This document shows positions 1 to 64,000 of a stretch of DNA of 64,000 nt, piece after piece; within the stretch, counting starts at the first letter, position 1; each line of letters begins with the position of its first letter. The position numbers and the translations under genes were made by a program. The stretch is from the NCBI GenBank assembly GCA_036245805.1, contig BTRK01000003.1:10788001-10852000 (forward strand), read 5' to 3'. This DNA is from Pristionchus mayeri. Its lineage: Eukaryota > Nematoda > Chromadorea > Rhabditida > Neodiplogasteridae. The notes beneath the pieces were generated by a model that saw only the letters and a program-made list of their open reading frames with translations, did not search any database and had not been told where the DNA came from.

Positions 1-13
1 TTTTCAATCGCAG

Positions 14-717
14 GATTGGAGTGATGCAAGGACGGTCTACTACACGACTTACAACTATACCGTCTACAACTCGGGCAACGGTGGCAACTGGGACATGTTT
101 CAGAAGGATAAAGTGAAGATTATCAAGGTATGGAACCGCGACCGCGACGCGACCACAACGCAACGCGTTCCCTGATTCAGGCTCCCGCAGGGAAGAAGAT
201 TCGCGTGACGATCGACAAGCTCAACGCAGCTTGGGGAGATTATCACTGCTATGGCGGCTGTACCTACTGGGGATTGGAATTCGTGGACAATGAAGCTGCA
301 GATTTGAGCACCATGGGCAAACTGTGCGTTTAATAACGGCGGTATTTCTTCGTGATTTGCCAGAAAACGTGCATGTAATCGGAGCTGGTTTATGGAACAC
401 GGGAAAAGCAAGACTTATTTAAAACTATAAATCAGATGTTCATTGCAGCTTCTGTTGTAGAAAGGACGTAGGATACTCGTTCATCTCGAAAAGTAATGTT
501 ATCGGGTCAGTACTTACTTTTCACGTATGTTTTGTGTTCCTTCGAAACTGAATCATGTATTTAGCGACTTTTGTGTGGCTACAATTTGAGTCCAAAAATA
601 TGTGTAATATTCTAAAAAGTAAGCAACATTGGCTAACGAGGACATTCGCTCAGGTACAAAGCTTACGCCATGCCGGGACTGCCTTTCGACATCGCAGTTA
701 CGTATACAATGGCCTAA
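14..717 (+). pseudogene. 3' end of an astacin-like (NAS) gene: CUB domain, frameshifted
   Basis: Three exons are visible: 14-323, 449-505 and 654-717. They encode a CUB-type domain ending in TYTMA and a stop, and are clearly paralogous to the CUB exons at 21,362-22,095 (shared motifs NWDMFQKD, LIQAP.G.KIRVT, GLEFVDN, FCC, GYSFISKSNVIGYKAYA). In the family this domain follows the EGF module of secreted zinc metalloproteases. Exon 1 is 310 nt against 296 nt in the intact paralog, a net +14 located around 130-170 in a CGCGACC-rich stretch. It shifts the frame and exposes a TGA at about 174, while the downstream exons keep the right phases (2 and 2). I infer a recently broken copy. The rest of the gene lies left of the window, so an unseen compensating change or alternative splice cannot be excluded. 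Confidence 0.75.
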
Positions 718-1012
718 AACTTGTACCTTCACTCATGTGCCATTTTCTCGAGATAAATAATCGTAAGACTCCTTCAATGCCTTCAAGTACGATTTTTTTG
801 TCGTTTAAACTTGTTGTTTTGTAGTTATGATAACTGATTTATGAAAGGTCCGCAATGCTCAAACACTGTTTCCACGTCATTGTTGATAAACTGTTGCTAG
901 ACTGCACATCCCAGGAATAATTAACTGTTATGGTAATCCCATTTTACTCTATCCTAAACGCTAGAATGCTCGTTACTCGCTTATATTTCACAAATATCCA
1001 GGGTACTGTAAA
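718..1012. other. no gene seen
   Basis: AT-rich sequence directly 3' of the CUB gene fragment. No ORF with paralogs, splice-phase support or repeat structure was found. Confidence 0.5.
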
Positions 1013-1548
1013 CTAAGATCTTTCTTGTCTCTGTCAGTCGTCGTGAGCGGTCCCTCCCCATTTTTCTCCTATTGGGAGTCGACTTTTCCCTCCCTTTTCG
1101 TCCATCTACTGACATCAAGACCCAAGAATCCCTCCCCAGTCCCTGGCAAGACTTCGGAGGTATCAGCCACGGATCTCGAATATGGAAGGAGTCGTTTCAA
1201 GATGGACATGAAGGTATCCAAGGTGTCCTCTTTATAACTTCTAAGGAGGACTGGCCATCCGGGATACAAGATTCAAGAAGAATACGATCTCGGTAGCGAC
1301 TAGTCTAAGGGAAGAATGCAAGAGCCTAAAGAGGAGAGGCAATCCGACTTCATGCGAAACTTTCCGCATGCTCAAGAGCATGTGTCAAGTGACAACGAAC
1401 GATTCAAAAGAAGATGAATGAGTCCAAAGATCCAACGCCTTCCCACCCCCCCCCCCGTCGATGGCAGAAGGCGTCAGAGTCCTTCCCTTACCTTACACCC
1501 CCACATGCTTTGACATGTATAAAATCTATCTATCTATCTATCTATCTT
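1013..1548 (+). repeat. possible 3' fragment of a non-LTR element with (TCTA)n tail
   Basis: This stretch is richer in C and G than its surroundings, has several short broken ORFs, and ends in a (TCTA)n microsatellite at about 1,524-1,548. The RTE LINE in this window ends in a comparable way, with a (TTGA)n run. No reverse-transcriptase motif survives, so the assignment rests only on the tail and base composition. It could equally be an unrelated simple-repeat region. Confidence 0.25.
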
Positions 1549-1794
1549 ATCAATCATCCCATTATCGACCACTCTCCCATGGCGAATTCTAGCCAAACCT
1601 ACTCCTTTATTCATTGCTTGTACCATCTAAAGACAAATATACAACAATAGAGCAAGATATGTCCAGAGAGAAAAGCTCCGTCGTTTCCCCTGGAGTTTCT
1701 AATAGTACGAATGCACCTTTGACAGTGCAATAGTATTCTACTCGTCAGTTATCTGTACGATTTTCCAAGATGATGGAAAAGAAGAATATCGCCC

Positions 1795-4025
1795 TTAATG
1801 GCAAATCGTTGAACTTTTTAAATTTTCGAAAAAACAACAGGATTTCGGTGTTTCCAACGTTGGAACTCCCGGGAAAGAGATTAAAAGACCTGAAATAAAT
1901 ATCCTTGGAGTATAATTGCATTGAGAATGATTCTGAAATAAAAAAAAGAAAGTATTCAACCGTATGGGGAATAGCAACAAATTATTACATTTTCCATATT
2001 CATGTATTGGGGTGTCCGGAAAGTTCGTATAATGCTTCGGAAAAAATTCAGTTCGCGATCAAATGCAGTGATTGCGCAATCTGTTTGTCAACAATGTATT
2101 GCATCATTCAGACGTTGAGTAGTGAGAGGATTTAATCACTCTCCTAGTTGCTACATTGATTCTTGTGATGGACTCCCATCTCTACCTCCGAGCAGTTTTA
2201 CTTCATTACTACCGTCTTGGCCGATCCGTGAAGGAGGCCCACTCTGCCCTGGCCCAGTCGGAAGGAGCTGACGCCCCCTCCATACCCTTCTGCTATAAGT
2301 GGTTCTCCCGCTTCAAGAATGGGGAGTTTGGTCTCGATGATCAACCCCGCTCTGGACGCCCTCCCTCCCTCGATCAGCCTCTCGTTCTCCGCACACTGAA
2401 GCACAAGCCCATGGCCAGTGTGCGTGAGTTGAAGAAGGATACTGGTACTCCCAGATCAACGGTGTCCGATATCCTCCATCGATCTGGGAAGAAGCCGAAA
2501 CTCCCACAAGTGGTTCCCCATGACCTCTCCCCCGAACAGCTGAAAAATCGTGTTCAAGTCTGTCGGGAATTACTCCATCGTAAATCCAATCTTCGATGGG
2601 TCAATTCCATCATCGCTACAGATGAGAAGTGGATCACGTACGATAACCCTGTGAGGAGACTGCAATGGGTGGATGCAGATGAGAAGCCCACGCCCGTCCC
2701 GAAGAAGGAAGAGCACGGAAAGAAGGAACTCTTCTGCTTCTTCTTCTCAGTGCTCGGTCCCATCTACTGGGAGATCCTCGCCCCTGGCACCAGCCTCAAT
2801 GCCGACCTCTTCTCTGAGCAACTGGAAGATGTCACGATCAGAGTCCCTCCCAGACTCCTGAACCAGGGCAAAATTCTTCTTCTGATGGAAAATGCTCGCC
2901 CACATCGAGCGAAGATGACCCAGAAGAAAATGGACGAGCTGAAGATCGAGAGGATTCCCCATCCACCGTATTCCCCGGATCTCTCCCCATGCGACTACCA
3001 CTGCTTCCGCTCTCTCTCTGACTTCTGCAAAGGAAAGAAGTTCAAGAATCGAGATGAAGTTGTGAGAGCTTTCGTGAACTGGGCGGTCTCGAAGAAACCC
3101 GCATTCTGGAAGAGAGGAATCGAGACCCTGCCCAATCGCTGGAGGGAGGTAGTGAGAAAGAAGGGGGCATACATTGGTCACTGAGAATTGTAAAGCATTG
3201 AATAAAAAATAAAAACAAAAAATTATACGAACTTTCCGGACACCCCAATAATTTGATTTATACACAACCAAAGTACTAGTACACCCTATTCCAACGTTCC
3301 TCCAGTGTTCGAACAACAAGGCGTAATTTGCTCTTTTCAAAGCTACGTAAGTGGGAAGGGTATATTTTTAGCTGTGCTTGCTCACTTTAGCCCAGCTACA
3401 GCTATATTTATGGAGTGGAGTGGGCGGCAAAATGAATTAAATGGGCGAGAATACAAAGAAAACGAGAGAAAGTGGGAAAACAAACCTCATAGATGTGGTT
3501 GCGCATGCAGGCCTCGAATGCAAAGCAGTTTGCGCATCCTACAAATATTGTATGTTGTAATACACTCAGTAAATTCGATGTTATCTTCGCCCGAGGAAAC
3601 TCTCAGCACAGTGACGGTATACACCGAAAGTCATTTAGCATTATATCAATCTCTTAGGAAAGGTATGTTTCACCAATATCGTAAATTCTGCTGATTGCTT
3701 CTAGTAGTCAATCCCTCACAAGCGTATCACGCATACAAACACAAAACAACTATCAAGATAGGTCTCGTCGTTTTTCAATTCGATTTCCGAACATAGAATA
3801 GGGACGGCTTCGTAAGAAATTGAAACACGAAGGCGAGCGCAAAATGTTCGGTACAAATTACCTTCTCTGCACTGGATGTCGGGCGAGTTGGTGCGCAGAT
3901 GCTGCAAAGATGATGGTTTTGATATATTTTCCTTGTACTCTCAAAAAACTCACCACTCTGGCTTCCAACGATACAACGAGGACGAGCGCGATGAGACTAA
4001 CCGCTATCAGGACTGGAGACTTCAT
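1795..4025 (-). CDS. small secreted Cys-containing protein, four exons, spans mariner 1
   Basis: Predicted exons on the minus strand are 3954-4025, 3862-3901, 3486-3538 and 1795-1932, with matching phases (0, 1, 0). The start gives a classical signal peptide (MKSPVLIAVSLIALVLVVS...). The mature part has cysteines in the pattern QCREGCANC, FEACM, SQCNY, SCC and IC. Total length is about 100 residues, which is usual for nematode secreted peptides. I do not recognise the family. Intron 3 is about 1.55 kb because mariner 1 (2,007-3,248) sits in it. Exons 1-3 are duplicated in the right arm at 45,281-45,820, but exon 4 exists only here because the palindrome boundary falls inside the mariner. Exons 1-3 are well supported by signal peptide and phase; exon 4 rests on one TATTTCAG acceptor and a short ORF and is less certain. 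Confidence 0.55.
2007..3248 (+). mobile_element. mariner transposon, copy 1
   Basis: A 1,242-bp element bounded by perfect 27-bp terminal inverted repeats beginning ttggggtgtccggaaagttc (2007-2033 and 3222-3248) and flanked by TA (2005-2006 and 3249-3250), the target duplication of Tc1/mariner elements. It contains one transposase gene in the same orientation. It lies in an intron of the minus-strand secreted gene. The left palindrome boundary lies inside it, between 2,604 and 2,695, as shown by comparison with copies 2 and 3. Confidence 0.95.
2168..3184 (+). CDS. mariner transposase, full frame but catalytic Asp replaced by Glu
   Basis: Cut-and-paste transposase of the mariner family, 338 residues from the ATG at 2168, close to the usual 330-350. 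The N-terminal helix-turn-helix half ends at the linker QPRSGRP. The catalytic half shows TDEKWITY (Asp at about residue 152), WVDADEKPTP, YSPDLSPCDYH (Asp at about 276) and a normal mariner C-terminus. Spacing between the second and third acidic residues is 34, the DD34D signature. The second residue, however, is Glu (MENARPH) at about residue 241 where mariners and copy 3 have Asp (MDNARPH). Copies 2 and 3 lack one base near this gene's 2261-2264, so this is the only copy with an open frame. I infer that it is probably catalytically dead although its ORF is intact. Confidence 0.9.
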   Translation: MDSHLYLRAVLLHYYRLGRSVKEAHSALAQSEGADAPSIPFCYKWFSRFKNGEFGLDDQPRSGRPPSLDQPLVLRTLKHKPMASVRELKKDTGTPRSTVSDILHRSGKKPKLPQVVPHDLSPEQLKNRVQVCRELLHRKSNLRWVNSIIATDEKWITYDNPVRRLQWVDADEKPTPVPKKEEHGKKELFCFFFSVLGPIYWEILAPGTSLNADLFSEQLEDVTIRVPPRLLNQGKILLLMENARPHRAKMTQKKMDELKIERIPHPPYSPDLSPCDYHCFRSLSDFCKGKKFKNRDEVVRAFVNWAVSKKPAFWKRGIETLPNRWREVVRKKGAYIGH

Positions 4026-6741
4026 TGGGATCAGAAATTTTGAAATGATAGTTACATATGGATTTGATAATGATATCACTGGTCGAGGGAGCAGCTAGAT
4101 ATGAAAGAGCTGTGAAACACTCCTGGTATGACTCAGACTGAAATGCTCTTCTCACTTTACAGAGCCATTTTAGTTCTCAACAGAGGGGAAAACGCACAGA
4201 CTAACATTGGTCGGGACGAAATCGGAAGACAAATTTAGAAACATGGGGAGCATTTTGACGTCATCTCTGAATGTCACGAAAAGGTTGCGTCATTACAAGA
4301 GATTGCTTTGGAATTCTGGCTTGACTATTGTTCCTTCCACTTTCGAGTGGAGAAGTGCAGAGAGTGTTCATAGTGACATCAGCGTTTAGGAAAAGCAGAT
4401 GGTACAACAATTTTAAAACTTCTAAATAGTGCCACGAAATACAGCGCTCGACAGATTCCGAGTGTACCGTATTTTGAAAAAGTTTTCTTAGAAGTAGAAA
4501 TCGCGGAGTTCGAAAATGCCGCTCAATTTTTCGATGCATCTTTCAAACACAAGTGCTCTGAATTATGCGTCACTTGACTGTCAACGATGAGAAAGCATTG
4601 ATTATGAAGAGTCATAGCTAGTATGCCATTCATAGTCTGCAGTAAAGAATTGGCTATCTCTTATACTAAGCCAAATTTGTAGTCGCAACAATGTAGTTGA
4701 CTAATTGAAAAAAACAACTGCACAATTGTAAGAAAGGAGAGAGAGGGGGATCGTGATGAGGGGGGGAGGGGGGGGGGTTTGGCTAGACCAAAATTCGAAT
4801 TGGCTTTGAACTTATCTTCTTGCCATTGATCCCTAAGTAATTTACAAGCAAAAGTCTAGACCAACGAACTCAGACATCCACCCTTATAGCTAAAGCCATG
4901 AACATAGGGTTTGCTACATTGCAGTGAAACAACGGAATAATTGCAAGACAATAGGAAGAGAGTCACCAATCTTTTGAGCCGCCCTTGCAAGGACAGATGG
5001 TCTCAAAATGACGGTCTCAAAATGAGTTGGGCGTGCATCAAGAAACCGTCTCTTCGTTCTGCACGCTCCCTCGCCTTAGCTAGGGAAAAGAGTGACCGGA
5101 ATTAGGGAAATCATAGCGAAACCCTCTCCAATGACGAGGAAGGAGGAGTCTGAACAATGGTCTGACGCTCTTCATTAGCCCACTCTATCCTAGGTTAGAG
5201 AACGCGAGAGAGCAGGGAAATTGGAGAGAGTCAGACAAGCACAAAATGACGAAAGAGGAGAAAGAGATGAAGAGCCATCTTCCTCCTCTTGAGCCTACCC
5301 AGATTAGGCGATGAAAAATGAGTGGGAATACTGAAGGACATGGAGCATTGATGCATTTCCCCTCTAGTGGACTCTCGAAAATGAGGGTGGGAAGGGACAA
5401 TATCAGCCAATAATTTAACAAAATACGACTATTTTTAGAGTTCTACAGTTGTATTTATATTCAAAATCAGCAGTAAACATATGCTACACGACCAATGCTT
5501 ACACAACTTCGACGCGGAGCACACCGACGAGAAATACGCGCAATTAATTCGAAATGTTTCTAATTACGCTCTAATATCGCCTTTAGAAGCCTCATTTTCT
5601 CCAATGAGAAGAAAACACAATACACATCTGAAGTGACAATGCTCTTAGTTAGACCAGAAAATGGCGAGACCAATGGGAAAAATGAGCAAGAAATACTAGG
5701 ACTATCAGAATGAGCAATAACAACATTCCCGAACTGCCCCAGGGTATATTTCGTCTGGGAAAGTGCGAAAATGTGGGAAAGAACAGCGAAATAGCAATTT
5801 CAGATCGTTTACTACCAGAACGCGATTCCCAAACGCTTTTGTACGTAGCAAATATAGCCCCGGGGCATATTTCAGTCTGGAAAAGGTACATGCCCCCGGG
5901 GCCGATTAAGTTCCAGCGCGAGGGAAAGGGCGAGCAAAAGAGCAATTGAAGCGCAGCGCTTTTCGATACTTTGCTCTTTCGCGAGACCAAAGAAGGCTTC
6001 TCACAAATTGACTCTCTTCATTCTGCATGCTCTCTCCCCTGTCTGAGCGGTGTTAGAGGGCGCATAATGGAGAGAGTAATGCCAAACTATCTCTTCCCAC
6101 GATGAATTTGACTCAGTGTGATGAAATCTCGCCCATTAGTCAACGAGAAGGGATGAGGGCGCGACACATTTCCCTATTCGAAATTGCGCTTGACAGATGC
6201 TCTGCGAGATAGCAAAGGGCGCTTCCTCGTTCTTTGTTTAGCTACTGCATAATTAATGAGTTGGAGAGCAAAGGCTCGACGGAAAGGAACAAAAGAGCAA
6301 AAGGATCGTGCCAAGGAACGCTTTAGGGATTAGAACTACGAATTGTGTAGCACTGGAGCATCTCAATTCGTAAAAAAAAACTGAATAATAATGGAATAAT
6401 CGGGATGGTAATGAATATTAATGTGTAGTAGCGCTTCCCCTGTAATATCTGGCCCCCTTCTTCTACGCTAGATCGTGCCTTCATGTGCAAATTGAGCACA
6501 AAACGAGAATTAAACAAAGTTCGAGGTAATGCTTTGAACATACAAGGGGAATATTACCAGAAAGTGTTCGACGAAAGACTTCTCTTGGAAAAGGCTAATT
6601 GCAATGCCCAAGTTCGCTGCAGATCTCGTAATTGGTGGTGATATTTGTATGGACAATGAGTTAACATTTGATGATTGTTTACCGAAATGATTTATCATGA
6701 GAGCATATATGCGGTCCTTGGGATGTAAATGCATGGGTTTA
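4026..6741. other. no gene supported; AG/CT-rich intergenic DNA
   Basis: The ORFs here are unremarkable and lack splice-phase support. The region holds many GAGAGA, GAGCAAA and CTCTC runs, a short CCCCGGGG-containing stretch near 5,855-5,905, and the G-run described separately. It is the 3' neighbour of the gene at 6,742-7,293 and lies upstream of the secreted gene that starts at 4,025. Confidence 0.5.
4757..4782 (+). other. G-run, possible G-quadruplex
   Basis: Two runs of 7 and 10 G separated by one A. The mirror tract in the right arm (about 44,526-44,548, as C on the plus strand) has runs of 11 and 7, so this homopolymer is one of the positions where the arms differ. Structure formation is inferred from composition only. 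Confidence 0.35.
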
Positions 6742-7293
6742 TCACTCCTGTTCGGTAACCACGCATGACTTGATAGGATAAGCATATAGCTTGTCACGAG
6801 TCTCCATATCCACCCATCCCTGCTTCGCGACGCACTGGAACTTACGGTATGAGGTTGAAGGGAAGAGGGGAGGACGAATGATCAAATCTGGAAAATAGTA
6901 CTTGATCTTAAAAGTTTGCACTCACGCATTAGTTAAAAAATGGAGATTTCAATATCCTGCTAGTATATAGCACAATTTCACCTTCTTTGCATATAATTTC
7001 GGCCAGGCATCCAGCGATAATGCTACCACTGCAAGAGTAGGTCACCACAGCACTGTTGACTTGAAGTTCCTCGCACTGAAAGAGCTCATATTTCTCACTG
7101 AATGTTCAGTTGAAATGGGAAAACTTGACGCCTGCTATGTCACTGAGAAAACGGATACATGGCGACAATATTGATAACTTTCCGAACCTCGGAGATAAAC
7201 TCAATGAACACTACTTCTTACAATGTTCTGATCGAACGGTGCTGCACTGACTGCTGCTGCAGCTGCTGCAAGGATGACCACGACCAGCATCAT
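6742..7293 (-). CDS. small secreted Cys-rich protein, three exons (left copy)
   Basis: Mirror of the right-arm gene at 42,008-42,559. Exons are 7222-7293, 6982-7093 and 6742-6887. The product of about 109 residues starts with an Ala-rich signal peptide (MMLVVVILAAAAAAVSA). The mature part carries seven cysteines in a spaced pattern: FQCEEL, YSCSG, AGC, IICKE, FQCVAKQGW and KSCVV. This recalls nematode secreted C6-type domains, but I cannot assign it firmly. A 3' splice site (TTTTCGCTGCAG) abuts the ATG, which suggests trans-splicing of a leader. The second acceptor must be read as CAGTGAG|AAATATG, because the upstream CAG would create an in-frame TGA. No difference from the right-arm copy was seen in the coding part. 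Confidence 0.65.
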
Positions 7294-7500
7294 CTGCAGC
7301 GAAAATTAGCAATCTTAACATGAAAATACGATGGTAGATCAATGTCGGACGGAATTAACGGGTGAACACTACTAGCATCTTAATAAGTCAAGCGAAAAGA
7401 CGGACAATGGATCAGACACGCTGGTGACAGACTAGACGCTGAGATGGTTTTGAATGAAAGGGGACTCGATGTCGGATACCTTCCTTCCTGATATATTTCG

Positions 7501-7509
7501 CTTATATAG
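7501..7509 (-). promoter_or_regulatory. TATA box
   Basis: The minus strand reads ctatataag, about 210 bp upstream of the ATG of the secreted gene at 6,742-7,293. The distance fits a TATA promoter followed by an outron that is removed by leader trans-splicing at the acceptor beside the ATG. Its mirror is at 41,792-41,800. Confidence 0.4.
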
Positions 7510-7861
7510 GCGCTATTCGCTATTGAATCCAGCTTGCCTTTCTGGAGAAGAATAGAACCAATCCGGAACCAAAGGCAATTAAGCAATTGATATGGCACAA
7601 TTCTCTGACTCTCTCGATATCGAGTGTTCTTTCGCTCACTTTGACTCTCTGACTCTTTCTCTATTTCACACACTCTCGCGCTCATTTTAGAATGTGAGAG
7701 AGTGTGTGGGTTGGAGATACCGATACCACTGCCGATGAAAGGGGAAGCAGTACGTATAGATTAAATTGGATTGATCCTCTAACTGCAAGTGCAAGTGAGC
7801 TGTTGTTTGGCTCTCTACAGATGCCACGGTATATTATTTTCTCTAGATAGTTGTTCCATCA

Positions 7862-8005
7862 ATGCAGCAAGGCGTAGGTTTGGCTAGACGACGCAAGGAT
7901 AGCGTGTTCGATGAAGACAGACTAAACCAGAAGATTTCAGAAGGGATAATCGGCAATATCAAAGTGATCGAAGCACCGAATCTCATAAATCACGTCGCCA
8001 CCTCT
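7862..8005 (+). other. possible orphan exon or gene fragment
   Basis: An open stretch with protein-like composition (LARRRKDSVFDEDRLNQK, then EGIIGNIKVIEAPNL) that ends at a possible donor (AAA|GTTTGT). No partner exons with matching phase were found and the family is not recognised. It is mirrored at 41,296-41,439. It may be chance. Confidence 0.2.
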
Positions 8006-8152
8006 ATTAAAGTTTGTCAAATATTTTTAGTCTTGATTCATTTCACGCAACCATTGTGAAATATTAATTATACTCTTAACATATATTTGTGAAACATAAC
8101 CGAGCCAAGGCGATAGGAGTGAGCTTAAAAAAGATATGTCTTATTAAATGTT

Positions 8153-9055
8153 GGCTCTGTGCGAATAACGTGGTACGTGCCGTTTATTTGTGGTACGTAC
8201 TACGTACCACATGGTACGTAACTTTTATTATGGTACGTACCGATCCCCCTGTGGTACGTAACTTTTTATGATGGTACGTAACTTGTATTGTTTAATCGGT
8301 CAAATATATGACCTATATGTGCTGTATTGGCCCAACCCTTTGTGGTAATGGATATAGAGTTAGCAGAAACAGCGGTATCCCCTAATATAAACTTTCATGG
8401 CGCCTGTGCCTATGACCATCCTTCGCAGTTGCAGATCTTGGTCCTCGTCTTGTTCATCCGATCTTGGGGGATTTTTTTGAGTGGGATATCTCGGTGTTGG
8501 TTGCACGGGCCTTCTCGTGGTGGTCGTAGTCTGTCTTCTAGTCGTCTTGGTAGTTGCCTACTGATTGTAGTAGCTAAGGAAGATGAAACTGGTTTCACAG
8601 TACTGTGAGGTACCGTCGACAGATTGAAGAAAAAAATGCGATTGAAGAATAACACATATATGATGAAAAAACCATCTTTGACTGTTTGGATAGCCCGAAG
8701 ACGCTCATGCCGACGGGATTCTCCCAATGCGAGAAGAAGCAGGACTACGGCGTAGAAGTGCATCACTTTCAGGGTACCTAGTCAGAGGACAGGTGCTCCA
8801 GTGAAAGAGAAGTGGGAGGAGCAGAGGAGAAGGAATGAAGGGCGGGGACAAGGCGGAAGCTTGGATTCGCCTAGAGGAGGGAACAATTATGTAATTATGC
8901 GCATATTGAGCATATTTGGTCAGCTTTGCAAAAAAAGTTACGTACCATAATAAAAAGTTACGTACCATGATAAATGATACGTACCACATGGTACGTAATA
9001 CATACCACGTTAGTCGCATAGGACAAAACACGTACCACGTTATTCGCACAGAGCC
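8153..9055. mobile_element. TACGTACC-rich inverted-repeat element (left copy)
   Basis: The outer ends are inverted copies of ggctctgtgcgaataacgtg. Inside each end lie four to seven spaced copies of GGTACGTA / TACGTACC, often followed by ACTTTTTATTATGG or its complement, making inverted terminal regions of about 130 bp. A 9-bp string ttaaatgtt occurs directly outside the left end (8144-8152) and 7 bp outside the right end (9063-9071), a candidate target duplication. The interior carries a small Thr-rich ORF on the minus strand. No transposase is seen, so it would be non-autonomous. Mirror copy at 40,246-41,148. Confidence 0.6.
8360..8764 (-). pseudogene. left copy of a small secreted Thr/Pro-rich gene, with TAG
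   Basis: Mirror of the right-arm ORF at 40,538-40,941. Exon 1 encodes a signal-peptide-like start (MHFYAVVLLLLALGESRR). Exon 2 is a Thr/Arg/Pro-rich low-complexity tail ending in acidic and basic residues. In this arm the codon that is TTG on the right (40,741-40,743) is TAG (8,558-8,560), which would end exon 2 after about 14 codons. Two further SNPs sit at the predicted splice sites. The exon phases do not join cleanly in either arm, so the gene model itself is weak. Confidence 0.35.
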
Positions 9056-9421
9056 GAAATGTTTAAATGTTAGGGTCATTCCAGCGTTTATGATAAAGTC
9101 GAAAGGGCTAACGAGGAGAATTATTCTTTCGTTGGAAAGTTCGGAGTCGGTTTACAAAAACGCTCCTTTTTGAGATTATGAATCCTGTGATAAAATAGGA
9201 CGATGCGACTGAGAGTGCCCAATTGACAAACTTGATTAAAACACGCTATACTGAACTCTACTGAACATACATTATGCTTCACAATTGTAATATCAGGCGA
9301 GATCATGATTGCAGGTGATTCGTTCTACACTTTTGGGTGCTATTAAAATAATATATAAAAACATTACTCGTTCATAATTAACTTATGAATTGGTCAAATA
9401 ACACCGATACAGAATTATGTG

Positions 9422-10517
9422 CAGGGTGTGGAGAAAGTACTTTGACATGGATTTAACCATGTATCTTCCTTCAATGGCATCGACTTTTTTTGAAACAGTG
9501 CACATTATTTATCAGAGACAGTAGGAAGATAACAACATGATATTAATCGATTTGACCTCCATTGGCCTTGACGACAGCCTTGAGACGAGAAGGGACTGAG
9601 TCGATGACGGATCGCAGGTAGTGGGTATCGATTTTCTCCCATGCATTCTGGAGGGACTTCTTGAGGGATTTCTTGAGGCTATCCAAACTCTGGTGGCGAA
9701 CAGAGCAAGCATTCTTCTCCAGTACCGACCACACACTGAAGTCAAGGGGAGAGAGATCCGGACTGTTCGAGGGCCATTCCTCGGATGGAATGAAGTCGAG
9801 CAAACCCAAACCATCACCGATTGCGGGTGGGAAACACGTGAGACAGTTCTTCCTCGGGCATTGGCTTGCTGACTTGACTTGGCAATGATCCTCGTGTTCT
9901 GGCTGTTGAAAAACTGCTACACCGTGAACACCTTCTCATCCGAGTAGAGAGTCGTGAGATGTTCGCCATGTGCGATCCTCCCTAGGAGCTTCTTGCATCT
10001 CTTGAGCCTCTTCTCCTTGTGAATGCCGGTCAGACCATGGCTCTTACGCATCTTGTAAGGGTGGGACGTGAGACCAGAGTGAACTATCTTGCGCACCGAA
10101 TACTCGTCGATTCCGAGATCACGCGCCATCTTTCTCATAGATCGGATGGGATCACGTGCAACTCGCATCTGCACGATTTTCTTGTTCTTCCGAGTGACAG
10201 CAGTGTGAGGTCTGCCCACTCTAGTACGGTCCTTAGTCGTGCCCAGCACCTTGAAGCGGCAGATGGTATTGTGAACGGTCTGACGGGAAACTCGGCGTTT
10301 CTTCGAAATTCCTTCGGGGGCTCGCCGAGGGTCCAAAGGTCAATAATGGATTTCCGGTACTGGTGGGGTCGAGTCATTACTAGGAGATACTATTTGAAGT
10401 GCGCATTGAACACCTCGAGTGGTATACTAAAACGTGTTATAACATGCATTAACAGGTTGGTAGGACTGATGAAATATTCGAGTTCAAACTTTGTCTAAGT
10501 ACTTTCTCCGCACCCTG
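9422..10517 (-). mobile_element. defective maT-like (Tc1/mariner superfamily) transposon, left copy
   Basis: Terminal inverted repeats cagggtgyggagaaagtact bound about 1.1 kb, with TA next to the right end. The minus strand encodes two transposase pieces. An N-terminal part at 9,917-10,336 has an HTH region, VGRPHTA and the first catalytic motif LYSDEKVFTV. A C-terminal part at 9,543-9,809 contains PSNSPDLSPLDFSVWSVLE, the region of the third acidic residue in maT/DD37D transposases. Between them there is a TAG, and the frame then runs from VMVW directly into LLDFIPSEEW. The segment with the middle catalytic Asp is therefore deleted. Mirror copy at 38,784-39,879. Confidence 0.8.
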
Positions 10518-10843
10518 TAAAGCATTTATTATGGAAAGTTACGCGGCTGAACTGGTTATGGTGTCTATCTCAAAAGGCGCCATACATTAGAAGAGGAAAA
10601 CAACATCGCGGTCGAGTACCTTCCAATACAGATAGTGTGTTATGTGGTACGTGTTGTTATTGTTTTTTTAAAAAATAAGTAGACTGATTTTGAAATTAGT
10701 CGATCACTGATGATATATGTGTCAAGAATAATAGTGAGAATTCTGATCGCAGGCGTATCTGTACGTATCTAGCACACATTCCATTTATTCTGGTATAAAA
10801 AGATGTTTGGAAAGGCAGTACTGCATTCAGACCAGTGCAAACA

Positions 10844-11802
10844 TCAAACGTCCTCAATGGGATTATTCAGATACATCTGCTGAGGTTTCGGAATTAGGCA
10901 TGATAACAGAGACAGAGGGCCATGATTTTCTCCGCGTTCGTCGATCCAAATCGTGCCGTACATGGCGTTGTGTATGTACCCATCTTTGTCGACGATAATC
11001 GAATAATCTGCCCGCACAGGCAAAGCATGAGCGATTACCTTAATGTATTCTGCACGGAAAATGCATCTGATCAAATAATGGCGAAATAAGACAACGAACC
11101 TCCGATGAATGCAATAATCGATATGTACACAGTTCCCGAGTGATTCGGCTCAAAGGCTAGCGCTGATTTCGATTTACCTGGAGTGAAGCCCACCGAGCTC
11201 ACCTTGTGGTAAACCTCCGATGTTGAAAGAAGTATCGAACATTGTCGCATGATGTCTATAATAATATGTTGAGTGTTTCAGTTAGAAAATAATACAACTT
11301 TTCATTCGGTCATTCACTGAGAATTTCGATTGCGTCCTGAAAGTAACAGCTATCAATTGTTCAAAGATCGAAATTGTCGCCCATGCAATGTGTATCTGGG
11401 CACTCGGGCAGATGATAACTTTCCGGATGATAACCATAGATAGCATCATAATTTAGTAACGTCGTAAAAATATTGGCGTTTTTGAACACCCTTCGACAAT
11501 CTTTCACAGGACGTTATGATTCGGAAAATAATCCGGCCTAGTGCCCAGATATAACCCACTCATTGTGGCTCTAGCCTGCTGGAAATCCATCGTGCAGTTA
11601 GTGACGTGCTGGAATATGAGTAACTTAAATACATGAAAATTAACTTTTCAAATCACTTTGTATGGATGTAAAATGAATTTGAAATGCCCACCACTCGATC
11701 GCCATCGACTATGCAATATACGGGCTCTTCATAGGCGTTTGAAATCCAAGTTCGTTTCCCACCTCCGCGGCAGCAGCATACACAGCAACATCCGCAACAC
11801 AT
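10844..11802 (-). CDS. four-exon gene with Cys-rich MCCGCCCVCCC start (left copy)
   Basis: Mirror of 37,498-38,456. Exons are 11657-11802, 11299-11336, 11100-11255 and 10844-11049. All exon junctions agree in phase, giving a product of about 148 residues. It begins MCCGCCCVCCCRGGGKRTW, a Cys cluster typical of palmitoylated membrane anchors. Two segments of similar flavour follow: WISNAYEEPVYCIVDGDRVV early, and ADYSIIVDKDGYIHNAMYG in exon 4. In between lies SGTVYISIIAFIG. There is no signal peptide, so a cytosolic protein attached to a membrane by acylation is inferred. I do not recognise the family by name. Strong acceptors (TTTTCCGTGCAG, TTACTTTCAG) and consistent phases make this one of the better-supported models in the window. 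Confidence 0.75.
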
Positions 11803-12223
11803 GGGGTAGTGACAATGGTAACTACAGTCAGAGGACCGAAGTCAAGAAATTACAAATATAAGCCTCTCTGAGGAGTGGACACAGATAATCACTATCAATG
11901 GCGGTAAAATTGGAGAACTGAGATGGTACCATGTTAACATGCCACTATTTCCTGGAATATTTTTTTAAAAATTGTCTTTCAGGCAATGACGATCTGGGTA
12001 CGATCTGGGTACGAATATTGAGTGGATGAAACTCAACCGAACATTTAAAAACAATTTGAAAAAGTAAACTTCACCAAACAAAAACCTCATAATGTTGATT
12101 GCCGGTCCGTTCATTCAGGTGCGTATATTCCGATTGCTGCAGGGAAACCAACTGCGAGACTCCGGCTCTGACCATGCCCATCACTGTACGTTGTAGAATT
12201 TAGGTTATAGTCATAGTTGCTCA

Positions 12224-12319
12224 GCACTGGCGGCGGCGTCTTTCAGACCCCATCACCCCTATATGTACTTTGTTGCCTGTACATGTGACCATGGGGTCGC
12301 CACCGGCGTGGGCAACTAT
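12224..12319. repeat. short imperfect inverted repeat, CGGCGGCG / GGGCAACTAT family
   Basis: Stems atagttgctcagcactggcg and cgccaccggcgtgggcaact form an imperfect hairpin of about 96 bp. A related sequence (cgccgccagtgttgggcaac) occurs at about 58,806 and a related block at 56,825-56,850, so this is a dispersed family. Mirror at 36,981-37,076. Confidence 0.5.
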
Positions 12320-12743
12320 CACGCGTGACAGTAAGAATTGAATAGATTTCTGAACAGCCTGATACATTTATTCACCCTTGCATCTTTGAGCGGTTTCTGA
12401 TAGTTCCAATGATCCCTCAAAATAAACTATCAAGTTTTGTTCCATATATGGATATATCTCCTCGACAACTTATCATCCAATTTTGGGACCTTACAATTAT
12501 TGGACAACTTTTGTCCCATTCAATACGATGTTGACTAAATATTTATTCAACGCCATGGTTGCATCTTCTCTCACTATCCGAAGTTGCCGAATCATCAGTC
12601 TGAAGACTGTCCAACTACTCATATCTCGTTTTCGAGAGTACCCACCCCCAACATTACATTAACATTAGCATGTTGAACACGTGTTGTTCGGTTATGTTTC
12701 TCGACTCGAACCGACTAGCAACCCCAGACGGCTTCAACCTTAT

Positions 12744-13342
12744 TTAAAACGCGTTCTCTGTAAGAACGCAGTGGAATGGTCAGATGATGGCAAAACTCCG
12801 TCACAATGATCCCCTGGGGCTCAAACTTTCAGTATATGACCCATAGGGACAAATAAACTTTCCGCCGGAAGTTGGACCCCAAATTCCAATTTTAACCTAC
12901 AATACATCATTCGAAAGAGCGTGAGAAGTTATGCGAGAATCTGCATTTTCGCCAAAAAAGATCTACTATGACGTGTTTTACATCGTTTCAAATCATATTT
13001 TTCGCTATTTTCCTTAAATATTGTGGTTGCTTCCCTTCTCAAACACACCAGCACCCTCCAGTTTCGATATATTTTTCTCCAAATGTAATGCACAATCAAA
13101 TTATGTTCTTGAAAGTCCACTTTTCGAATGCCAAAATACTTTTCGAATGATGTATAGCATGAGGCCTAGATCCAAAATTTGAAATTATCGATTTTTGTAG
13201 GTCAAAATTGGAATTTGGGGTCCAACTTCCGGCGGAAAGTTTATTTGTCCCTATGGGTCATATACTGAAAGTTTGAGCCCCGGGCGATCATTTTGTCGGA
13301 GTTGTGCCATGCCAACATCACTCTTATAAAGAACGCGTTTTA
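12744..13342. mobile_element. foldback element (about 600 bp) with TTAAAACGCGTTCT ends, left copy
   Basis: The ends are ttaaaacgcgttct and its reverse complement. Further in, arms of about 120 bp are inverted copies (the stretch with ttccgccggaagttggaccc at 12,858-12,880 and its complement at 13,220-13,245), separated by a unique core of about 300 bp. Both ends begin with TTAA, which could be a target-site duplication. No coding capacity. Mirror at 35,958-36,556. Confidence 0.65.
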
Positions 13343-14170
13343 ATAGAAGCACCACATAATGCACGAAAAACGTCTTCCAAAAAATGCTTCTTTCCTCCCC
13401 TCCCGCATGAACGTATGTAAATTTTCCGCATGAAGGTCCGCATCAACGTATGTGAATTTCATCGGTTGAGTTTCAAAGAAAAGTTTAAGCTGTGAGATTC
13501 CGACAGTTCGCAATGAAGTTGTGGTGCACAGCAAGTCAACTCAGAAAAAAAGATCATTTGCGTGGAAGAACAAATTCAATTAACTGCGGACAATGGGAGA
13601 TTCGGAACAATGGAACGAGACAATGGAAGTCCAGGGTTTTCGGAACGTTAGCTCATGCCACAGCTCTCTGAGACGGAAATTGACCAATCGGCTCCATCAG
13701 ATTGTGCGAAAGGGGTTTAGGCAACTTTTTAGGCAACAATTTTTTTTCTTGGGTAGATCTTATAAATTCCAACAACATATCAAAAAATTAGATGGGTTAC
13801 ATTTTTAGTTTTCGAATAAAACATCCATGAAATTTTGCATAAACAATAAAAGATACAATTTGCATAAACTAAAATCAAGGATCGATTCAGAGCACCAAGT
13901 TTAGACTAACACTAAGTTTTCATAAGATTTGGGTGTGTTTTCACCGAGTAGTGCTCAAATATGTATTCGTATGAACAAAATTATGATGCATGTAATTATG
14001 CTAATTAATTGTTTCAGGTCATCTCGTTTGCACAAATCGAAGTAGGACCCCTTTGGCTATCAGATTATGTGAAAAACCCAAAGTGCATGTTTTTGATGTA
14101 CCCTTTTATTGGAAAAATCTGCGGTTCTTATGCGAATGCACTGATATTAGTACAATACATCTCTCATTAC

Positions 14171-14481
14171 TAGAGTTCTCTTGTTGGAAAATGTTCCAAT
14201 TTTCCAATAGCGAGAACAAAGGAGTCTCTCACTCATCTCATTTTCCAATAACATCTATTGTATGGTGGAATTTTCCAATAACTTATTGGAAACTTATTGG
14301 AAAATAGTCGATTGAGTTTCAACGATCAATAACCCCTTTTCTTCGTGCTTTCTTATTGGGAAATCGTTTTCCAATAATTTTCCAATAATACGTCATTTCC
14401 AATAAGCGGCAACCTCATTTTGCGGTGAGGGGGAGGGGGGTAATTTTCCAATAACGATTTTTTTCCAACAAGAGAACTCTA
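14171..14481. mobile_element. hAT-like MITE rich in TTCCAATAA, left copy
   Basis: A 311-bp element with terminal inverted repeats tagagttctcttgttggaaa and a perfect 8-bp target duplication ctcattac (14163-14170 and 14482-14489), the length expected for hAT transposition. The interior holds about ten copies of TTCCAATA or TATTGGAA in both orientations and a G-rich tract. No ORF. Mirror at 34,819-35,129 with its duplication intact. Confidence 0.85.
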
Positions 14482-14718
14482 CTCATTACAGTCATCCTCA
14501 TTTTTCGACGCGTCTCACGCTTCGGAAGCGCTCGCTCGTTTCCAAGCGGTCATCGGGGGCGGAAATTCGAGTGTGCAAGTGGAGCATAAGAATGTGAGCA
14601 CGGGCGAAAATCTTCTTAAAGGAGCACTAAAGACAAAGTAGCCATATCGATAGAAAAAAGTGTACGCGAGCTTCCACCCTCCAAAGATCATAGCGCGAGC
14701 TAGGAGATATATGTCCAT

Positions 14719-14789
14719 CGGTAGCTTAGCTCAGTGGTAGAGCAGCTGCCATATGATCGGAAGGTTGTGGGTTCGGTTCCCGTCTTTTG
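14719..14789 (+). other. tRNA-like sequence (degenerate tRNA or SINE head), left copy
   Basis: The sequence tagcttagctcagtggtaga matches a tRNA A box and D arm, and gtgggttcggttcccgtc resembles a B box and T arm. The D and T stems can form with wobbles. The anticodon stem has one mismatch around an eight-base loop and the acceptor stem does not pair. I infer a tRNA-derived repeat or dead tRNA rather than a working gene. Mirror at 34,511-34,581 (minus strand). Confidence 0.5.
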
Positions 14790-15119
14790 ACAAATCTTCC
14801 ATCGATTTGAATTCGCGCACTTCCCTGGGCTTTCAAGCGTCCATAACACTCAGCCAACAAATCATAACTATGTTGAGAGTAGACATATCAATGTAATTTG
14901 TTGGAGCCTTTAGACGTTAAGAAGAGCTAGGTCATGGTTATGAATGCGCCGAAAGTTGAACGTTGCCGTTAGTCCTCATTTGTAAATATGTTCCAAACAA
15001 CGTATGGGTTCCTACAAAAGGTCGAATGAGTTTCACAATAATAAAATCCTGTTGATATTTGTTCGGTGGTTAGTGGATTCAACTTGGTTAGTGAAAAAAA
15101 AACAATTGAATAACACATG

Positions 15120-15330
15120 TATCACGAGCAAAATCAGCCTCGTCCGGAACAATTTTTTTTCAAAGTTGTTCGATTTCGATCATATTATAGTAGGAAGGTA
15201 CCCTGGATTCAAGAATTCGATTAAACTAGGTAAACTCCGAGAGCCGGGTTTTAGGTATTTTCCGGTTTTCAATGCGGCCATGCCGTATCACAGCTCCCAG
15301 ACTAGCTACAGTGATGTGATCAGGCTTAAA
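15120..15330 (+). pseudogene. possible decayed astacin catalytic exons, left copy
   Basis: One frame reads MYHEQNQPRPEQFF, resembling the HEQ.R.DRD part of the astacin zinc site. After a run of eight T, a second frame reads FDFDHIIVGRYPGFKNSIK and later AAMPYHSSQTSYS, resembling the region that in astacins leads to the Met-turn (SVMHY). The first half of the HExxH zinc motif is not found. The position, upstream of the EGF exons and in the same orientation, fits a decayed catalytic domain. The match is weak and could be chance. The same frameshift is present in the right arm (about 33,970-34,180). Confidence 0.25.
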
Positions 15331-15813
15331 ATACGCGGAAAAATATGAGAAACAACTTTCATGTTACAAATAAGATTGCAATATGCACTCTAAAAAAGTT
15401 GTAATCGCAAAACTGCATTTGAGGGTGAATATAAATTTCTTACGCAATTACAATAGCGACTAAAGCGGAATTTTATAGCGGATAATTGAAGAGGAAGTAG
15501 TCATGTCTCTTAGAAAAAAATAAAATTAAACTTTAGTTGAGGTTGTAGTCTCCATTTTTCTCGCCTATCGTGGCACACTGCTAACTGTCAATAGTTAAAC
15601 CCCTCAGATACATATCTCTAATTCCTAAGTGATAACCAGCAAATGCTTGAAAAGCCTCCATGAGCGTTATCCAGGGGATGTCAACATGGGAATCGAGACC
15701 ACAAGTTGGTTTCAGAGGTCAAAATGATGTGTGGAAGCCGGTCAAAAACACACTGCATTATTTACTCAGCCAAACAACGTTTCCAATATTTTTTTTCAAA
15801 ATCAGTTTTCAGA

Positions 15814-18800
15814 CGACTCTAGCAATCGACAGCCTGTTCTAGTCGCCAACGATCCTGATTATATTAACACCATGGGACAGTATATAGTTCATAATTCGGG
15901 CATTCGCATCTTTATACGAATTATCTCGATCGGATTTGTAACGAGATAGTATGCTAATATTAAGAGATTATTACCCGAATCGTCAACTCACCTACTCGAC
16001 TAAATACACCGATATGCAAATGAAATATACGAAATAATTACAGCGCAAGAAACTCACCTTCAACGACTACAAAATGGTCAATTCGCTCTACGAATGCTCG
16101 GGTAAGTAAATATATAATTGTTCATTTGTTAGCGATGAGACATACCGGAATACCAATACAGTATTTGCATAATTATTGTAGATAAGTGCCCTAAGCAGCT
16201 TCCGTGCCGAAACGGCGGTTACACATCGCCAAAAAACTGCAATGTGTACGTTCTCATTATTGTATTTTTAAAGTTTTTATAAAAAAACAACCAAAGTAAA
16301 CTGATCACCAATAATTCAAGGACATTTGAAAATCTACGGTGATACAACCTGTTTCAAATAAGATCATTCAAAGGCACCAATCTCATCACATCTTTCAGCT
16401 GCGTTTGCAACGATTTCTACTCGGGAACGTACTGTGGGATACCGGCACTTACCAGCACAGTCTATGTAAGATCAAGAGTTTCCAATGTTATATTCCAATG
16501 TTATGTTATATTATTAGACCTAAAACATTACACGGTGACTTATTCAGTATAAAGTGTTATATATTCAGAATCAGCAAGCATCACCTGTCCAGGGCATCAA
16601 TTTGTGGGCTTTTTGGATATTTGTTGCATTATTGTCGTCACTTTCCATATCACGCCTCTCGCGAGAGATTCGAACTGACTGTGGGACAGGGCCATTTTCG
16701 GCATTCGGGTTTTCAACGGTTTTGGGCTTCCCTAGGTCCAACTAAGTCCCCCACAATCGGAAAAGTCTTTGCGACCGCCCCTCTTCGAGCTGCTGCACCG
16801 GTCGCAGTTTCACCTCGGACTTTGTTGATGGCTTATCACCCTTCAAAATTGAGCTACCTCGCTCATTTTTCGTTTCCCCGGCTAACGTTTCATGCTCTAT
16901 CGACCTATGTATTTCATTTGGTCATATCTTATATAGTTAAGGCACTAGGTTCAACGCATATTTACTCGAAAACTGTTCGAATGTGGTTTTTAATTTTTCT
17001 ATGGTAGATGCGTCTTCTCGAGACGTTTCGATTGAGTGGTTTATGCTCGCATATCTCGGGGGCTAATTTGGTTTCGCATGTAAAAACCGATTTTACTTGA
17101 TTTGAAATTGATTTTCACTCTATTTTATCCCTATTGTTCCGTCACGTCGCTCAATTTGAAGTGAAACATAACTCAATAAACGCTTACAAAGGCCACGAAG
17201 TGCAGATAAATGCGTCTTAATTTTTTTTTCACTCCACCGGGAGAGATTATACAATGATTTTTTCTGTCCGAATAGGAGCGTGATAAACAAATGTCCATGT
17301 CACTCAAAAAATTTCACATTTAACGAAACCTGCTTTTTTCGCAAACCCTCAGAGCAGGATTCGATTCGAAGTAGCGGATATATTTTACAAATAGTTCCTA
17401 AATATATGCTATCCGGTTAGATCGACCCGATTAAAGTGAAGCCTATTAAGCAATTTCAAACTTCATGGCCGAAATCGTGCAAAACTTTTGTTCCAAACTA
17501 ATAATTACATCGATATGCAAATTAAATATACGAAATAATTACAGCGCAAGAAACTCACCTTCAACGACTACAAAATGATCAATTCGCTCTACGAATGCTC
17601 GGGTAAGTAAATATATAATTGTTCATTTGTTAGCGATGAGACATACCGGAATACCAATACAGTATTTGCATAATTATTGTAGATAAGTGCCCTAAGCAGC
17701 TTCCGTGCCGAAACGGCGGTTACACATCGCCAAAAAACTGCAATGTGTACGTTCTCATTATTGTATTTTTAAAGTTTTTATAAAAAAACAACCAAAGTAA
17801 ACTGATCACCAATAATTCAAGGACATTTGAAAATCTACGGTGATACAACCTGTTTCAAATAAGATCATTCAAAGGCACCAATCTCATCACATCTTTCAGC
17901 TGCGTTTGCAACGATTTCTACTCGGGAACGTACTGTGGGATACCGGCACTTACCAGCACAGTCTATGTAAGATCAAGAGTTTCCAATGTTATATTCCAAT
18001 GTTATGTTATATTATTAGACCTAAAACATTACACGGTGACTTATTCAGTATAAAGTGTTATATATTCAGAATCAGCAAGCATCACCTGTCCAGGGCATCA
18101 ATTTGTGGGCTTTTTGGATATTTGTTGCATTATTGTCGTCACTTTCCATATCACGCCTCTCGCGAGAGATTCGAACTGACTGTGGGACAGGGCCATTTTC
18201 GGCATTCGGGTTTTCAACGGTTTTGGGCTTCCCTAGGTCCAACTAAGTCCCCCACAATCGGAAAAGTCTTTGCGACCGCCCCTCTTCGAGCTGCTGCACC
18301 GGTCGCAGTTTCACCTCGGACTTTGTTGATGGCTTATCACCCTTCAAAATTGAGCTACCTCGCTCATTTTTCGTTTCCCCGGCTAACGTTTCATGCTCTA
18401 TCGACCTATGTATTTCATTTGGTCATATCTTATATAGTTAAGGCACTAGGTTCAACGCATATTTACTCGAAAACTGTTCGAATGTGGTTTTTAATTTTTC
18501 TATGGTAGATGCGTCTTCTCGAGACGTTTCGATTGAGTGGTTTATGCTCGCATATCTCGGGGGCTAATTTGGTTTCGCATGTAAAAACCGATTTTACTTG
18601 ATTTGAAATTGATTTTCACTCTATTTTATCCCTATTGTTCCGTCACGTCGCTCAATTTGAAGTGAAACATAACTCAATAAACGCTTACAAAGGCCACGAA
18701 GTGCAGATAAATGCGTCTTAATTTTTTTTCACTCCACCGGGAGAGATTATACAATGATTTTTTCTGTCCGAATAGGAGCGTGATAAACAAATGTCCATGT

Positions 18801-21800
18801 CATTCAAAAAATTTCACATTTAACGAAACCTGCTTTTTTCGCAAACCCTCAGAGCAGGATTCGATTCGAAGTAGCGGATATATTTTACAAATAGTTCCTA
18901 AATATATGCTATCCGGTTAGATCGACCCGATTAAAGTGAAGCCTATTAAGCAATTTCAAACTTCATGGCCGAAATCGTGCAAAACTTTTGTTCCAAACTA
19001 ATAATTACATCGATATGCAAATGAAATATACGAAATAATTACAGCGCAAGAAACTCACCTTCAACGACTACAAAATGGTCAATTCGCTCTACGAATGCTC
19101 GGGTAAGTAAATATATAATTGTTCATTTGTTAGCGATGAGACATACCGGAATACCAATACAGTATTTGCATAATTATTGTAGATAAGTGCCCTAAGCAGC
19201 TTCCGTGCCGAAACGGCGGTTACACATCGCCAAAAAACTGCAATGTGTACGTTCTCATTATTGTATTTTTAAAGTTTTTATAAAAAAACAACCAAAGTAA
19301 ACTGATCACCAATAATTCAAGGACATTTGAAAATCTACGGTGATACAACCTGTTTCAAATAAGATCATTCAAAGGCACCAATCTCATCACATCTTTCAGC
19401 TGCGTTTGCAACGATTTCTACTCGGGAACGTACTGTGGGATACCGGCACTTACCAGCACAGTCTATGTAAGATCAAGAGTTTCCAATGTTATATTCCAAT
19501 GTTATGTTATATTATTAGACCTAAAACATTACACGGTGACTTATTCAGTATAAAGTGTTATATATTCAGAATCAGCAAGCATCACCTGTCCAGGGCATCA
19601 ATTTGTGGGCTTTTTGGATATTTGTTGCATTATTGTCGTCACTTTCCATATCACGCCTCTCGCGAGAGATTCGAACTGACTGTGGGACAGGGCCATATTC
19701 GGCATTCGGGTTTTCAACGGTTTTGGGCTTCCCTAGGTCCAACTAAGTCCCCCACAATCGGAAAAGTCTTTGCGACCGCCCCTCTTCGAGCTGCTGCACC
19801 GGTCGCAGTTTCACCTCGGACTTTGTTGATGGCTTATCACCCTTCAAAATTGAGCTACCTCGCTCATTTTTCGTTTCCCCGGCTAACGTTTCATGCTCTA
19901 TCGACCTATGTATTTCATTTGGTCATATCTTATATAGTTAAGGCACTAGGTTCAACGCATATTTACTCGAAAACTGTTCGAATGTGGTTTTTAATTTTTC
20001 TATGGTAGATGCGTCTTCTCGAGACGTTTCGATTGAGTGGTTTATGCTCGCATATCTCGGGGGCTAATTTGGTTTCGCATGTAAAAACCGATTTTACTTG
20101 ATTTGAAATTGATTTTCACTCTATTTTATCCCTATTGTTCCGTCACGTCGCTCAATTTGAAGTGAAACATAACTCAATAAACGCTTACAAAGGCCACGAA
20201 GTGCAGATAAATGCGTCTTAATTTTTTTTCACTCCACCGGGAGAGATTATACAATGATTTTTTCTGTCCGAATAGGAGCGTGATAAACAAATGTCCATGT
20301 CATTCAAAAAATTTCACATTTAACGAAACCTGCTTTTTTCGCAAACCCTCAGAGCAGGATTCGATTCGAAGTAGCGGATATATTTTACAAATAGTTCCTA
20401 AATATATGCTATCCGGTTAGATCGACCCGATTAAAGTGAAGCCTATTAAGCAATTTCAAACTTCATGGCCGAAATCGTGCAAAACTTTTGTTCCAAACTA
20501 ATAATTACATCGATATGCAAATTAAATATACGAAATAATTACAGCGCAAGAAACTCACCTTCAACGACTACAAAATGATCAATTCGCTCTACGAATGCTC
20601 GGGTAAGTAAATATATAATTGTTCATTTGTTAGCGATGAGACATACCGGAATACCAATACAGTATTTGCATAATTATTGTAGATAAGTGCCCTAAGCAGC
20701 TTCCGTGCCGAAACGGCGGTTACACATCGCCAAAGACCTGCAATGTGTACGTTATCATTATTGTATTTTAAAAGTTTTTATAAAAAAAACAACACAACTA
20801 AACTGATCAACAATAATTCAAGGAAATTAGCCAATCTACGGTGATACGACCTACGGTGATTTGCTACAAATAAGATCATTCAAAGGAATCAATCCCATCC
20901 CATCTTTCAGCTGCGTTTGCAACGATTTCTACTCGGGAACGTACTGTGGGATACCGGCACTCACCAGTACAGTCTATGTAAGTTCAAGAGTTTCCAATGT
21001 TATATTTTTAGACCTAAAACAGTGCACATTACACGGTGACTTATTCATTATAAAGTGGTATATATTCAGAATGAGCAAGCGTCACCTATCCAGGGCTTCA
21101 ATTTGTGGGCGTTTTGGATATTTTTTGCATTATTGTCGGGCACTTTCCATATGCGCTACGTAGATAGTTCATATATATAGGATACGTGAAACGTACCCGA
21201 AAAATATGCAATATTGCATAAAACAGCCCATAGGGGGAATCTTACAGGCGTTGTGTAAGTTTTTATCCAACAGAAAAAAATAATAACAAATATATGTAAA
21301 TAAAAATAAAGTATAATAACATACCCCTTGTTCCGGTATCACAATGCATTGTGATTTGCAGGATTGGAATAGTGTAAGGTCAATCTACAATACGACTTAC
21401 AACGAGACCCTCTTCACCTCGGGCAACAACTACAACTGGGACATGTTTCAAAAGGATGACGCGGGGATGATCATGGTATGCAATAGCGCGACCGCGACAC
21501 ATTTCCTGATTCAGGCTCCAGAGGGGAGGAAGATTCGAGTGACGGTCGAGAAGATCTACGCTGCTTGGGGACAACTCAACTGCTACGTCGGATGTCCTTT
21601 CGTTGGGCTGGAATTCGTGGATAACGTTAATGGGGATCTGAGCACCATGGGCAAAATGTATGTCGAGTTATGTTGGCATTAAGCCAGTAACAGCAAGAGC
21701 CATTCATGAGAGAGTATATACATCAAAAAGTAATTGATAATTTTTTTAAAAATATTGTTTGGTAGTAACGGAATCCTGACAAATTTAGCTTTGTAAGGAA

Positions 21801-22095
21801 TATAAATTTGTTGCAATATTATCAAATATTATAACACGGTTTTAGTTTCTGCTGCACAAAGGATGAAGGCTACTCGTTCATCTCCAAGAGTAATGTTATC
21901 GGGTCAGTTCTTTGTTTTTTGTTGTTGTTTTCTTTCGAAACGTGTGCTTTCAGACAAGTGTTAGTGCATAACATATGCATATGCATGATATAAGTAATCA
22001 GTCGTGTGTACAATCACTCACTCATTTTTAGGTACAAGGCCTACGCCTCGCCGGGCATGCCTTTCGACGCTGCCGTTAAATACACTATTGTCTAA
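15814..22095 (+). CDS. astacin-family gene part: end of protease domain, four EGF cassettes, CUB domain (left)
   Basis: Exons run in order. 15814-15886 holds SNRQPVLVANDPDYINTMG, the end of an astacin domain. Then comes a three-exon cassette in four copies: RKLTFNDYKMVNSLYEC (16044-16101, 17545-17602, 19045-19102, 20545-20602), the first half of an EGF module, CPKQLPCRNGGYTSPKNC (16182-16246, 17683-17747, 19183-19247, 20683-20747), and its second half, CVCNDFYSGTYCGIP (16399-16465, 17900-17966, 19400-19466, 20911-20977). Last come CUB exons 21362-21657, 21846-21902 and 22032-22095. Each cassette enters and leaves in phase 0, so all copies can be spliced in frame. The architecture is that of secreted nematode NAS metalloproteases. 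No intact HExxH motif was found upstream, so the gene may be a protease-dead or truncated derivative. The donor of the first exon (ATA|GTTCAT) is my choice to keep phase 0. Confidence 0.7.
16011..20511 (+). repeat. three 1.5-kb tandem repeats carrying EGF exons (left array)
   Basis: Units are 16011-17511 (1,501 bp), 17512-19011 (1,500) and 19012-20511 (1,500), followed by a fourth partial unit that stays similar to about 21,150 and then diverges. Identity among full units is above 99 percent. Diagnostic variants are not shared simply by neighbours. Units 1 and 3 have GCAAATGAAAT and ATGGTC; units 2 and 4 have GCAAATTAAAT and ATGATC. Unit 3 alone has CATATTCGG. Units 2 and 3 share an eight-T run and GTCATTC, where unit 1 has nine T and GTCACTC. 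The non-exonic part has no recognised gene. Confidence 0.95.
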
Positions 22096-23874
22096 ACAAA
22101 TGCAATTGTTGTTTTGTCATGATAAATGATTTTCAGAATGCTAAAACAGTATTGTCGCACAGCTCCACAAAGAAATAGTCAACAAATAATATAATGTTAT
22201 ATTTTTTTTATTGCGCAAAAATGAGAAGGGTGCATAATTATTCACTTGTCTTACATCACAAGTGACAAGCACAAATTTGGTATTTTTTTTACAGACAGTT
22301 GGGTTCCATGTATATTTTCGCAGCCGCTTGGTAGTTGTTTTAAGCCAAATTTTTCATATCGACTGTTTATCCATTACTATCCAGTTAATTCGACACTCAC
22401 CAATTCCTGAGTCGTTAAATTCTATCGCATGATTCGGAATCTCCAAATGGGAGCGATAATTGTAATCCTCAGTTCTCACTTTCTGTCGGCACACGAAGAA
22501 TTGGCTATCCTCACAATCTCATGTGACTTTCCTATAAATGTTTAAAAAAAATTACCGGCATTTTCAAAGGATTTGTTGCCTCATTCATCTCGTCGTTGCT
22601 CAGTTATGTTTCACACATATATGTTCAGAGCACATTTGTTCTTCTACCAAAATCAGCAGCGGGCCGAATGCCCGAAAACGATTATTCAGACAAACTTTAC
22701 TCGAGGCGGCGGCGCGATTTAGCATCAAAGATTCAGGGTCGTGCTTAGGTCACTAAGGTATTGCCGATGACTTCTTCTCCAATCTAAAATCTTATGTTTT
22801 AGTATTTTTCATATAACACTCTCACCTGGCGTCTTTTAACAACTTTTATTATTTTTCATTTTCTGACGGTGGGTGTGCTCCAACTGTCTAGAGAGCTAAA
22901 CAACATCTCTCCATTGTTTATTTCGGATTCTCTAACACGGGTCTCATGTAAAAGTGTAGAAAAACTGCCTAGTTTAGCTACTAGAAATAATTTGTGCCAC
23001 AGATTTCCATAAAACTTTGTTGATGGACACAATTGGGGGTCAGAATAAGGTCAATCTACTCATTTAGTGCAAATTATCGATTTTTTGATCTACATCGTCA
23101 AATTGATGTATCTCAGTCAATTTTTGTCCTAGAGTGTGTTTTTTCTCTCATTTTGGTCGCATTCGAGAGATCTACAACTTCCTCAACGCAGCACAAACGG
23201 CCAAATCACGTCTTCTTAGTGAAAATTACGAAAAATTGAATTTCGTGATGAGAATATCGATTTTCTGCCTTTGTGAGCTAAAAACACAATCGATTGTGTT
23301 TTTAGTTTCATATAACCTGCACTGGAATATCGATTTAGTATGAAAGCTTCCGAACTTTTTTCAATTTTTCCGATTTTTTTCAAAATTCACTTTATCTAAC
23401 GTATCTCGGTTCAATATGGACGTACCAGAAACTAAAAAAATGAAATCGAAAGCTCATCGAATGCTTTGTGAACATCTAAGCGCTACGGACGAGAGTTTTC
23501 GAGATAATCAAGAAATTTAATTAAGAGACCCTCCACGAGAGAACGTAACAGGTCCACGGATGGCCAAAAATTCGATATATCCCATACTTTTTTCCTGAAG
23601 TGGGGGTCCCGAGTGCTGATCGCCGGCAGCAATGACTAAGGTCTGGGGTCGATTTTGAAAAAGTTTCTGGCACCCCTCACTTTTGGGGTCGAAAATCGAC
23701 TTTCTCAAAATCATCTGGAATACAGATTTTCTGGTGTATTTTCACGAGTAGAATCCGAATTTCCATATCCGAACGCAAGAAAATGGGAAAGAAACAAGTT
23801 ATCGTCGAAAAACCGAAAATTTAGATCCGAAATGGCACATAAACTGCCATAACTCGTTTTCAAAAAATATGAAT
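22096..23874. other. inner part of left arm, no gene seen; contains a 28-bp perfect palindrome
   Basis: AT-rich sequence with stretches resembling dispersed repeats seen elsewhere in the window (for example atgtatctcagtcaat at about 23,106 and 47,680). A perfect 28-bp palindrome centred on ATCGAT lies at 23,278-23,305 (half-site ctaaaaacacaatc). No coding model was supported. Confidence 0.5.
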
Positions 23875-23990
23875 ACTTGTTAAATCGGAATTTTCGGAGA
23901 AATTTTTTGAAAAATCGAATTTTCACTTTTGTTGCAAAATGTCACAGAAGTTGGTGTATATAGTACATTCCAAAAATGCCAATCACCCAA
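23875..23990. other. 116-bp spacer at the centre of the giant palindrome
   Basis: The left arm ends in aaatatgaat at 23,874 and the right arm starts with its complement attcatattt at 23,991. The 116 bp between them are not self-complementary as a whole. This is the fold-back junction. Paired positions around it sum to 47,865. Confidence 0.9.
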
Positions 23991-25769
23991 ATTCATATTT
24001 TTTGAAAACGAGTTATGGCAGTTTATGTGCCATTTCGGATCTAAATTTTCGGTTTTTCGACGATAACTTGTTTCTTTCCCATTTTCTTGCGTTCGGATAT
24101 GGAAATTCGGATTCTACTCGTGAAAATACACCAGAAAATCTGTATTCCAGATGATTTTGAGAAAGTCGATTTTCGACCCCAAAAGTGAGGGGTGCCAGAA
24201 ACTTTTTCAAAATCGACCCCAGACCTTAGTCATTGCTGCCGGCGATCAGCACTCGGGACCCCCACTTCAGGAAAAAAGTATGGGATATATCGAATTTTTG
24301 GCCATCCGTGGACCTGTTACGTTCTCTCGTGGAGGGTCTCTTAATTAAATTTCTTGATTATCTCGAAAACTCTCGTCCGTAGCGCTTAGATGTTCACAAA
24401 GCATTCGATGAGCTTTCGATTTCATTTTTTTAGTTTCTGGTACGTCCATATTGAACCGAGATACGTTAGATAAAGTGAATTTTGAAAAAAATCGGAAAAA
24501 TTGAAAAAAGTTCGGAAGCTTTCATACTAAATCGATATTCCAGTGCAGGTTATATGAAACTAAAAACACAATCGATTGTGTTTTTAGCTCACAAAGGCAG
24601 AAAATCGATATTCTCATCACGAAATTCAATTTTTCGTAATTTTCACTAAGAAGACGTGATTTGGCCGTTTGTGCTGCGTTGAGGAAGTTGTAGATCTCTC
24701 GAATGCGACCAAAATGAGAGAAAAAACACACTCTAGGACAAAAATTGACTGAGATACATCAATTTGACGATGTAGATCAAAAAATCGATAATTTGCACTA
24801 AATGAGTAGATTGACCTTATTCTGACCCCCAATTGTGTCCATCAACAAAGTTTTATGGAAATCTGTGGCACAAATTATTTCTAGTAGCTAAACTAGGCAG
24901 TTTTTCTACACTTTTACATGAGACCCGTGTTAGAGAATCCGAAATAAACAATGGAGAGATGTTGTTTAGCTCTCTAGACAGTTGGAGCACACCCACCGTC
25001 AGAAAATGAAAAATAATAAAAGTTGTTAAAAGACGCCAGGTGAGAGTGTTATATGAAAAATACTAAAACATAAGATTTTAGATTGGAGAAGAAGTCATCG
25101 GCAATACCTTAGTGACCTAAGCACGACCCTGAATCTTTGATGCTAAATCGCGCCGCCGCCTCGAGTAAAGTTTGTCTGAATAATCGTTTTCGGGCATTCG
25201 GCCCGCTGCTGATTTTGGTAGAAGAACAAATGTGCTCTGAACATATATGTGTGAAACATAACTGAGCAACGACGAGATGAATGAGGCAACAAATCCTTTG
25301 AAAATGCCGGTAATTTTTTTTAAACATTTATAGGAAAGTCACATGAGATTGTGAGGATAGCCAATTCTTCGTGTGCCGACAGAAAGTGAGAACTGAGGAT
25401 TACAATTATCGCTCCCATTTGGAGATTCCGAATCATGCGATAGAATTTAACGACTCAGGAATTGGTGAGTGTCGAATTAACTGGATAGTAATGGATAAAC
25501 AGTCGATATGAAAAATTTGGCTTAAAACAACTACCAAGCGGCTGCGAAAATATACATGGAACCCAACTGTCTGTAAAAAAAATACCAAATTTGTGCTTGT
25601 CACTTGTGATGTAAGACAAGTGAATAATTATGCACCCTTCTCATTTTTGCGCAATAAAAAAAATATAACATTATATTATTTGTTGACTATTTCTTTGTGG
25701 AGCTGTGCGACAATACTGTTTTAGCATTCTGAAAATCATTTATCATGACAAAACAACAATTGCATTTGT
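23991..25769. other. inner part of right arm, no gene seen
   Basis: Mirror of 22,096-23,874, including the 28-bp palindrome at 24,560-24,587. Nothing coding is supported. Confidence 0.5.
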
Positions 25770-28700
25770 TTAGACAATAGTGTATTTAACGGCAGCGTCG
25801 AAAGGCATGCCCGGCGAGGCGTAGGCCTTGTACCTAAAAATGAGTGAGTGATTGTACACACGACTGATTACTTATATCATGCATATGCATATGTTATGCA
25901 CTAACACTTGTCTGAAAGCACACGTTTCGAAAGAAAACAACAACAAAAAACAAAGAACTGACCCGATAACATTACTCTTGGAGATGAACGAGTAGCCTTC
26001 ATCCTTTGTGCAGCAGAAACTAAAACCGTGTTATAATATTTGATAATATTGCAACAAATTTATATTCCTTACAAAGCTAAATTTGTCAGGATTCCGTTAC
26101 TACCAAACAATATTTTTAAAAAAATTATCAATTACTTTTTGATGTATATACTCTCTCATGAATGGCTCTTGCTGTTACTGGCTTAATGCCAACATAACTC
26201 GACATACATTTTGCCCATGGTGCTCAGATCCCCATTAACGTTATCCACGAATTCCAGCCCAACGAAAGGACATCCGACGTAGCAGTTGAGTTGTCCCCAA
26301 GCAGCGTAGATCTTCTCGACCGTCACTCGAATCTTCCTCCCCTCTGGAGCCTGAATCAGGAAATGTGTCGCGGTCGCGCTATTGCATACCATGATCATCC
26401 CCGCGTCATCCTTTTGAAACATGTCCCAGTTGTAGTTGTTGCCCGAGGTGAAGAGGGTCTCGTTGTAAGTCGTATTGTAGATTGACCTTACACTATTCCA
26501 ATCCTGCAAATCACAATGCATTGTGATACCGGAACAAGGGGTATGTTATTATACTTTATTTTTATTTACATATATTTGTTATTATTTTTTTCTGTTGGAT
26601 AAAAACTTACACAACGCCTGTAAGATTCCCCCTATGGGCTGTTTTATGCAATATTGCATATTTTTCGGGTACGTTTCACGTATCCTATATATATGAACTA
26701 TCTACGTAGCGCATATGGAAAGTGCCCGACAATAATGCAAAAAATATCCAAAACGCCCACAAATTGAAGCCCTGGATAGGTGACGCTTGCTCATTCTGAA
26801 TATATACCACTTTATAATGAATAAGTCACCGTGTAATGTGCACTGTTTTAGGTCTAAAAATATAACATTGGAAACTCTTGAACTTACATAGACTGTACTG
26901 GTGAGTGCCGGTATCCCACAGTACGTTCCCGAGTAGAAATCGTTGCAAACGCAGCTGAAAGATGGGATGGGATTGATTCCTTTGAATGATCTTATTTGGC
27001 CCTTTATTTTTCTTATTTCATTCTGGCCCTCAACGCTAGTCGCGAGCGGTGTGGTGCGCATTCTGTCCCCCCGTCTCCCTCTCCCTCGGCCAGTTTCCCT
27101 CTCCCAGCAGCTCTGGCAAGCGGGAGTTGTAAGCCGCCTCGATGGGTCGTCCATTCAACATCGGCACGCTGAACGCCCGGACACTCGCACCCAAGGAGAA
27201 GCTCCTCGAGATCGAGCTGGCCCTCTCAAAGATCAAGTGGGACATCGTAGCTGTTCAGGAGGCGAGGATTGTGGGTTTAGCTTCCTTCAATCTTGCGGCC
27301 TCAGGCATCGTCGTTTATCACTCAGGGGGTGCCACTGCAAGACATGGTGTCGCTTTCCTGCTGCAACCACATCTTGCAAAAGGAGCCGTGTTTCGAGGTC
27401 TTTCGGATCGTCTCGCAACCCTGCAGCTACCACAACAGAAACTCTTCCTGGTCAATGCTTACGCCCCAACATCGGCTTATGATGATGCCGTCTACGACGA
27501 CTTCCTTGACCAGATCGAGAACGCGCTGCACGACGCTCCGGCAGGATACATGCCAGTTTTGGTCGGGGATTTCAACTGTAGAGTCGCAAAGGAACCTGGC
27601 AATGAAAGATTTGTCGGTGAATTTGCCTCTCCGACCCCGAACTCACGTGGGCGCTCTTTTGCAGAGACCTGCGTGAGGAACAAATTGCGCATCCAAAACA
27701 CCTTCCCCAAGCGACGTCGAGGAAGAATCTGGACTTGGCGTTCCCCTAACGGCTCCACATTCAACCAAATTGACTTCGTAGCATCGCCCATCACAGCGAG
27801 AGTTGTCAATTGTGGAGTCGTCGGCCAGTTCGAATTCGACTCCGACCATCGTCTCGTCCGACTCACCCTCTCTCTCCCCAACAAGGTGCGGCATAAAAGA
27901 TGCAGGGAGCGGCTGGATTTCGATAAAGTCGCTTTTACTGCCAATGCGAACCTTCTCGCATCAATGCCCCTTGCTCGTCCATCCTCAGCCACAGACGCCT
28001 TCCACAAGATACAAGCGTTTGCAAAGACAGCAGCAACCAACTGTTGGAGAAAGAGGCAATCGCCACCTTGGATCTCTCCCGCAACTCGGAAACTCCTTGC
28101 TCAACGCCATCTACTTCGATCATCCCTGCAATCCAATGTCGAATATTCCTTGTCATGCAAAACAGCCCGAAGCAACCTCGTAGACGATATCAAGAGAAGG
28201 AAAGAGAACCAGGCAAAACAAGCTGCAATGAAAGGAAGAAGCATCGTCAAAGAGATGCTCAAACTGCGCTCGTCTCGTAAACGACTTCTCGTTCCTGACC
28301 CAGTCTCTGGCGCCCTTTCCCAAGATGCGACTAAGACTGCCGTCCAAGTTTACTACGGGGAACTCTACAAACGCGCAGTGAACATTCCCTTGGCCGTGCC
28401 TCCTTCTCCCGAACCATTGCCACTCTTCCTTCCAGATGAAACGAGGCATGCTCTCTCGCTTCTCAAGTGCGGGCATTCCCCTGGATCCGATGGTATCCTC
28501 CCTGACATGCTTTACCACTCAAGAGAGCACCTTGCCCCATTCTTCGCTGATCTACTGAATCGCCTCGTAGCAGGAGACCAAGTACCTGGAGATTTGGTTG
28601 AAGCAGTTGTGTCCCTTCTTCACAAAAAGGGCGACCCAACAGATATCGGAAACTTCAGACCAATCTCGTTGCTTAACGTATCCCTCAAGACAATCACTCG

Positions 28701-31700
28701 CGTTGTTCTCAAACGAATCGAATCATCAATTGAAGAGGCTGAATCGCACACTCAGACCGGATTCCGGAAAGGTCACTGCACTCTCAACAATCTTCACTCG
28801 ATCAAACAACTCGCAGAACGCACGCACGAATACGGAATGCACCTCTACTTGGGATTCGTGGATTTTCGGAAGGCATTTGACTGTGTGGAATGGAACTCTG
28901 TTTGGCACGCACTGTGGATCGCTAGAGTGCACCCGACTCTAATCCATCTCTTGCGTCGCCTCTACGAATCTTCCTCTACTCTCATCCGGGTCAACGAGGA
29001 TTTGGTTCCAGTTGAAGTGCGGAGAGGAGTTCGCCAAGGAGACACTCTCTCCCCATGTCTCTTCAATGCCGTCTTGAGATACGCTATGAATGAAATCGAT
29101 TGGGAGAACAACGGAATATCGATCGATGGCCGCAACCTGAGTCACTTAGAGTACGCAGACGACATTGTTCTAATCGCAAAGAGTCGCCCCGAACTGGAGA
29201 ACATGATGAAGAAACTTATGGAGGCTTGCGCGCGCGTTGGTCTTGAAGTAAATCCATCCAAGACCGTACTTCTAACCTCGTGCACCTCCACCCGAGCACC
29301 CATTGTCATCGACAATCTGAAGTTCAACTTTGCCGAATCCACCACCTATCTAGGCGGAAGAATCTCACTTCCCCTTGACTACTCAGCAGAACTTGAGCAC
29401 AGAATTCGTCTGGGTTGGTTCGCATGGAGCAAGCTCTCGTACCTCCTCTCTTCACGCATTCTACCGATGAAAACAAAGCGGCGCCTTTTCAACAGTTGTG
29501 TCATGTCTACGATACTCTATGGCAGCGAGCTATGGGCCCTACGAGCAAGTGACAAGGAGCGACTAAGTGTGACTCAGCGTAAGATGGAGCGGAAAATGCT
29601 CGGAATCAGCTTGCGAGATCGATGGAGGAACGTGAACATCCGCAACGCAACAGGAGTCCGTGACTGGAATCAGGAGGCTATGAGAAGGAAGGCAATTTGG
29701 GCGTTGAAACTGCGACGAATGGATATGGAAGAATGGAGCAGAGCGACTACTATGTGGATACCTTACAACAGGACGCGCTCACCGGGTCAGCCTAAACCCC
29801 GATGGAGAGATGATCTCAGAAGAACTATTGGAGCGAGATGGTGGAACGCAACTGCTGAAGAATACCGACCCTTCCTCATCTTGCGTTAACGCATGACGTG
29901 ATAAATATTGATTGATTGATTGATCTTATTTGTAGCAAATCACCGTAGGTCGTATCACCGTAGATTGGCTAATTTCCTTGAATTATTGTTGATCAGTTTA
30001 GTTGTGTTGTTTTTTTTATAAAAACTTTTAAAATACAATAATGATAACGTACACATTGCAGGTCTTTGGCGATGTGTAACCGCCGTTTCGGCACGGAAGC
30101 TGCTTAGGGCACTTATCTACAATAATTATGCAAATACTGTATTGGTATTCCGGTATGTCTCATCGCTAACAAATGAACAATTATATATTTACTTACCCGA
30201 GCATTCGTAGAGCGAATTGATCATTTTGTAGTCGTTGAAGGTGAGTTTCTTGCGCTGTAATTATTTCGTATATTTAATTTGCATATCGATGTAATTATTA
30301 GTTTGGAACAAAAGTTTTGCACGATTTCGGCCATGAAGTTTGAAATTGCTTAATAGGCTTCACTTTAATCGGGTCGATCTAACCGGATAGCATATATTTA
30401 GGAACTATTTGTAAAATATATCCGCTACTTCGAATCGAATCCTGCTCTGAGGGTTTGCGAAAAAAGCAGGTTTCGTTAAATGTGAAATTTTTTGAGTGAC
30501 ATGGACATTTGTTTATCACGCTCCTATTCGGACAGAAAAAATCATTGTATAATCTCTCCCGGTGGAGTGAAAAAAAAATTAAGACGCATTTATCTGCACT
30601 TCGTGGCCTTTGTAAGCGTTTATTGAGTTATGTTTCACTTCAAATTGAGCGACGTGACGGAACAATAGGGATAAAATAGAGTGAAAATCAATTTCAAATC
30701 AAGTAAAATCGGTTTTTACATGCGAAACCAAATTAGCCCCCGAGATATGCGAGCATAAACCACTCAATCGAAACGTCTCGAGAAGACGCATCTACCATAG
30801 AAAAATTAAAAACCACATTCGAACAGTTTTCGAGTAAATATGCGTTGAACCTAGTGCCTTAACTATATAAGATATGACCAAATGAAATACATAGGTCGAT
30901 AGAGCATGAAACGTTAGCCGGGGAAACGAAAAATGAGCGAGGTAGCTCAATTTTGAAGGGTGATAAGCCATCAACAAAGTCCGAGGTGAAACTGCGACCG
31001 GTGCAGCAGCTCGAAGAGGGGCGGTCGCAAAGACTTTTCCGATTGTGGGGGACTTAGTTGGACCTAGGGAAGCCCAAAACCGTTGAAAACCCGAATGCCG
31101 AATATGGCCCTGTCCCACAGTCAGTTCGAATCTCTCGCGAGAGGCGTGATATGGAAAGTGACGACAATAATGCAACAAATATCCAAAAAGCCCACAAATT
31201 GATGCCCTGGACAGGTGATGCTTGCTGATTCTGAATATATAACACTTTATACTGAATAAGTCACCGTGTAATGTTTTAGGTCTAATAATATAACATAACA
31301 TTGGAATATAACATTGGAAACTCTTGATCTTACATAGACTGTGCTGGTAAGTGCCGGTATCCCACAGTACGTTCCCGAGTAGAAATCGTTGCAAACGCAG
31401 CTGAAAGATGTGATGAGATTGGTGCCTTTGAATGATCTTATTTGAAACAGGTTGTATCACCGTAGATTTTCAAATGTCCTTGAATTATTGGTGATCAGTT
31501 TACTTTGGTTGTTTTTTTATAAAAACTTTAAAAATACAATAATGAGAACGTACACATTGCAGTTTTTTGGCGATGTGTAACCGCCGTTTCGGCACGGAAG
31601 CTGCTTAGGGCACTTATCTACAATAATTATGCAAATACTGTATTGGTATTCCGGTATGTCTCATCGCTAACAAATGAACAATTATATATTTACTTACCCG

Positions 31701-33486
31701 AGCATTCGTAGAGCGAATTGACCATTTTGTAGTCGTTGAAGGTGAGTTTCTTGCGCTGTAATTATTTCGTATATTTCATTTGCATATCGATGTAATTATT
31801 AGTTTGGAACAAAAGTTTTGCACGATTTCGGCCATGAAGTTTGAAATTGCTTAATAGGCTTCACTTTAATCGGGTCGATCTAACCGGATAGCATATATTT
31901 AGGAACTATTTGTAAAATATATCCGCTACTTCGAATCGAATCCTGCTCTGAGGGTTTGCGAAAAAAGCAGGTTTCGTTAAATGTGAAATTTTTTGAGTGA
32001 CATGGACATTTGTTTATCACGCTCCTATTCGGACAGAAAAAATCATTGTATAATCTCTCCCGGTGGAGTGAAAAAAAAATTAAGACGCATTTATCTGCAC
32101 TTCGTGGCCTTTGTAAGCGTTTATTGAGTTATGTTTCACTTCAAATTGAGCGACGTGACGGAACAATAGGGATAAAATAGAGTGAAAATCAATTTCAAAT
32201 CAAGTAAAATCGGTTTTTACATGCGAAACCAAATTAGCCCCCGAGATATGCGAGCATAAACCACTCAATCGAAACGTCTCGAGAAGACGCATCTACCATA
32301 GAAAAATTAAAAACCACATTCGAACAGTTTTCGAGTAAATATGCGTTGAACCTAGTGCCTTAACTATATAAGATATGACCAAATGAAATACATAGGTCGA
32401 TAGAGCATGAAACGTTAGCCGGGGAAACGAAAAATGAGCGAGGTAGCTCAATTTTGAAGGGTGATAAGCCATCAACAAAGTCCGAGGTGAAACTGCGACC
32501 GGTGCAGCAGCTCGAAGAGGGGCGGTCGCAAAGACTTTTCCGATTGTGGGGGACTTAGTTGGACCTAGGGAAGCCCAAAACCGTTGAAAACCCGAATGCC
32601 GAAAATGGCCCTGTCCCACAGTCAGTTCGAATCTCTCGCGAGAGGCGTGATATGGAAAGTGACGACAATAATGCAACAAATATCCAAAAAGCCCACAAAT
32701 TGATGCCCTGGACAGGTGATGCTTGCTGATTCTGAATATATAACACTTTATACTGAATAAGTCACCGTGTAATGTTTTAGGTCTAATAATATAACATAAC
32801 ATTGGAATATAACATTGGAAACTCTTGATCTTACATAGACTGTGCTGGTAAGTGCCGGTATCCCACAGTACGTTCCCGAGTAGAAATCGTTGCAAACGCA
32901 GCTGAAAGATGTGATGAGATTGGTGCCTTTGAATGATCTTATTTGAAACAGGTTGTATCACCGTAGATTTTCAAATGTCCTTGAATTATTGGTGATCAGT
33001 TTACTTTGGTTGTTTTTTTATAAAAACTTTAAAAATACAATAATGAGAACGTACACATTGCAGTTTTTTGGCGATGTGTAACCGCCGTTTCGGCACGGAA
33101 GCTGCTTAGGGCACTTATCTACAATAATTATGCAAATACTGTATTGGTATTCCGGTATGTCTCATCGCTAACAAATGAACAATTATATATTTACTTACCC
33201 GAGCATTCGTAGAGCGAATTGACCATTTTGTAGTCGTTGAAGGTGAGTTTCTTGCGCTGTAATTATTTCGTATATTTCATTTGCATATCGGTGTATTTAG
33301 TCGAGTAGGTGAGTTGACGATTCGGGTAATAATCTCTTAATATTAGCATACTATCTCGTTACAAATCCGATCGAGATAATTCGTATAAAGATGCGAATGC
33401 CCGAATTATGAACTATATACTGTCCCATGGTGTTAATATAATCAGGATCGTTGGCGACTAGAACAGGCTGTCGATTGCTAGAGTCG
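25770..33486 (-). CDS. astacin-family gene part: three EGF cassettes and CUB domain (right copy)
   Basis: Mirror of the left-arm gene. Exons in transcript order: 33414-33486; cassette 1 at 33199-33256, 33054-33118, 32835-32901; cassette 2 at 31698-31755, 31553-31617, 31334-31400; cassette 3 at 30197-30254, 30052-30116, 26888-26954; CUB exons at 26208-26503, 25963-26019 and 25770-25833. It has one cassette fewer than the left copy, yet the frame is kept because each cassette is phase 0 to phase 0. The RTE LINE lies antisense in the last cassette's second intron, 33 bp from the acceptor of exon 26888-26954, which may disturb splicing. As on the left, no intact zinc-binding protease motif was found upstream. 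Confidence 0.7.
26999..29920 (+). mobile_element. RTE-type non-LTR retrotransposon (LINE), right arm only
   Basis: A 2,922-bp insertion flanked by a perfect 12-bp target duplication tgatcttatttg (26987-26998 and 29921-29932). The empty site is preserved in the left arm at 20,867-20,878. Features are a 143-bp 5' leader, one long ORF, a very short 3' UTR and a (TTGA)n tail, all typical of the RTE clade. With a complete endonuclease start and intact ORF it appears full length or nearly so. It lies antisense to the astacin-family gene. Confidence 0.95.
27142..29889 (+). CDS. RTE LINE polyprotein: AP endonuclease plus reverse transcriptase
   Basis: A single 915-residue ORF. The N-terminal apurinic-like endonuclease shows GTLNART (Asn 11), AVQEAR (Glu 40), VNAYAPT, VGDFNC and, near residue 233, FDSDHRLV, so all catalytic motifs are present. 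The reverse transcriptase follows with FRPISLL, TGFRKGHC, FVDFRKAFDCVEW, GVRQGDTLSPCLFN, the active-site YADDIVL near residue 670, and GLEVNPSKT. The C-terminus ends near EEYRPFL. Length and order match RTE-clade elements, which use target-primed reverse transcription with one ORF. No stop or frameshift was seen, so the element may still be active. The upstream GC-rich leader starts at 26,999. Confidence 0.95.
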   Translation: MGRPFNIGTLNARTLAPKEKLLEIELALSKIKWDIVAVQEARIVGLASFNLAASGIVVYHSGGATARHGVAFLLQPHLAKGAVFRGLSDRLATLQLPQQKLFLVNAYAPTSAYDDAVYDDFLDQIENALHDAPAGYMPVLVGDFNCRVAKEPGNERFVGEFASPTPNSRGRSFAETCVRNKLRIQNTFPKRRRGRIWTWRSPNGSTFNQIDFVASPITARVVNCGVVGQFEFDSDHRLVRLTLSLPNKVRHKRCRERLDFDKVAFTANANLLASMPLARPSSATDAFHKIQAFAKTAATNCWRKRQSPPWISPATRKLLAQRHLLRSSLQSNVEYSLSCKTARSNLVDDIKRRKENQAKQAAMKGRSIVKEMLKLRSSRKRLLVPDPVSGALSQDATKTAVQVYYGELYKRAVNIPLAVPPSPEPLPLFLPDETRHALSLLKCGHSPGSDGILPDMLYHSREHLAPFFADLLNRLVAGDQVPGDLVEAVVSLLHKKGDPTDIGNFRPISLLNVSLKTITRVVLKRIESSIEEAESHTQTGFRKGHCTLNNLHSIKQLAERTHEYGMHLYLGFVDFRKAFDCVEWNSVWHALWIARVHPTLIHLLRRLYESSSTLIRVNEDLVPVEVRRGVRQGDTLSPCLFNAVLRYAMNEIDWENNGISIDGRNLSHLEYADDIVLIAKSRPELENMMKKLMEACARVGLEVNPSKTVLLTSCTSTRAPIVIDNLKFNFAESTTYLGGRISLPLDYSAELEHRIRLGWFAWSKLSYLLSSRILPMKTKRRLFNSCVMSTILYGSELWALRASDKERLSVTQRKMERKMLGISLRDRWRNVNIRNATGVRDWNQEAMRRKAIWALKLRRMDMEEWSRATTMWIPYNRTRSPGQPKPRWRDDLRRTIGARWWNATAEEYRPFLILR
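30300..33299 (-). repeat. two 1.5-kb tandem repeats carrying EGF exons (right array)
   Basis: Mirror of the left array but with two full units plus a partial one interrupted by the LINE. Both full units carry the variants GTCACTC and nine T in the tail. The unit nearer the centre has CATATTCGG like left unit 3, and the outer one has CATTTTCGG like left units 1 and 2. There is no match to left unit 2 with its ATGATC and TTAAAT variants, so that unit is the one gained on the left or lost here. Confidence 0.95.
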
Positions 33487-34510
33487 TCTGAAAACTGATT
33501 TTGAAAAAAAATATTGGAAACGTTGTTTGGCTGAGTAAATAATGCAGTGTGTTTTTGACCGGCTTCCACACATCATTTTGACCTCTGAAACCAACTTGTG
33601 GTCTCGATTCCCATGTTGACATCCCCTGGATAACGCTCATGGAGGCTTTTCAAGCATTTGCTGGTTATCACTTAGGAATTAGAGATATGTATCTGAGGGG
33701 TTTAACTATTGACAGTTAGCAGTGTGCCACGATAGGCGAGAAAAATGGAGACTACAACCTCAACTAAAGTTTAATTTTATTTTTTTCTAAGAGACATGAC
33801 TACTTCCTCTTCAATTATCCGCTATAAAATTCCGCTTTAGTCGCTATTGTAATTGCGTAAGAAATTTATATTCACCCTCAAATGCAGTTTTGCGATTACA
33901 ACTTTTTTAGAGTGCATATTGCAATCTTATTTGTAACATGAAAGTTGTTTCTCATATTTTTCCGCGTATTTTAAGCCTGATCACATCACTGTAGCTAGTC
34001 TGGGAGCTGTGATACGGCATGGCCGCATTGAAAACCGGAAAATACCTAAAACCCGGCTCTCGGAGTTTACCTAGTTTAATCGAATTCTTGAATCCAGGGT
34101 ACCTTCCTACTATAATATGATCGAAATCGAACAACTTTGAAAAAAAATTGTTCCGGACGAGGCTGATTTTGCTCGTGATACATGTGTTATTCAATTGTTT
34201 TTTTTTCACTAACCAAGTTGAATCCACTAACCACCGAACAAATATCAACAGGATTTTATTATTGTGAAACTCATTCGACCTTTTGTAGGAACCCATACGT
34301 TGTTTGGAACATATTTACAAATGAGGACTAACGGCAACGTTCAACTTTCGGCGCATTCATAACCATGACCTAGCTCTTCTTAACGTCTAAAGGCTCCAAC
34401 AAATTACATTGATATGTCTACTCTCAACATAGTTATGATTTGTTGGCTGAGTGTTATGGACGCTTGAAAGCCCAGGGAAGTGCGCGAATTCAAATCGATG
34501 GAAGATTTGT
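33487..34510. other. no supported gene; mirror of 14,790-15,813
   Basis: Contains the mirror of the possible decayed astacin catalytic exons (about 33,970-34,180). Otherwise nothing recognised. Confidence 0.4.
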
Positions 34511-34581
34511 CAAAAGACGGGAACCGAACCCACAACCTTCCGATCATATGGCAGCTGCTCTACCACTGAGCTAAGCTACCG
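34511..34581 (-). other. tRNA-like sequence, right copy
   Basis: Reverse complement of 14,719-14,789 with the same A-box and B-box motifs and the same failure of the acceptor stem to pair. Confidence 0.5.
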
Positions 34582-34818
34582 ATGGACATATATCTCCTAG
34601 CTCGCGCTATGATCTTTGGAGGGTGGAAGCTCGCGTACACTTTTTTCTATCGATATGGCTACTTTGTCTTTAGTGCTCCTTTAAGAAGATTTTCGCCCGT
34701 GCTCACATTCTTATGCTCCACTTGCACACTCGAATTTCCGCCCCCGATGACTGCTTGGAAACGAGCGAGCGCTTCCGAAGCGTGAGACGCGTCGAAAAAT
34801 GAGGATGACTGTAATGAG

Positions 34819-35129
34819 TAGAGTTCTCTTGTTGGAAAAAAATCGTTATTGGAAAATTACCCCCCTCCCCCTCACCGCAAAATGAGGTTGCCGCTTATTG
34901 GAAATGACGTATTATTGGAAAATTATTGGAAAACGATTTCCCAATAAGAAAGCACGAAGAAAAGGGGTTATTGATCGTTGAAACTCAATCGACTATTTTC
35001 CAATAAGTTTCCAATAAGTTATTGGAAAATTCCACCATACAATAGATGTTATTGGAAAATGAGATGAGTGAGAGACTCCTTTGTTCTCGCTATTGGAAAA
35101 TTGGAACATTTTCCAACAAGAGAACTCTA
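34819..35129. mobile_element. hAT-like MITE rich in TTCCAATAA, right copy
   Basis: Mirror of 14,171-14,481 with the 8-bp duplication gtaatgag at 34,811-34,818 and 35,130-35,137. Its presence with identical flanks in both arms means the insertion predates the palindrome. Confidence 0.85.
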
Positions 35130-35957
35130 GTAATGAGAGATGTATTGTACTAATATCAGTGCATTCGCATAAGAACCGCAGATTTTTCCAATAAAAGGGT
35201 ACATCAAAAACATGCACTTTGGGTTTTTCACATAATCTGATAGCCAAAGGGGTCCTACTTCGATTTGTGCAAACGAGATGACCTGAAACAATTAATTAGC
35301 ATAATTACATGCATCATAATTTTGTTCATACGAATACATATTTGAGCACTACTCGGTGAAAACACACCCAAATCTTATGAAAACTTAGTGTTAGTCTAAA
35401 CTTGGTGCTCTGAATCGATCCTTGATTTTAGTTTATGCAAATTGTATCTTTTATTGTTTATGCAAAATTTCATGGATGTTTTATTCGAAAACTAAAAATG
35501 TAACCCATCTAATTTTTTGATATGTTGTTGGAATTTATAAGATCTACCCAAGAAAAAAAATTGTTGCCTAAAAAGTTGCCTAAACCCCTTTCGCACAATC
35601 TGATGGAGCCGATTGGTCAATTTCCGTCTCAGAGAGCTGTGGCATGAGCTAAAGTTCCGAAAACCCTGGACTTCCATTGTCTCGTTCCATTGTTCCGAAT
35701 CTCCCATTGTCCGCAGTTAATTGAATTTGTTCTTCCACGCAAATGATCTTTTTTTCTGAGTTGACTTGCTGTGCACCACAACTTCATTGCGAACTGTCGG
35801 AATCTCACAGCTTAAACTTTTCTTTGAAACTCAACCGATGAAATTCACATACGTTGATGCGGACCTTCATGCGGAAAATTTACATACGTTCATGCGGGAG
35901 GGGAGGAAAGAAGCATTTTTTGGAAGACGTTTTTCGTGCATTATGTGGTGCTTCTAT

Positions 35958-36556
35958 TAAAACGCGTTCTTTATAAGAGTGATGTTGGCATGGCACAACT
36001 CCGACAAAATGATCGCCCGGGGCTCAAACTTTCAGTATATGACCCATAGGGACAAATAAACTTTCCGCCGGAAGTTGGACCCCAAATTCCAATTTTGACC
36101 TACAAAAATCGATAATTTCAAATTTTGGATCTAGGCCTCATGCTATACATCATTCGAAAAGTATTTTGGCATTCGAAAAGTGGACTTTCAAGAACATAAT
36201 TTGATTGTGCATTACATTTGGAGAAAAATATATCGAAACTGGAGGGTGCTGGTGTGTTTGAGAAGGGAAGCAACCACAATATTTAAGGAAAATAGCGAAA
36301 AATATGATTTGAAACGATGTAAAACACGTCATAGTAGATCTTTTTTGGCGAAAATGCAGATTCTCGCATAACTTCTCACGCTCTTTCGAATGATGTATTG
36401 TAGGTTAAAATTGGAATTTGGGGTCCAACTTCCGGCGGAAAGTTTATTTGTCCCTATGGGTCATATACTGAAAGTTTGAGCCCCAGGGGATCATTGTGAC
36501 GGAGTTTTGCCATCATCTGACCATTCCACTGCGTTCTTACAGAGAACGCGTTTTAA
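35958..36556. mobile_element. foldback element with TTAAAACGCGTTCT ends, right copy
   Basis: Mirror of 12,744-13,342, with the same inverted inner arms and TTAA ends. No coding capacity. Confidence 0.65.
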
Positions 36557-36980
36557 ATAAGGTTGAAGCCGTCTGGGGTTGCTAGTCGGTTCGAGTCGAG
36601 AAACATAACCGAACAACACGTGTTCAACATGCTAATGTTAATGTAATGTTGGGGGTGGGTACTCTCGAAAACGAGATATGAGTAGTTGGACAGTCTTCAG
36701 ACTGATGATTCGGCAACTTCGGATAGTGAGAGAAGATGCAACCATGGCGTTGAATAAATATTTAGTCAACATCGTATTGAATGGGACAAAAGTTGTCCAA
36801 TAATTGTAAGGTCCCAAAATTGGATGATAAGTTGTCGAGGAGATATATCCATATATGGAACAAAACTTGATAGTTTATTTTGAGGGATCATTGGAACTAT
36901 CAGAAACCGCTCAAAGATGCAAGGGTGAATAAATGTATCAGGCTGTTCAGAAATCTATTCAATTCTTACTGTCACGCGTG

Positions 36981-37076
36981 ATAGTTGCCCACGCCGGTGG
37001 CGACCCCATGGTCACATGTACAGGCAACAAAGTACATATAGGGGTGATGGGGTCTGAAAGACGCCGCCGCCAGTGC
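36981..37076. repeat. short imperfect inverted repeat, right copy
   Basis: Mirror of 12,224-12,319, a member of the dispersed CGCCGCCAGTG / GGGCAACTAT family. Confidence 0.5.
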
Positions 37077-37497
37077 TGAGCAACTATGACTATAACCTAA
37101 ATTCTACAACGTACAGTGATGGGCATGGTCAGAGCCGGAGTCTCGCAGTTGGTTTCCCTGCAGCAATCGGAATATACGCACCTGAATGAACGGACCGGCA
37201 ATCAACATTATGAGGTTTTTGTTTGGTGAAGTTTACTTTTTCAAATTGTTTTTAAATGTTCGGTTGAGTTTCATCCACTCAATATTCGTACCCAGATCGT
37301 ACCCAGATCGTCATTGCCTGAAAGACAATTTTTAAAAAAATATTCCAGGAAATAGTGGCATGTTAACATGGTACCATCTCAGTTCTCCAATTTTACCGCC
37401 ATTGATAGTGATTATCTGTGTCCACTCCTCAGAGAGGCTTATATTTGTAATTTCTTGACTTCGGTCCTCTGACTGTAGTTACCATTGTCACTACCCC

Positions 37498-38456
37498 ATG
37501 TGTTGCGGATGTTGCTGTGTATGCTGCTGCCGCGGAGGTGGGAAACGAACTTGGATTTCAAACGCCTATGAAGAGCCCGTATATTGCATAGTCGATGGCG
37601 ATCGAGTGGTGGGCATTTCAAATTCATTTTACATCCATACAAAGTGATTTGAAAAGTTAATTTTCATGTATTTAAGTTACTCATATTCCAGCACGTCACT
37701 AACTGCACGATGGATTTCCAGCAGGCTAGAGCCACAATGAGTGGGTTATATCTGGGCACTAGGCCGGATTATTTTCCGAATCATAACGTCCTGTGAAAGA
37801 TTGTCGAAGGGTGTTCAAAAACGCCAATATTTTTACGACGTTACTAAATTATGGTGCTATCTATGGTTATCATCCGGAAAGTTATCATCTGCCCGAGTGC
37901 CCAGATACACATTGCATGGGCGACAATTTCGATCTTTGAACAATTGATAGCTGTTACTTTCAGGACGCAATCGAAATTCTCAGTGAATGACCGAATGAAA
38001 AGTTGTATTATTTTCTAACTGAAACACTCAACATATTATTATAGACATCATGCGACAATGTTCGATACTTCTTTCAACATCGGAGGTTTACCACAAGGTG
38101 AGCTCGGTGGGCTTCACTCCAGGTAAATCGAAATCAGCGCTAGCCTTTGAGCCGAATCACTCGGGAACTGTGTACATATCGATTATTGCATTCATCGGAG
38201 GTTCGTTGTCTTATTTCGCCATTATTTGATCAGATGCATTTTCCGTGCAGAATACATTAAGGTAATCGCTCATGCTTTGCCTGTGCGGGCAGATTATTCG
38301 ATTATCGTCGACAAAGATGGGTACATACACAACGCCATGTACGGCACGATTTGGATCGACGAACGCGGAGAAAATCATGGCCCTCTGTCTCTGTTATCAT
38401 GCCTAATTCCGAAACCTCAGCAGATGTATCTGAATAATCCCATTGAGGACGTTTGA
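37498..38456 (+). CDS. four-exon gene with Cys-rich MCCGCCCVCCC start (right copy)
   Basis: Exons are 37498-37643, 37964-38001, 38045-38200 and 38251-38456, with introns of 320, 43 and 50 bp and phases 2, 1 and 1 that join without stops. The product is about 148 residues. It starts with a cluster of eight Cys in eleven residues, then KRTWISNAYEEPVYCIVDGD, SVGFTPGKSKSAL, SGTVYISIIAF, and in the last exon ADYSIIVDKDGYIHNAMYG and IWIDERGENHG. The two I-V-D-x-D stretches may be diverged repeats of one beta-rich domain. Exon 4 must use the acceptor TTTTCCGTGCAG; the upstream GATCAG would give a stop. I infer a membrane-tethered intracellular protein by acylation. No coding difference from the left copy was seen. 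Confidence 0.75.
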
Positions 38457-38783
38457 TGTTTGCACTGGTCTGAATGCAGTACTGCCTTTCCAAACATCTT
38501 TTTATAGCATGAATAAATGGAATGTGTGCTAGATACGTACAGATACGCCTGCGATCAGAATTCTCACTATTATTCTTGACACATATATCATCAGTGATCG
38601 ACTAATTTCAAAATCAGTCTACTTATTTTTAAAAAAAACAATAACAACACGTACCACATAACACACTATCTGTATTGGAAGGTACTCGACCGCGATGTTG
38701 TTTTCCTCTTCTAATGTATGGCGCCTTTTGAGATAGACACCATAACCAGTTCAGCCGCGTAACTTTCCATAATAAATGCTTTA

Positions 38784-39879
38784 CAGGGTGCGGAGAAAGT
38801 ACTTAGACAAAGTTTGAACTCGAATATTTCATCAGTCCTACCAACCTGTTAATGCATGTTATAACACGTTTTAGTATACCACTCGAGGTGTTCAATGCGC
38901 ACTTCAAATAGTATCTCCTAGTAATGACTCGACCCCACCAGTACCGGAAATCCATTATTGACCTTTGGACCCTCGGCGAGCCCCCGAAGGAATTTCGAAG
39001 AAACGCCGAGTTTCCCGTCAGACCGTTCACAATACCATCTGCCGCTTCAAGGTGCTGGGCACGACTAAGGACCGTACTAGAGTGGGCAGACCTCACACTG
39101 CTGTCACTCGGAAGAACAAGAAAATCGTGCAGATGCGAGTTGCACGTGATCCCATCCGATCTATGAGAAAGATGGCGCGTGATCTCGGAATCGACGAGTA
39201 TTCGGTGCGCAAGATAGTTCACTCTGGTCTCACGTCCCACCCTTACAAGATGCGTAAGAGCCATGGTCTGACCGGCATTCACAAGGAGAAGAGGCTCAAG
39301 AGATGCAAGAAGCTCCTAGGGAGGATCGCACATGGCGAACATCTCACGACTCTCTACTCGGATGAGAAGGTGTTCACGGTGTAGCAGTTTTTCAACAGCC
39401 AGAACACGAGGATCATTGCCAAGTCAAGTCAGCAAGCCAATGCCCGAGGAAGAACTGTCTCACGTGTTTCCCACCCGCAATCGGTGATGGTTTGGGTTTG
39501 CTCGACTTCATTCCATCCGAGGAATGGCCCTCGAACAGTCCGGATCTCTCTCCCCTTGACTTCAGTGTGTGGTCGGTACTGGAGAAGAATGCTTGCTCTG
39601 TTCGCCACCAGAGTTTGGATAGCCTCAAGAAATCCCTCAAGAAGTCCCTCCAGAATGCATGGGAGAAAATCGATACCCACTACCTGCGATCCGTCATCGA
39701 CTCAGTCCCTTCTCGTCTCAAGGCTGTCGTCAAGGCCAATGGAGGTCAAATCGATTAATATCATGTTGTTATCTTCCTACTGTCTCTGATAAATAATGTG
39801 CACTGTTTCAAAAAAAGTCGATGCCATTGAAGGAAGATACATGGTTAAATCCATGTCAAAGTACTTTCTCCGCACCCTG
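38784..39879 (+). mobile_element. defective maT-like transposon, right copy
   Basis: Mirror of 9,422-10,517. Transposase remnants lie at 38,965-39,384 (HTH region to SDEKVFTV, then TAG) and 39,492-39,758 (PSNSPDLSPLDF region). The middle catalytic segment is deleted at about 39,485-39,495. Confidence 0.8.
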
Positions 39880-40245
39880 CACATAATTCTGTATCGGTGT
39901 TATTTGACCAATTCATAAGTTAATTATGAACGAGTAATGTTTTTATATATTATTTTAATAGCACCCAAAAGTGTAGAACGAATCACCTGCAATCATGATC
40001 TCGCCTGATATTACAATTGTGAAGCATAATGTATGTTCAGTAGAGTTCAGTATAGCGTGTTTTAATCAAGTTTGTCAATTGGGCACTCTCAGTCGCATCG
40101 TCCTATTTTATCACAGGATTCATAATCTCAAAAAGGAGCGTTTTTGTAAACCGACTCCGAACTTTCCAACGAAAGAATAATTCTCCTCGTTAGCCCTTTC
40201 GACTTTATCATAAACGCTGGAATGACCCTAACATTTAAACATTTC

Positions 40246-41148
40246 GGCTCTGTGCGAATAACGTGGTACGTGTTTTGTCCTATGCGACTAACGTGGTATG
40301 TATTACGTACCATGTGGTACGTATCATTTATCATGGTACGTAACTTTTTATTATGGTACGTAACTTTTTTTGCAAAGCTGACCAAATATGCTCAATATGC
40401 GCATAATTACATAATTGTTCCCTCCTCTAGGCGAATCCAAGCTTCCGCCTTGTCCCCGCCCTTCATTCCTTCTCCTCTGCTCCTCCCACTTCTCTTTCAC
40501 TGGAGCACCTGTCCTCTGACTAGGTACCCTGAAAGTGATGCACTTCTACGCCGTAGTCCTGCTTCTTCTCGCATTGGGAGAATCCCGTCGGCATGAGCGT
40601 CTTCGGGCTATCCAAACAGTCAAAGATGGTATTTTCATCATATATGTGTTATTCTTCAATCGTATTTTTTTCTTCAATCTGTCGACGGTACCTCCCAGTA
40701 CTGTGAAACCAGTTTCATCTTCCTTAGCTACTACAATCAGTTGGCAACTACCAAGACGACTAGAAGACAGACTACGACCACCACGAGAAGGCCCGTGCAA
40801 CCAACACCGAGATATCCCACTCAAAAAAATCCCCCAAGATCGGATGAACAAGACGAGGACCAAGATCTGCAACTGCGAAGGATGGTCATAGGCACAGGCG
40901 CCATGAAAGTTTATATTAGGGGATACCGCTGTTTCTGCTAACTCTATATCCATTACCACAAAGGGTTGGGCCAATACAGCACATATAGGTCATATATTTG
41001 ACCGATTAAACAATACAAGTTACGTACCATCATAAAAAGTTACGTACCACAGGGGGATCGGTACGTACCATAATAAAAGTTACGTACCATGTGGTACGTA
41101 GTACGTACCACAAATAAACGGCACGTACCACGTTATTCGCACAGAGCC
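40246..41148. mobile_element. TACGTACC-rich inverted-repeat element (right copy)
   Basis: Mirror of 8,153-9,055, with the same GGTACGTA clusters in both ends and the ggctctgtgcgaataacgtg termini. It encloses the Thr-rich ORF at 40,538-40,941. Identical position and flanks in both arms show that it predates the duplication. Confidence 0.6.
40538..40941 (+). CDS. candidate small secreted Thr/Pro-rich protein (right copy, open)
   Basis: Exon 1 (40538 to about 40627) encodes MHFYAVVLLLLALGESRR, a likely signal peptide followed by a basic stretch. Exon 2 (40699-40941) follows an acceptor CTCCCAG and reads YCETSFIFLSYYNQ, then a Thr/Arg/Pro-rich tract (ATTKTTRRQTTTTTRRPVQP), an acidic DEQDEDQD patch and a C-terminus ending GYRCFC. 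Low-complexity Thr/Pro tails are common in secreted, O-glycosylated nematode proteins. The obvious donor (GATG|GTATTT) leaves phase 1 while exon 2 needs phase 0, so the splice model is not solved. The left copy carries a TAG in exon 2. It lies inside the TACGTACC element and could be cargo or chance. Confidence 0.35.
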
Positions 41149-41295
41149 AACATTTAATAAGACATATCTTTTTTAAGCTCACTCCTATCGCCTTGGCTCG
41201 GTTATGTTTCACAAATATATGTTAAGAGTATAATTAATATTTCACAATGGTTGCGTGAAATGAATCAAGACTAAAAATATTTGACAAACTTTAAT

Positions 41296-41439
41296 AGAGG
41301 TGGCGACGTGATTTATGAGATTCGGTGCTTCGATCACTTTGATATTGCCGATTATCCCTTCTGAAATCTTCTGGTTTAGTCTGTCTTCATCGAACACGCT
41401 ATCCTTGCGTCGTCTAGCCAAACCTACGCCTTGCTGCAT
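41296..41439 (-). other. possible orphan exon, right copy
   Basis: Mirror of 7,862-8,005. Protein-like composition but no partner exon. Confidence 0.2.
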
Positions 41440-41791
41440 TGATGGAACAACTATCTAGAGAAAATAATATACCGTGGCATCTGTAGAGAGCCAAACAACA
41501 GCTCACTTGCACTTGCAGTTAGAGGATCAATCCAATTTAATCTATACGTACTGCTTCCCCTTTCATCGGCAGTGGTATCGGTATCTCCAACCCACACACT
41601 CTCTCACATTCTAAAATGAGCGCGAGAGTGTGTGAAATAGAGAAAGAGTCAGAGAGTCAAAGTGAGCGAAAGAACACTCGATATCGAGAGAGTCAGAGAA
41701 TTGTGCCATATCAATTGCTTAATTGCCTTTGGTTCCGGATTGGTTCTATTCTTCTCCAGAAAGGCAAGCTGGATTCAATAGCGAATAGCGC

Positions 41792-41800
41792 CTATATAAG
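41792..41800 (+). promoter_or_regulatory. TATA box
   Basis: The sequence ctatataag lies about 210 bp upstream of the ATG at 42,008, with an outron and an acceptor (TTCGCTGCAG) in between. Mirror of 7,501-7,509. Confidence 0.4.
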
Positions 41801-42007
41801 CGAAATATATCAGGAAGGAAGGTATCCGACATCGAGTCCCCTTTCATTCAAAACCATCTCAGCGTCTAGTCTGTCACCAGCGTGTCTGATCCATTGTCCG
41901 TCTTTTCGCTTGACTTATTAAGATGCTAGTAGTGTTCACCCGTTAATTCCGTCCGACATTGATCTACCATCGTATTTTCATGTTAAGATTGCTAATTTTC
42001 GCTGCAG

Positions 42008-42559
42008 ATGATGCTGGTCGTGGTCATCCTTGCAGCAGCTGCAGCAGCAGTCAGTGCAGCACCGTTCGATCAGAACATTGTAAGAAGTAGTGTTCATTGA
42101 GTTTATCTCCGAGGTTCGGAAAGTTATCAATATTGTCGCCATGTATCCGTTTTCTCAGTGACATAGCAGGCGTCAAGTTTTCCCATTTCAACTGAACATT
42201 CAGTGAGAAATATGAGCTCTTTCAGTGCGAGGAACTTCAAGTCAACAGTGCTGTGGTGACCTACTCTTGCAGTGGTAGCATTATCGCTGGATGCCTGGCC
42301 GAAATTATATGCAAAGAAGGTGAAATTGTGCTATATACTAGCAGGATATTGAAATCTCCATTTTTTAACTAATGCGTGAGTGCAAACTTTTAAGATCAAG
42401 TACTATTTTCCAGATTTGATCATTCGTCCTCCCCTCTTCCCTTCAACCTCATACCGTAAGTTCCAGTGCGTCGCGAAGCAGGGATGGGTGGATATGGAGA
42501 CTCGTGACAAGCTATATGCTTATCCTATCAAGTCATGCGTGGTTACCGAACAGGAGTGA
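42008..42559 (+). CDS. small secreted Cys-rich protein, three exons (right copy)
   Basis: Exons are 42008-42079, 42208-42319 and 42414-42559, phases 0 and 1. Signal peptide MMLVVVILAAAAAAVSA, then a mature domain of about 90 residues with seven cysteines (FQCEEL, YSCSG, AGC, IICKE, FQCVAKQGW, KSCVV). The pattern of paired Cys with a GW before the last Cys recalls nematode C6-type secreted domains, but the match is by eye only. The acceptor at 41,997-42,007 directly precedes the ATG, so the mRNA is probably trans-spliced. A TATA box lies at 41,792. The neighbours on both sides are intergenic. Confidence 0.65.
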
Positions 42560-45280
42560 TAAACCCATGCATTTACATCCCAAGGACCGCATATATGCTC
42601 TCATGATAAATCATTTCGGTAAACAATCATCAAATGTTAACTCATTGTCCATACAAATATCACCACCAATTACGAGATCTGCAGCGAACTTGGGCATTGC
42701 AATTAGCCTTTTCCAAGAGAAGTCTTTCGTCGAACACTTTCTGGTAATATTCCCCTTGTATGTTCAAAGCATTACCTCGAACTTTGTTTAATTCTCGTTT
42801 TGTGCTCAATTTGCACATGAAGGCACGATCTAGCGTAGAAGAAGGGGGCCAGATATTACAGGGGAAGCGCTACTACACATTAATATTCATTACCATCCCG
42901 ATTATTCCATTATTATTCAGTTTTTTTTTACGAATTGAGATGCTCCAGTGCTACACAATTCGTAGTTCTAATCCCTAAAGCGTTCCTTGGCACGATCCTT
43001 TTGCTCTTTTGTTCCTTTCCGTCGAGCCTTTGCTCTCCAACTCATTAATTATGCAGTAGCTAAACAAAGAACGAGGAAGCGCCCTTTGCTATCTCGCAGA
43101 GCATCTGTCAAGCGCAATTTCGAATAGGGAAATGTGTCGCGCCCTCATCCCTTCTCGTTGACTAATGGGCGAGATTTCATCACACTGAGTCAAATTCATC
43201 GTGGGAAGAGATAGTTTGGCATTACTCTCTCCATTATGCGCCCTCTAACACCGCTCAGACAGGGGAGAGAGCATGCAGAATGAAGAGAGTCAATTTGTGA
43301 GAAGCCTTCTTTGGTCTCGCGAAAGAGCAAAGTATCGAAAAGCGCTGCGCTTCAATTGCTCTTTTGCTCGCCCTTTCCCTCGCGCTGGAACTTAATCGGC
43401 CCCGGGGGCATGTACCTTTTCCAGACTGAAATATGCCCCGGGGCTATATTTGCTACGTACAAAAGCGTTTGGGAATCGCGTTCTGGTAGTAAACGATCTG
43501 AAATTGCTATTTCGCTGTTCTTTCCCACATTTTCGCACTTTCCCAGACGAAATATACCCTGGGGCAGTTCGGGAATGTTGTTATTGCTCATTCTGATAGT
43601 CCTAGTATTTCTTGCTCATTTTTCCCATTGGTCTCGCCATTTTCTGGTCTAACTAAGAGCATTGTCACTTCAGATGTGTATTGTGTTTTCTTCTCATTGG
43701 AGAAAATGAGGCTTCTAAAGGCGATATTAGAGCGTAATTAGAAACATTTCGAATTAATTGCGCGTATTTCTCGTCGGTGTGCTCCGCGTCGAAGTTGTGT
43801 AAGCATTGGTCGTGTAGCATATGTTTACTGCTGATTTTGAATATAAATACAACTGTAGAACTCTAAAAATAGTCGTATTTTGTTAAATTATTGGCTGATA
43901 TTGTCCCTTCCCACCCTCATTTTCGAGAGTCCACTAGAGGGGAAATGCATCAATGCTCCATGTCCTTCAGTATTCCCACTCATTTTTCATCGCCTAATCT
44001 GGGTAGGCTCAAGAGGAGGAAGATGGCTCTTCATCTCTTTCTCCTCTTTCGTCATTTTGTGCTTGTCTGACTCTCTCCAATTTCCCTGCTCTCTCGCGTT
44101 CTCTAACCTAGGATAGAGTGGGCTAATGAAGAGCGTCAGACCATTGTTCAGACTCCTCCTTCCTCGTCATTGGAGAGGGTTTCGCTATGATTTCCCTAAT
44201 TCCGGTCACTCTTTTCCCTAGCTAAGGCGAGGGAGCGTGCAGAACGAAGAGACGGTTTCTTGATGCATGCCCAACTCATTTTGAGACCGTCATTTTGAGA
44301 CCATCTGTCCTTGCAAGGGCGGCTCAAAAGATTGGTGACTCTCTTCCTATTGTCTTGCAATTATTCCGTTGTTTCACTGCAATGTAGCAAACCCTATGTT
44401 CATGGCTTTAGCTATAAGGGTGGATGTCTGAGTTCGTTGGTCTAGACTTTTGCTTGTAAATTACTTAGGGATCAATGGCAAGAAGATAAGTCAATTCAAA
44501 GCCAATTCGAATTTTGGTCTAGCCAAACCCCCCCCCCCTCCCCCCCTCATCACGATCCCCCTCTCTCTCCTTTCTTACAATTGTGCAGTTGTTTTTTTCA
44601 ATTAGTCAACTACATTGTTGCGACTACAAATTTGGCTTAGTATAAGAGATAGCCAATTCTTTACTGCAGACTATGAATGGCATACTAGCTATGACTCTTC
44701 ATAATCAATGCTTTCTCATCGTTGACAGTCAAGTGACGCATAATTCAGAGCACTTGTGTTTGAAAGATGCATCGAAAAATTGAGCGGCATTTTCGAACTC
44801 CGCGATTTCTACTTCTAAGAAAACTTTTTCAAAATACGGTACACTCGGAATCTGTCGAGCGCTGTATTTCGTGGCACTATTTAGAAGTTTTAAAATTGTT
44901 GTACTATCTGCTTTTCCTAAACGCTGATGTCACTATGAACACTCTCTGCGCTTCTCCACTCGAAAGTGGAAGGAACAATAGTCAAGCCAGAATTCCAAAG
45001 CAATCTCTTGTAATGACGCAACCTTTTCGTGACATTCAGAGATGACGTCAAAATGCTCCCCATGTTTCTAAATTTGTCTTCCGATTTCGTCCCGACCAAT
45101 GTTAGTCTGTGCGTTTTCCCCTCTGTTGAGAACTAAAATGGCTCTGTAAAGTGAGAAGAGCATTTCAGTCTGAGTCATACCAGGAGTGTTTCACAGCTCT
45201 TTCATATCTAGCTGCTCCCTCGACCAGTGATATCATTATCAAATCCATATGTAACTATCATTTCAAAATTTCTGATCCCA
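42560..45280. other. no gene supported; mirror of 4,026-6,741
   Basis: CT-rich intergenic DNA with the C-run at about 44,526-44,548. Compared with the left arm it has four extra bases near 44,490 and SNPs near 44,899 and 44,949. Confidence 0.5.
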
Positions 45281-45820
45281 ATGAAGTCTCCAGTCCTGAT
45301 AGCGGTTAGTCTCATCGCGCTCGTCCTCGTTGTATCGTTGGAAGCCAGAGTGGTGAGTTTTTTGAGAGTACAAGGAAAATATATCAAAACCATCATCTTT
45401 GCAGCATCTGCGCACCAACTCGCCCGACATCCAGTGCAGAGAAGGTAATTTGTACCGAACATTTTGCGCTCGCCTTCGTGTTTCAATTTCTTACGAAGCC
45501 GTCCCTATTCTATGTTCGGAAATCGAATTGAAAAACGACGAGACCTATCTTGATAGTTGTTTTGTGTTTGTATGCGTGATACGCTTGTGAGGGATTGACT
45601 ACTAGAAGCAATCAGCAGAATTTACGATATTGGTGAAACATACCTTTCCTAAGAGATTGATATAATGCTAAATGACTTTCGGTGTATACCGTCACTGTGC
45701 TGAGAGTTTCCTCGGGCGAAGATAACATCGAATTTACTGAGTGTATTACAACATACAATATTTGTAGGATGCGCAAACTGCTTTGCATTCGAGGCCTGCA
45801 TGCGCAACCACATCTATGAG
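45281..45820 (+). pseudogene. truncated right copy of the secreted Cys-containing gene (exons 1-3 only)
   Basis: Exons 45281-45352, 45405-45444 and 45768-45820 mirror exons 1-3 of the gene at 1,795-4,025, with intact signal peptide and phases. The donor after exon 3 (GAG|GTTTGT) is present, but exon 4 lies beyond mariner in the left arm and is absent here because the palindrome ends inside mariner 2. A functional transcript would need a new 3' exon from 47,300 onwards. I did not find a convincing one. Confidence 0.65.
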
Positions 45821-46057
45821 GTTTGTTTTCCCACTTTCTCTCGTTTTCTTTGTATTCTCGCCCATTTAATTCATTTTGCCGCCCACTCCACTCCATAAAT
45901 ATAGCTGTAGCTGGGCTAAAGTGAGCAAGCACAGCTAAAAATATACCCTTCCCACTTACGTAGCTTTGAAAAGAGCAAATTACGCCTTGTTGTTCGAACA
46001 CTGGAGGAACGTTGGAATAGGGTGTACTAGTACTTTGGTTGTGTATAAATCAAATTA

Positions 46058-47298
46058 TTGGGGTGTCCGGAAAGTTCGTATAATTTTTTGTTTTTATTTT
46101 TTATTCAATGCTTTACAATTCTCAGTGACCAATGTATGCCCCCTTCTTTCTCACTACCTCCCTCCAGCGATTGGGCAGGGTCTCGATTCCTCTCTTCCAG
46201 AATGCGGGTTTCTTCGAGACCGCCCAGTTCACGAAAGCTCTCACAACTTCATCTCGATTCTTGAACTTCTTTCCTTTGCAGAAGTCAGAGAGAGAGCGGA
46301 AGCAGTGGTAGTCGCATGGGGAGAGATCCGGGGAATACGGTGGATGGGGAATCCTCTCGATCTTCAGCTCGTCCATTTTCTTCTGGGTCATCTTCGCTCG
46401 ATGTGGGCGAGCATTTTCCATCAGAAGAAGAATTTTGCCCTGGTTCAGGAGTCTGGGAGGGACTCTGATCGTGACATCTTCCAGTTGCTCAGAGAAGAGG
46501 TCGGCATTGAGGCTGGTGCCAGGGGCGAGGATCTCCCAGTAGATGGGACCGAGCACTGAGAAGAAGAAGCAGAAGAGTTCCTTCTTTCCGTGCTCTTCCT
46601 TCTTCGGGACGGGCGTGGGCTTCTCATCTGCATCCACCCATTGCAGTCTCCTCGCAGGGTTATCGTACGTGATCCACTTCTCATCTGTAGCGATGATGGA
46701 ATGGACCCATCGAAGATTGGATCTACGATGGAGTAATTCCCGACAGACTTGAACACGATTTTTCAGCTGTTCGGGGGAGAGGTCATGGGGAATCACTTGT
46801 GGGAGTTTCGGCTTCTTCCCAGAGCGATGGAGGATATCGGACACCGTTGATCTGGCAGTACCAGTATCCTTCTTCAACTCACGCACACTGGCCATGGGCT
46901 TGCGCTTCAGTGTGCGGAGAACGAGAGGCTGATCGAGGGAGGGAGGGCGTCCAGAGCGGGGTTGATCATCGAGACCAAACTCCCCTTTCTTGAAGCGGGA
47001 GAACCACTTATAGCAGAAGGGTATGAAGGGGGCGTCAGCTCCTCCGACTGGGCCAGGGCAGAGTGGGCCTCCTTCACGGATCGGCCAAGACGGTAGTAAT
47101 GAAGTAAAACTGCTCGGAGGTAGAGATGGGAGTCCATCACAAGAATCAATGTAGCAACTAGGAGACTGATTAAATCCTCTCACTACTCAACGTCAAAATG
47201 ATGCAATACATTGTTGACAAACAGATTGCGCAATCACTGCATTTGATCGCGAACTGACTTTTTTCCGAAGCATTATACGAACTTTCCGGACACACCAA
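46058..47298 (-). mobile_element. mariner transposon, copy 2 (mosaic, at palindrome boundary)
   Basis: A 1,241-bp element flanked by TA (46056-46057 and 47299-47300). The outer terminal repeat has one change (cacaccaa for caccccaa). Sequence from 46,058 to 46,610 shares every diagnostic base with copy 1, including the Glu codon at 46,416-46,418 and SLNADLF. Sequence from 46,703 to 47,298 shares diagnostics with copy 3, including the one-base deletion near 47,043, the GTCAG near the end and the WVHSI codon. The switch lies within about 93 bp. Confidence 0.95.
46122..47137 (-). pseudogene. mariner transposase, copy 2: frameshifted and catalytic Asp to Glu
   Basis: The N-terminal frame (MDSHLYLRAVLLHYYRLG...) is lost after ALAQSE by a one-base deletion shared with copy 3. 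Downstream the frame is open to the normal C-terminus. The second catalytic residue is Glu (MENARPH), as in copy 1. A private change gives NPARRL where the other copies have NPVRRL. It combines both defects, as expected for a recombinant of the other two. Confidence 0.9.
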
Positions 47299-49688
47299 TA
47301 GTTCCAATCATAAATTAAGGATAGACTAATTAATGAGTGATATTCATATTTCCAGTCCCGCTCCGACGACCCTCACAATGTGCTCGAATCAGCTCGCGAA
47401 GACTGTCACGATATCTGCGATCGGAGATTCCTATTTTGGGTGTACTGAAGGAACGATAAACAATTGCTATTATTATTTCCGCCGGATGTATATGTTGACA
47501 CTTTAGAGAATTATATTGTTCACGGATCTCCTGTAATAATATTAGGAACCGAAGCGACAGAACAATATTTTTGGTCATGGATTTGACACCAAAATGACTG
47601 ACGAAAATGAGGATGAGGGGTATCACCATTGTTTTTTTCTCCGAAACATGCATGTTTTGACCTACCACTTTGGAAAGATGTATCTCAGTCAATTGTTGAC
47701 CTACAGAGACCGAATTTTTTTCAATCGATGCACATTCAGGTAATCTAAAAATATGCTTTCTTATGCTAAGTGCGGAAATTACGCGTTCACTTAGTTTCGC
47801 TCAAAAAAACTTACTTTTGATCTGAAACTACCTTTTTTGATCTGAAACTACCTGTGATCTAAAGGTCACGACTTTTATGCTTGATTCGGATTCGCCACCC
47901 CATAATTGGGGTATGCACATAGTTCGTTTGTCATAATTCGAAGAGTATCATATCGCCACTCAGTAAGGACAATTTGAACTTGATTAAGTTTTGTGAATGA
48001 ATCTCGGTGTGTATTTGGCTTACGGTATATGCAAAATTGCGAAGTAAAACTACTACGAGATAGCTCTAGAGCAGGTCTCCGAGAATGAATACGGGGTGCA
48101 AGACGCCAAACTTGGCCGTTTTCGAGATATGGCGTGAAAACGAAAAAAAATTGGAGCTCTGTGGAGAGGGGACTCGCTCCACTGTAAATCTGTTAAAACT
48201 CGCGTCGCAAGGTGGTTTCATTTTCCTGCATTTTTACAGGAGAACCGTGGTAGGATATCAGTTGATTTTTTTTCTCAACTTTCTGCACAATCGTCGTGTC
48301 CAAATCTTCATACCATTTTGAGTTAATAGCTCTAGACTGAACCGGACTGCCGGTTAATCATAGATTTCAATTATGCATCATCCAAATTTTAATGACAAAT
48401 TTTAACGTTCGTTTGAACGAACAGTGTTTTTAACTACGTTGCATACGTCAATAACGCGTTATAACGATTTGATTTTCGATTGGATCCGAGAATCAATCTG
48501 TCACGCAAATGAACTTTCGTCCCTCCCTCTGACACGTTGTGTTTTTAAAAAGTTCATTTACGTGGCAGAATCGATCCCTGTCAATTAGCGAGAGGAAAAA
48601 GTGGCGTCGAAACCTTGTTTTTCGGTGTACTTCAAAGGTGTACCTAGCTGGCGCATGGGGCGGAGTTTGAGCCCTGCCACCATACTAATTGGAGTTCATA
48701 GTAAAATGAGAGAGTGTAGGAATGAGAGAGGGACCGTCCTCATTCTTCACTATCTATCTCATGTTACTATGAACTTGGTACAGCGGCTGGTCGCAGCTCA
48801 TCTCGCGGAATTGGTGAGTTTGTGTACGTAAAATTTGAAAATAGTCGTAGCGGCATTCTCAAAAGATATTCAGCTCCTGACTCTGCTCATATCACCTGAT
48901 CTCTCCCCGATACGATTGGTGATAGAGGACGCAGAGCTATGAGAGCGATAAGGTAGTGTCTTCTGATGATTCGGGATCTAATTTTGTTGTAAAATGATAG
49001 GGCAGCGTTTCAGAGGCGGGAAGAAAGACCTATCCCGCGGCCATTCCTTGTGACTAAATCGATAAATAATTGAATGACTTTCCGACTATCATTTGTCAAT
49101 AATACGAAATTGACCGAACAATTGCATTAACATGTTGTATTATGTTTATTTATAAAATGGACCAATACATCGACACAATTGTTTATTTATTGAACATGTG
49201 TTCGAAGTTAACTATTAGTGAGCATTGCCAGTGGTAGGGATGCCCATATCGATGTTGTCGGCTGTCTCATATTCATTTTCCGTGGGAGAGCGTGGAAGCG
49301 GGAGATTCATGCAAAGATCGAATCTCTGAATAATATCAATAAACGAAGGATTTCAACAAGAACATCGAATTACGATGATCGTTGTTTTAGAATTTTCCGA
49401 CCTCAAGGATCATTTAAACATTGTTGCATTTTTTTTCGATTTGCAAAAGGGAGTAAGTAGTAGGAATTGATTCCTTCATCAAACTATGTTAAGGGGTGAA
49501 CCGGGGAACGAATTTTCGGGAGTCCCATCACGAAAATTCGGCGCTCGCAATGTGAAACAGAAAGATACAATAATTATGTATATAGAGTGAAACTCATTCA
49601 GTCGCTACCCTACGGTGTTATCTTATTTGTCTATTGAACTTCATACAAATTGATTTCTGATCGGACGAGTGTACTCTATGGTACGCAC
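47299..49688. other. right flank of palindrome, no firm gene
   Basis: AT-rich. A minus-strand ORF at 47,330-47,692 ends with SDRRYRDSLRELI, which resembles the C-terminal tail after TM7 of some nematode receptors, but no convincing membrane segments precede it. A small direct duplication (cttttgatctgaaactacct) sits at 47,813-47,855. A short hairpin with stems tctgtcacgcaaatgaact and agttcatttacgtggcaga lies at 48,498-48,568. Confidence 0.35.
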
Positions 49689-50109
49689 TAGGGTTGGCAG
49701 AATGAATCTCTACGTGCAAATCATCAAGTGAAATACAGATGGGGATGAATCTTTCATCTCTCAAATATTATATGGCTACTGAAACATAGTTGACAGAACC
49801 CATTTGACGCAAAATTCATTCGAAATTTTAGTTTTATCGACGGCTGAAACATAACCCAGAACTTTTAAAACGTAGCGCAAAAATATTTTTAAAAATTTAT
49901 TAACATCCGAAATCATTTGTTGAAAATTTTCTGACAGAACGCGTTCGAAAAATAATTTTTCCTTCGAAATACGAATTTTTAAAGTGATTTTTGAGCGAAG
50001 ATTCAAATGAATCTCGATTCAAACGAATCGATTCAATTGAATCTTTCGATCGGGAGATTCAATTAGAAAAGATTCGAGAATCAATGAAAGATTCATTTTG
50101 CCAACCCTA
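49689..50109. mobile_element. hAT-like MITE, 421 bp
   Basis: The ends are tagggttggcagaatgaatc and its near complement, flanked by an 8-bp duplication gtacgcac (49681-49688) / gtatgcac (50110-50117) with one mismatch. The TAGGGTTGGCA terminus and 8-bp duplication are typical of hAT MITEs. The interior has several GATTCAATTGAATC-type inverted motifs. No ORF of note. Confidence 0.8.
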
Positions 50110-50353
50110 GTATGCACGCTGTCTTTATGGGTGACAAAACATTCTCCGGAGCACACCTTTAATAACGGTTTGTTTCAACGAAACGAAATTTCATGATTTA
50201 CAATACTTACCGCTCGTCGTATTCGCGAAATCGAATAACGCGTATATATGGCTACAATAAGTCCGATGAATAAAATGGCAAGGATTGCCGGAATGGTGAT
50301 GTTGAAAATGGGCAGTCCAGATTTCTGAGAAATATGATTAATTTCACATTCAT

Positions 50354-52722
50354 ATATCACAGGTCTTCTGAGAGATCGCAGGTGCCGTTTGACAAAAACT
50401 TCAAACAGCTTGAATCCAAAATGCATGAAGGGGTGGATATCCCAAAGGTCAAGGAACTTTAATTTCAAGTTACAAGGCCGTAAATTATAAATAACCTAAA
50501 AGCCGGCTTTCGAAATTTCGAAATTTCAAAAAATCATGTGATCCTTCAAAGTTGACGAAAAAGCTAGTTCAAAAAGCATTTTGTTCGTCTTGGACCAAAA
50601 ATGATTGGAAAAAAGGATCATGTCGAAACATCCAAGAATTCTTCCAAAAGGTGCTAAAAAGTGGATGAAAAAATTAACCCGGACTGCAATGAGATCTTTG
50701 CAGATGCGAATTCCTCGTACATTTTTACACAAAATAAGCTACTTGTTTGAGCTCTCAGACCGTTCCATTTTTCTCTATGGGTTCAAACGCCGAAAACCTG
50801 CTGTTTTTCGAAAATTCCTAAATTTCAACTATTTGAAATTTTCATATGCAGGCTTTATCAGCGCTCCTATGGACACAAATTTGATTAGTTCCTAGTAATG
50901 TCTCACATTTTGAAGTTTGAAGTCATTTCCCAGAGAAAATATTTTATTCTGAAAAATCTGGATTTCCCTCGAAAACCAACGAAAAATTCGATGATATTTT
51001 TCGTCATAAAATGCGCTTAATTCACTCATACCTAGTTACAAAGACCCAAATATAATACATAAGGCCAATATAACCACTTTTTACTCACCAGCAAGATAAT
51101 AGGCCTGTTTAATCTGTCAGAAATGTGCGAGAAAAAGTTGCGTAAAAAGTTCGCGAACTTCTGATTCTCTCCATTTCGCATGCTCTCTCTCTTTCTCTAA
51201 CCAGGTCGATGAAAAGTTCACGAACTTTTCGACGAACTGTGTTCGAAAATCATACTTTTCTTTTGTTTTACTTACTTTTATAAACTATTTTTGCTTTAAC
51301 TTATGATTTCATATAATGACAACCTTCCCTTAGCTGGAATAGCTTCAGAATACAGCGTAGTGAAAGTAAACAGGGTTGGAGTATTTTTTTCGAAAATGGA
51401 TCACCACTTTCCCCATCCTGTAATGTCAAGCTATTCCATCAGAGGGAAGGTTGTTCTCATACGTAGTCATAAGTTAAGAGCAAAAATAATTGATAAAAAT
51501 AAGTAAAACAAAAGAAAAGTACGAATTTCGAACGAATTAATGCCGGTTTTTAACGAACTTTTCAAGGAGCTGCGTGAAAAGTTAGAGAAAGGCGAGAGAG
51601 CACGCATTCTTGAGAGAGGGAAAAGGAAGTAAACAATCACTGCTTCCTTTTCCCTCTCTCAAGAACGCGTGCTCTCTCGCCTTTCTCTAACTTTTCACGC
51701 AGCTCCTTGAAAAGTTCGTTAAAAACCGGCATTAATTCGTTCGAAATTCGTACTTTTCTTTTGTTTTACTTATTTTTATCAATTATTTTTGCTCTTAACT
51801 TATGACTGCGTATAAGAACAACCTTCCCTCTGATGGAATAGTTTGACATTACAGGGTGGGGAAAGTGGTGACCCATTTTCGAAAAAAATACTCCAACCCT
51901 GTTTACTTTCACTACGCTGTATTCTGAAGCTATTTCAGCTAAGGGAAGGTTGTCATTATAAGAAGTCATAAGCTAAAAGCAAAAATAGTTTATAAAAATA
52001 AGTAAAACAAAAGAAAAGTATGATTTTCGAACATAGTTCGTCGAAAAGTTCGTGAACTTTTCAACGACCTGGTTAGAGAAAGAGAGAGAGTACACGAACA
52101 GGAGAGAATCAGAAGTTCGCGAACTTTTTACGCAACTTTTTACGCAACTTTTCTCGCACATTTCTGACAGATTAAACAAGCCGAATATGTGATCATTGAA
52201 ATTTAGGAATTTTCGAAAAACAGCAGGTTTTCGGCGTTTGAACCCATAGAGAAAAATGGAACGGTCTGAGAGCTCAAACAAGTAGCTTATTTTGTGTAAA
52301 AACGTACGAGAAATTCGAATCTGCAAAGATCTCATTGCAGTCCGGGTTAATTTTTTACAGGACATCCACTTTTTAGCACATTTTGGAATCTAAAAAAACG
52401 AATTCTTGGATGGTTCGACATGATCCTTTTTTCCAATCATTTTTGGTCCAACACAATAATTATTCCTCTCGCGAAGACGAACAAAATGTTTTTTTGAACG
52501 AGCTTTTTCGTCAACTTTGAAGGATCACATGATTTTTTAAAATTTCGAAATTTCGAAAGCCGGCTTTTAGGTTATTTATAATTTACGGCCTTGTAACTTG
52601 AAGTCAAAGTTCCTTGACCTTTGGGGTATCCACCCCTTCAATGCATTTTGGATTCAAGCTGTTTGAAGTTTTTGTCAAACGGGGGTCTGGATTTCATGCA
52701 TTTTCTCAGAAGACCTCTGATA
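50354..52722. repeat. second, older inverted repeat built of nested hairpins (2.4 kb)
   Basis: The left arm 50,354-51,629 and right arm 51,643-52,720 are inverted copies around a 13-bp spacer, centre about 51,636, with many mismatches and a block of about 240 bp (50,830-51,105) absent from the right arm. Within each arm the central 480 bp is itself a hairpin. The blocks 51,150-51,385 and 51,390-51,629 are inverted relatives sharing acttttcttttgttttactt and acaaccttccct, and the same holds for the mirrored pair. There are thus four copies of one block in alternating orientation. No transposase or target duplication was identified. Confidence 0.8.
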
Positions 52723-53622
52723 TATGGTTGTCTCAAAAGTTTCTGACTATTTTCATTTTTTCATGTTTTCACCTCTCCTGTCCTTGGATGTCGACCGATC
52801 TACTTCTGGTCTTCTACCATATACAAGGGCTTGGGTTCTCTATCTAGCTCAAATTACCTCAGTCCTAAAGAGCTCTTGAGATTCTCGCGATAAACTATGA
52901 AATTCAACGAGATGGCAAAGGGGCTAACTTTTTCAAAGGTTCAAAATTCTTCGGAAAACCGTGTGAGGTGCAAATTTAATACACTACTGTGAAGTACTCC
53001 CAACAAGCTATTAACGAGTCATATTTGATAGATGTACTGTTATATCCACGTATATAGGGAGCGCACAATCTGAAAACTACACATGCTGGTAATTCGCGAA
53101 GCAGCATCAATAGATCCTGGAATTGCATTAAGGATCCGAGAGAGCTAATTTGAGGTGATATGCGAAATACGTTCCCCATAAAATATATGACTAGAATTAG
53201 GAGATATTTGAACTATCCGTTGTTAAGTTTAGCTTATAGGAATATGGTAGTCCAATCTCAAGCATTAAAATATGGCATTTTCACAACCTCCCCGAGCATT
53301 GAGCAAGCATTGATTTCCGTATTTTACGAGGTTATCTGAACAATTAGTCCTTGGGGTATACCTCATTCGCCAGGCAGAATCAGTAGGGCAATCCTGTTCG
53401 AGAATTCATCATCAACAAAATGCACTAAAAATAGGCAAATTTCGGTATTTCGGCAAAGATAGTTAATTTCTCTCAAACTACGCATTAGAGTTTACATTGC
53501 AATGTATGGTGGTATTACACTACCAAGACCCTAACTCATGCCAAAAGGAAAATTGAAACATCCGATGGTAACGAGAGCAGACTTGAAAAATTAAATGGTC
53601 AGAAACTTTTGAGACAACCTAA
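52723..53622. mobile_element. mariner-like non-autonomous element, 900 bp
   Basis: Terminal inverted repeats ggttgtctcaaaagtttctg (from 52,726) and its complement ending at 53,618 lie between TA dinucleotides (52721-52722 and 53623-53624). The ttaggttg-type terminus is that of many mariner elements. The interior shows no transposase. It abuts the outer end of the 2.4-kb inverted repeat. Confidence 0.6.
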
Positions 53623-53903
53623 TACAATAAATTACGATCATTTCATAAAGAAAAAAACAAATGCTGCTCACTTCGGAGTTTGATGCTGATGAATTTTCAA
53701 TTGCGGATGCTGAAATTATGCTTATTTTAAATTATATGTTTATTAAGGAACAGCTGGACGAACTGTGTGTGTATTATGGAAATGACATGTACACATTAGT
53801 TCCATATTAGAAAAAATCAGGAATCCAAAGAGCTACGTATCATGGCTATCCAGATCATGTTCTTTTAAAGGAAGATAATTTAGACCAGCACTGCACCCCG
53901 TAC

Positions 53904-55784
53904 CTTGCCATGATTCCAGTCTGAACTTTTCCTGCGTATCGACGAAAGTTTGCAGTAACACCATCCCGTTTACATTAGATGTATCCACTTTTAGAAAGTC
54001 GGAAGCGACGCGGAATGACCACTCATCGCCGTGTCTTTCAGGCGTCCACATCTCGCTTTCAACCGCTTTATCCGAGAGATCCACTTTTTTTTTCTCTATT
54101 AACTCGTAAATAATTGCCGGAGCAGAAAGCCTTTGAAAGCGACCTAAAGTAAATATTGGGGTGTCCGGAAAGTTCGTATAATGCTTCGGAAAAAAGTCAG
54201 TTCGCGATCAAATGCAGTGATTGCGCAATCTGTTTGTCAACAATATATTGCATCATTCTGACGTTGAGTAGTGAGAGGATTTAATCAGTCTCCTAGTTGC
54301 TACATTGATTCTTGTGATGGACTCCCATCTCTACCTCCGAGCAGTTTTACTTCACTACTACCGTCTTGGCCGATCCGTGAAGGAGGCCCACTCTGCCCTG
54401 GCCCAGTCGGAGGAGCTGACGCCCCCTTCATACCCTTCTGCTATAAGTGGTTCTCCCGCTTCAAGAAAGGGGAGTTTGGTCTCGATGATCAACCCCGCTC
54501 TGGACGCCCTCCCTCCCTCGATCAGCCTCTCGTTCTCCGCACACTGAAGCGCAAGCCCATGGCCAGTGTGCGTGAGTTGAAGAAGGATACTGGTACTGCC
54601 AGATCAACGGTGTCCGATATCCTCCATCGCTCTGGGAAGAAGCCGAAACTCCCACAAGTGATTCCCCATGACCTCTCCCCCGAACAGCTGAAAAATCGTG
54701 TTCAAGTCTGTCGGGAATTACTCCATCGTAGATCCAATCTTCGATGGGTCCATTCCATCATCGCTACAGATGAGAAGTGGATCACGTACGATAACCCTGT
54801 GAGGAGACTGCAATGGGTGGATGCAGATGAGAAGCCCACGCCCATCCCGAAGAAGGAAGAGCACGGAAAGAAGGAACTCCTCTGCTTCTTCTTCTCAGTG
54901 CTCGGTCCCATCTACTGGGAGATCCTCGCCCCTGGCACCAGCATCAATGCCGACCTCTTCTCTGAACAACTGGAAGATGTCGCGATCAGAGTCCCTCCCA
55001 GACTCCTGAACCAGGGCAAAATTCTTCTTCTGATGGACAATGCTCGCCCACATCGAGCGAAGATGACCCAGAAGAAAATGGACGAGCTGAAGATCGAGAG
55101 GATTCCCCATCCACCGTATTCCCCGGATCTCTCCCCATGCGACTACCACTGCTTCCGCTCTCTCTCTGACTTCTGCAAAGGAAAGAAGTTCAAGAATCGA
55201 GATGAAGTTGTGAGGGCTTTCGTGAACTGGGCGGTCTCGAAGAAACCCGCATTCTGGAAGAGAGGAATCGAGACCCTGCCCAATCGCTGGAGGGAGGTAG
55301 TAAGAAAGAAGGGGGCATACATTGGTCACTGAGAATTGTAAAGCATTGAATAAAAAATAAAAACTAAAAATTTTACGAACTTTCCGGACACCCCAATACT
55401 ATATCCTTCATTTATTGGCTTTTTATAGTATGTATGAACTGGAGACAGTTCATACATGCTAGATATTGTAACACTAACTAAAAATGATTGTTTCAAGCGA
55501 TTAGCATGTACTGTAGTTACCATTGTTCGTGTATTTTGTATATTAACTGATATAGCCCACTTTGAGCTCGCAATTATCATACCTGGCCAAGTATCGAGCC
55601 AGAAATGTTCACAGTTGTCCAGTTGATCTTTATCAGTAGAAGCAGAGCTATTGCTGTCTGCGCTCAAAAACCCTCCATTATTGCCAAGAAACATCCAGGA
55701 ACTGTCCACGTTCCTGTAGGGTGTCCACATTTCTTGCTCCGTATCATCAATCGAGAGTTCGACAGAACCTGGGTTCAACTTGCA
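53904..55784 (-). CDS. beta-trefoil-like repeat gene, two duplicated exons, interrupted by mariner 3
   Basis: Two minus-strand exons, 55583-55784 and 53904-54143, encode paralogous segments. The first reads DTEQEMWTPYRNVDSSWMF, then GGFLSADSN and FWLDTWPG. The second reads AVESEMWTPERHGDEWSF, then DFLKVDTSN and KFRLESWQG. Alternating W.F, FL..D and F.LE.W motifs recall beta-trefoil folds of the fascin or actin-cross-linking type, which is inferred by eye only. Both exons end after one base of a codon, and the second also begins in the matching phase, so exon duplication keeps the frame. The donors GGCCAG|GTATGA and GGCAAG|GTACGG show that more exons follow. The 5' and 3' ends of the gene are not resolved. 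Mariner 3 fills the intron between the exons. Confidence 0.5.
54156..55396 (+). mobile_element. mariner transposon, copy 3
   Basis: A 1,241-bp element with the ttggggtgtccggaaagttc ends and TA flanks (54154-54155 and 55397-55398). It lies in the intron of a minus-strand gene, and its left edge is only 12 bp from the 3' splice site at 54,143-54,145. The 3' terminal repeat has one change (ttttacg for attatacg region). This is the donor type for the outer half of mosaic copy 2. Confidence 0.95.
54317..55332 (+). pseudogene. mariner transposase, copy 3: catalytic triad intact but frameshifted
   Basis: The proper start (MDSHLYLRAV) at 54,317 runs only to ALAQSE, where a one-base deletion near 54,410 throws the frame into PPSYPSAISGS. 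From there the normal frame (ADAPFIPFCYKW...) is open to the C-terminus. All three catalytic acidic residues are present (TDEKW, MDNARPH with the Asp codon at 55,036-55,038, SPCDYH). A second ORF start further upstream (54,271) reads through the 5' UTR into the main frame but lacks the true N-terminus, so an active DNA-binding domain is unlikely. Confidence 0.9.
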
Positions 55785-55852
55785 CTAGATACATTAATTG
55801 AGTAAGTAATCCATCATATTTTAATTAATTACTGTATAAAGAAATATCGTAA

Positions 55853-55905
55853 CGTCTGTCTGTCTGTCCGTCCGTCCGTCCGTCTGTCCCTTTGTCTGTC
55901 ACACT
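55853..55905 (+). repeat. (GTCT/GTCC)n microsatellite
   Basis: An irregular run of GTCTGTCTGTCC and GTCCGTCC tetranucleotides ending in GTCTGTCAC. It directly precedes the tandem repeat at 55,905-56,200. Confidence 0.85.
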
Positions 55906-56200
55906 TTTTCTTCAAATCGCTCTAGTTCGGCTCAAAATCGTCCTATGTGCCTAAGACCTTGATCATATGAAAACCGTTCACGAGTACTTTCAAAATCTTT
56001 GATTTTTGTAGTTTGTAGTTTGATCTTTTTCTTCAAATGGCTCTAACTCGCTTCAAAATCATCGTAGAAGGATAGGACCTTGACCGTTGGCATCCCCATG
56101 GCGAGCGCTTTTAAAATATGAAACTTGATCTTTGATCTTTGATCTCTTTTCCTCAAATCGCTCTAACTTGGCTCAAACACGTCCGTGTGGCGAAGACCCA
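55905..56200 (+). repeat. tandem repeat, about 125 bp x 2.4
   Basis: Three starts of the same diverged unit, tttttcttcaaatcgctcta at 55,907, a variant at 56,027 and another at 56,150, each followed by a CTCAAAATC.TC stretch and GACCTTGA. No coding potential. Confidence 0.6.
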
Positions 56201-56515
56201 TCCCAACTTTTTCGAATCACCCTCGGCCTCACGAGCCTTTTACAACGTTTTAAGCAGGCTTCTACTAGCATACCTTAGAACACGGTAACGTAGTTATTTG
56301 CGCATTCACAACCCATCGTTTAGAAATTTAGCACATAGCTGTTGTAAAATCTCCCCAACTTGCTCTCACTCCCCGCAGCGTAAGCGTTGTGAAAGGCTCG
56401 AGAGGCCGAGGGTGATTCGAAAAAGTTGGGATGGGGCGAAGCCCCATCCCAACTTTTTCGAATTGCCCGAGGCCTCACGAGCCTTTTACAACGTTTTAAG
56501 CAGGCTCTCACCAGT
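56195..56515. repeat. hairpin repeat with 53-bp near-perfect stem
   Basis: 56,385-56,437 and 56,441-56,493 are inverted copies around a GAA loop (ggggc-gaa-gcccc), with few mismatches. A third, direct copy of the right stem (cccatcccaactttttcgaa...) lies at 56,197-56,260. The whole is probably a MITE or part of one. Confidence 0.7.
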
Positions 56516-56599
56516 CGCGTCCAATTGTTATCCTTAAAACACAACTCCGCGAACCACGTAGCGACCGAAGGTCGCTAGTTAATAATACATAAACTTTAA

Positions 56600-56842
56600 T
56601 TAATTAATTAATATACCTCTCCTCTGGTCCGACGGTTTCGCACGGACGTATTGTTTACGTGCACAATTAGATTCGATCAGGACCTGCGTTTCTGTGTTGA
56701 TTCGTCGTGTTCGTTGTTGATCTATAGTCAAACTATTTTCTAACCTGCTCACCACGCGCCACAATGTGCCATTGCGCACATCCTCTGTTTTTGCTTTACA
56801 AAATCCAATGTTATTGGGTCTCCAACGCCGGCGGCGACCCCC
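56600..56842. other. no gene seen
   Basis: Short stretch between the hairpin repeat and the nested foldback element, ending in a GCCGGCGGCGACCCCCAG block related to the dispersed family at 12,224. Confidence 0.4.
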
Positions 56843-57114
56843 AGCAGTGCTGAACGACGTATAGGGGGTCATGGTCAAAGATCAATCGGTAGGTCAATGG
56901 TACACCTCTCTATTCTTCCCTCTAGAGCACCGTGCCGTATCCCCCCTGGCAGTGCACGCGCGGCGCAAGGGGGAGCGCTAATAGGAGAGGGGGGGGGGGG
57001 AGAGGAGAGACGCCCTCCCTTTAGTGTATTCCTGTCTGTAGCCCTCTTACATGTGCGAATTTGCTCTTGCGCGGAATTTTATCTTACTGTATTGAAATTT
57101 AATATGAACAAATT

Positions 57115-57319
57115 ACCGGAGTGGTGGCCCAGTGGTGTGAGGCGCCACTCGCTATACAAGGGACCTGAGTTCGATCCCCCGCCGAGGCAGACCAAGCCCT
57201 CTATCCCTCCGGGGTCGGTAAATTGGCAGTGACCCAGGTCGCGAAATGTATCGTTTCCTAGAAGCACCTTGGACAGGAGGGATACGTAGTCCAAACAGTA
57301 GTCGGCTCCAAAAAAAAAA
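57115..57319 (+). mobile_element. tRNA-derived SINE
   Basis: A 205-bp insertion with a tRNA-like head (A box gtggcccagtggtgtgaggc, B box gagttcgatcccc), a tRNA-unrelated body and a 3' A-run. It is flanked by a 9-bp duplication gaacaaatt (57106-57114 and 57320-57328). These are the hallmarks of a SINE moved by LINE machinery. The head differs from the tRNA-like sequence at 14,719. Confidence 0.85.
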
Positions 57320-58174
57320 GAACAAATTGTGAAACCTAGAACAATTGGGTCTCTATAATCGTTTCCATTTCATAGTGTATCTGAAACACAAATGATACGA
57401 ATCTGTCTCGAAGCACAGGAGTAGTCGATTCATTCGTGCTTCATAGAAAATGTAAGTTTAGATGCGTTTTTCGGTTTTGTCCGTGCAATGCCAGGCGCTT
57501 AATACTGTGAATAACGAATGTGCTTAGGTATACTAAGGGCATTCGTTATTCACAGTATGCATGTTTGGGATGGTGGTACAAGTGAAGAGGGGAGGCTTAG
57601 GCCCGCTGTGTGTAAAATAAGAATCAGCAATGACGATCGTTTGACTAGTTGTGATTAGTGATGACAAAGGAAGGAGTTTTTGAATTTTTCTATTCCGAAA
57701 ATCGGCTTTAGCGTGTTAATTAGTTTGGAAACATATGGAAGAGTTGATTCCAATCGATTCGTAATCTATTCAGGATCATTTTCCCGTCCTTCCTTTGTCA
57801 ACCCTTGTTGTGATATCCGTGGCTGTTATTCTCATGTTGATTGGTGGTCCATCGACAATACCACCTACTCACTATGCAATGATGCTTTGATGCAAAGTCA
57901 TTAGGAATTCCATTCTGTTGTCCACAATTCTACTTATCTTATTGTAATAAATTAGGTATCCCATTGGCAACCTCTAACGTTCTTCATAATTAGAAATTCA
58001 TCTTGGTTGGGACATGCCAGAGGGCTGCAGACAGGAATACACTAAAGGGAGGGCGTCTCTCCTCTCCCCTAACCCCCCCTCTAGTATTAGTTCTCCCTCC
58101 TTGCGCCTCGCGTGCACTGCCAGGGGGGATACGGCACGGTGCTCTAGAGGGAAGAATAGAGAGGTGTGTCAATG

Positions 58175-58690
58175 GTTGGTCAAGACTAGGTACCGTACCC
58201 AATCCATAGTACAGTACTCCCAGATAACGTATACCACTGCCGTAACCCACGATAATCGCAAACTAACTTTATTTGTAAAAAGTTCTGGTACCATGCTCAA
58301 TCGATTGTACAGTACCCATCTGACTACCGTAACCTAGTTCCATGGGTCAAATTCAGTTCATTCGGATAAACAATTTTCTAAAATTTTTAAAAAAATTCCA
58401 AACATCCTAAATCGATTATAAAATGATTCTACAGTAATTTGAGATACGGTAGGATAATTAGTAATAATTTTACTATCGATTTTAAATTTTTAGGAAAATG
58501 TTTGACCCAAGGAACTGTATCTGACCTACGGAACTGGATTACGGTAGTGACTTGGGTACTATACAATCGGTTGCACATGGTACCAGGGGAATAAAGTTAG
58601 TTTGCGATAATCGTGGGTTACGGTAGTGGTATACGGTATCTGTGGGTACTGTATTATCGATTGGGTACGGTACATAGTATTGACCTACCA
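58175..58690. repeat. inserted hairpin with TACCGTA repeats
   Basis: 58,175-58,352 and 58,500-58,690 are inverted copies (shared strings include taccgtacccaatc and acccacgat.atcgcaaact). Each half contains two diverged direct copies of a GTACCNTNCNCAATC ... TACCGTAACC unit, giving four units in all. It interrupts the inner right arm region of the surrounding foldback element. Confidence 0.7.
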
Positions 58691-58734
58691 TTGACCTACA
58701 AACTTTTTTAAAAATCATGACCCCCTATACGTCG

Positions 58735-58774
58735 TTCAGCACTGCTCCCTCAATTCGAGGGGAGCAGTGCTGAA
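58735..58774. repeat. 40-bp palindrome at the outer end of the foldback element
   Basis: Stems ttcagcactgctccc and ggggagcagtgctgaa surround tcaattcga. It joins the foldback element to a member of the CGCCGCCAGTG family (58,775-58,830). Confidence 0.8.
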
Positions 58775-59929
58775 CCATGAAGGGGATCATGGTCTCAAAA
58801 CACCTCGCCGCCAGTGTTGGGCAACTATGGCTAGGGACCACAAGCTCCTTCCCACTTGCCTATGATAGGATGCCCTCTCGAAAGCAAGAAAGATCAATCA
58901 CAGCATTCATTATTAACCAAATGACTTGCTCAAAAAAAAATTCTAAAGCTCTTCCCATGTGCTTTCGATATATCACTACTCGCAATACAGTTTTTGCAGT
59001 TATGGTATTCAAAATTCGAACTTTATCACGCTATCCATCGAATTTCCCAGAATTTTGCTCTGCGTGAGCAGTGACATTATGATACACTGTTTGAATAGTG
59101 AAAATAGGATAGACAGCAACCATTCAAACAAGTTGGTCAAAGGAAATCGATAAAATATTGATTTCCCGGTCCCTATCTTCTCGCTCTTTTCTGCCCCGGC
59201 GCGTGTATAGAGCGGATCCTCATACGAAAGAGCACGAGTGCACCGCTCTTTCGTCTCTCATCGCGGGCGTGAGGCGAACCCTGCCCAAAATTTTTGAGAT
59301 TTGAATAGGAAGGGATCGGATTTGATTTGACTCCGCCCCTTTCTTCGTCGTCTCTAGACTTCGATAAATGATGAAACATACCGGGTACCCGCAAAATTGT
59401 TTGGCGGAATTGATTTTGAGTTCTCTCACTTTAATATAGGGGTTTTCGCTGGTAGTTGTTTATTTATTTCGCAGGTAGTTCCAGTCGCAGGAGAAAATGG
59501 GTGTAAAATGGGCGTGTCGTTGAGGGCGTGCTAGAATAAAATGGCGTCGTTGAGGGGGGAAACCGAAATGGTCAGCGCTCCACGAGTCAATTGAAATTGA
59601 AAATAATAGGTATGTTTCAAGAAGAGATGAAGAGGGTGGGATCGCATCGCGGGTATCCGCGGAATTTGGCGGGTACCCGTGAAATTTTGCGGGTATCCGC
59701 CGACCGCTTCGCGGGTGGAAAATGATGCGGAATTGAACGGGTACTTGTCCATTTATCGAAGTCTAGTCGTCTCGCTTTTCCCCCACTCACTGTTAACAGC
59801 TTTTAAATCACTTCTGGAGCTCTAGCGTAAGCCTGTCAGATTGGATGAGAATGGCCAATATCGCGGCGGACGTATTCTAATGAGAGAAGGGGAGAGAACG
59901 ATCATTTCACCCCATTTTTGCTGTTTTGT
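58775..59929. other. no gene seen; short GGGTAYCC repeats
   Basis: Includes a cluster of palindromic GCGGGTAYCCGC motifs spaced about 22 bp apart at 59,649-59,715 and an isolated one at 59,381. The ORFs here have no supporting splice structure. Confidence 0.45.
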
Positions 59930-60297
59930 TGTCATTTTTTGTTCAAAGAGCTCTACGAAAATTGATGTTACGCGAAACCTAGGTCGAAAATGGAAATTCG
60001 GGCTCCTATAAGTTGTTCCCCAATGCATTGGCTATCGAATCATGTATTTCATTGGTTATGCAGGTCGACCTTACGAGACTAGTTCTAAGTTTAAGGTCGA
60101 AAATATCGATTTTCGTCGTTTTTTCTTCATGGAGCTTTACAGATAGCGATTTTACGCGAAACCTAGGTCGAAAATGGAAATTCGGGCTCCTATAGGTTGT
60201 TCCCCAATGCATTGACTATCGAATCATGTATTTCATTGGTTATGCAGATCGACCTTAAGGGACTAGTTCTAAGTGTAAGGTCGAAAACAGCGATTTC
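59930..60297 (+). repeat. 184-bp tandem duplication
   Basis: Two units with period 184 (cgcgaaacctaggtcgaaaa at 59,971 and 60,155) that include ttccccaatgcattg and tcatgtatttcattggttat. They are about 90 percent identical. No coding function is evident. Confidence 0.85.
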
Positions 60298-62300
60298 GAC
60301 AATAAATTGGATATGTTTCGCAATAAATATTTGTTTTTCGAGTTTTTGAAAGTCGTTACAACTGAAAAATGATTATGTTTCATCAAGGAAATTTGACTCT
60401 TTACATCCTTCGTATGGCTGTTCGGAGGGAATTGTGAGAAAGAAATGACTGGGAAGGGATTAAGAGAGCGAACAAAGAAAGACCTCGTCCGCCACGAAAA
60501 TTAACCTTTTCATCCATCCTGACAGGCTGTGTAGCGCGATTCAGAAATGAGATATCGGCAAACGGTCAAAACTATGACCATATTTGGTCCCCAGCGGTCA
60601 GGTTAAACATGGTTTGGGGGGAATATATATATTTCGACATCGCTAGTTGTTGTCCCTAACTGTGGTCTCCACCCTTGTGTCGGTTCCGAAGGTAAGTTCC
60701 GTGAGCTACGGACTTGATATAGCGCTTTCCAGCTGCATCTTCCGAGAGCCATTTAGCATTGACTTGTGCTATCTGAACGAAAAAAAAATGTATATATTAA
60801 TATCAATGATTCTTTGAGATATTATACGGACGAATCTTTAATAACGATTTTCGAAACTCACTGGGACCGCCAAAAGACAAGTCAGTAGGCTGCCAATCAT
60901 TTAATAGGAAACTCTGTAAATGCAATTCAGATTCCATACATAAATTAAATATACGTACATGTTGTAATTTTAGCTTTAGAAACACGACGTTATGATAATC
61001 ATGGTGTCGATTATATTTATATAAGGCAATCGGGAACGCGTCATTAAAAAGAATGAAAACAAAAAAATAGGAGAATAATTGAGAGCGGCCCCATCTAAAT
61101 AGTTTAGAGAAATTATTTATCATTCGGTACAGTTGAAGATGTGTGATGTTATGCACGACTGACATCTGTGGGAGCGGAATGTGTGATAATTTGAGTGGTT
61201 TTAGTGCGGGCAAACATATTTTGATAAGGAGAAGGGGGAAATATTTGTCGGAAATTTAAGAGCCGTAGTACAATCAGTAATAATTCAAAATAATGAGGCT
61301 GTTGATGATTGACTACGATAAATAACGATGAGTAAGAAACGAACATAAACATTCAAAAAAAAAGCAACAGGTTTCATGATAAAGAACACACAAACATATC
61401 AAATATATCTAGTATATCTAGTTCAAATATATCTATAATAGTATAAAAGCCGATGGTTCATATCATACACTGGAAATAAAGACATTCCATTCTCAGAGAT
61501 AAATAGAGGAAAGAACCGGTTGATTGAGAATGATCGAAAAGAAATGATACGAGTTCCAATTTCGAAATGGAGAGGTATCCCTCCAAATGATTAGTAATCA
61601 TTCAAATGATTAGTAACCATCGCGATGGGAGTAGTAACGAGATAACTCTGCAAGAGTTGATTGATGGTACTTTGAATAACCTAAAACGATTCAGTTCATC
61701 AAAATGGATGCATCTGTGAGCGAAGGGAAGGGATTCCGACAACAAAAATCTGCGCTATCATGGAAAAAATGTAGATGATGACCCATTTAACCTCACGATT
61801 CTCAATTAACTTGGCGCGCCTGCAAATATGCTCAGACGCGTCCGTGGAGCATCAGGCAAAGTGGAAGTATTAGTTTACTGAGAATAGCATGCCCTAATTC
61901 CCGCCGCCCTTCTAGAGACTTTCTTGTCTCGCTTGCTTTTCTCTCCCTGTTTTTTTGCAACTTCAACACAGTTATCATAATGGAGTTTAACGTCGTCTGA
62001 ATAACTGGTTCATCTACACCACGCTTACTCGGGTATCAGTACAGGAATGCACAACACTTATCATAAACATATCTCGATATCATTATAAATTAATTCGATT
62101 GTCCCTCTTAATATTTTACAGCCTACCATAGCGAGTGGCGTCATTTATCTTGGCGCGCTTTTTTGTTCAAACGCTTTCACGGCAGAATGTGTCAACATGT
62201 CATACTCTATAATTAGCATGTCATTCATTGTGTACACGTTTTTCTTTGCAAAATGCATAATTATTATTCTTATCACAGACACAGCTTCATACCATCTGCC
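60298..62300. other. mostly no gene seen; one trefoil-like exon candidate
   Basis: On the minus strand at about 60,657-60,772 an open stretch after a TTCGTTCAG acceptor reads NAKWLSEDAAGKRYIKSVAH followed by GTYLRNRHKGG, similar to the IKS.AHGTYLR motif of trefoil repeats, and may belong to the family of the gene at 53.9-55.8 kb. Its phase could not be joined to a neighbouring exon. The rest is AT-rich with short repeats, such as the doubled caaatgattagtaa at 61,583-61,612. Confidence 0.35.
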
Positions 62301-63608
62301 ATGGAGTCGATCGGGATTACATCCTTACCTCCTGAACTGATTCGAATGATCGCTCATCACTGTAATGAAGAGTCACTGAGCAGCTTGCACATGGTAAGAA
62401 TTGACTCTAATTTTATATTATACTTGCAGTAGTCGGCCTCACCGCATTACACCCTAGCGTAGTCGTCTCCTGAAGACTGTAAATTGGCCTCACGTTTGCA
62501 TTTTTATACGTATTCCGAATGTGTGAGTTATGCAAACGTGGTTGATTTTTTAATACATGTAGCATAAACTGCTAAAAAAAGTGCTAACATTTTGTTTCAT
62601 TTGAAGATGTCGAGGAAGTGGAAAGTTATGGTAGAGGAGCGTATTGCGAGGATCAGAAGCCGGTCGTCGAATATTGACATAATTGAGCTTGAATGGAACA
62701 CTGGCGGGTTGTGTAACGTACATGTGAGTGGAATACGTCTAAAGGAACCGTGGTTCATGCGGAAACAAGGATGGACGGTTAGTCTTACATAGTAATATTT
62801 CACAATGTATCTCGACTTGTGATCGAGATAGTGCGTTAATGCGGGGCTATCAGCAAAACTAGCCACGACAAACAGACAACAAACCGTAACTCAACCGTAA
62901 CTCATTTTCGAAATTGCGATTTTGAAATCTATATACAGCATTGAGTTACGGTTCCACTAAAACATTCACAATTGACCCAGACGCACAGGCAACGAGTGAG
63001 AGACCACGCGACTTGAAGAGAGTTCTCTCCCTATTTGAAACTTATTTCAACCAGGCGCTTTTTTGCTGAAAATCCAGCTTTAAATGATGACACGACCCAC
63101 ATAACACGCCCAACAATATAATACATTGAGTGGAATAGAGGAAGTTGAATACTGTCTATTCAGGAGGTATATGAAAGAACTTTAAAAATTGACCGGACTC
63201 CTGTGTCACTCTTCATATGTGCAATATTAGCACTTGCTATTCTATTCATGATGACGTCGTCTTCATACCTTCTTCTGGCCATCTTCTTCTTTGTTGCACT
63301 CTTTGCTCTACTATTTGCGACAGATGCGGAGTCTATTGCATCAGGTCAAGCAGCTCTAGCTAGCCTTTGTATCGGTTCTGCAAAAATTGGTCAATTTGAA
63401 TTGAAAAGGGCCAATTGTCATGTAATTGACATTATCAGAAGATCGCTCGCAAATGTCCCTATAAACAACCTGATCATTCACGTGAATATATGCAATGAGA
63501 ATATCAGGTATGTAATCCTACATGAGAGCATGTTAAGATAGGGACAGTAAGACAATTGTTTTCTAAAGTGACACTTGAGCCCGAACACATTTCAGTATGT
63601 ATCGATGA
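62301..63608 (+). CDS. F-box protein with predicted membrane segments
   Basis: Exons are 62301-62393, 62607-62777 and 63164-63507, with a short last exon 63596-63608 ending in TGA; phases 0, 0 and 2 all agree. Exons 1 and 2 encode an F-box, MESIGITSLPPELIRMIAHH then LSSLHMMSRKWKVMVEERI, the SKP1-binding motif of ubiquitin-ligase adaptors, whose large nematode families carry diverse C-termini. Exon 3 starts with EVYERTLKIDRTP, then two closely spaced hydrophobic stretches (SLFICAILALAILFMM and YLLLAIFFFVALFALLFA), then ANCHVIDIIRRSL and VPINNLIIHVNI, typical of F-box-associated regions. Total is about 206 residues, shorter than usual, so more exons or a truncated copy are possible. The hydrophobic block in an F-box protein is unusual. 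Confidence 0.65.
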
Positions 63609-64000
63609 TAGAGTTCGAGAAATGAAGCCATAATCTCATCATTTTGCACAATCTATCGCCTATTGACCGGTCGAGAGAGTGTGGAAAGTGAAGAGACGGC
63701 GATCCGAATTAAGAACTATAATCGATAAATTGCAGGAAACACTTGGAGTAGATTGTTAAATTGCATAAGGTGAAAAGTCTGACGATTCATTGCTTCGCCA
63801 GAACTTCGAATGGATGGGCTGAGTGTGAACTAGGGATTAGGGTTTTCTTATTGATTTTTTTTTCACTTTAATTTGCATATATTTTGTTGCATCATTTGCA
63901 TATATGCTTCACGTGCATTACATATATGGCCTATATAGCGTGCATGAAACATATCTGAAAAGGATACATTTTTTTCATTTAGAGAACCCTACTAGGGATG
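63609..64000. other. no gene seen, AT-rich
   Basis: The region downstream of the F-box gene has several ATTTGCATATAT motifs near 63,870-63,910. It may contain further exons of that gene beyond the window. Confidence 0.4.

Follow-up and report, generated by a model that had tools for sequence, protein, structure and literature searches.

A giant, near-perfect palindrome in the genome of Pristionchus mayeri (HiFi assembly, 290.8 Mb, 6 chromosomes) is best explained as a recent fold-back inverted duplication, a reading held to be probable, and the most telling features are a transposon hairpin at the axis and a chimeric mariner at the outer edge. An earlier note had described the palindrome from the letters of the window (the whole stretch of DNA analysed, 64,000 nucleotides), and self-comparison of the window confirmed it, as assembled, with a left arm at 2005-23874 (+ strand), a right arm at 23991-47300 (- strand), and an asymmetric, unstranded spacer of 116 bp at 23875-23990. 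The outer arm block (2005-19351 against 47300-29947) is 99.683% identical over 17,355 aligned positions, and the inner block (20867-23874 against 26998-23991) is 100% identical over 3,008 bp. Such identity between two arms of more than 20 kb is far beyond chance.

The palindrome had been bounded at 2604 and 46703, and it is indeed present there, but these are not its outer limits, since the homology runs on to 2005 and 47300, where the mariners end. The pair 2603/46703 is the last mismatch but one, lying within a mariner, with one more at 2652/46654, and the outer flanks of the two arms are unrelated to each other by self-comparison. Small differences between the arms are few, as had been claimed, but exceed the ten or so estimated: 15 fall in the outer mariner part (2011-2652), and a further 13 substitutions and 3 small indel events fall in the 12.75 kb between mariner and tandem array (3251-16000), with additional differences inside the array that vary with the pairing chosen for its units. 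Two large differences were correctly noted, a LINE in the right arm only, and 3.4 against 2.4 copies of a 1.5-kb tandem unit; the LINE makes the right arm longer, and the missing unit makes it shorter.

The palindrome axis coincides with that of TE-B (23521-24344, unstranded, sequence comparison), a long-TIR element that has an internal deletion and TTAA at its ends, and whose flanks mirror one another for 20 kb. Its inverted terminal repeats (23521-23874 and 23991-24344) are 354 bp each and identical, and the spacer consists of the TE-B interior and the innermost 30 bp of the right TIR. For comparison, 10 regions with TE-B copies elsewhere were taken and 2 were set aside as parts of another palindrome; all 8 remaining ordinary copies have TTAA at both ends, TIRs 90.6-96.7% alike, and flanks that are not mirrored in the 300 bp beyond. 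The TIRs, which border the spacer in inverted orientation, also occur in dispersed copies and could predate the event, and as single-stranded DNA TE-B is predicted to form a hairpin of -471.7 kcal/mol, against a mean of -93.3 for 20 shuffles. Parts of a second long-TIR element, TE-A, adjoin TE-B on the left (22933-23524, + strand) and, as a mirror copy, on the right (24341-24932, - strand), as identified by sequence comparison; this TE-A pair is an exact mirror. In L038, the single relative looked at, the arms are 94.8% alike and separated by a spacer.

Both outer ends of the palindrome are mariner ends at TA. Mariner m1 (2005-3250, + strand; Pfam Transposase_1 and HTH_48) forms the outer end of the left arm, m2 (46056-47300, - strand) that of the right arm, and a third copy, m3 (54154-55398, + strand; self-comparison and alignment), lies outside. 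In an alignment of these three mariner copies, on which the chimera call depends, the inner part of m2 is identical to m1 and the outer part is m3-like, with a single switch point, the outer part having 12 m1-odd against 2 m3-odd sites, and the inner part 0 against 10 (Fisher P 6.7e-5). The last m1-odd site (2603/46703) and the first m3-odd inner site (2696/46610) place the switch within 46611-46702 (- strand; mirror 2604-2695). Five sites in the outer part depart from a simple chimera pattern (2 m3-odd, 3 m2-odd).

The LINE (26999-29920, + strand) has a 918-aa open frame at 27133-29889 with matches to RVT_1 and Exo_endo_phos, belongs to a young family, and is flanked by a 12-bp target-site duplication (26987-26998 and 29921-29932, unstranded), with the corresponding empty site in the left arm at 20867. 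This one-sided insertion, with target duplication and empty site, took place after the duplication. The tandem array, carrying an EGF-like exon module of an astacin-like gene, spans 16001-21152 (+ strand, 3.4 units) on the left and 26713-33299 (- strand, 2.4 units) on the right, where the last partial unit is broken by the LINE.

The claim that at least four gene models are doubled was followed up in part, and held for an astacin-like gene that is truncated, part of a second local gene family, and a transposase-type element. The astacin-like gene (14459-21936, + strand) comprises a first exon, four EGF modules, a CUB-like exon at 21377-21664 and a last exon, and its mirror (25929-34841, - strand) has three EGF modules and is broken by the LINE; the CUB-like and EGF-like exons, which have no Pfam match, are presumed to be such from their sequence. 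Recognisable catalytic exons were not found in the arm gene, and the family name comes from a Pfam Astacin match on joined exon peptides of a neighbouring gene. In a search of annotated proteins with the arm gene, the nearest was the protein of a neighbour (72% over 49% of the query). A scan of 144 kb for the zinc-binding motif HExxHxxGxxH expected of M12A, within one exon such that an intron-split motif would escape, gave four places in the left flank, and none in the arms or right flank. Frames of the second locally repeated family lie at 6745-7105 (- strand; mirror about 42196-42556, + strand), and overlapping broken frames at 9422-10519 (- strand; mirror about 38780-39880), present in both arms, are taken from their motifs to be a Tc1/mariner-type element, with Pfam HTH matches that are weak and under the cut-off. 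A six-frame Pfam search of 3001-18000, a region that includes some of the short arm astacin-like exons, gave nothing at E 0.01, and neither a tRNA scan nor an Rfam scan at gathering thresholds matched anywhere in the window. Apart from doubling its contents, the palindrome probably serves no function.

The same-strand astacin cluster extends leftwards beyond the left arm only. Frames from three left-flank astacin regions gave 636 tblastn matches, with 442 on the left (self-matches counted), 194 in the arms, and 0 in the 46.7 kb beyond the right arm. Because the cluster continues only on the left, the left arm is probably the original, and the right arm its copy.

As in a fold-back duplication, only a short spacer that is not itself duplicated separates the two inverted copies, and the anatomy suggests the following course. 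A strand whose end lay at TE-B or past it, where the astacin cluster has its right end, would have folded back, with the right TIR of TE-B pairing with the left. Synthesis primed there would then have proceeded outwards along the left arm for about 21 kb, with the TE-B interior left behind in the spacer. At the copied mariner, recombination or a template switch with another mariner, which lay inverted next to what is now the right flank, may have restored the link to the chromosome and produced the chimeric m2, in which the switch itself is seen in the sequence; sequence once between TE-B and the right flank would have been lost or moved. The right arm subsequently gained the LINE, the two arrays diverged in their number of units, and point differences accumulated, as is seen. 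Precedents exist for inverted duplications that keep a spacer bordered by short inverted sequences (PMC3907307), and for breaks near inverted repeats, where repair is steered towards fold-backs and break-induced replication (PMC6103520). The human fold-back duplications of PMC3907307 are alike in having the inverted copy beside the original, a short retained spacer with inverted sequences at its edge, and a second junction to telomere or other sequence. Unlike these, the P. mayeri palindrome is interstitial and part of the strain's assembled genome, its pivot is a transposon TIR pair, its second junction lies within a mariner, at homologous sequence, and its spacer is 116 bp, compared with 700 bp to 70 kb (Table 1 of that paper). 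In yeast (PMC6103520), inverted repeats near a break likewise pair in one strand and lead to break-induced replication, but from induced breaks in a test system, whereas in P. mayeri the product alone is seen.

The inverted duplication proposed in the earlier note is thus borne out, with "recent" fitting the low arm divergence, and its other suggestion, an older palindrome whose arms are kept near-identical by arm-to-arm gene conversion, is possible but neither shown nor needed, and is considered unlikely. Three observations lean towards conversion: the innermost 2.7 kb is free of any arm difference (P about 0.08), four differences are clumped within 112 bp at 8559-8670 (P about 0.001), which plain ageing of a fold-back product does not explain and which with the former suggests uneven homogenisation, and the first part of right array unit R2 matches left unit L3, its last part L1. 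Against this, conversion left the LINE, the array difference and the 13 substitutions unerased, and the identity of the central TIRs is already accounted for by copying. Mammalian sex-chromosome palindromes also have long arms, a short spacer and very high identity, but the analogy, drawn in the earlier note, fails for this host, an androdioecious species whose hermaphrodites and males are reported, from a published coverage analysis, to have identical genomes and no sex chromosomes, with no sex-linked region reported and conversion not demonstrated. A sex-chromosome palindrome is rejected on this ground.

The order of fold-back steps given above is suggested by the anatomy of the locus. Origin-dependent inverted-repeat amplification (ODIRA) could leave a similar end product; here a strand switch at close inverted repeats would yield an inverted triplication, later eroded by recombination at repeats to an inverted duplication. 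The close inverted repeats that it requires are there, and secondary recombination at dispersed repeats would fit the chimeric mariner, in keeping with the trigger and later resolution described in PMC10766186. That process begins with three copies, but the P. mayeri locus has two, and the model needs one of the two repeat pairs to have disappeared: within 46.7 kb right of the right arm no third, direct copy was found except m3, the only near-identical arm match, the others being at most 477 bp long and 73-74% identical, although later erosion is possible, and ODIRA is judged quite improbable. An assembly artefact is very unlikely, whether from a read with a hairpin or a missed adapter, or from two allelic haplotypes fused head to head where the assembly jumped at the mariner. 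A misjoin would also yield a chimeric repeat at the boundary, and a fifth palindrome, on C4, which adjoins telomere repeats within a contig the size of a chromosome, may itself be an odd join. But reading one molecule twice cannot produce arms that differ by an inserted 2.9 kb with its target duplication, by a tandem unit and by 13 substitutions. The arms differ by more than read error, and the identical runs, at most 3,525 bp between arms within 2652-14548 and about 6.1 kb across the axis, are shorter than the 10-kb minimum read length used. Joined haplotypes are unlikely, since those of a strain would be expected to be alike in an androdioecious species, and the outer flanks are unrelated. 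The mariner ends at TA on both outer sides would also suit a composite transposon, with two inward-facing mariners that moved all 45 kb together into a TA site, but the left arm continues the local astacin cluster and was probably not imported, m2 is chimeric, and usual mariner cargo is far under 45 kb, such that this origin is exceedingly improbable. Fold-back duplication remains the preferred reading.

Fold-back duplication has been described mostly from disease chromosomes, cancers and yeast tests. This locus, in an animal genome, shows both junctions at single-base resolution: a transposon pivot, set against the 8 control copies, and a homologous landing in a second transposon. Among further mirror candidates, 3 of 4 tested match over 1000 of 1000 bp. 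The arms of the C4:7.65 Mb palindrome show 1 mismatch over their innermost 190 bp, and its centre contains neither TE-B nor any sequence of the present neighbourhood; TE-B is therefore not a general pivot. The C3:37.05-37.08 Mb pair has a wide spacer because its centre itself is not palindromic over 480 bp, and a candidate at C5:3.81-3.89 Mb failed the mirror test. It is tentatively proposed, as a possibility short of an even chance, that germ-line fold-back has repeatedly reshaped the genome of this selfing, holocentric, sex-chromosome-free animal: abundant hairpin-forming transposons would serve as pivots, young mariners would provide the landing sites, and the outcome would be many near-perfect palindromes of ~8-60 kb, one of them telomere-capped. 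If the other mirror loci are alike, P. mayeri, in which CRISPR editing is established, would allow the rate of such duplications to be measured, and could show whether they feed gene-family growth, here of a protease cluster. Neighbour pairs, both inverted and same-strand, were picked by eye; same-strand neighbours of equal score were seen at C5:41.33/41.34 Mb, at C1:39.09/39.10 Mb and on contig C16, and inverted pairs are therefore not the sole recent duplications.

In the assembled sequence, the near-perfect giant palindrome described in the earlier note was borne out: the left arm (2005–23874) and the inverted right arm (23991–47300), separated by a 116-bp spacer, were 99.683% identical over 17,355 aligned positions by self-comparison, and their inner 3,008 bp matched at 100%, the stretch 20867–23874 showing no arm differences. 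The outer 650 bp of the arms carried 15 differences, the interval 3251–16000 carried 13 substitutions and three indel events, and additional differences lay in a tandem array whose units are paired out of register by the long alignment. Four arm-to-arm substitutions were clumped within 112 bp (8559–8670, P about 0.001), which is not expected by chance. The two large differences that had also been claimed proved to be a one-sided LINE and unequal copy number of the array. The LINE (26999–29920, right arm) has a 12-bp target duplication on either side, and the left arm carries the matching empty site at 20867; the LINE family is very young (40 of 1,105 candidates scored, all displayed copies matching almost the whole query at 100%). 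The array has a 1.5-kb unit, with 3.4 units on the left versus 2.4 on the right, and seven sites distinguish its five full units: the first units of the two arms were the same at 7/7, the second right unit was nearest the third left unit (two sites differing), and the second left unit was without a close partner among the five. The mutation rate in P. pacificus is near 2 × 10−9 per site and generation, at which 0.10% divergence would date the duplication to about 250,000 generations ago if conversion were absent.

The palindrome is centred on one element, TE-B (23521–24344), a TTAA-ended element with long terminal inverted repeats (TIRs), whose terminal repeats are dispersed (at least 81 matches, 40 of 218 candidates scored). 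Ten copy-bearing regions were fetched for comparison, of which eight held ordinary two-ended copies, the remaining two (C4:1862500–1872000 and C73:3000–10000) belonging to another palindrome. All eight ordinary copies had TTAA at both ends, their TIRs were 90.6–96.7% alike, and the 300 bp outside each end gave no mirror match in any of them; the window copy has two identical 354-bp TIRs, and its flanks mirror each other for 20 kb. Its interior (~23868–23973) resembles the inside of longer copies (74.6–80.0%), and it is therefore read as an internally deleted copy. The TTAA ends of TE-B resemble those of piggyBac-type elements. Folding prediction gave a very stable hairpin, which is expected of any repeat of this kind. 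TE-B is adjoined by part of another long-TIR element, TE-A, which is likewise mirrored exactly; in the sole TE-A relative examined, the arms were 94.8% alike around a 292-bp spacer, and mirror likeness extended beyond the element at 96.5%.

Each arm terminates in a mariner (m1 on the left, m2 on the right), where arm homology stops too, and a third mariner, m3, lies outside the palindrome (54154–55398). With the three copies aligned, the outer part of m2 sided with m3 (m1 odd at 12 sites, m3 at 2, m2 at 3), and the inner part sided with m1 (m1 odd at 0 sites, m3 at 10), a contrast with Fisher P = 6.7 × 10−5 on the m1-odd and m3-odd counts, and with the switch point between 2603 and 2696 (mirror 46703–46610). 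Since m2 switches between m1-like and m3-like sequence, the junction of the right arm with the right flank appears, on these three copies, to have arisen by inter-mariner recombination or template switching. In the wider mariner family, 40 of 282 candidates were scored, every one at 98–100%.

To the left of the arms lies a cluster of astacin-type genes, all on the same strand. Across the 144 kb scanned, the zinc-binding motif was confined to four places in this cluster, and one of the genes, with its exon peptides joined, matched Pfam Astacin at 2.8e-42. Forward frames of at least 25 aa from three of these gene regions, used as tblastn queries, gave 636 matches, 442 on the left (self-hits counted), 194 in the arms, and none in the 46.7 kb right of the palindrome. 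With the cluster continuing only on the left, the left arm is probably the original and the right arm its inverted copy. The arm gene retains its initial and terminal exons, a CUB-like exon and a set of EGF-like modules (four in the left arm, three in the right), the EGF-like and CUB-like labels being our presumption, and no recognisable catalytic exons were found in it; it is an astacin relative, probably decayed or non-enzymatic. Its EGF-like exon module is expanded in tandem (16001–21152). Left of the window, blocks collinear with the arm-gene exons were 80–91% identical, and blocks resembling its upstream part 95–99%.

The simplest single history would be a fold-back of a strand at TE-B, after which the left arm would have been copied outwards and the copied end would have landed by homology inside a mariner. 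The mirror arrangement with its pivot, the chimeric mariner and the changes that followed are read directly in the sequence, and we infer the strand break, the copying step and their order. The palindrome resembles reported fold-back duplications, the published mark of which is a spacer bounded by inverted sequences (PMC3907307), and in yeast, repair of breaks that lie near inverted repeats is reported to be directed towards fold-backs and break-induced replication (PMC6103520). The main mechanistic rival to fold-back is origin-dependent inverted-repeat amplification. As for an artefact, a missed-adapter read could not produce a one-sided LINE with a target duplication. The genome analysed, that of Pristionchus mayeri, comprises 290.8 Mb in 73 contigs, with the window at C3:10788001–10852000; the published assembly (six chromosomes, 290.8 Mb, N50 48.8 Mb) is described as made with Canu from PacBio HiFi reads of minimum length 10,000 and scaffolded by Hi-C, from an androdioecious species in which the genomes of the sexes are reported identical (PMC11544036). 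The longest identical inter-arm runs (3,525 bp in 2652–14548, about 6.1 kb across the axis) and the left array in its entirety (5.2 kb) are shorter than that minimum, and HiFi reads could therefore have placed the arms. Neither "palindrom" nor "inverted" occurs in the main text of the genome paper (PMC11544036), and no large Pristionchus palindromes were found among the literature matches listed (nematode, Pristionchus and Caenorhabditis, with subscription journals mostly outside coverage).

Further candidate palindromes were chosen by eye from equally scoring inverted matches, and four were taken to a mirror test. Three (C4:7641001–7650966, C4:6286001–6292313, C3:37050001–37085481) had mirror stretches identical over 1000/1000 bp, the mirror places being the sole perfect copies among the matches listed; for C5:3.83–3.87 Mb the mirror stretch was without a match, and it was rejected. 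Two of the three passing stretches begin with dispersed repeats (first 350–440 bp), and that at C3:37.05–37.08 Mb has an extra 99% copy at a distance of 157 kb. In the C4:7.65-Mb palindrome, the arms lie about 99 bp apart and show a single mismatch over their innermost 190 bp, and the centre contains no TE-B. A fifth palindrome (C4:1.863–1.871 Mb), with 3,840-bp arms at 100% terminating in TTAGGC telomere repeats, sits inside chromosome-size contig C4 (C4:1862500–1872000) and recurs on the 15-kb contig C73 (C73:3000–10000); it could be a telomere-capped fold-back end, or a scaffolding error in the form of a mis-scaffolded chromosome end. Candidate inverted pairs also lie at C3:3.938/3.965 Mb, C1:8.323/8.333 Mb and C2:38.673/38.731 Mb. 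The further palindromes and candidate pairs may be artefacts, and same-strand equal-score pairs are likewise present in the genome. That germ-line fold-back has repeatedly reshaped the P. mayeri genome, with hairpin transposons as pivots, is a reading we hold tentatively and rather doubt, and slightly more so because one further palindrome centre (C4:7.65 Mb) is without TE-B.

Inverted self-matches of at least 500 bp occur in six of eight neighbouring 10-kb stretches. A nearly wholly self-complementary element (94.7%) lies at 51119–52154; of 3,272 candidates, 40 were scored and 39 of these were other copies of it, 28 of them at 97–98%.
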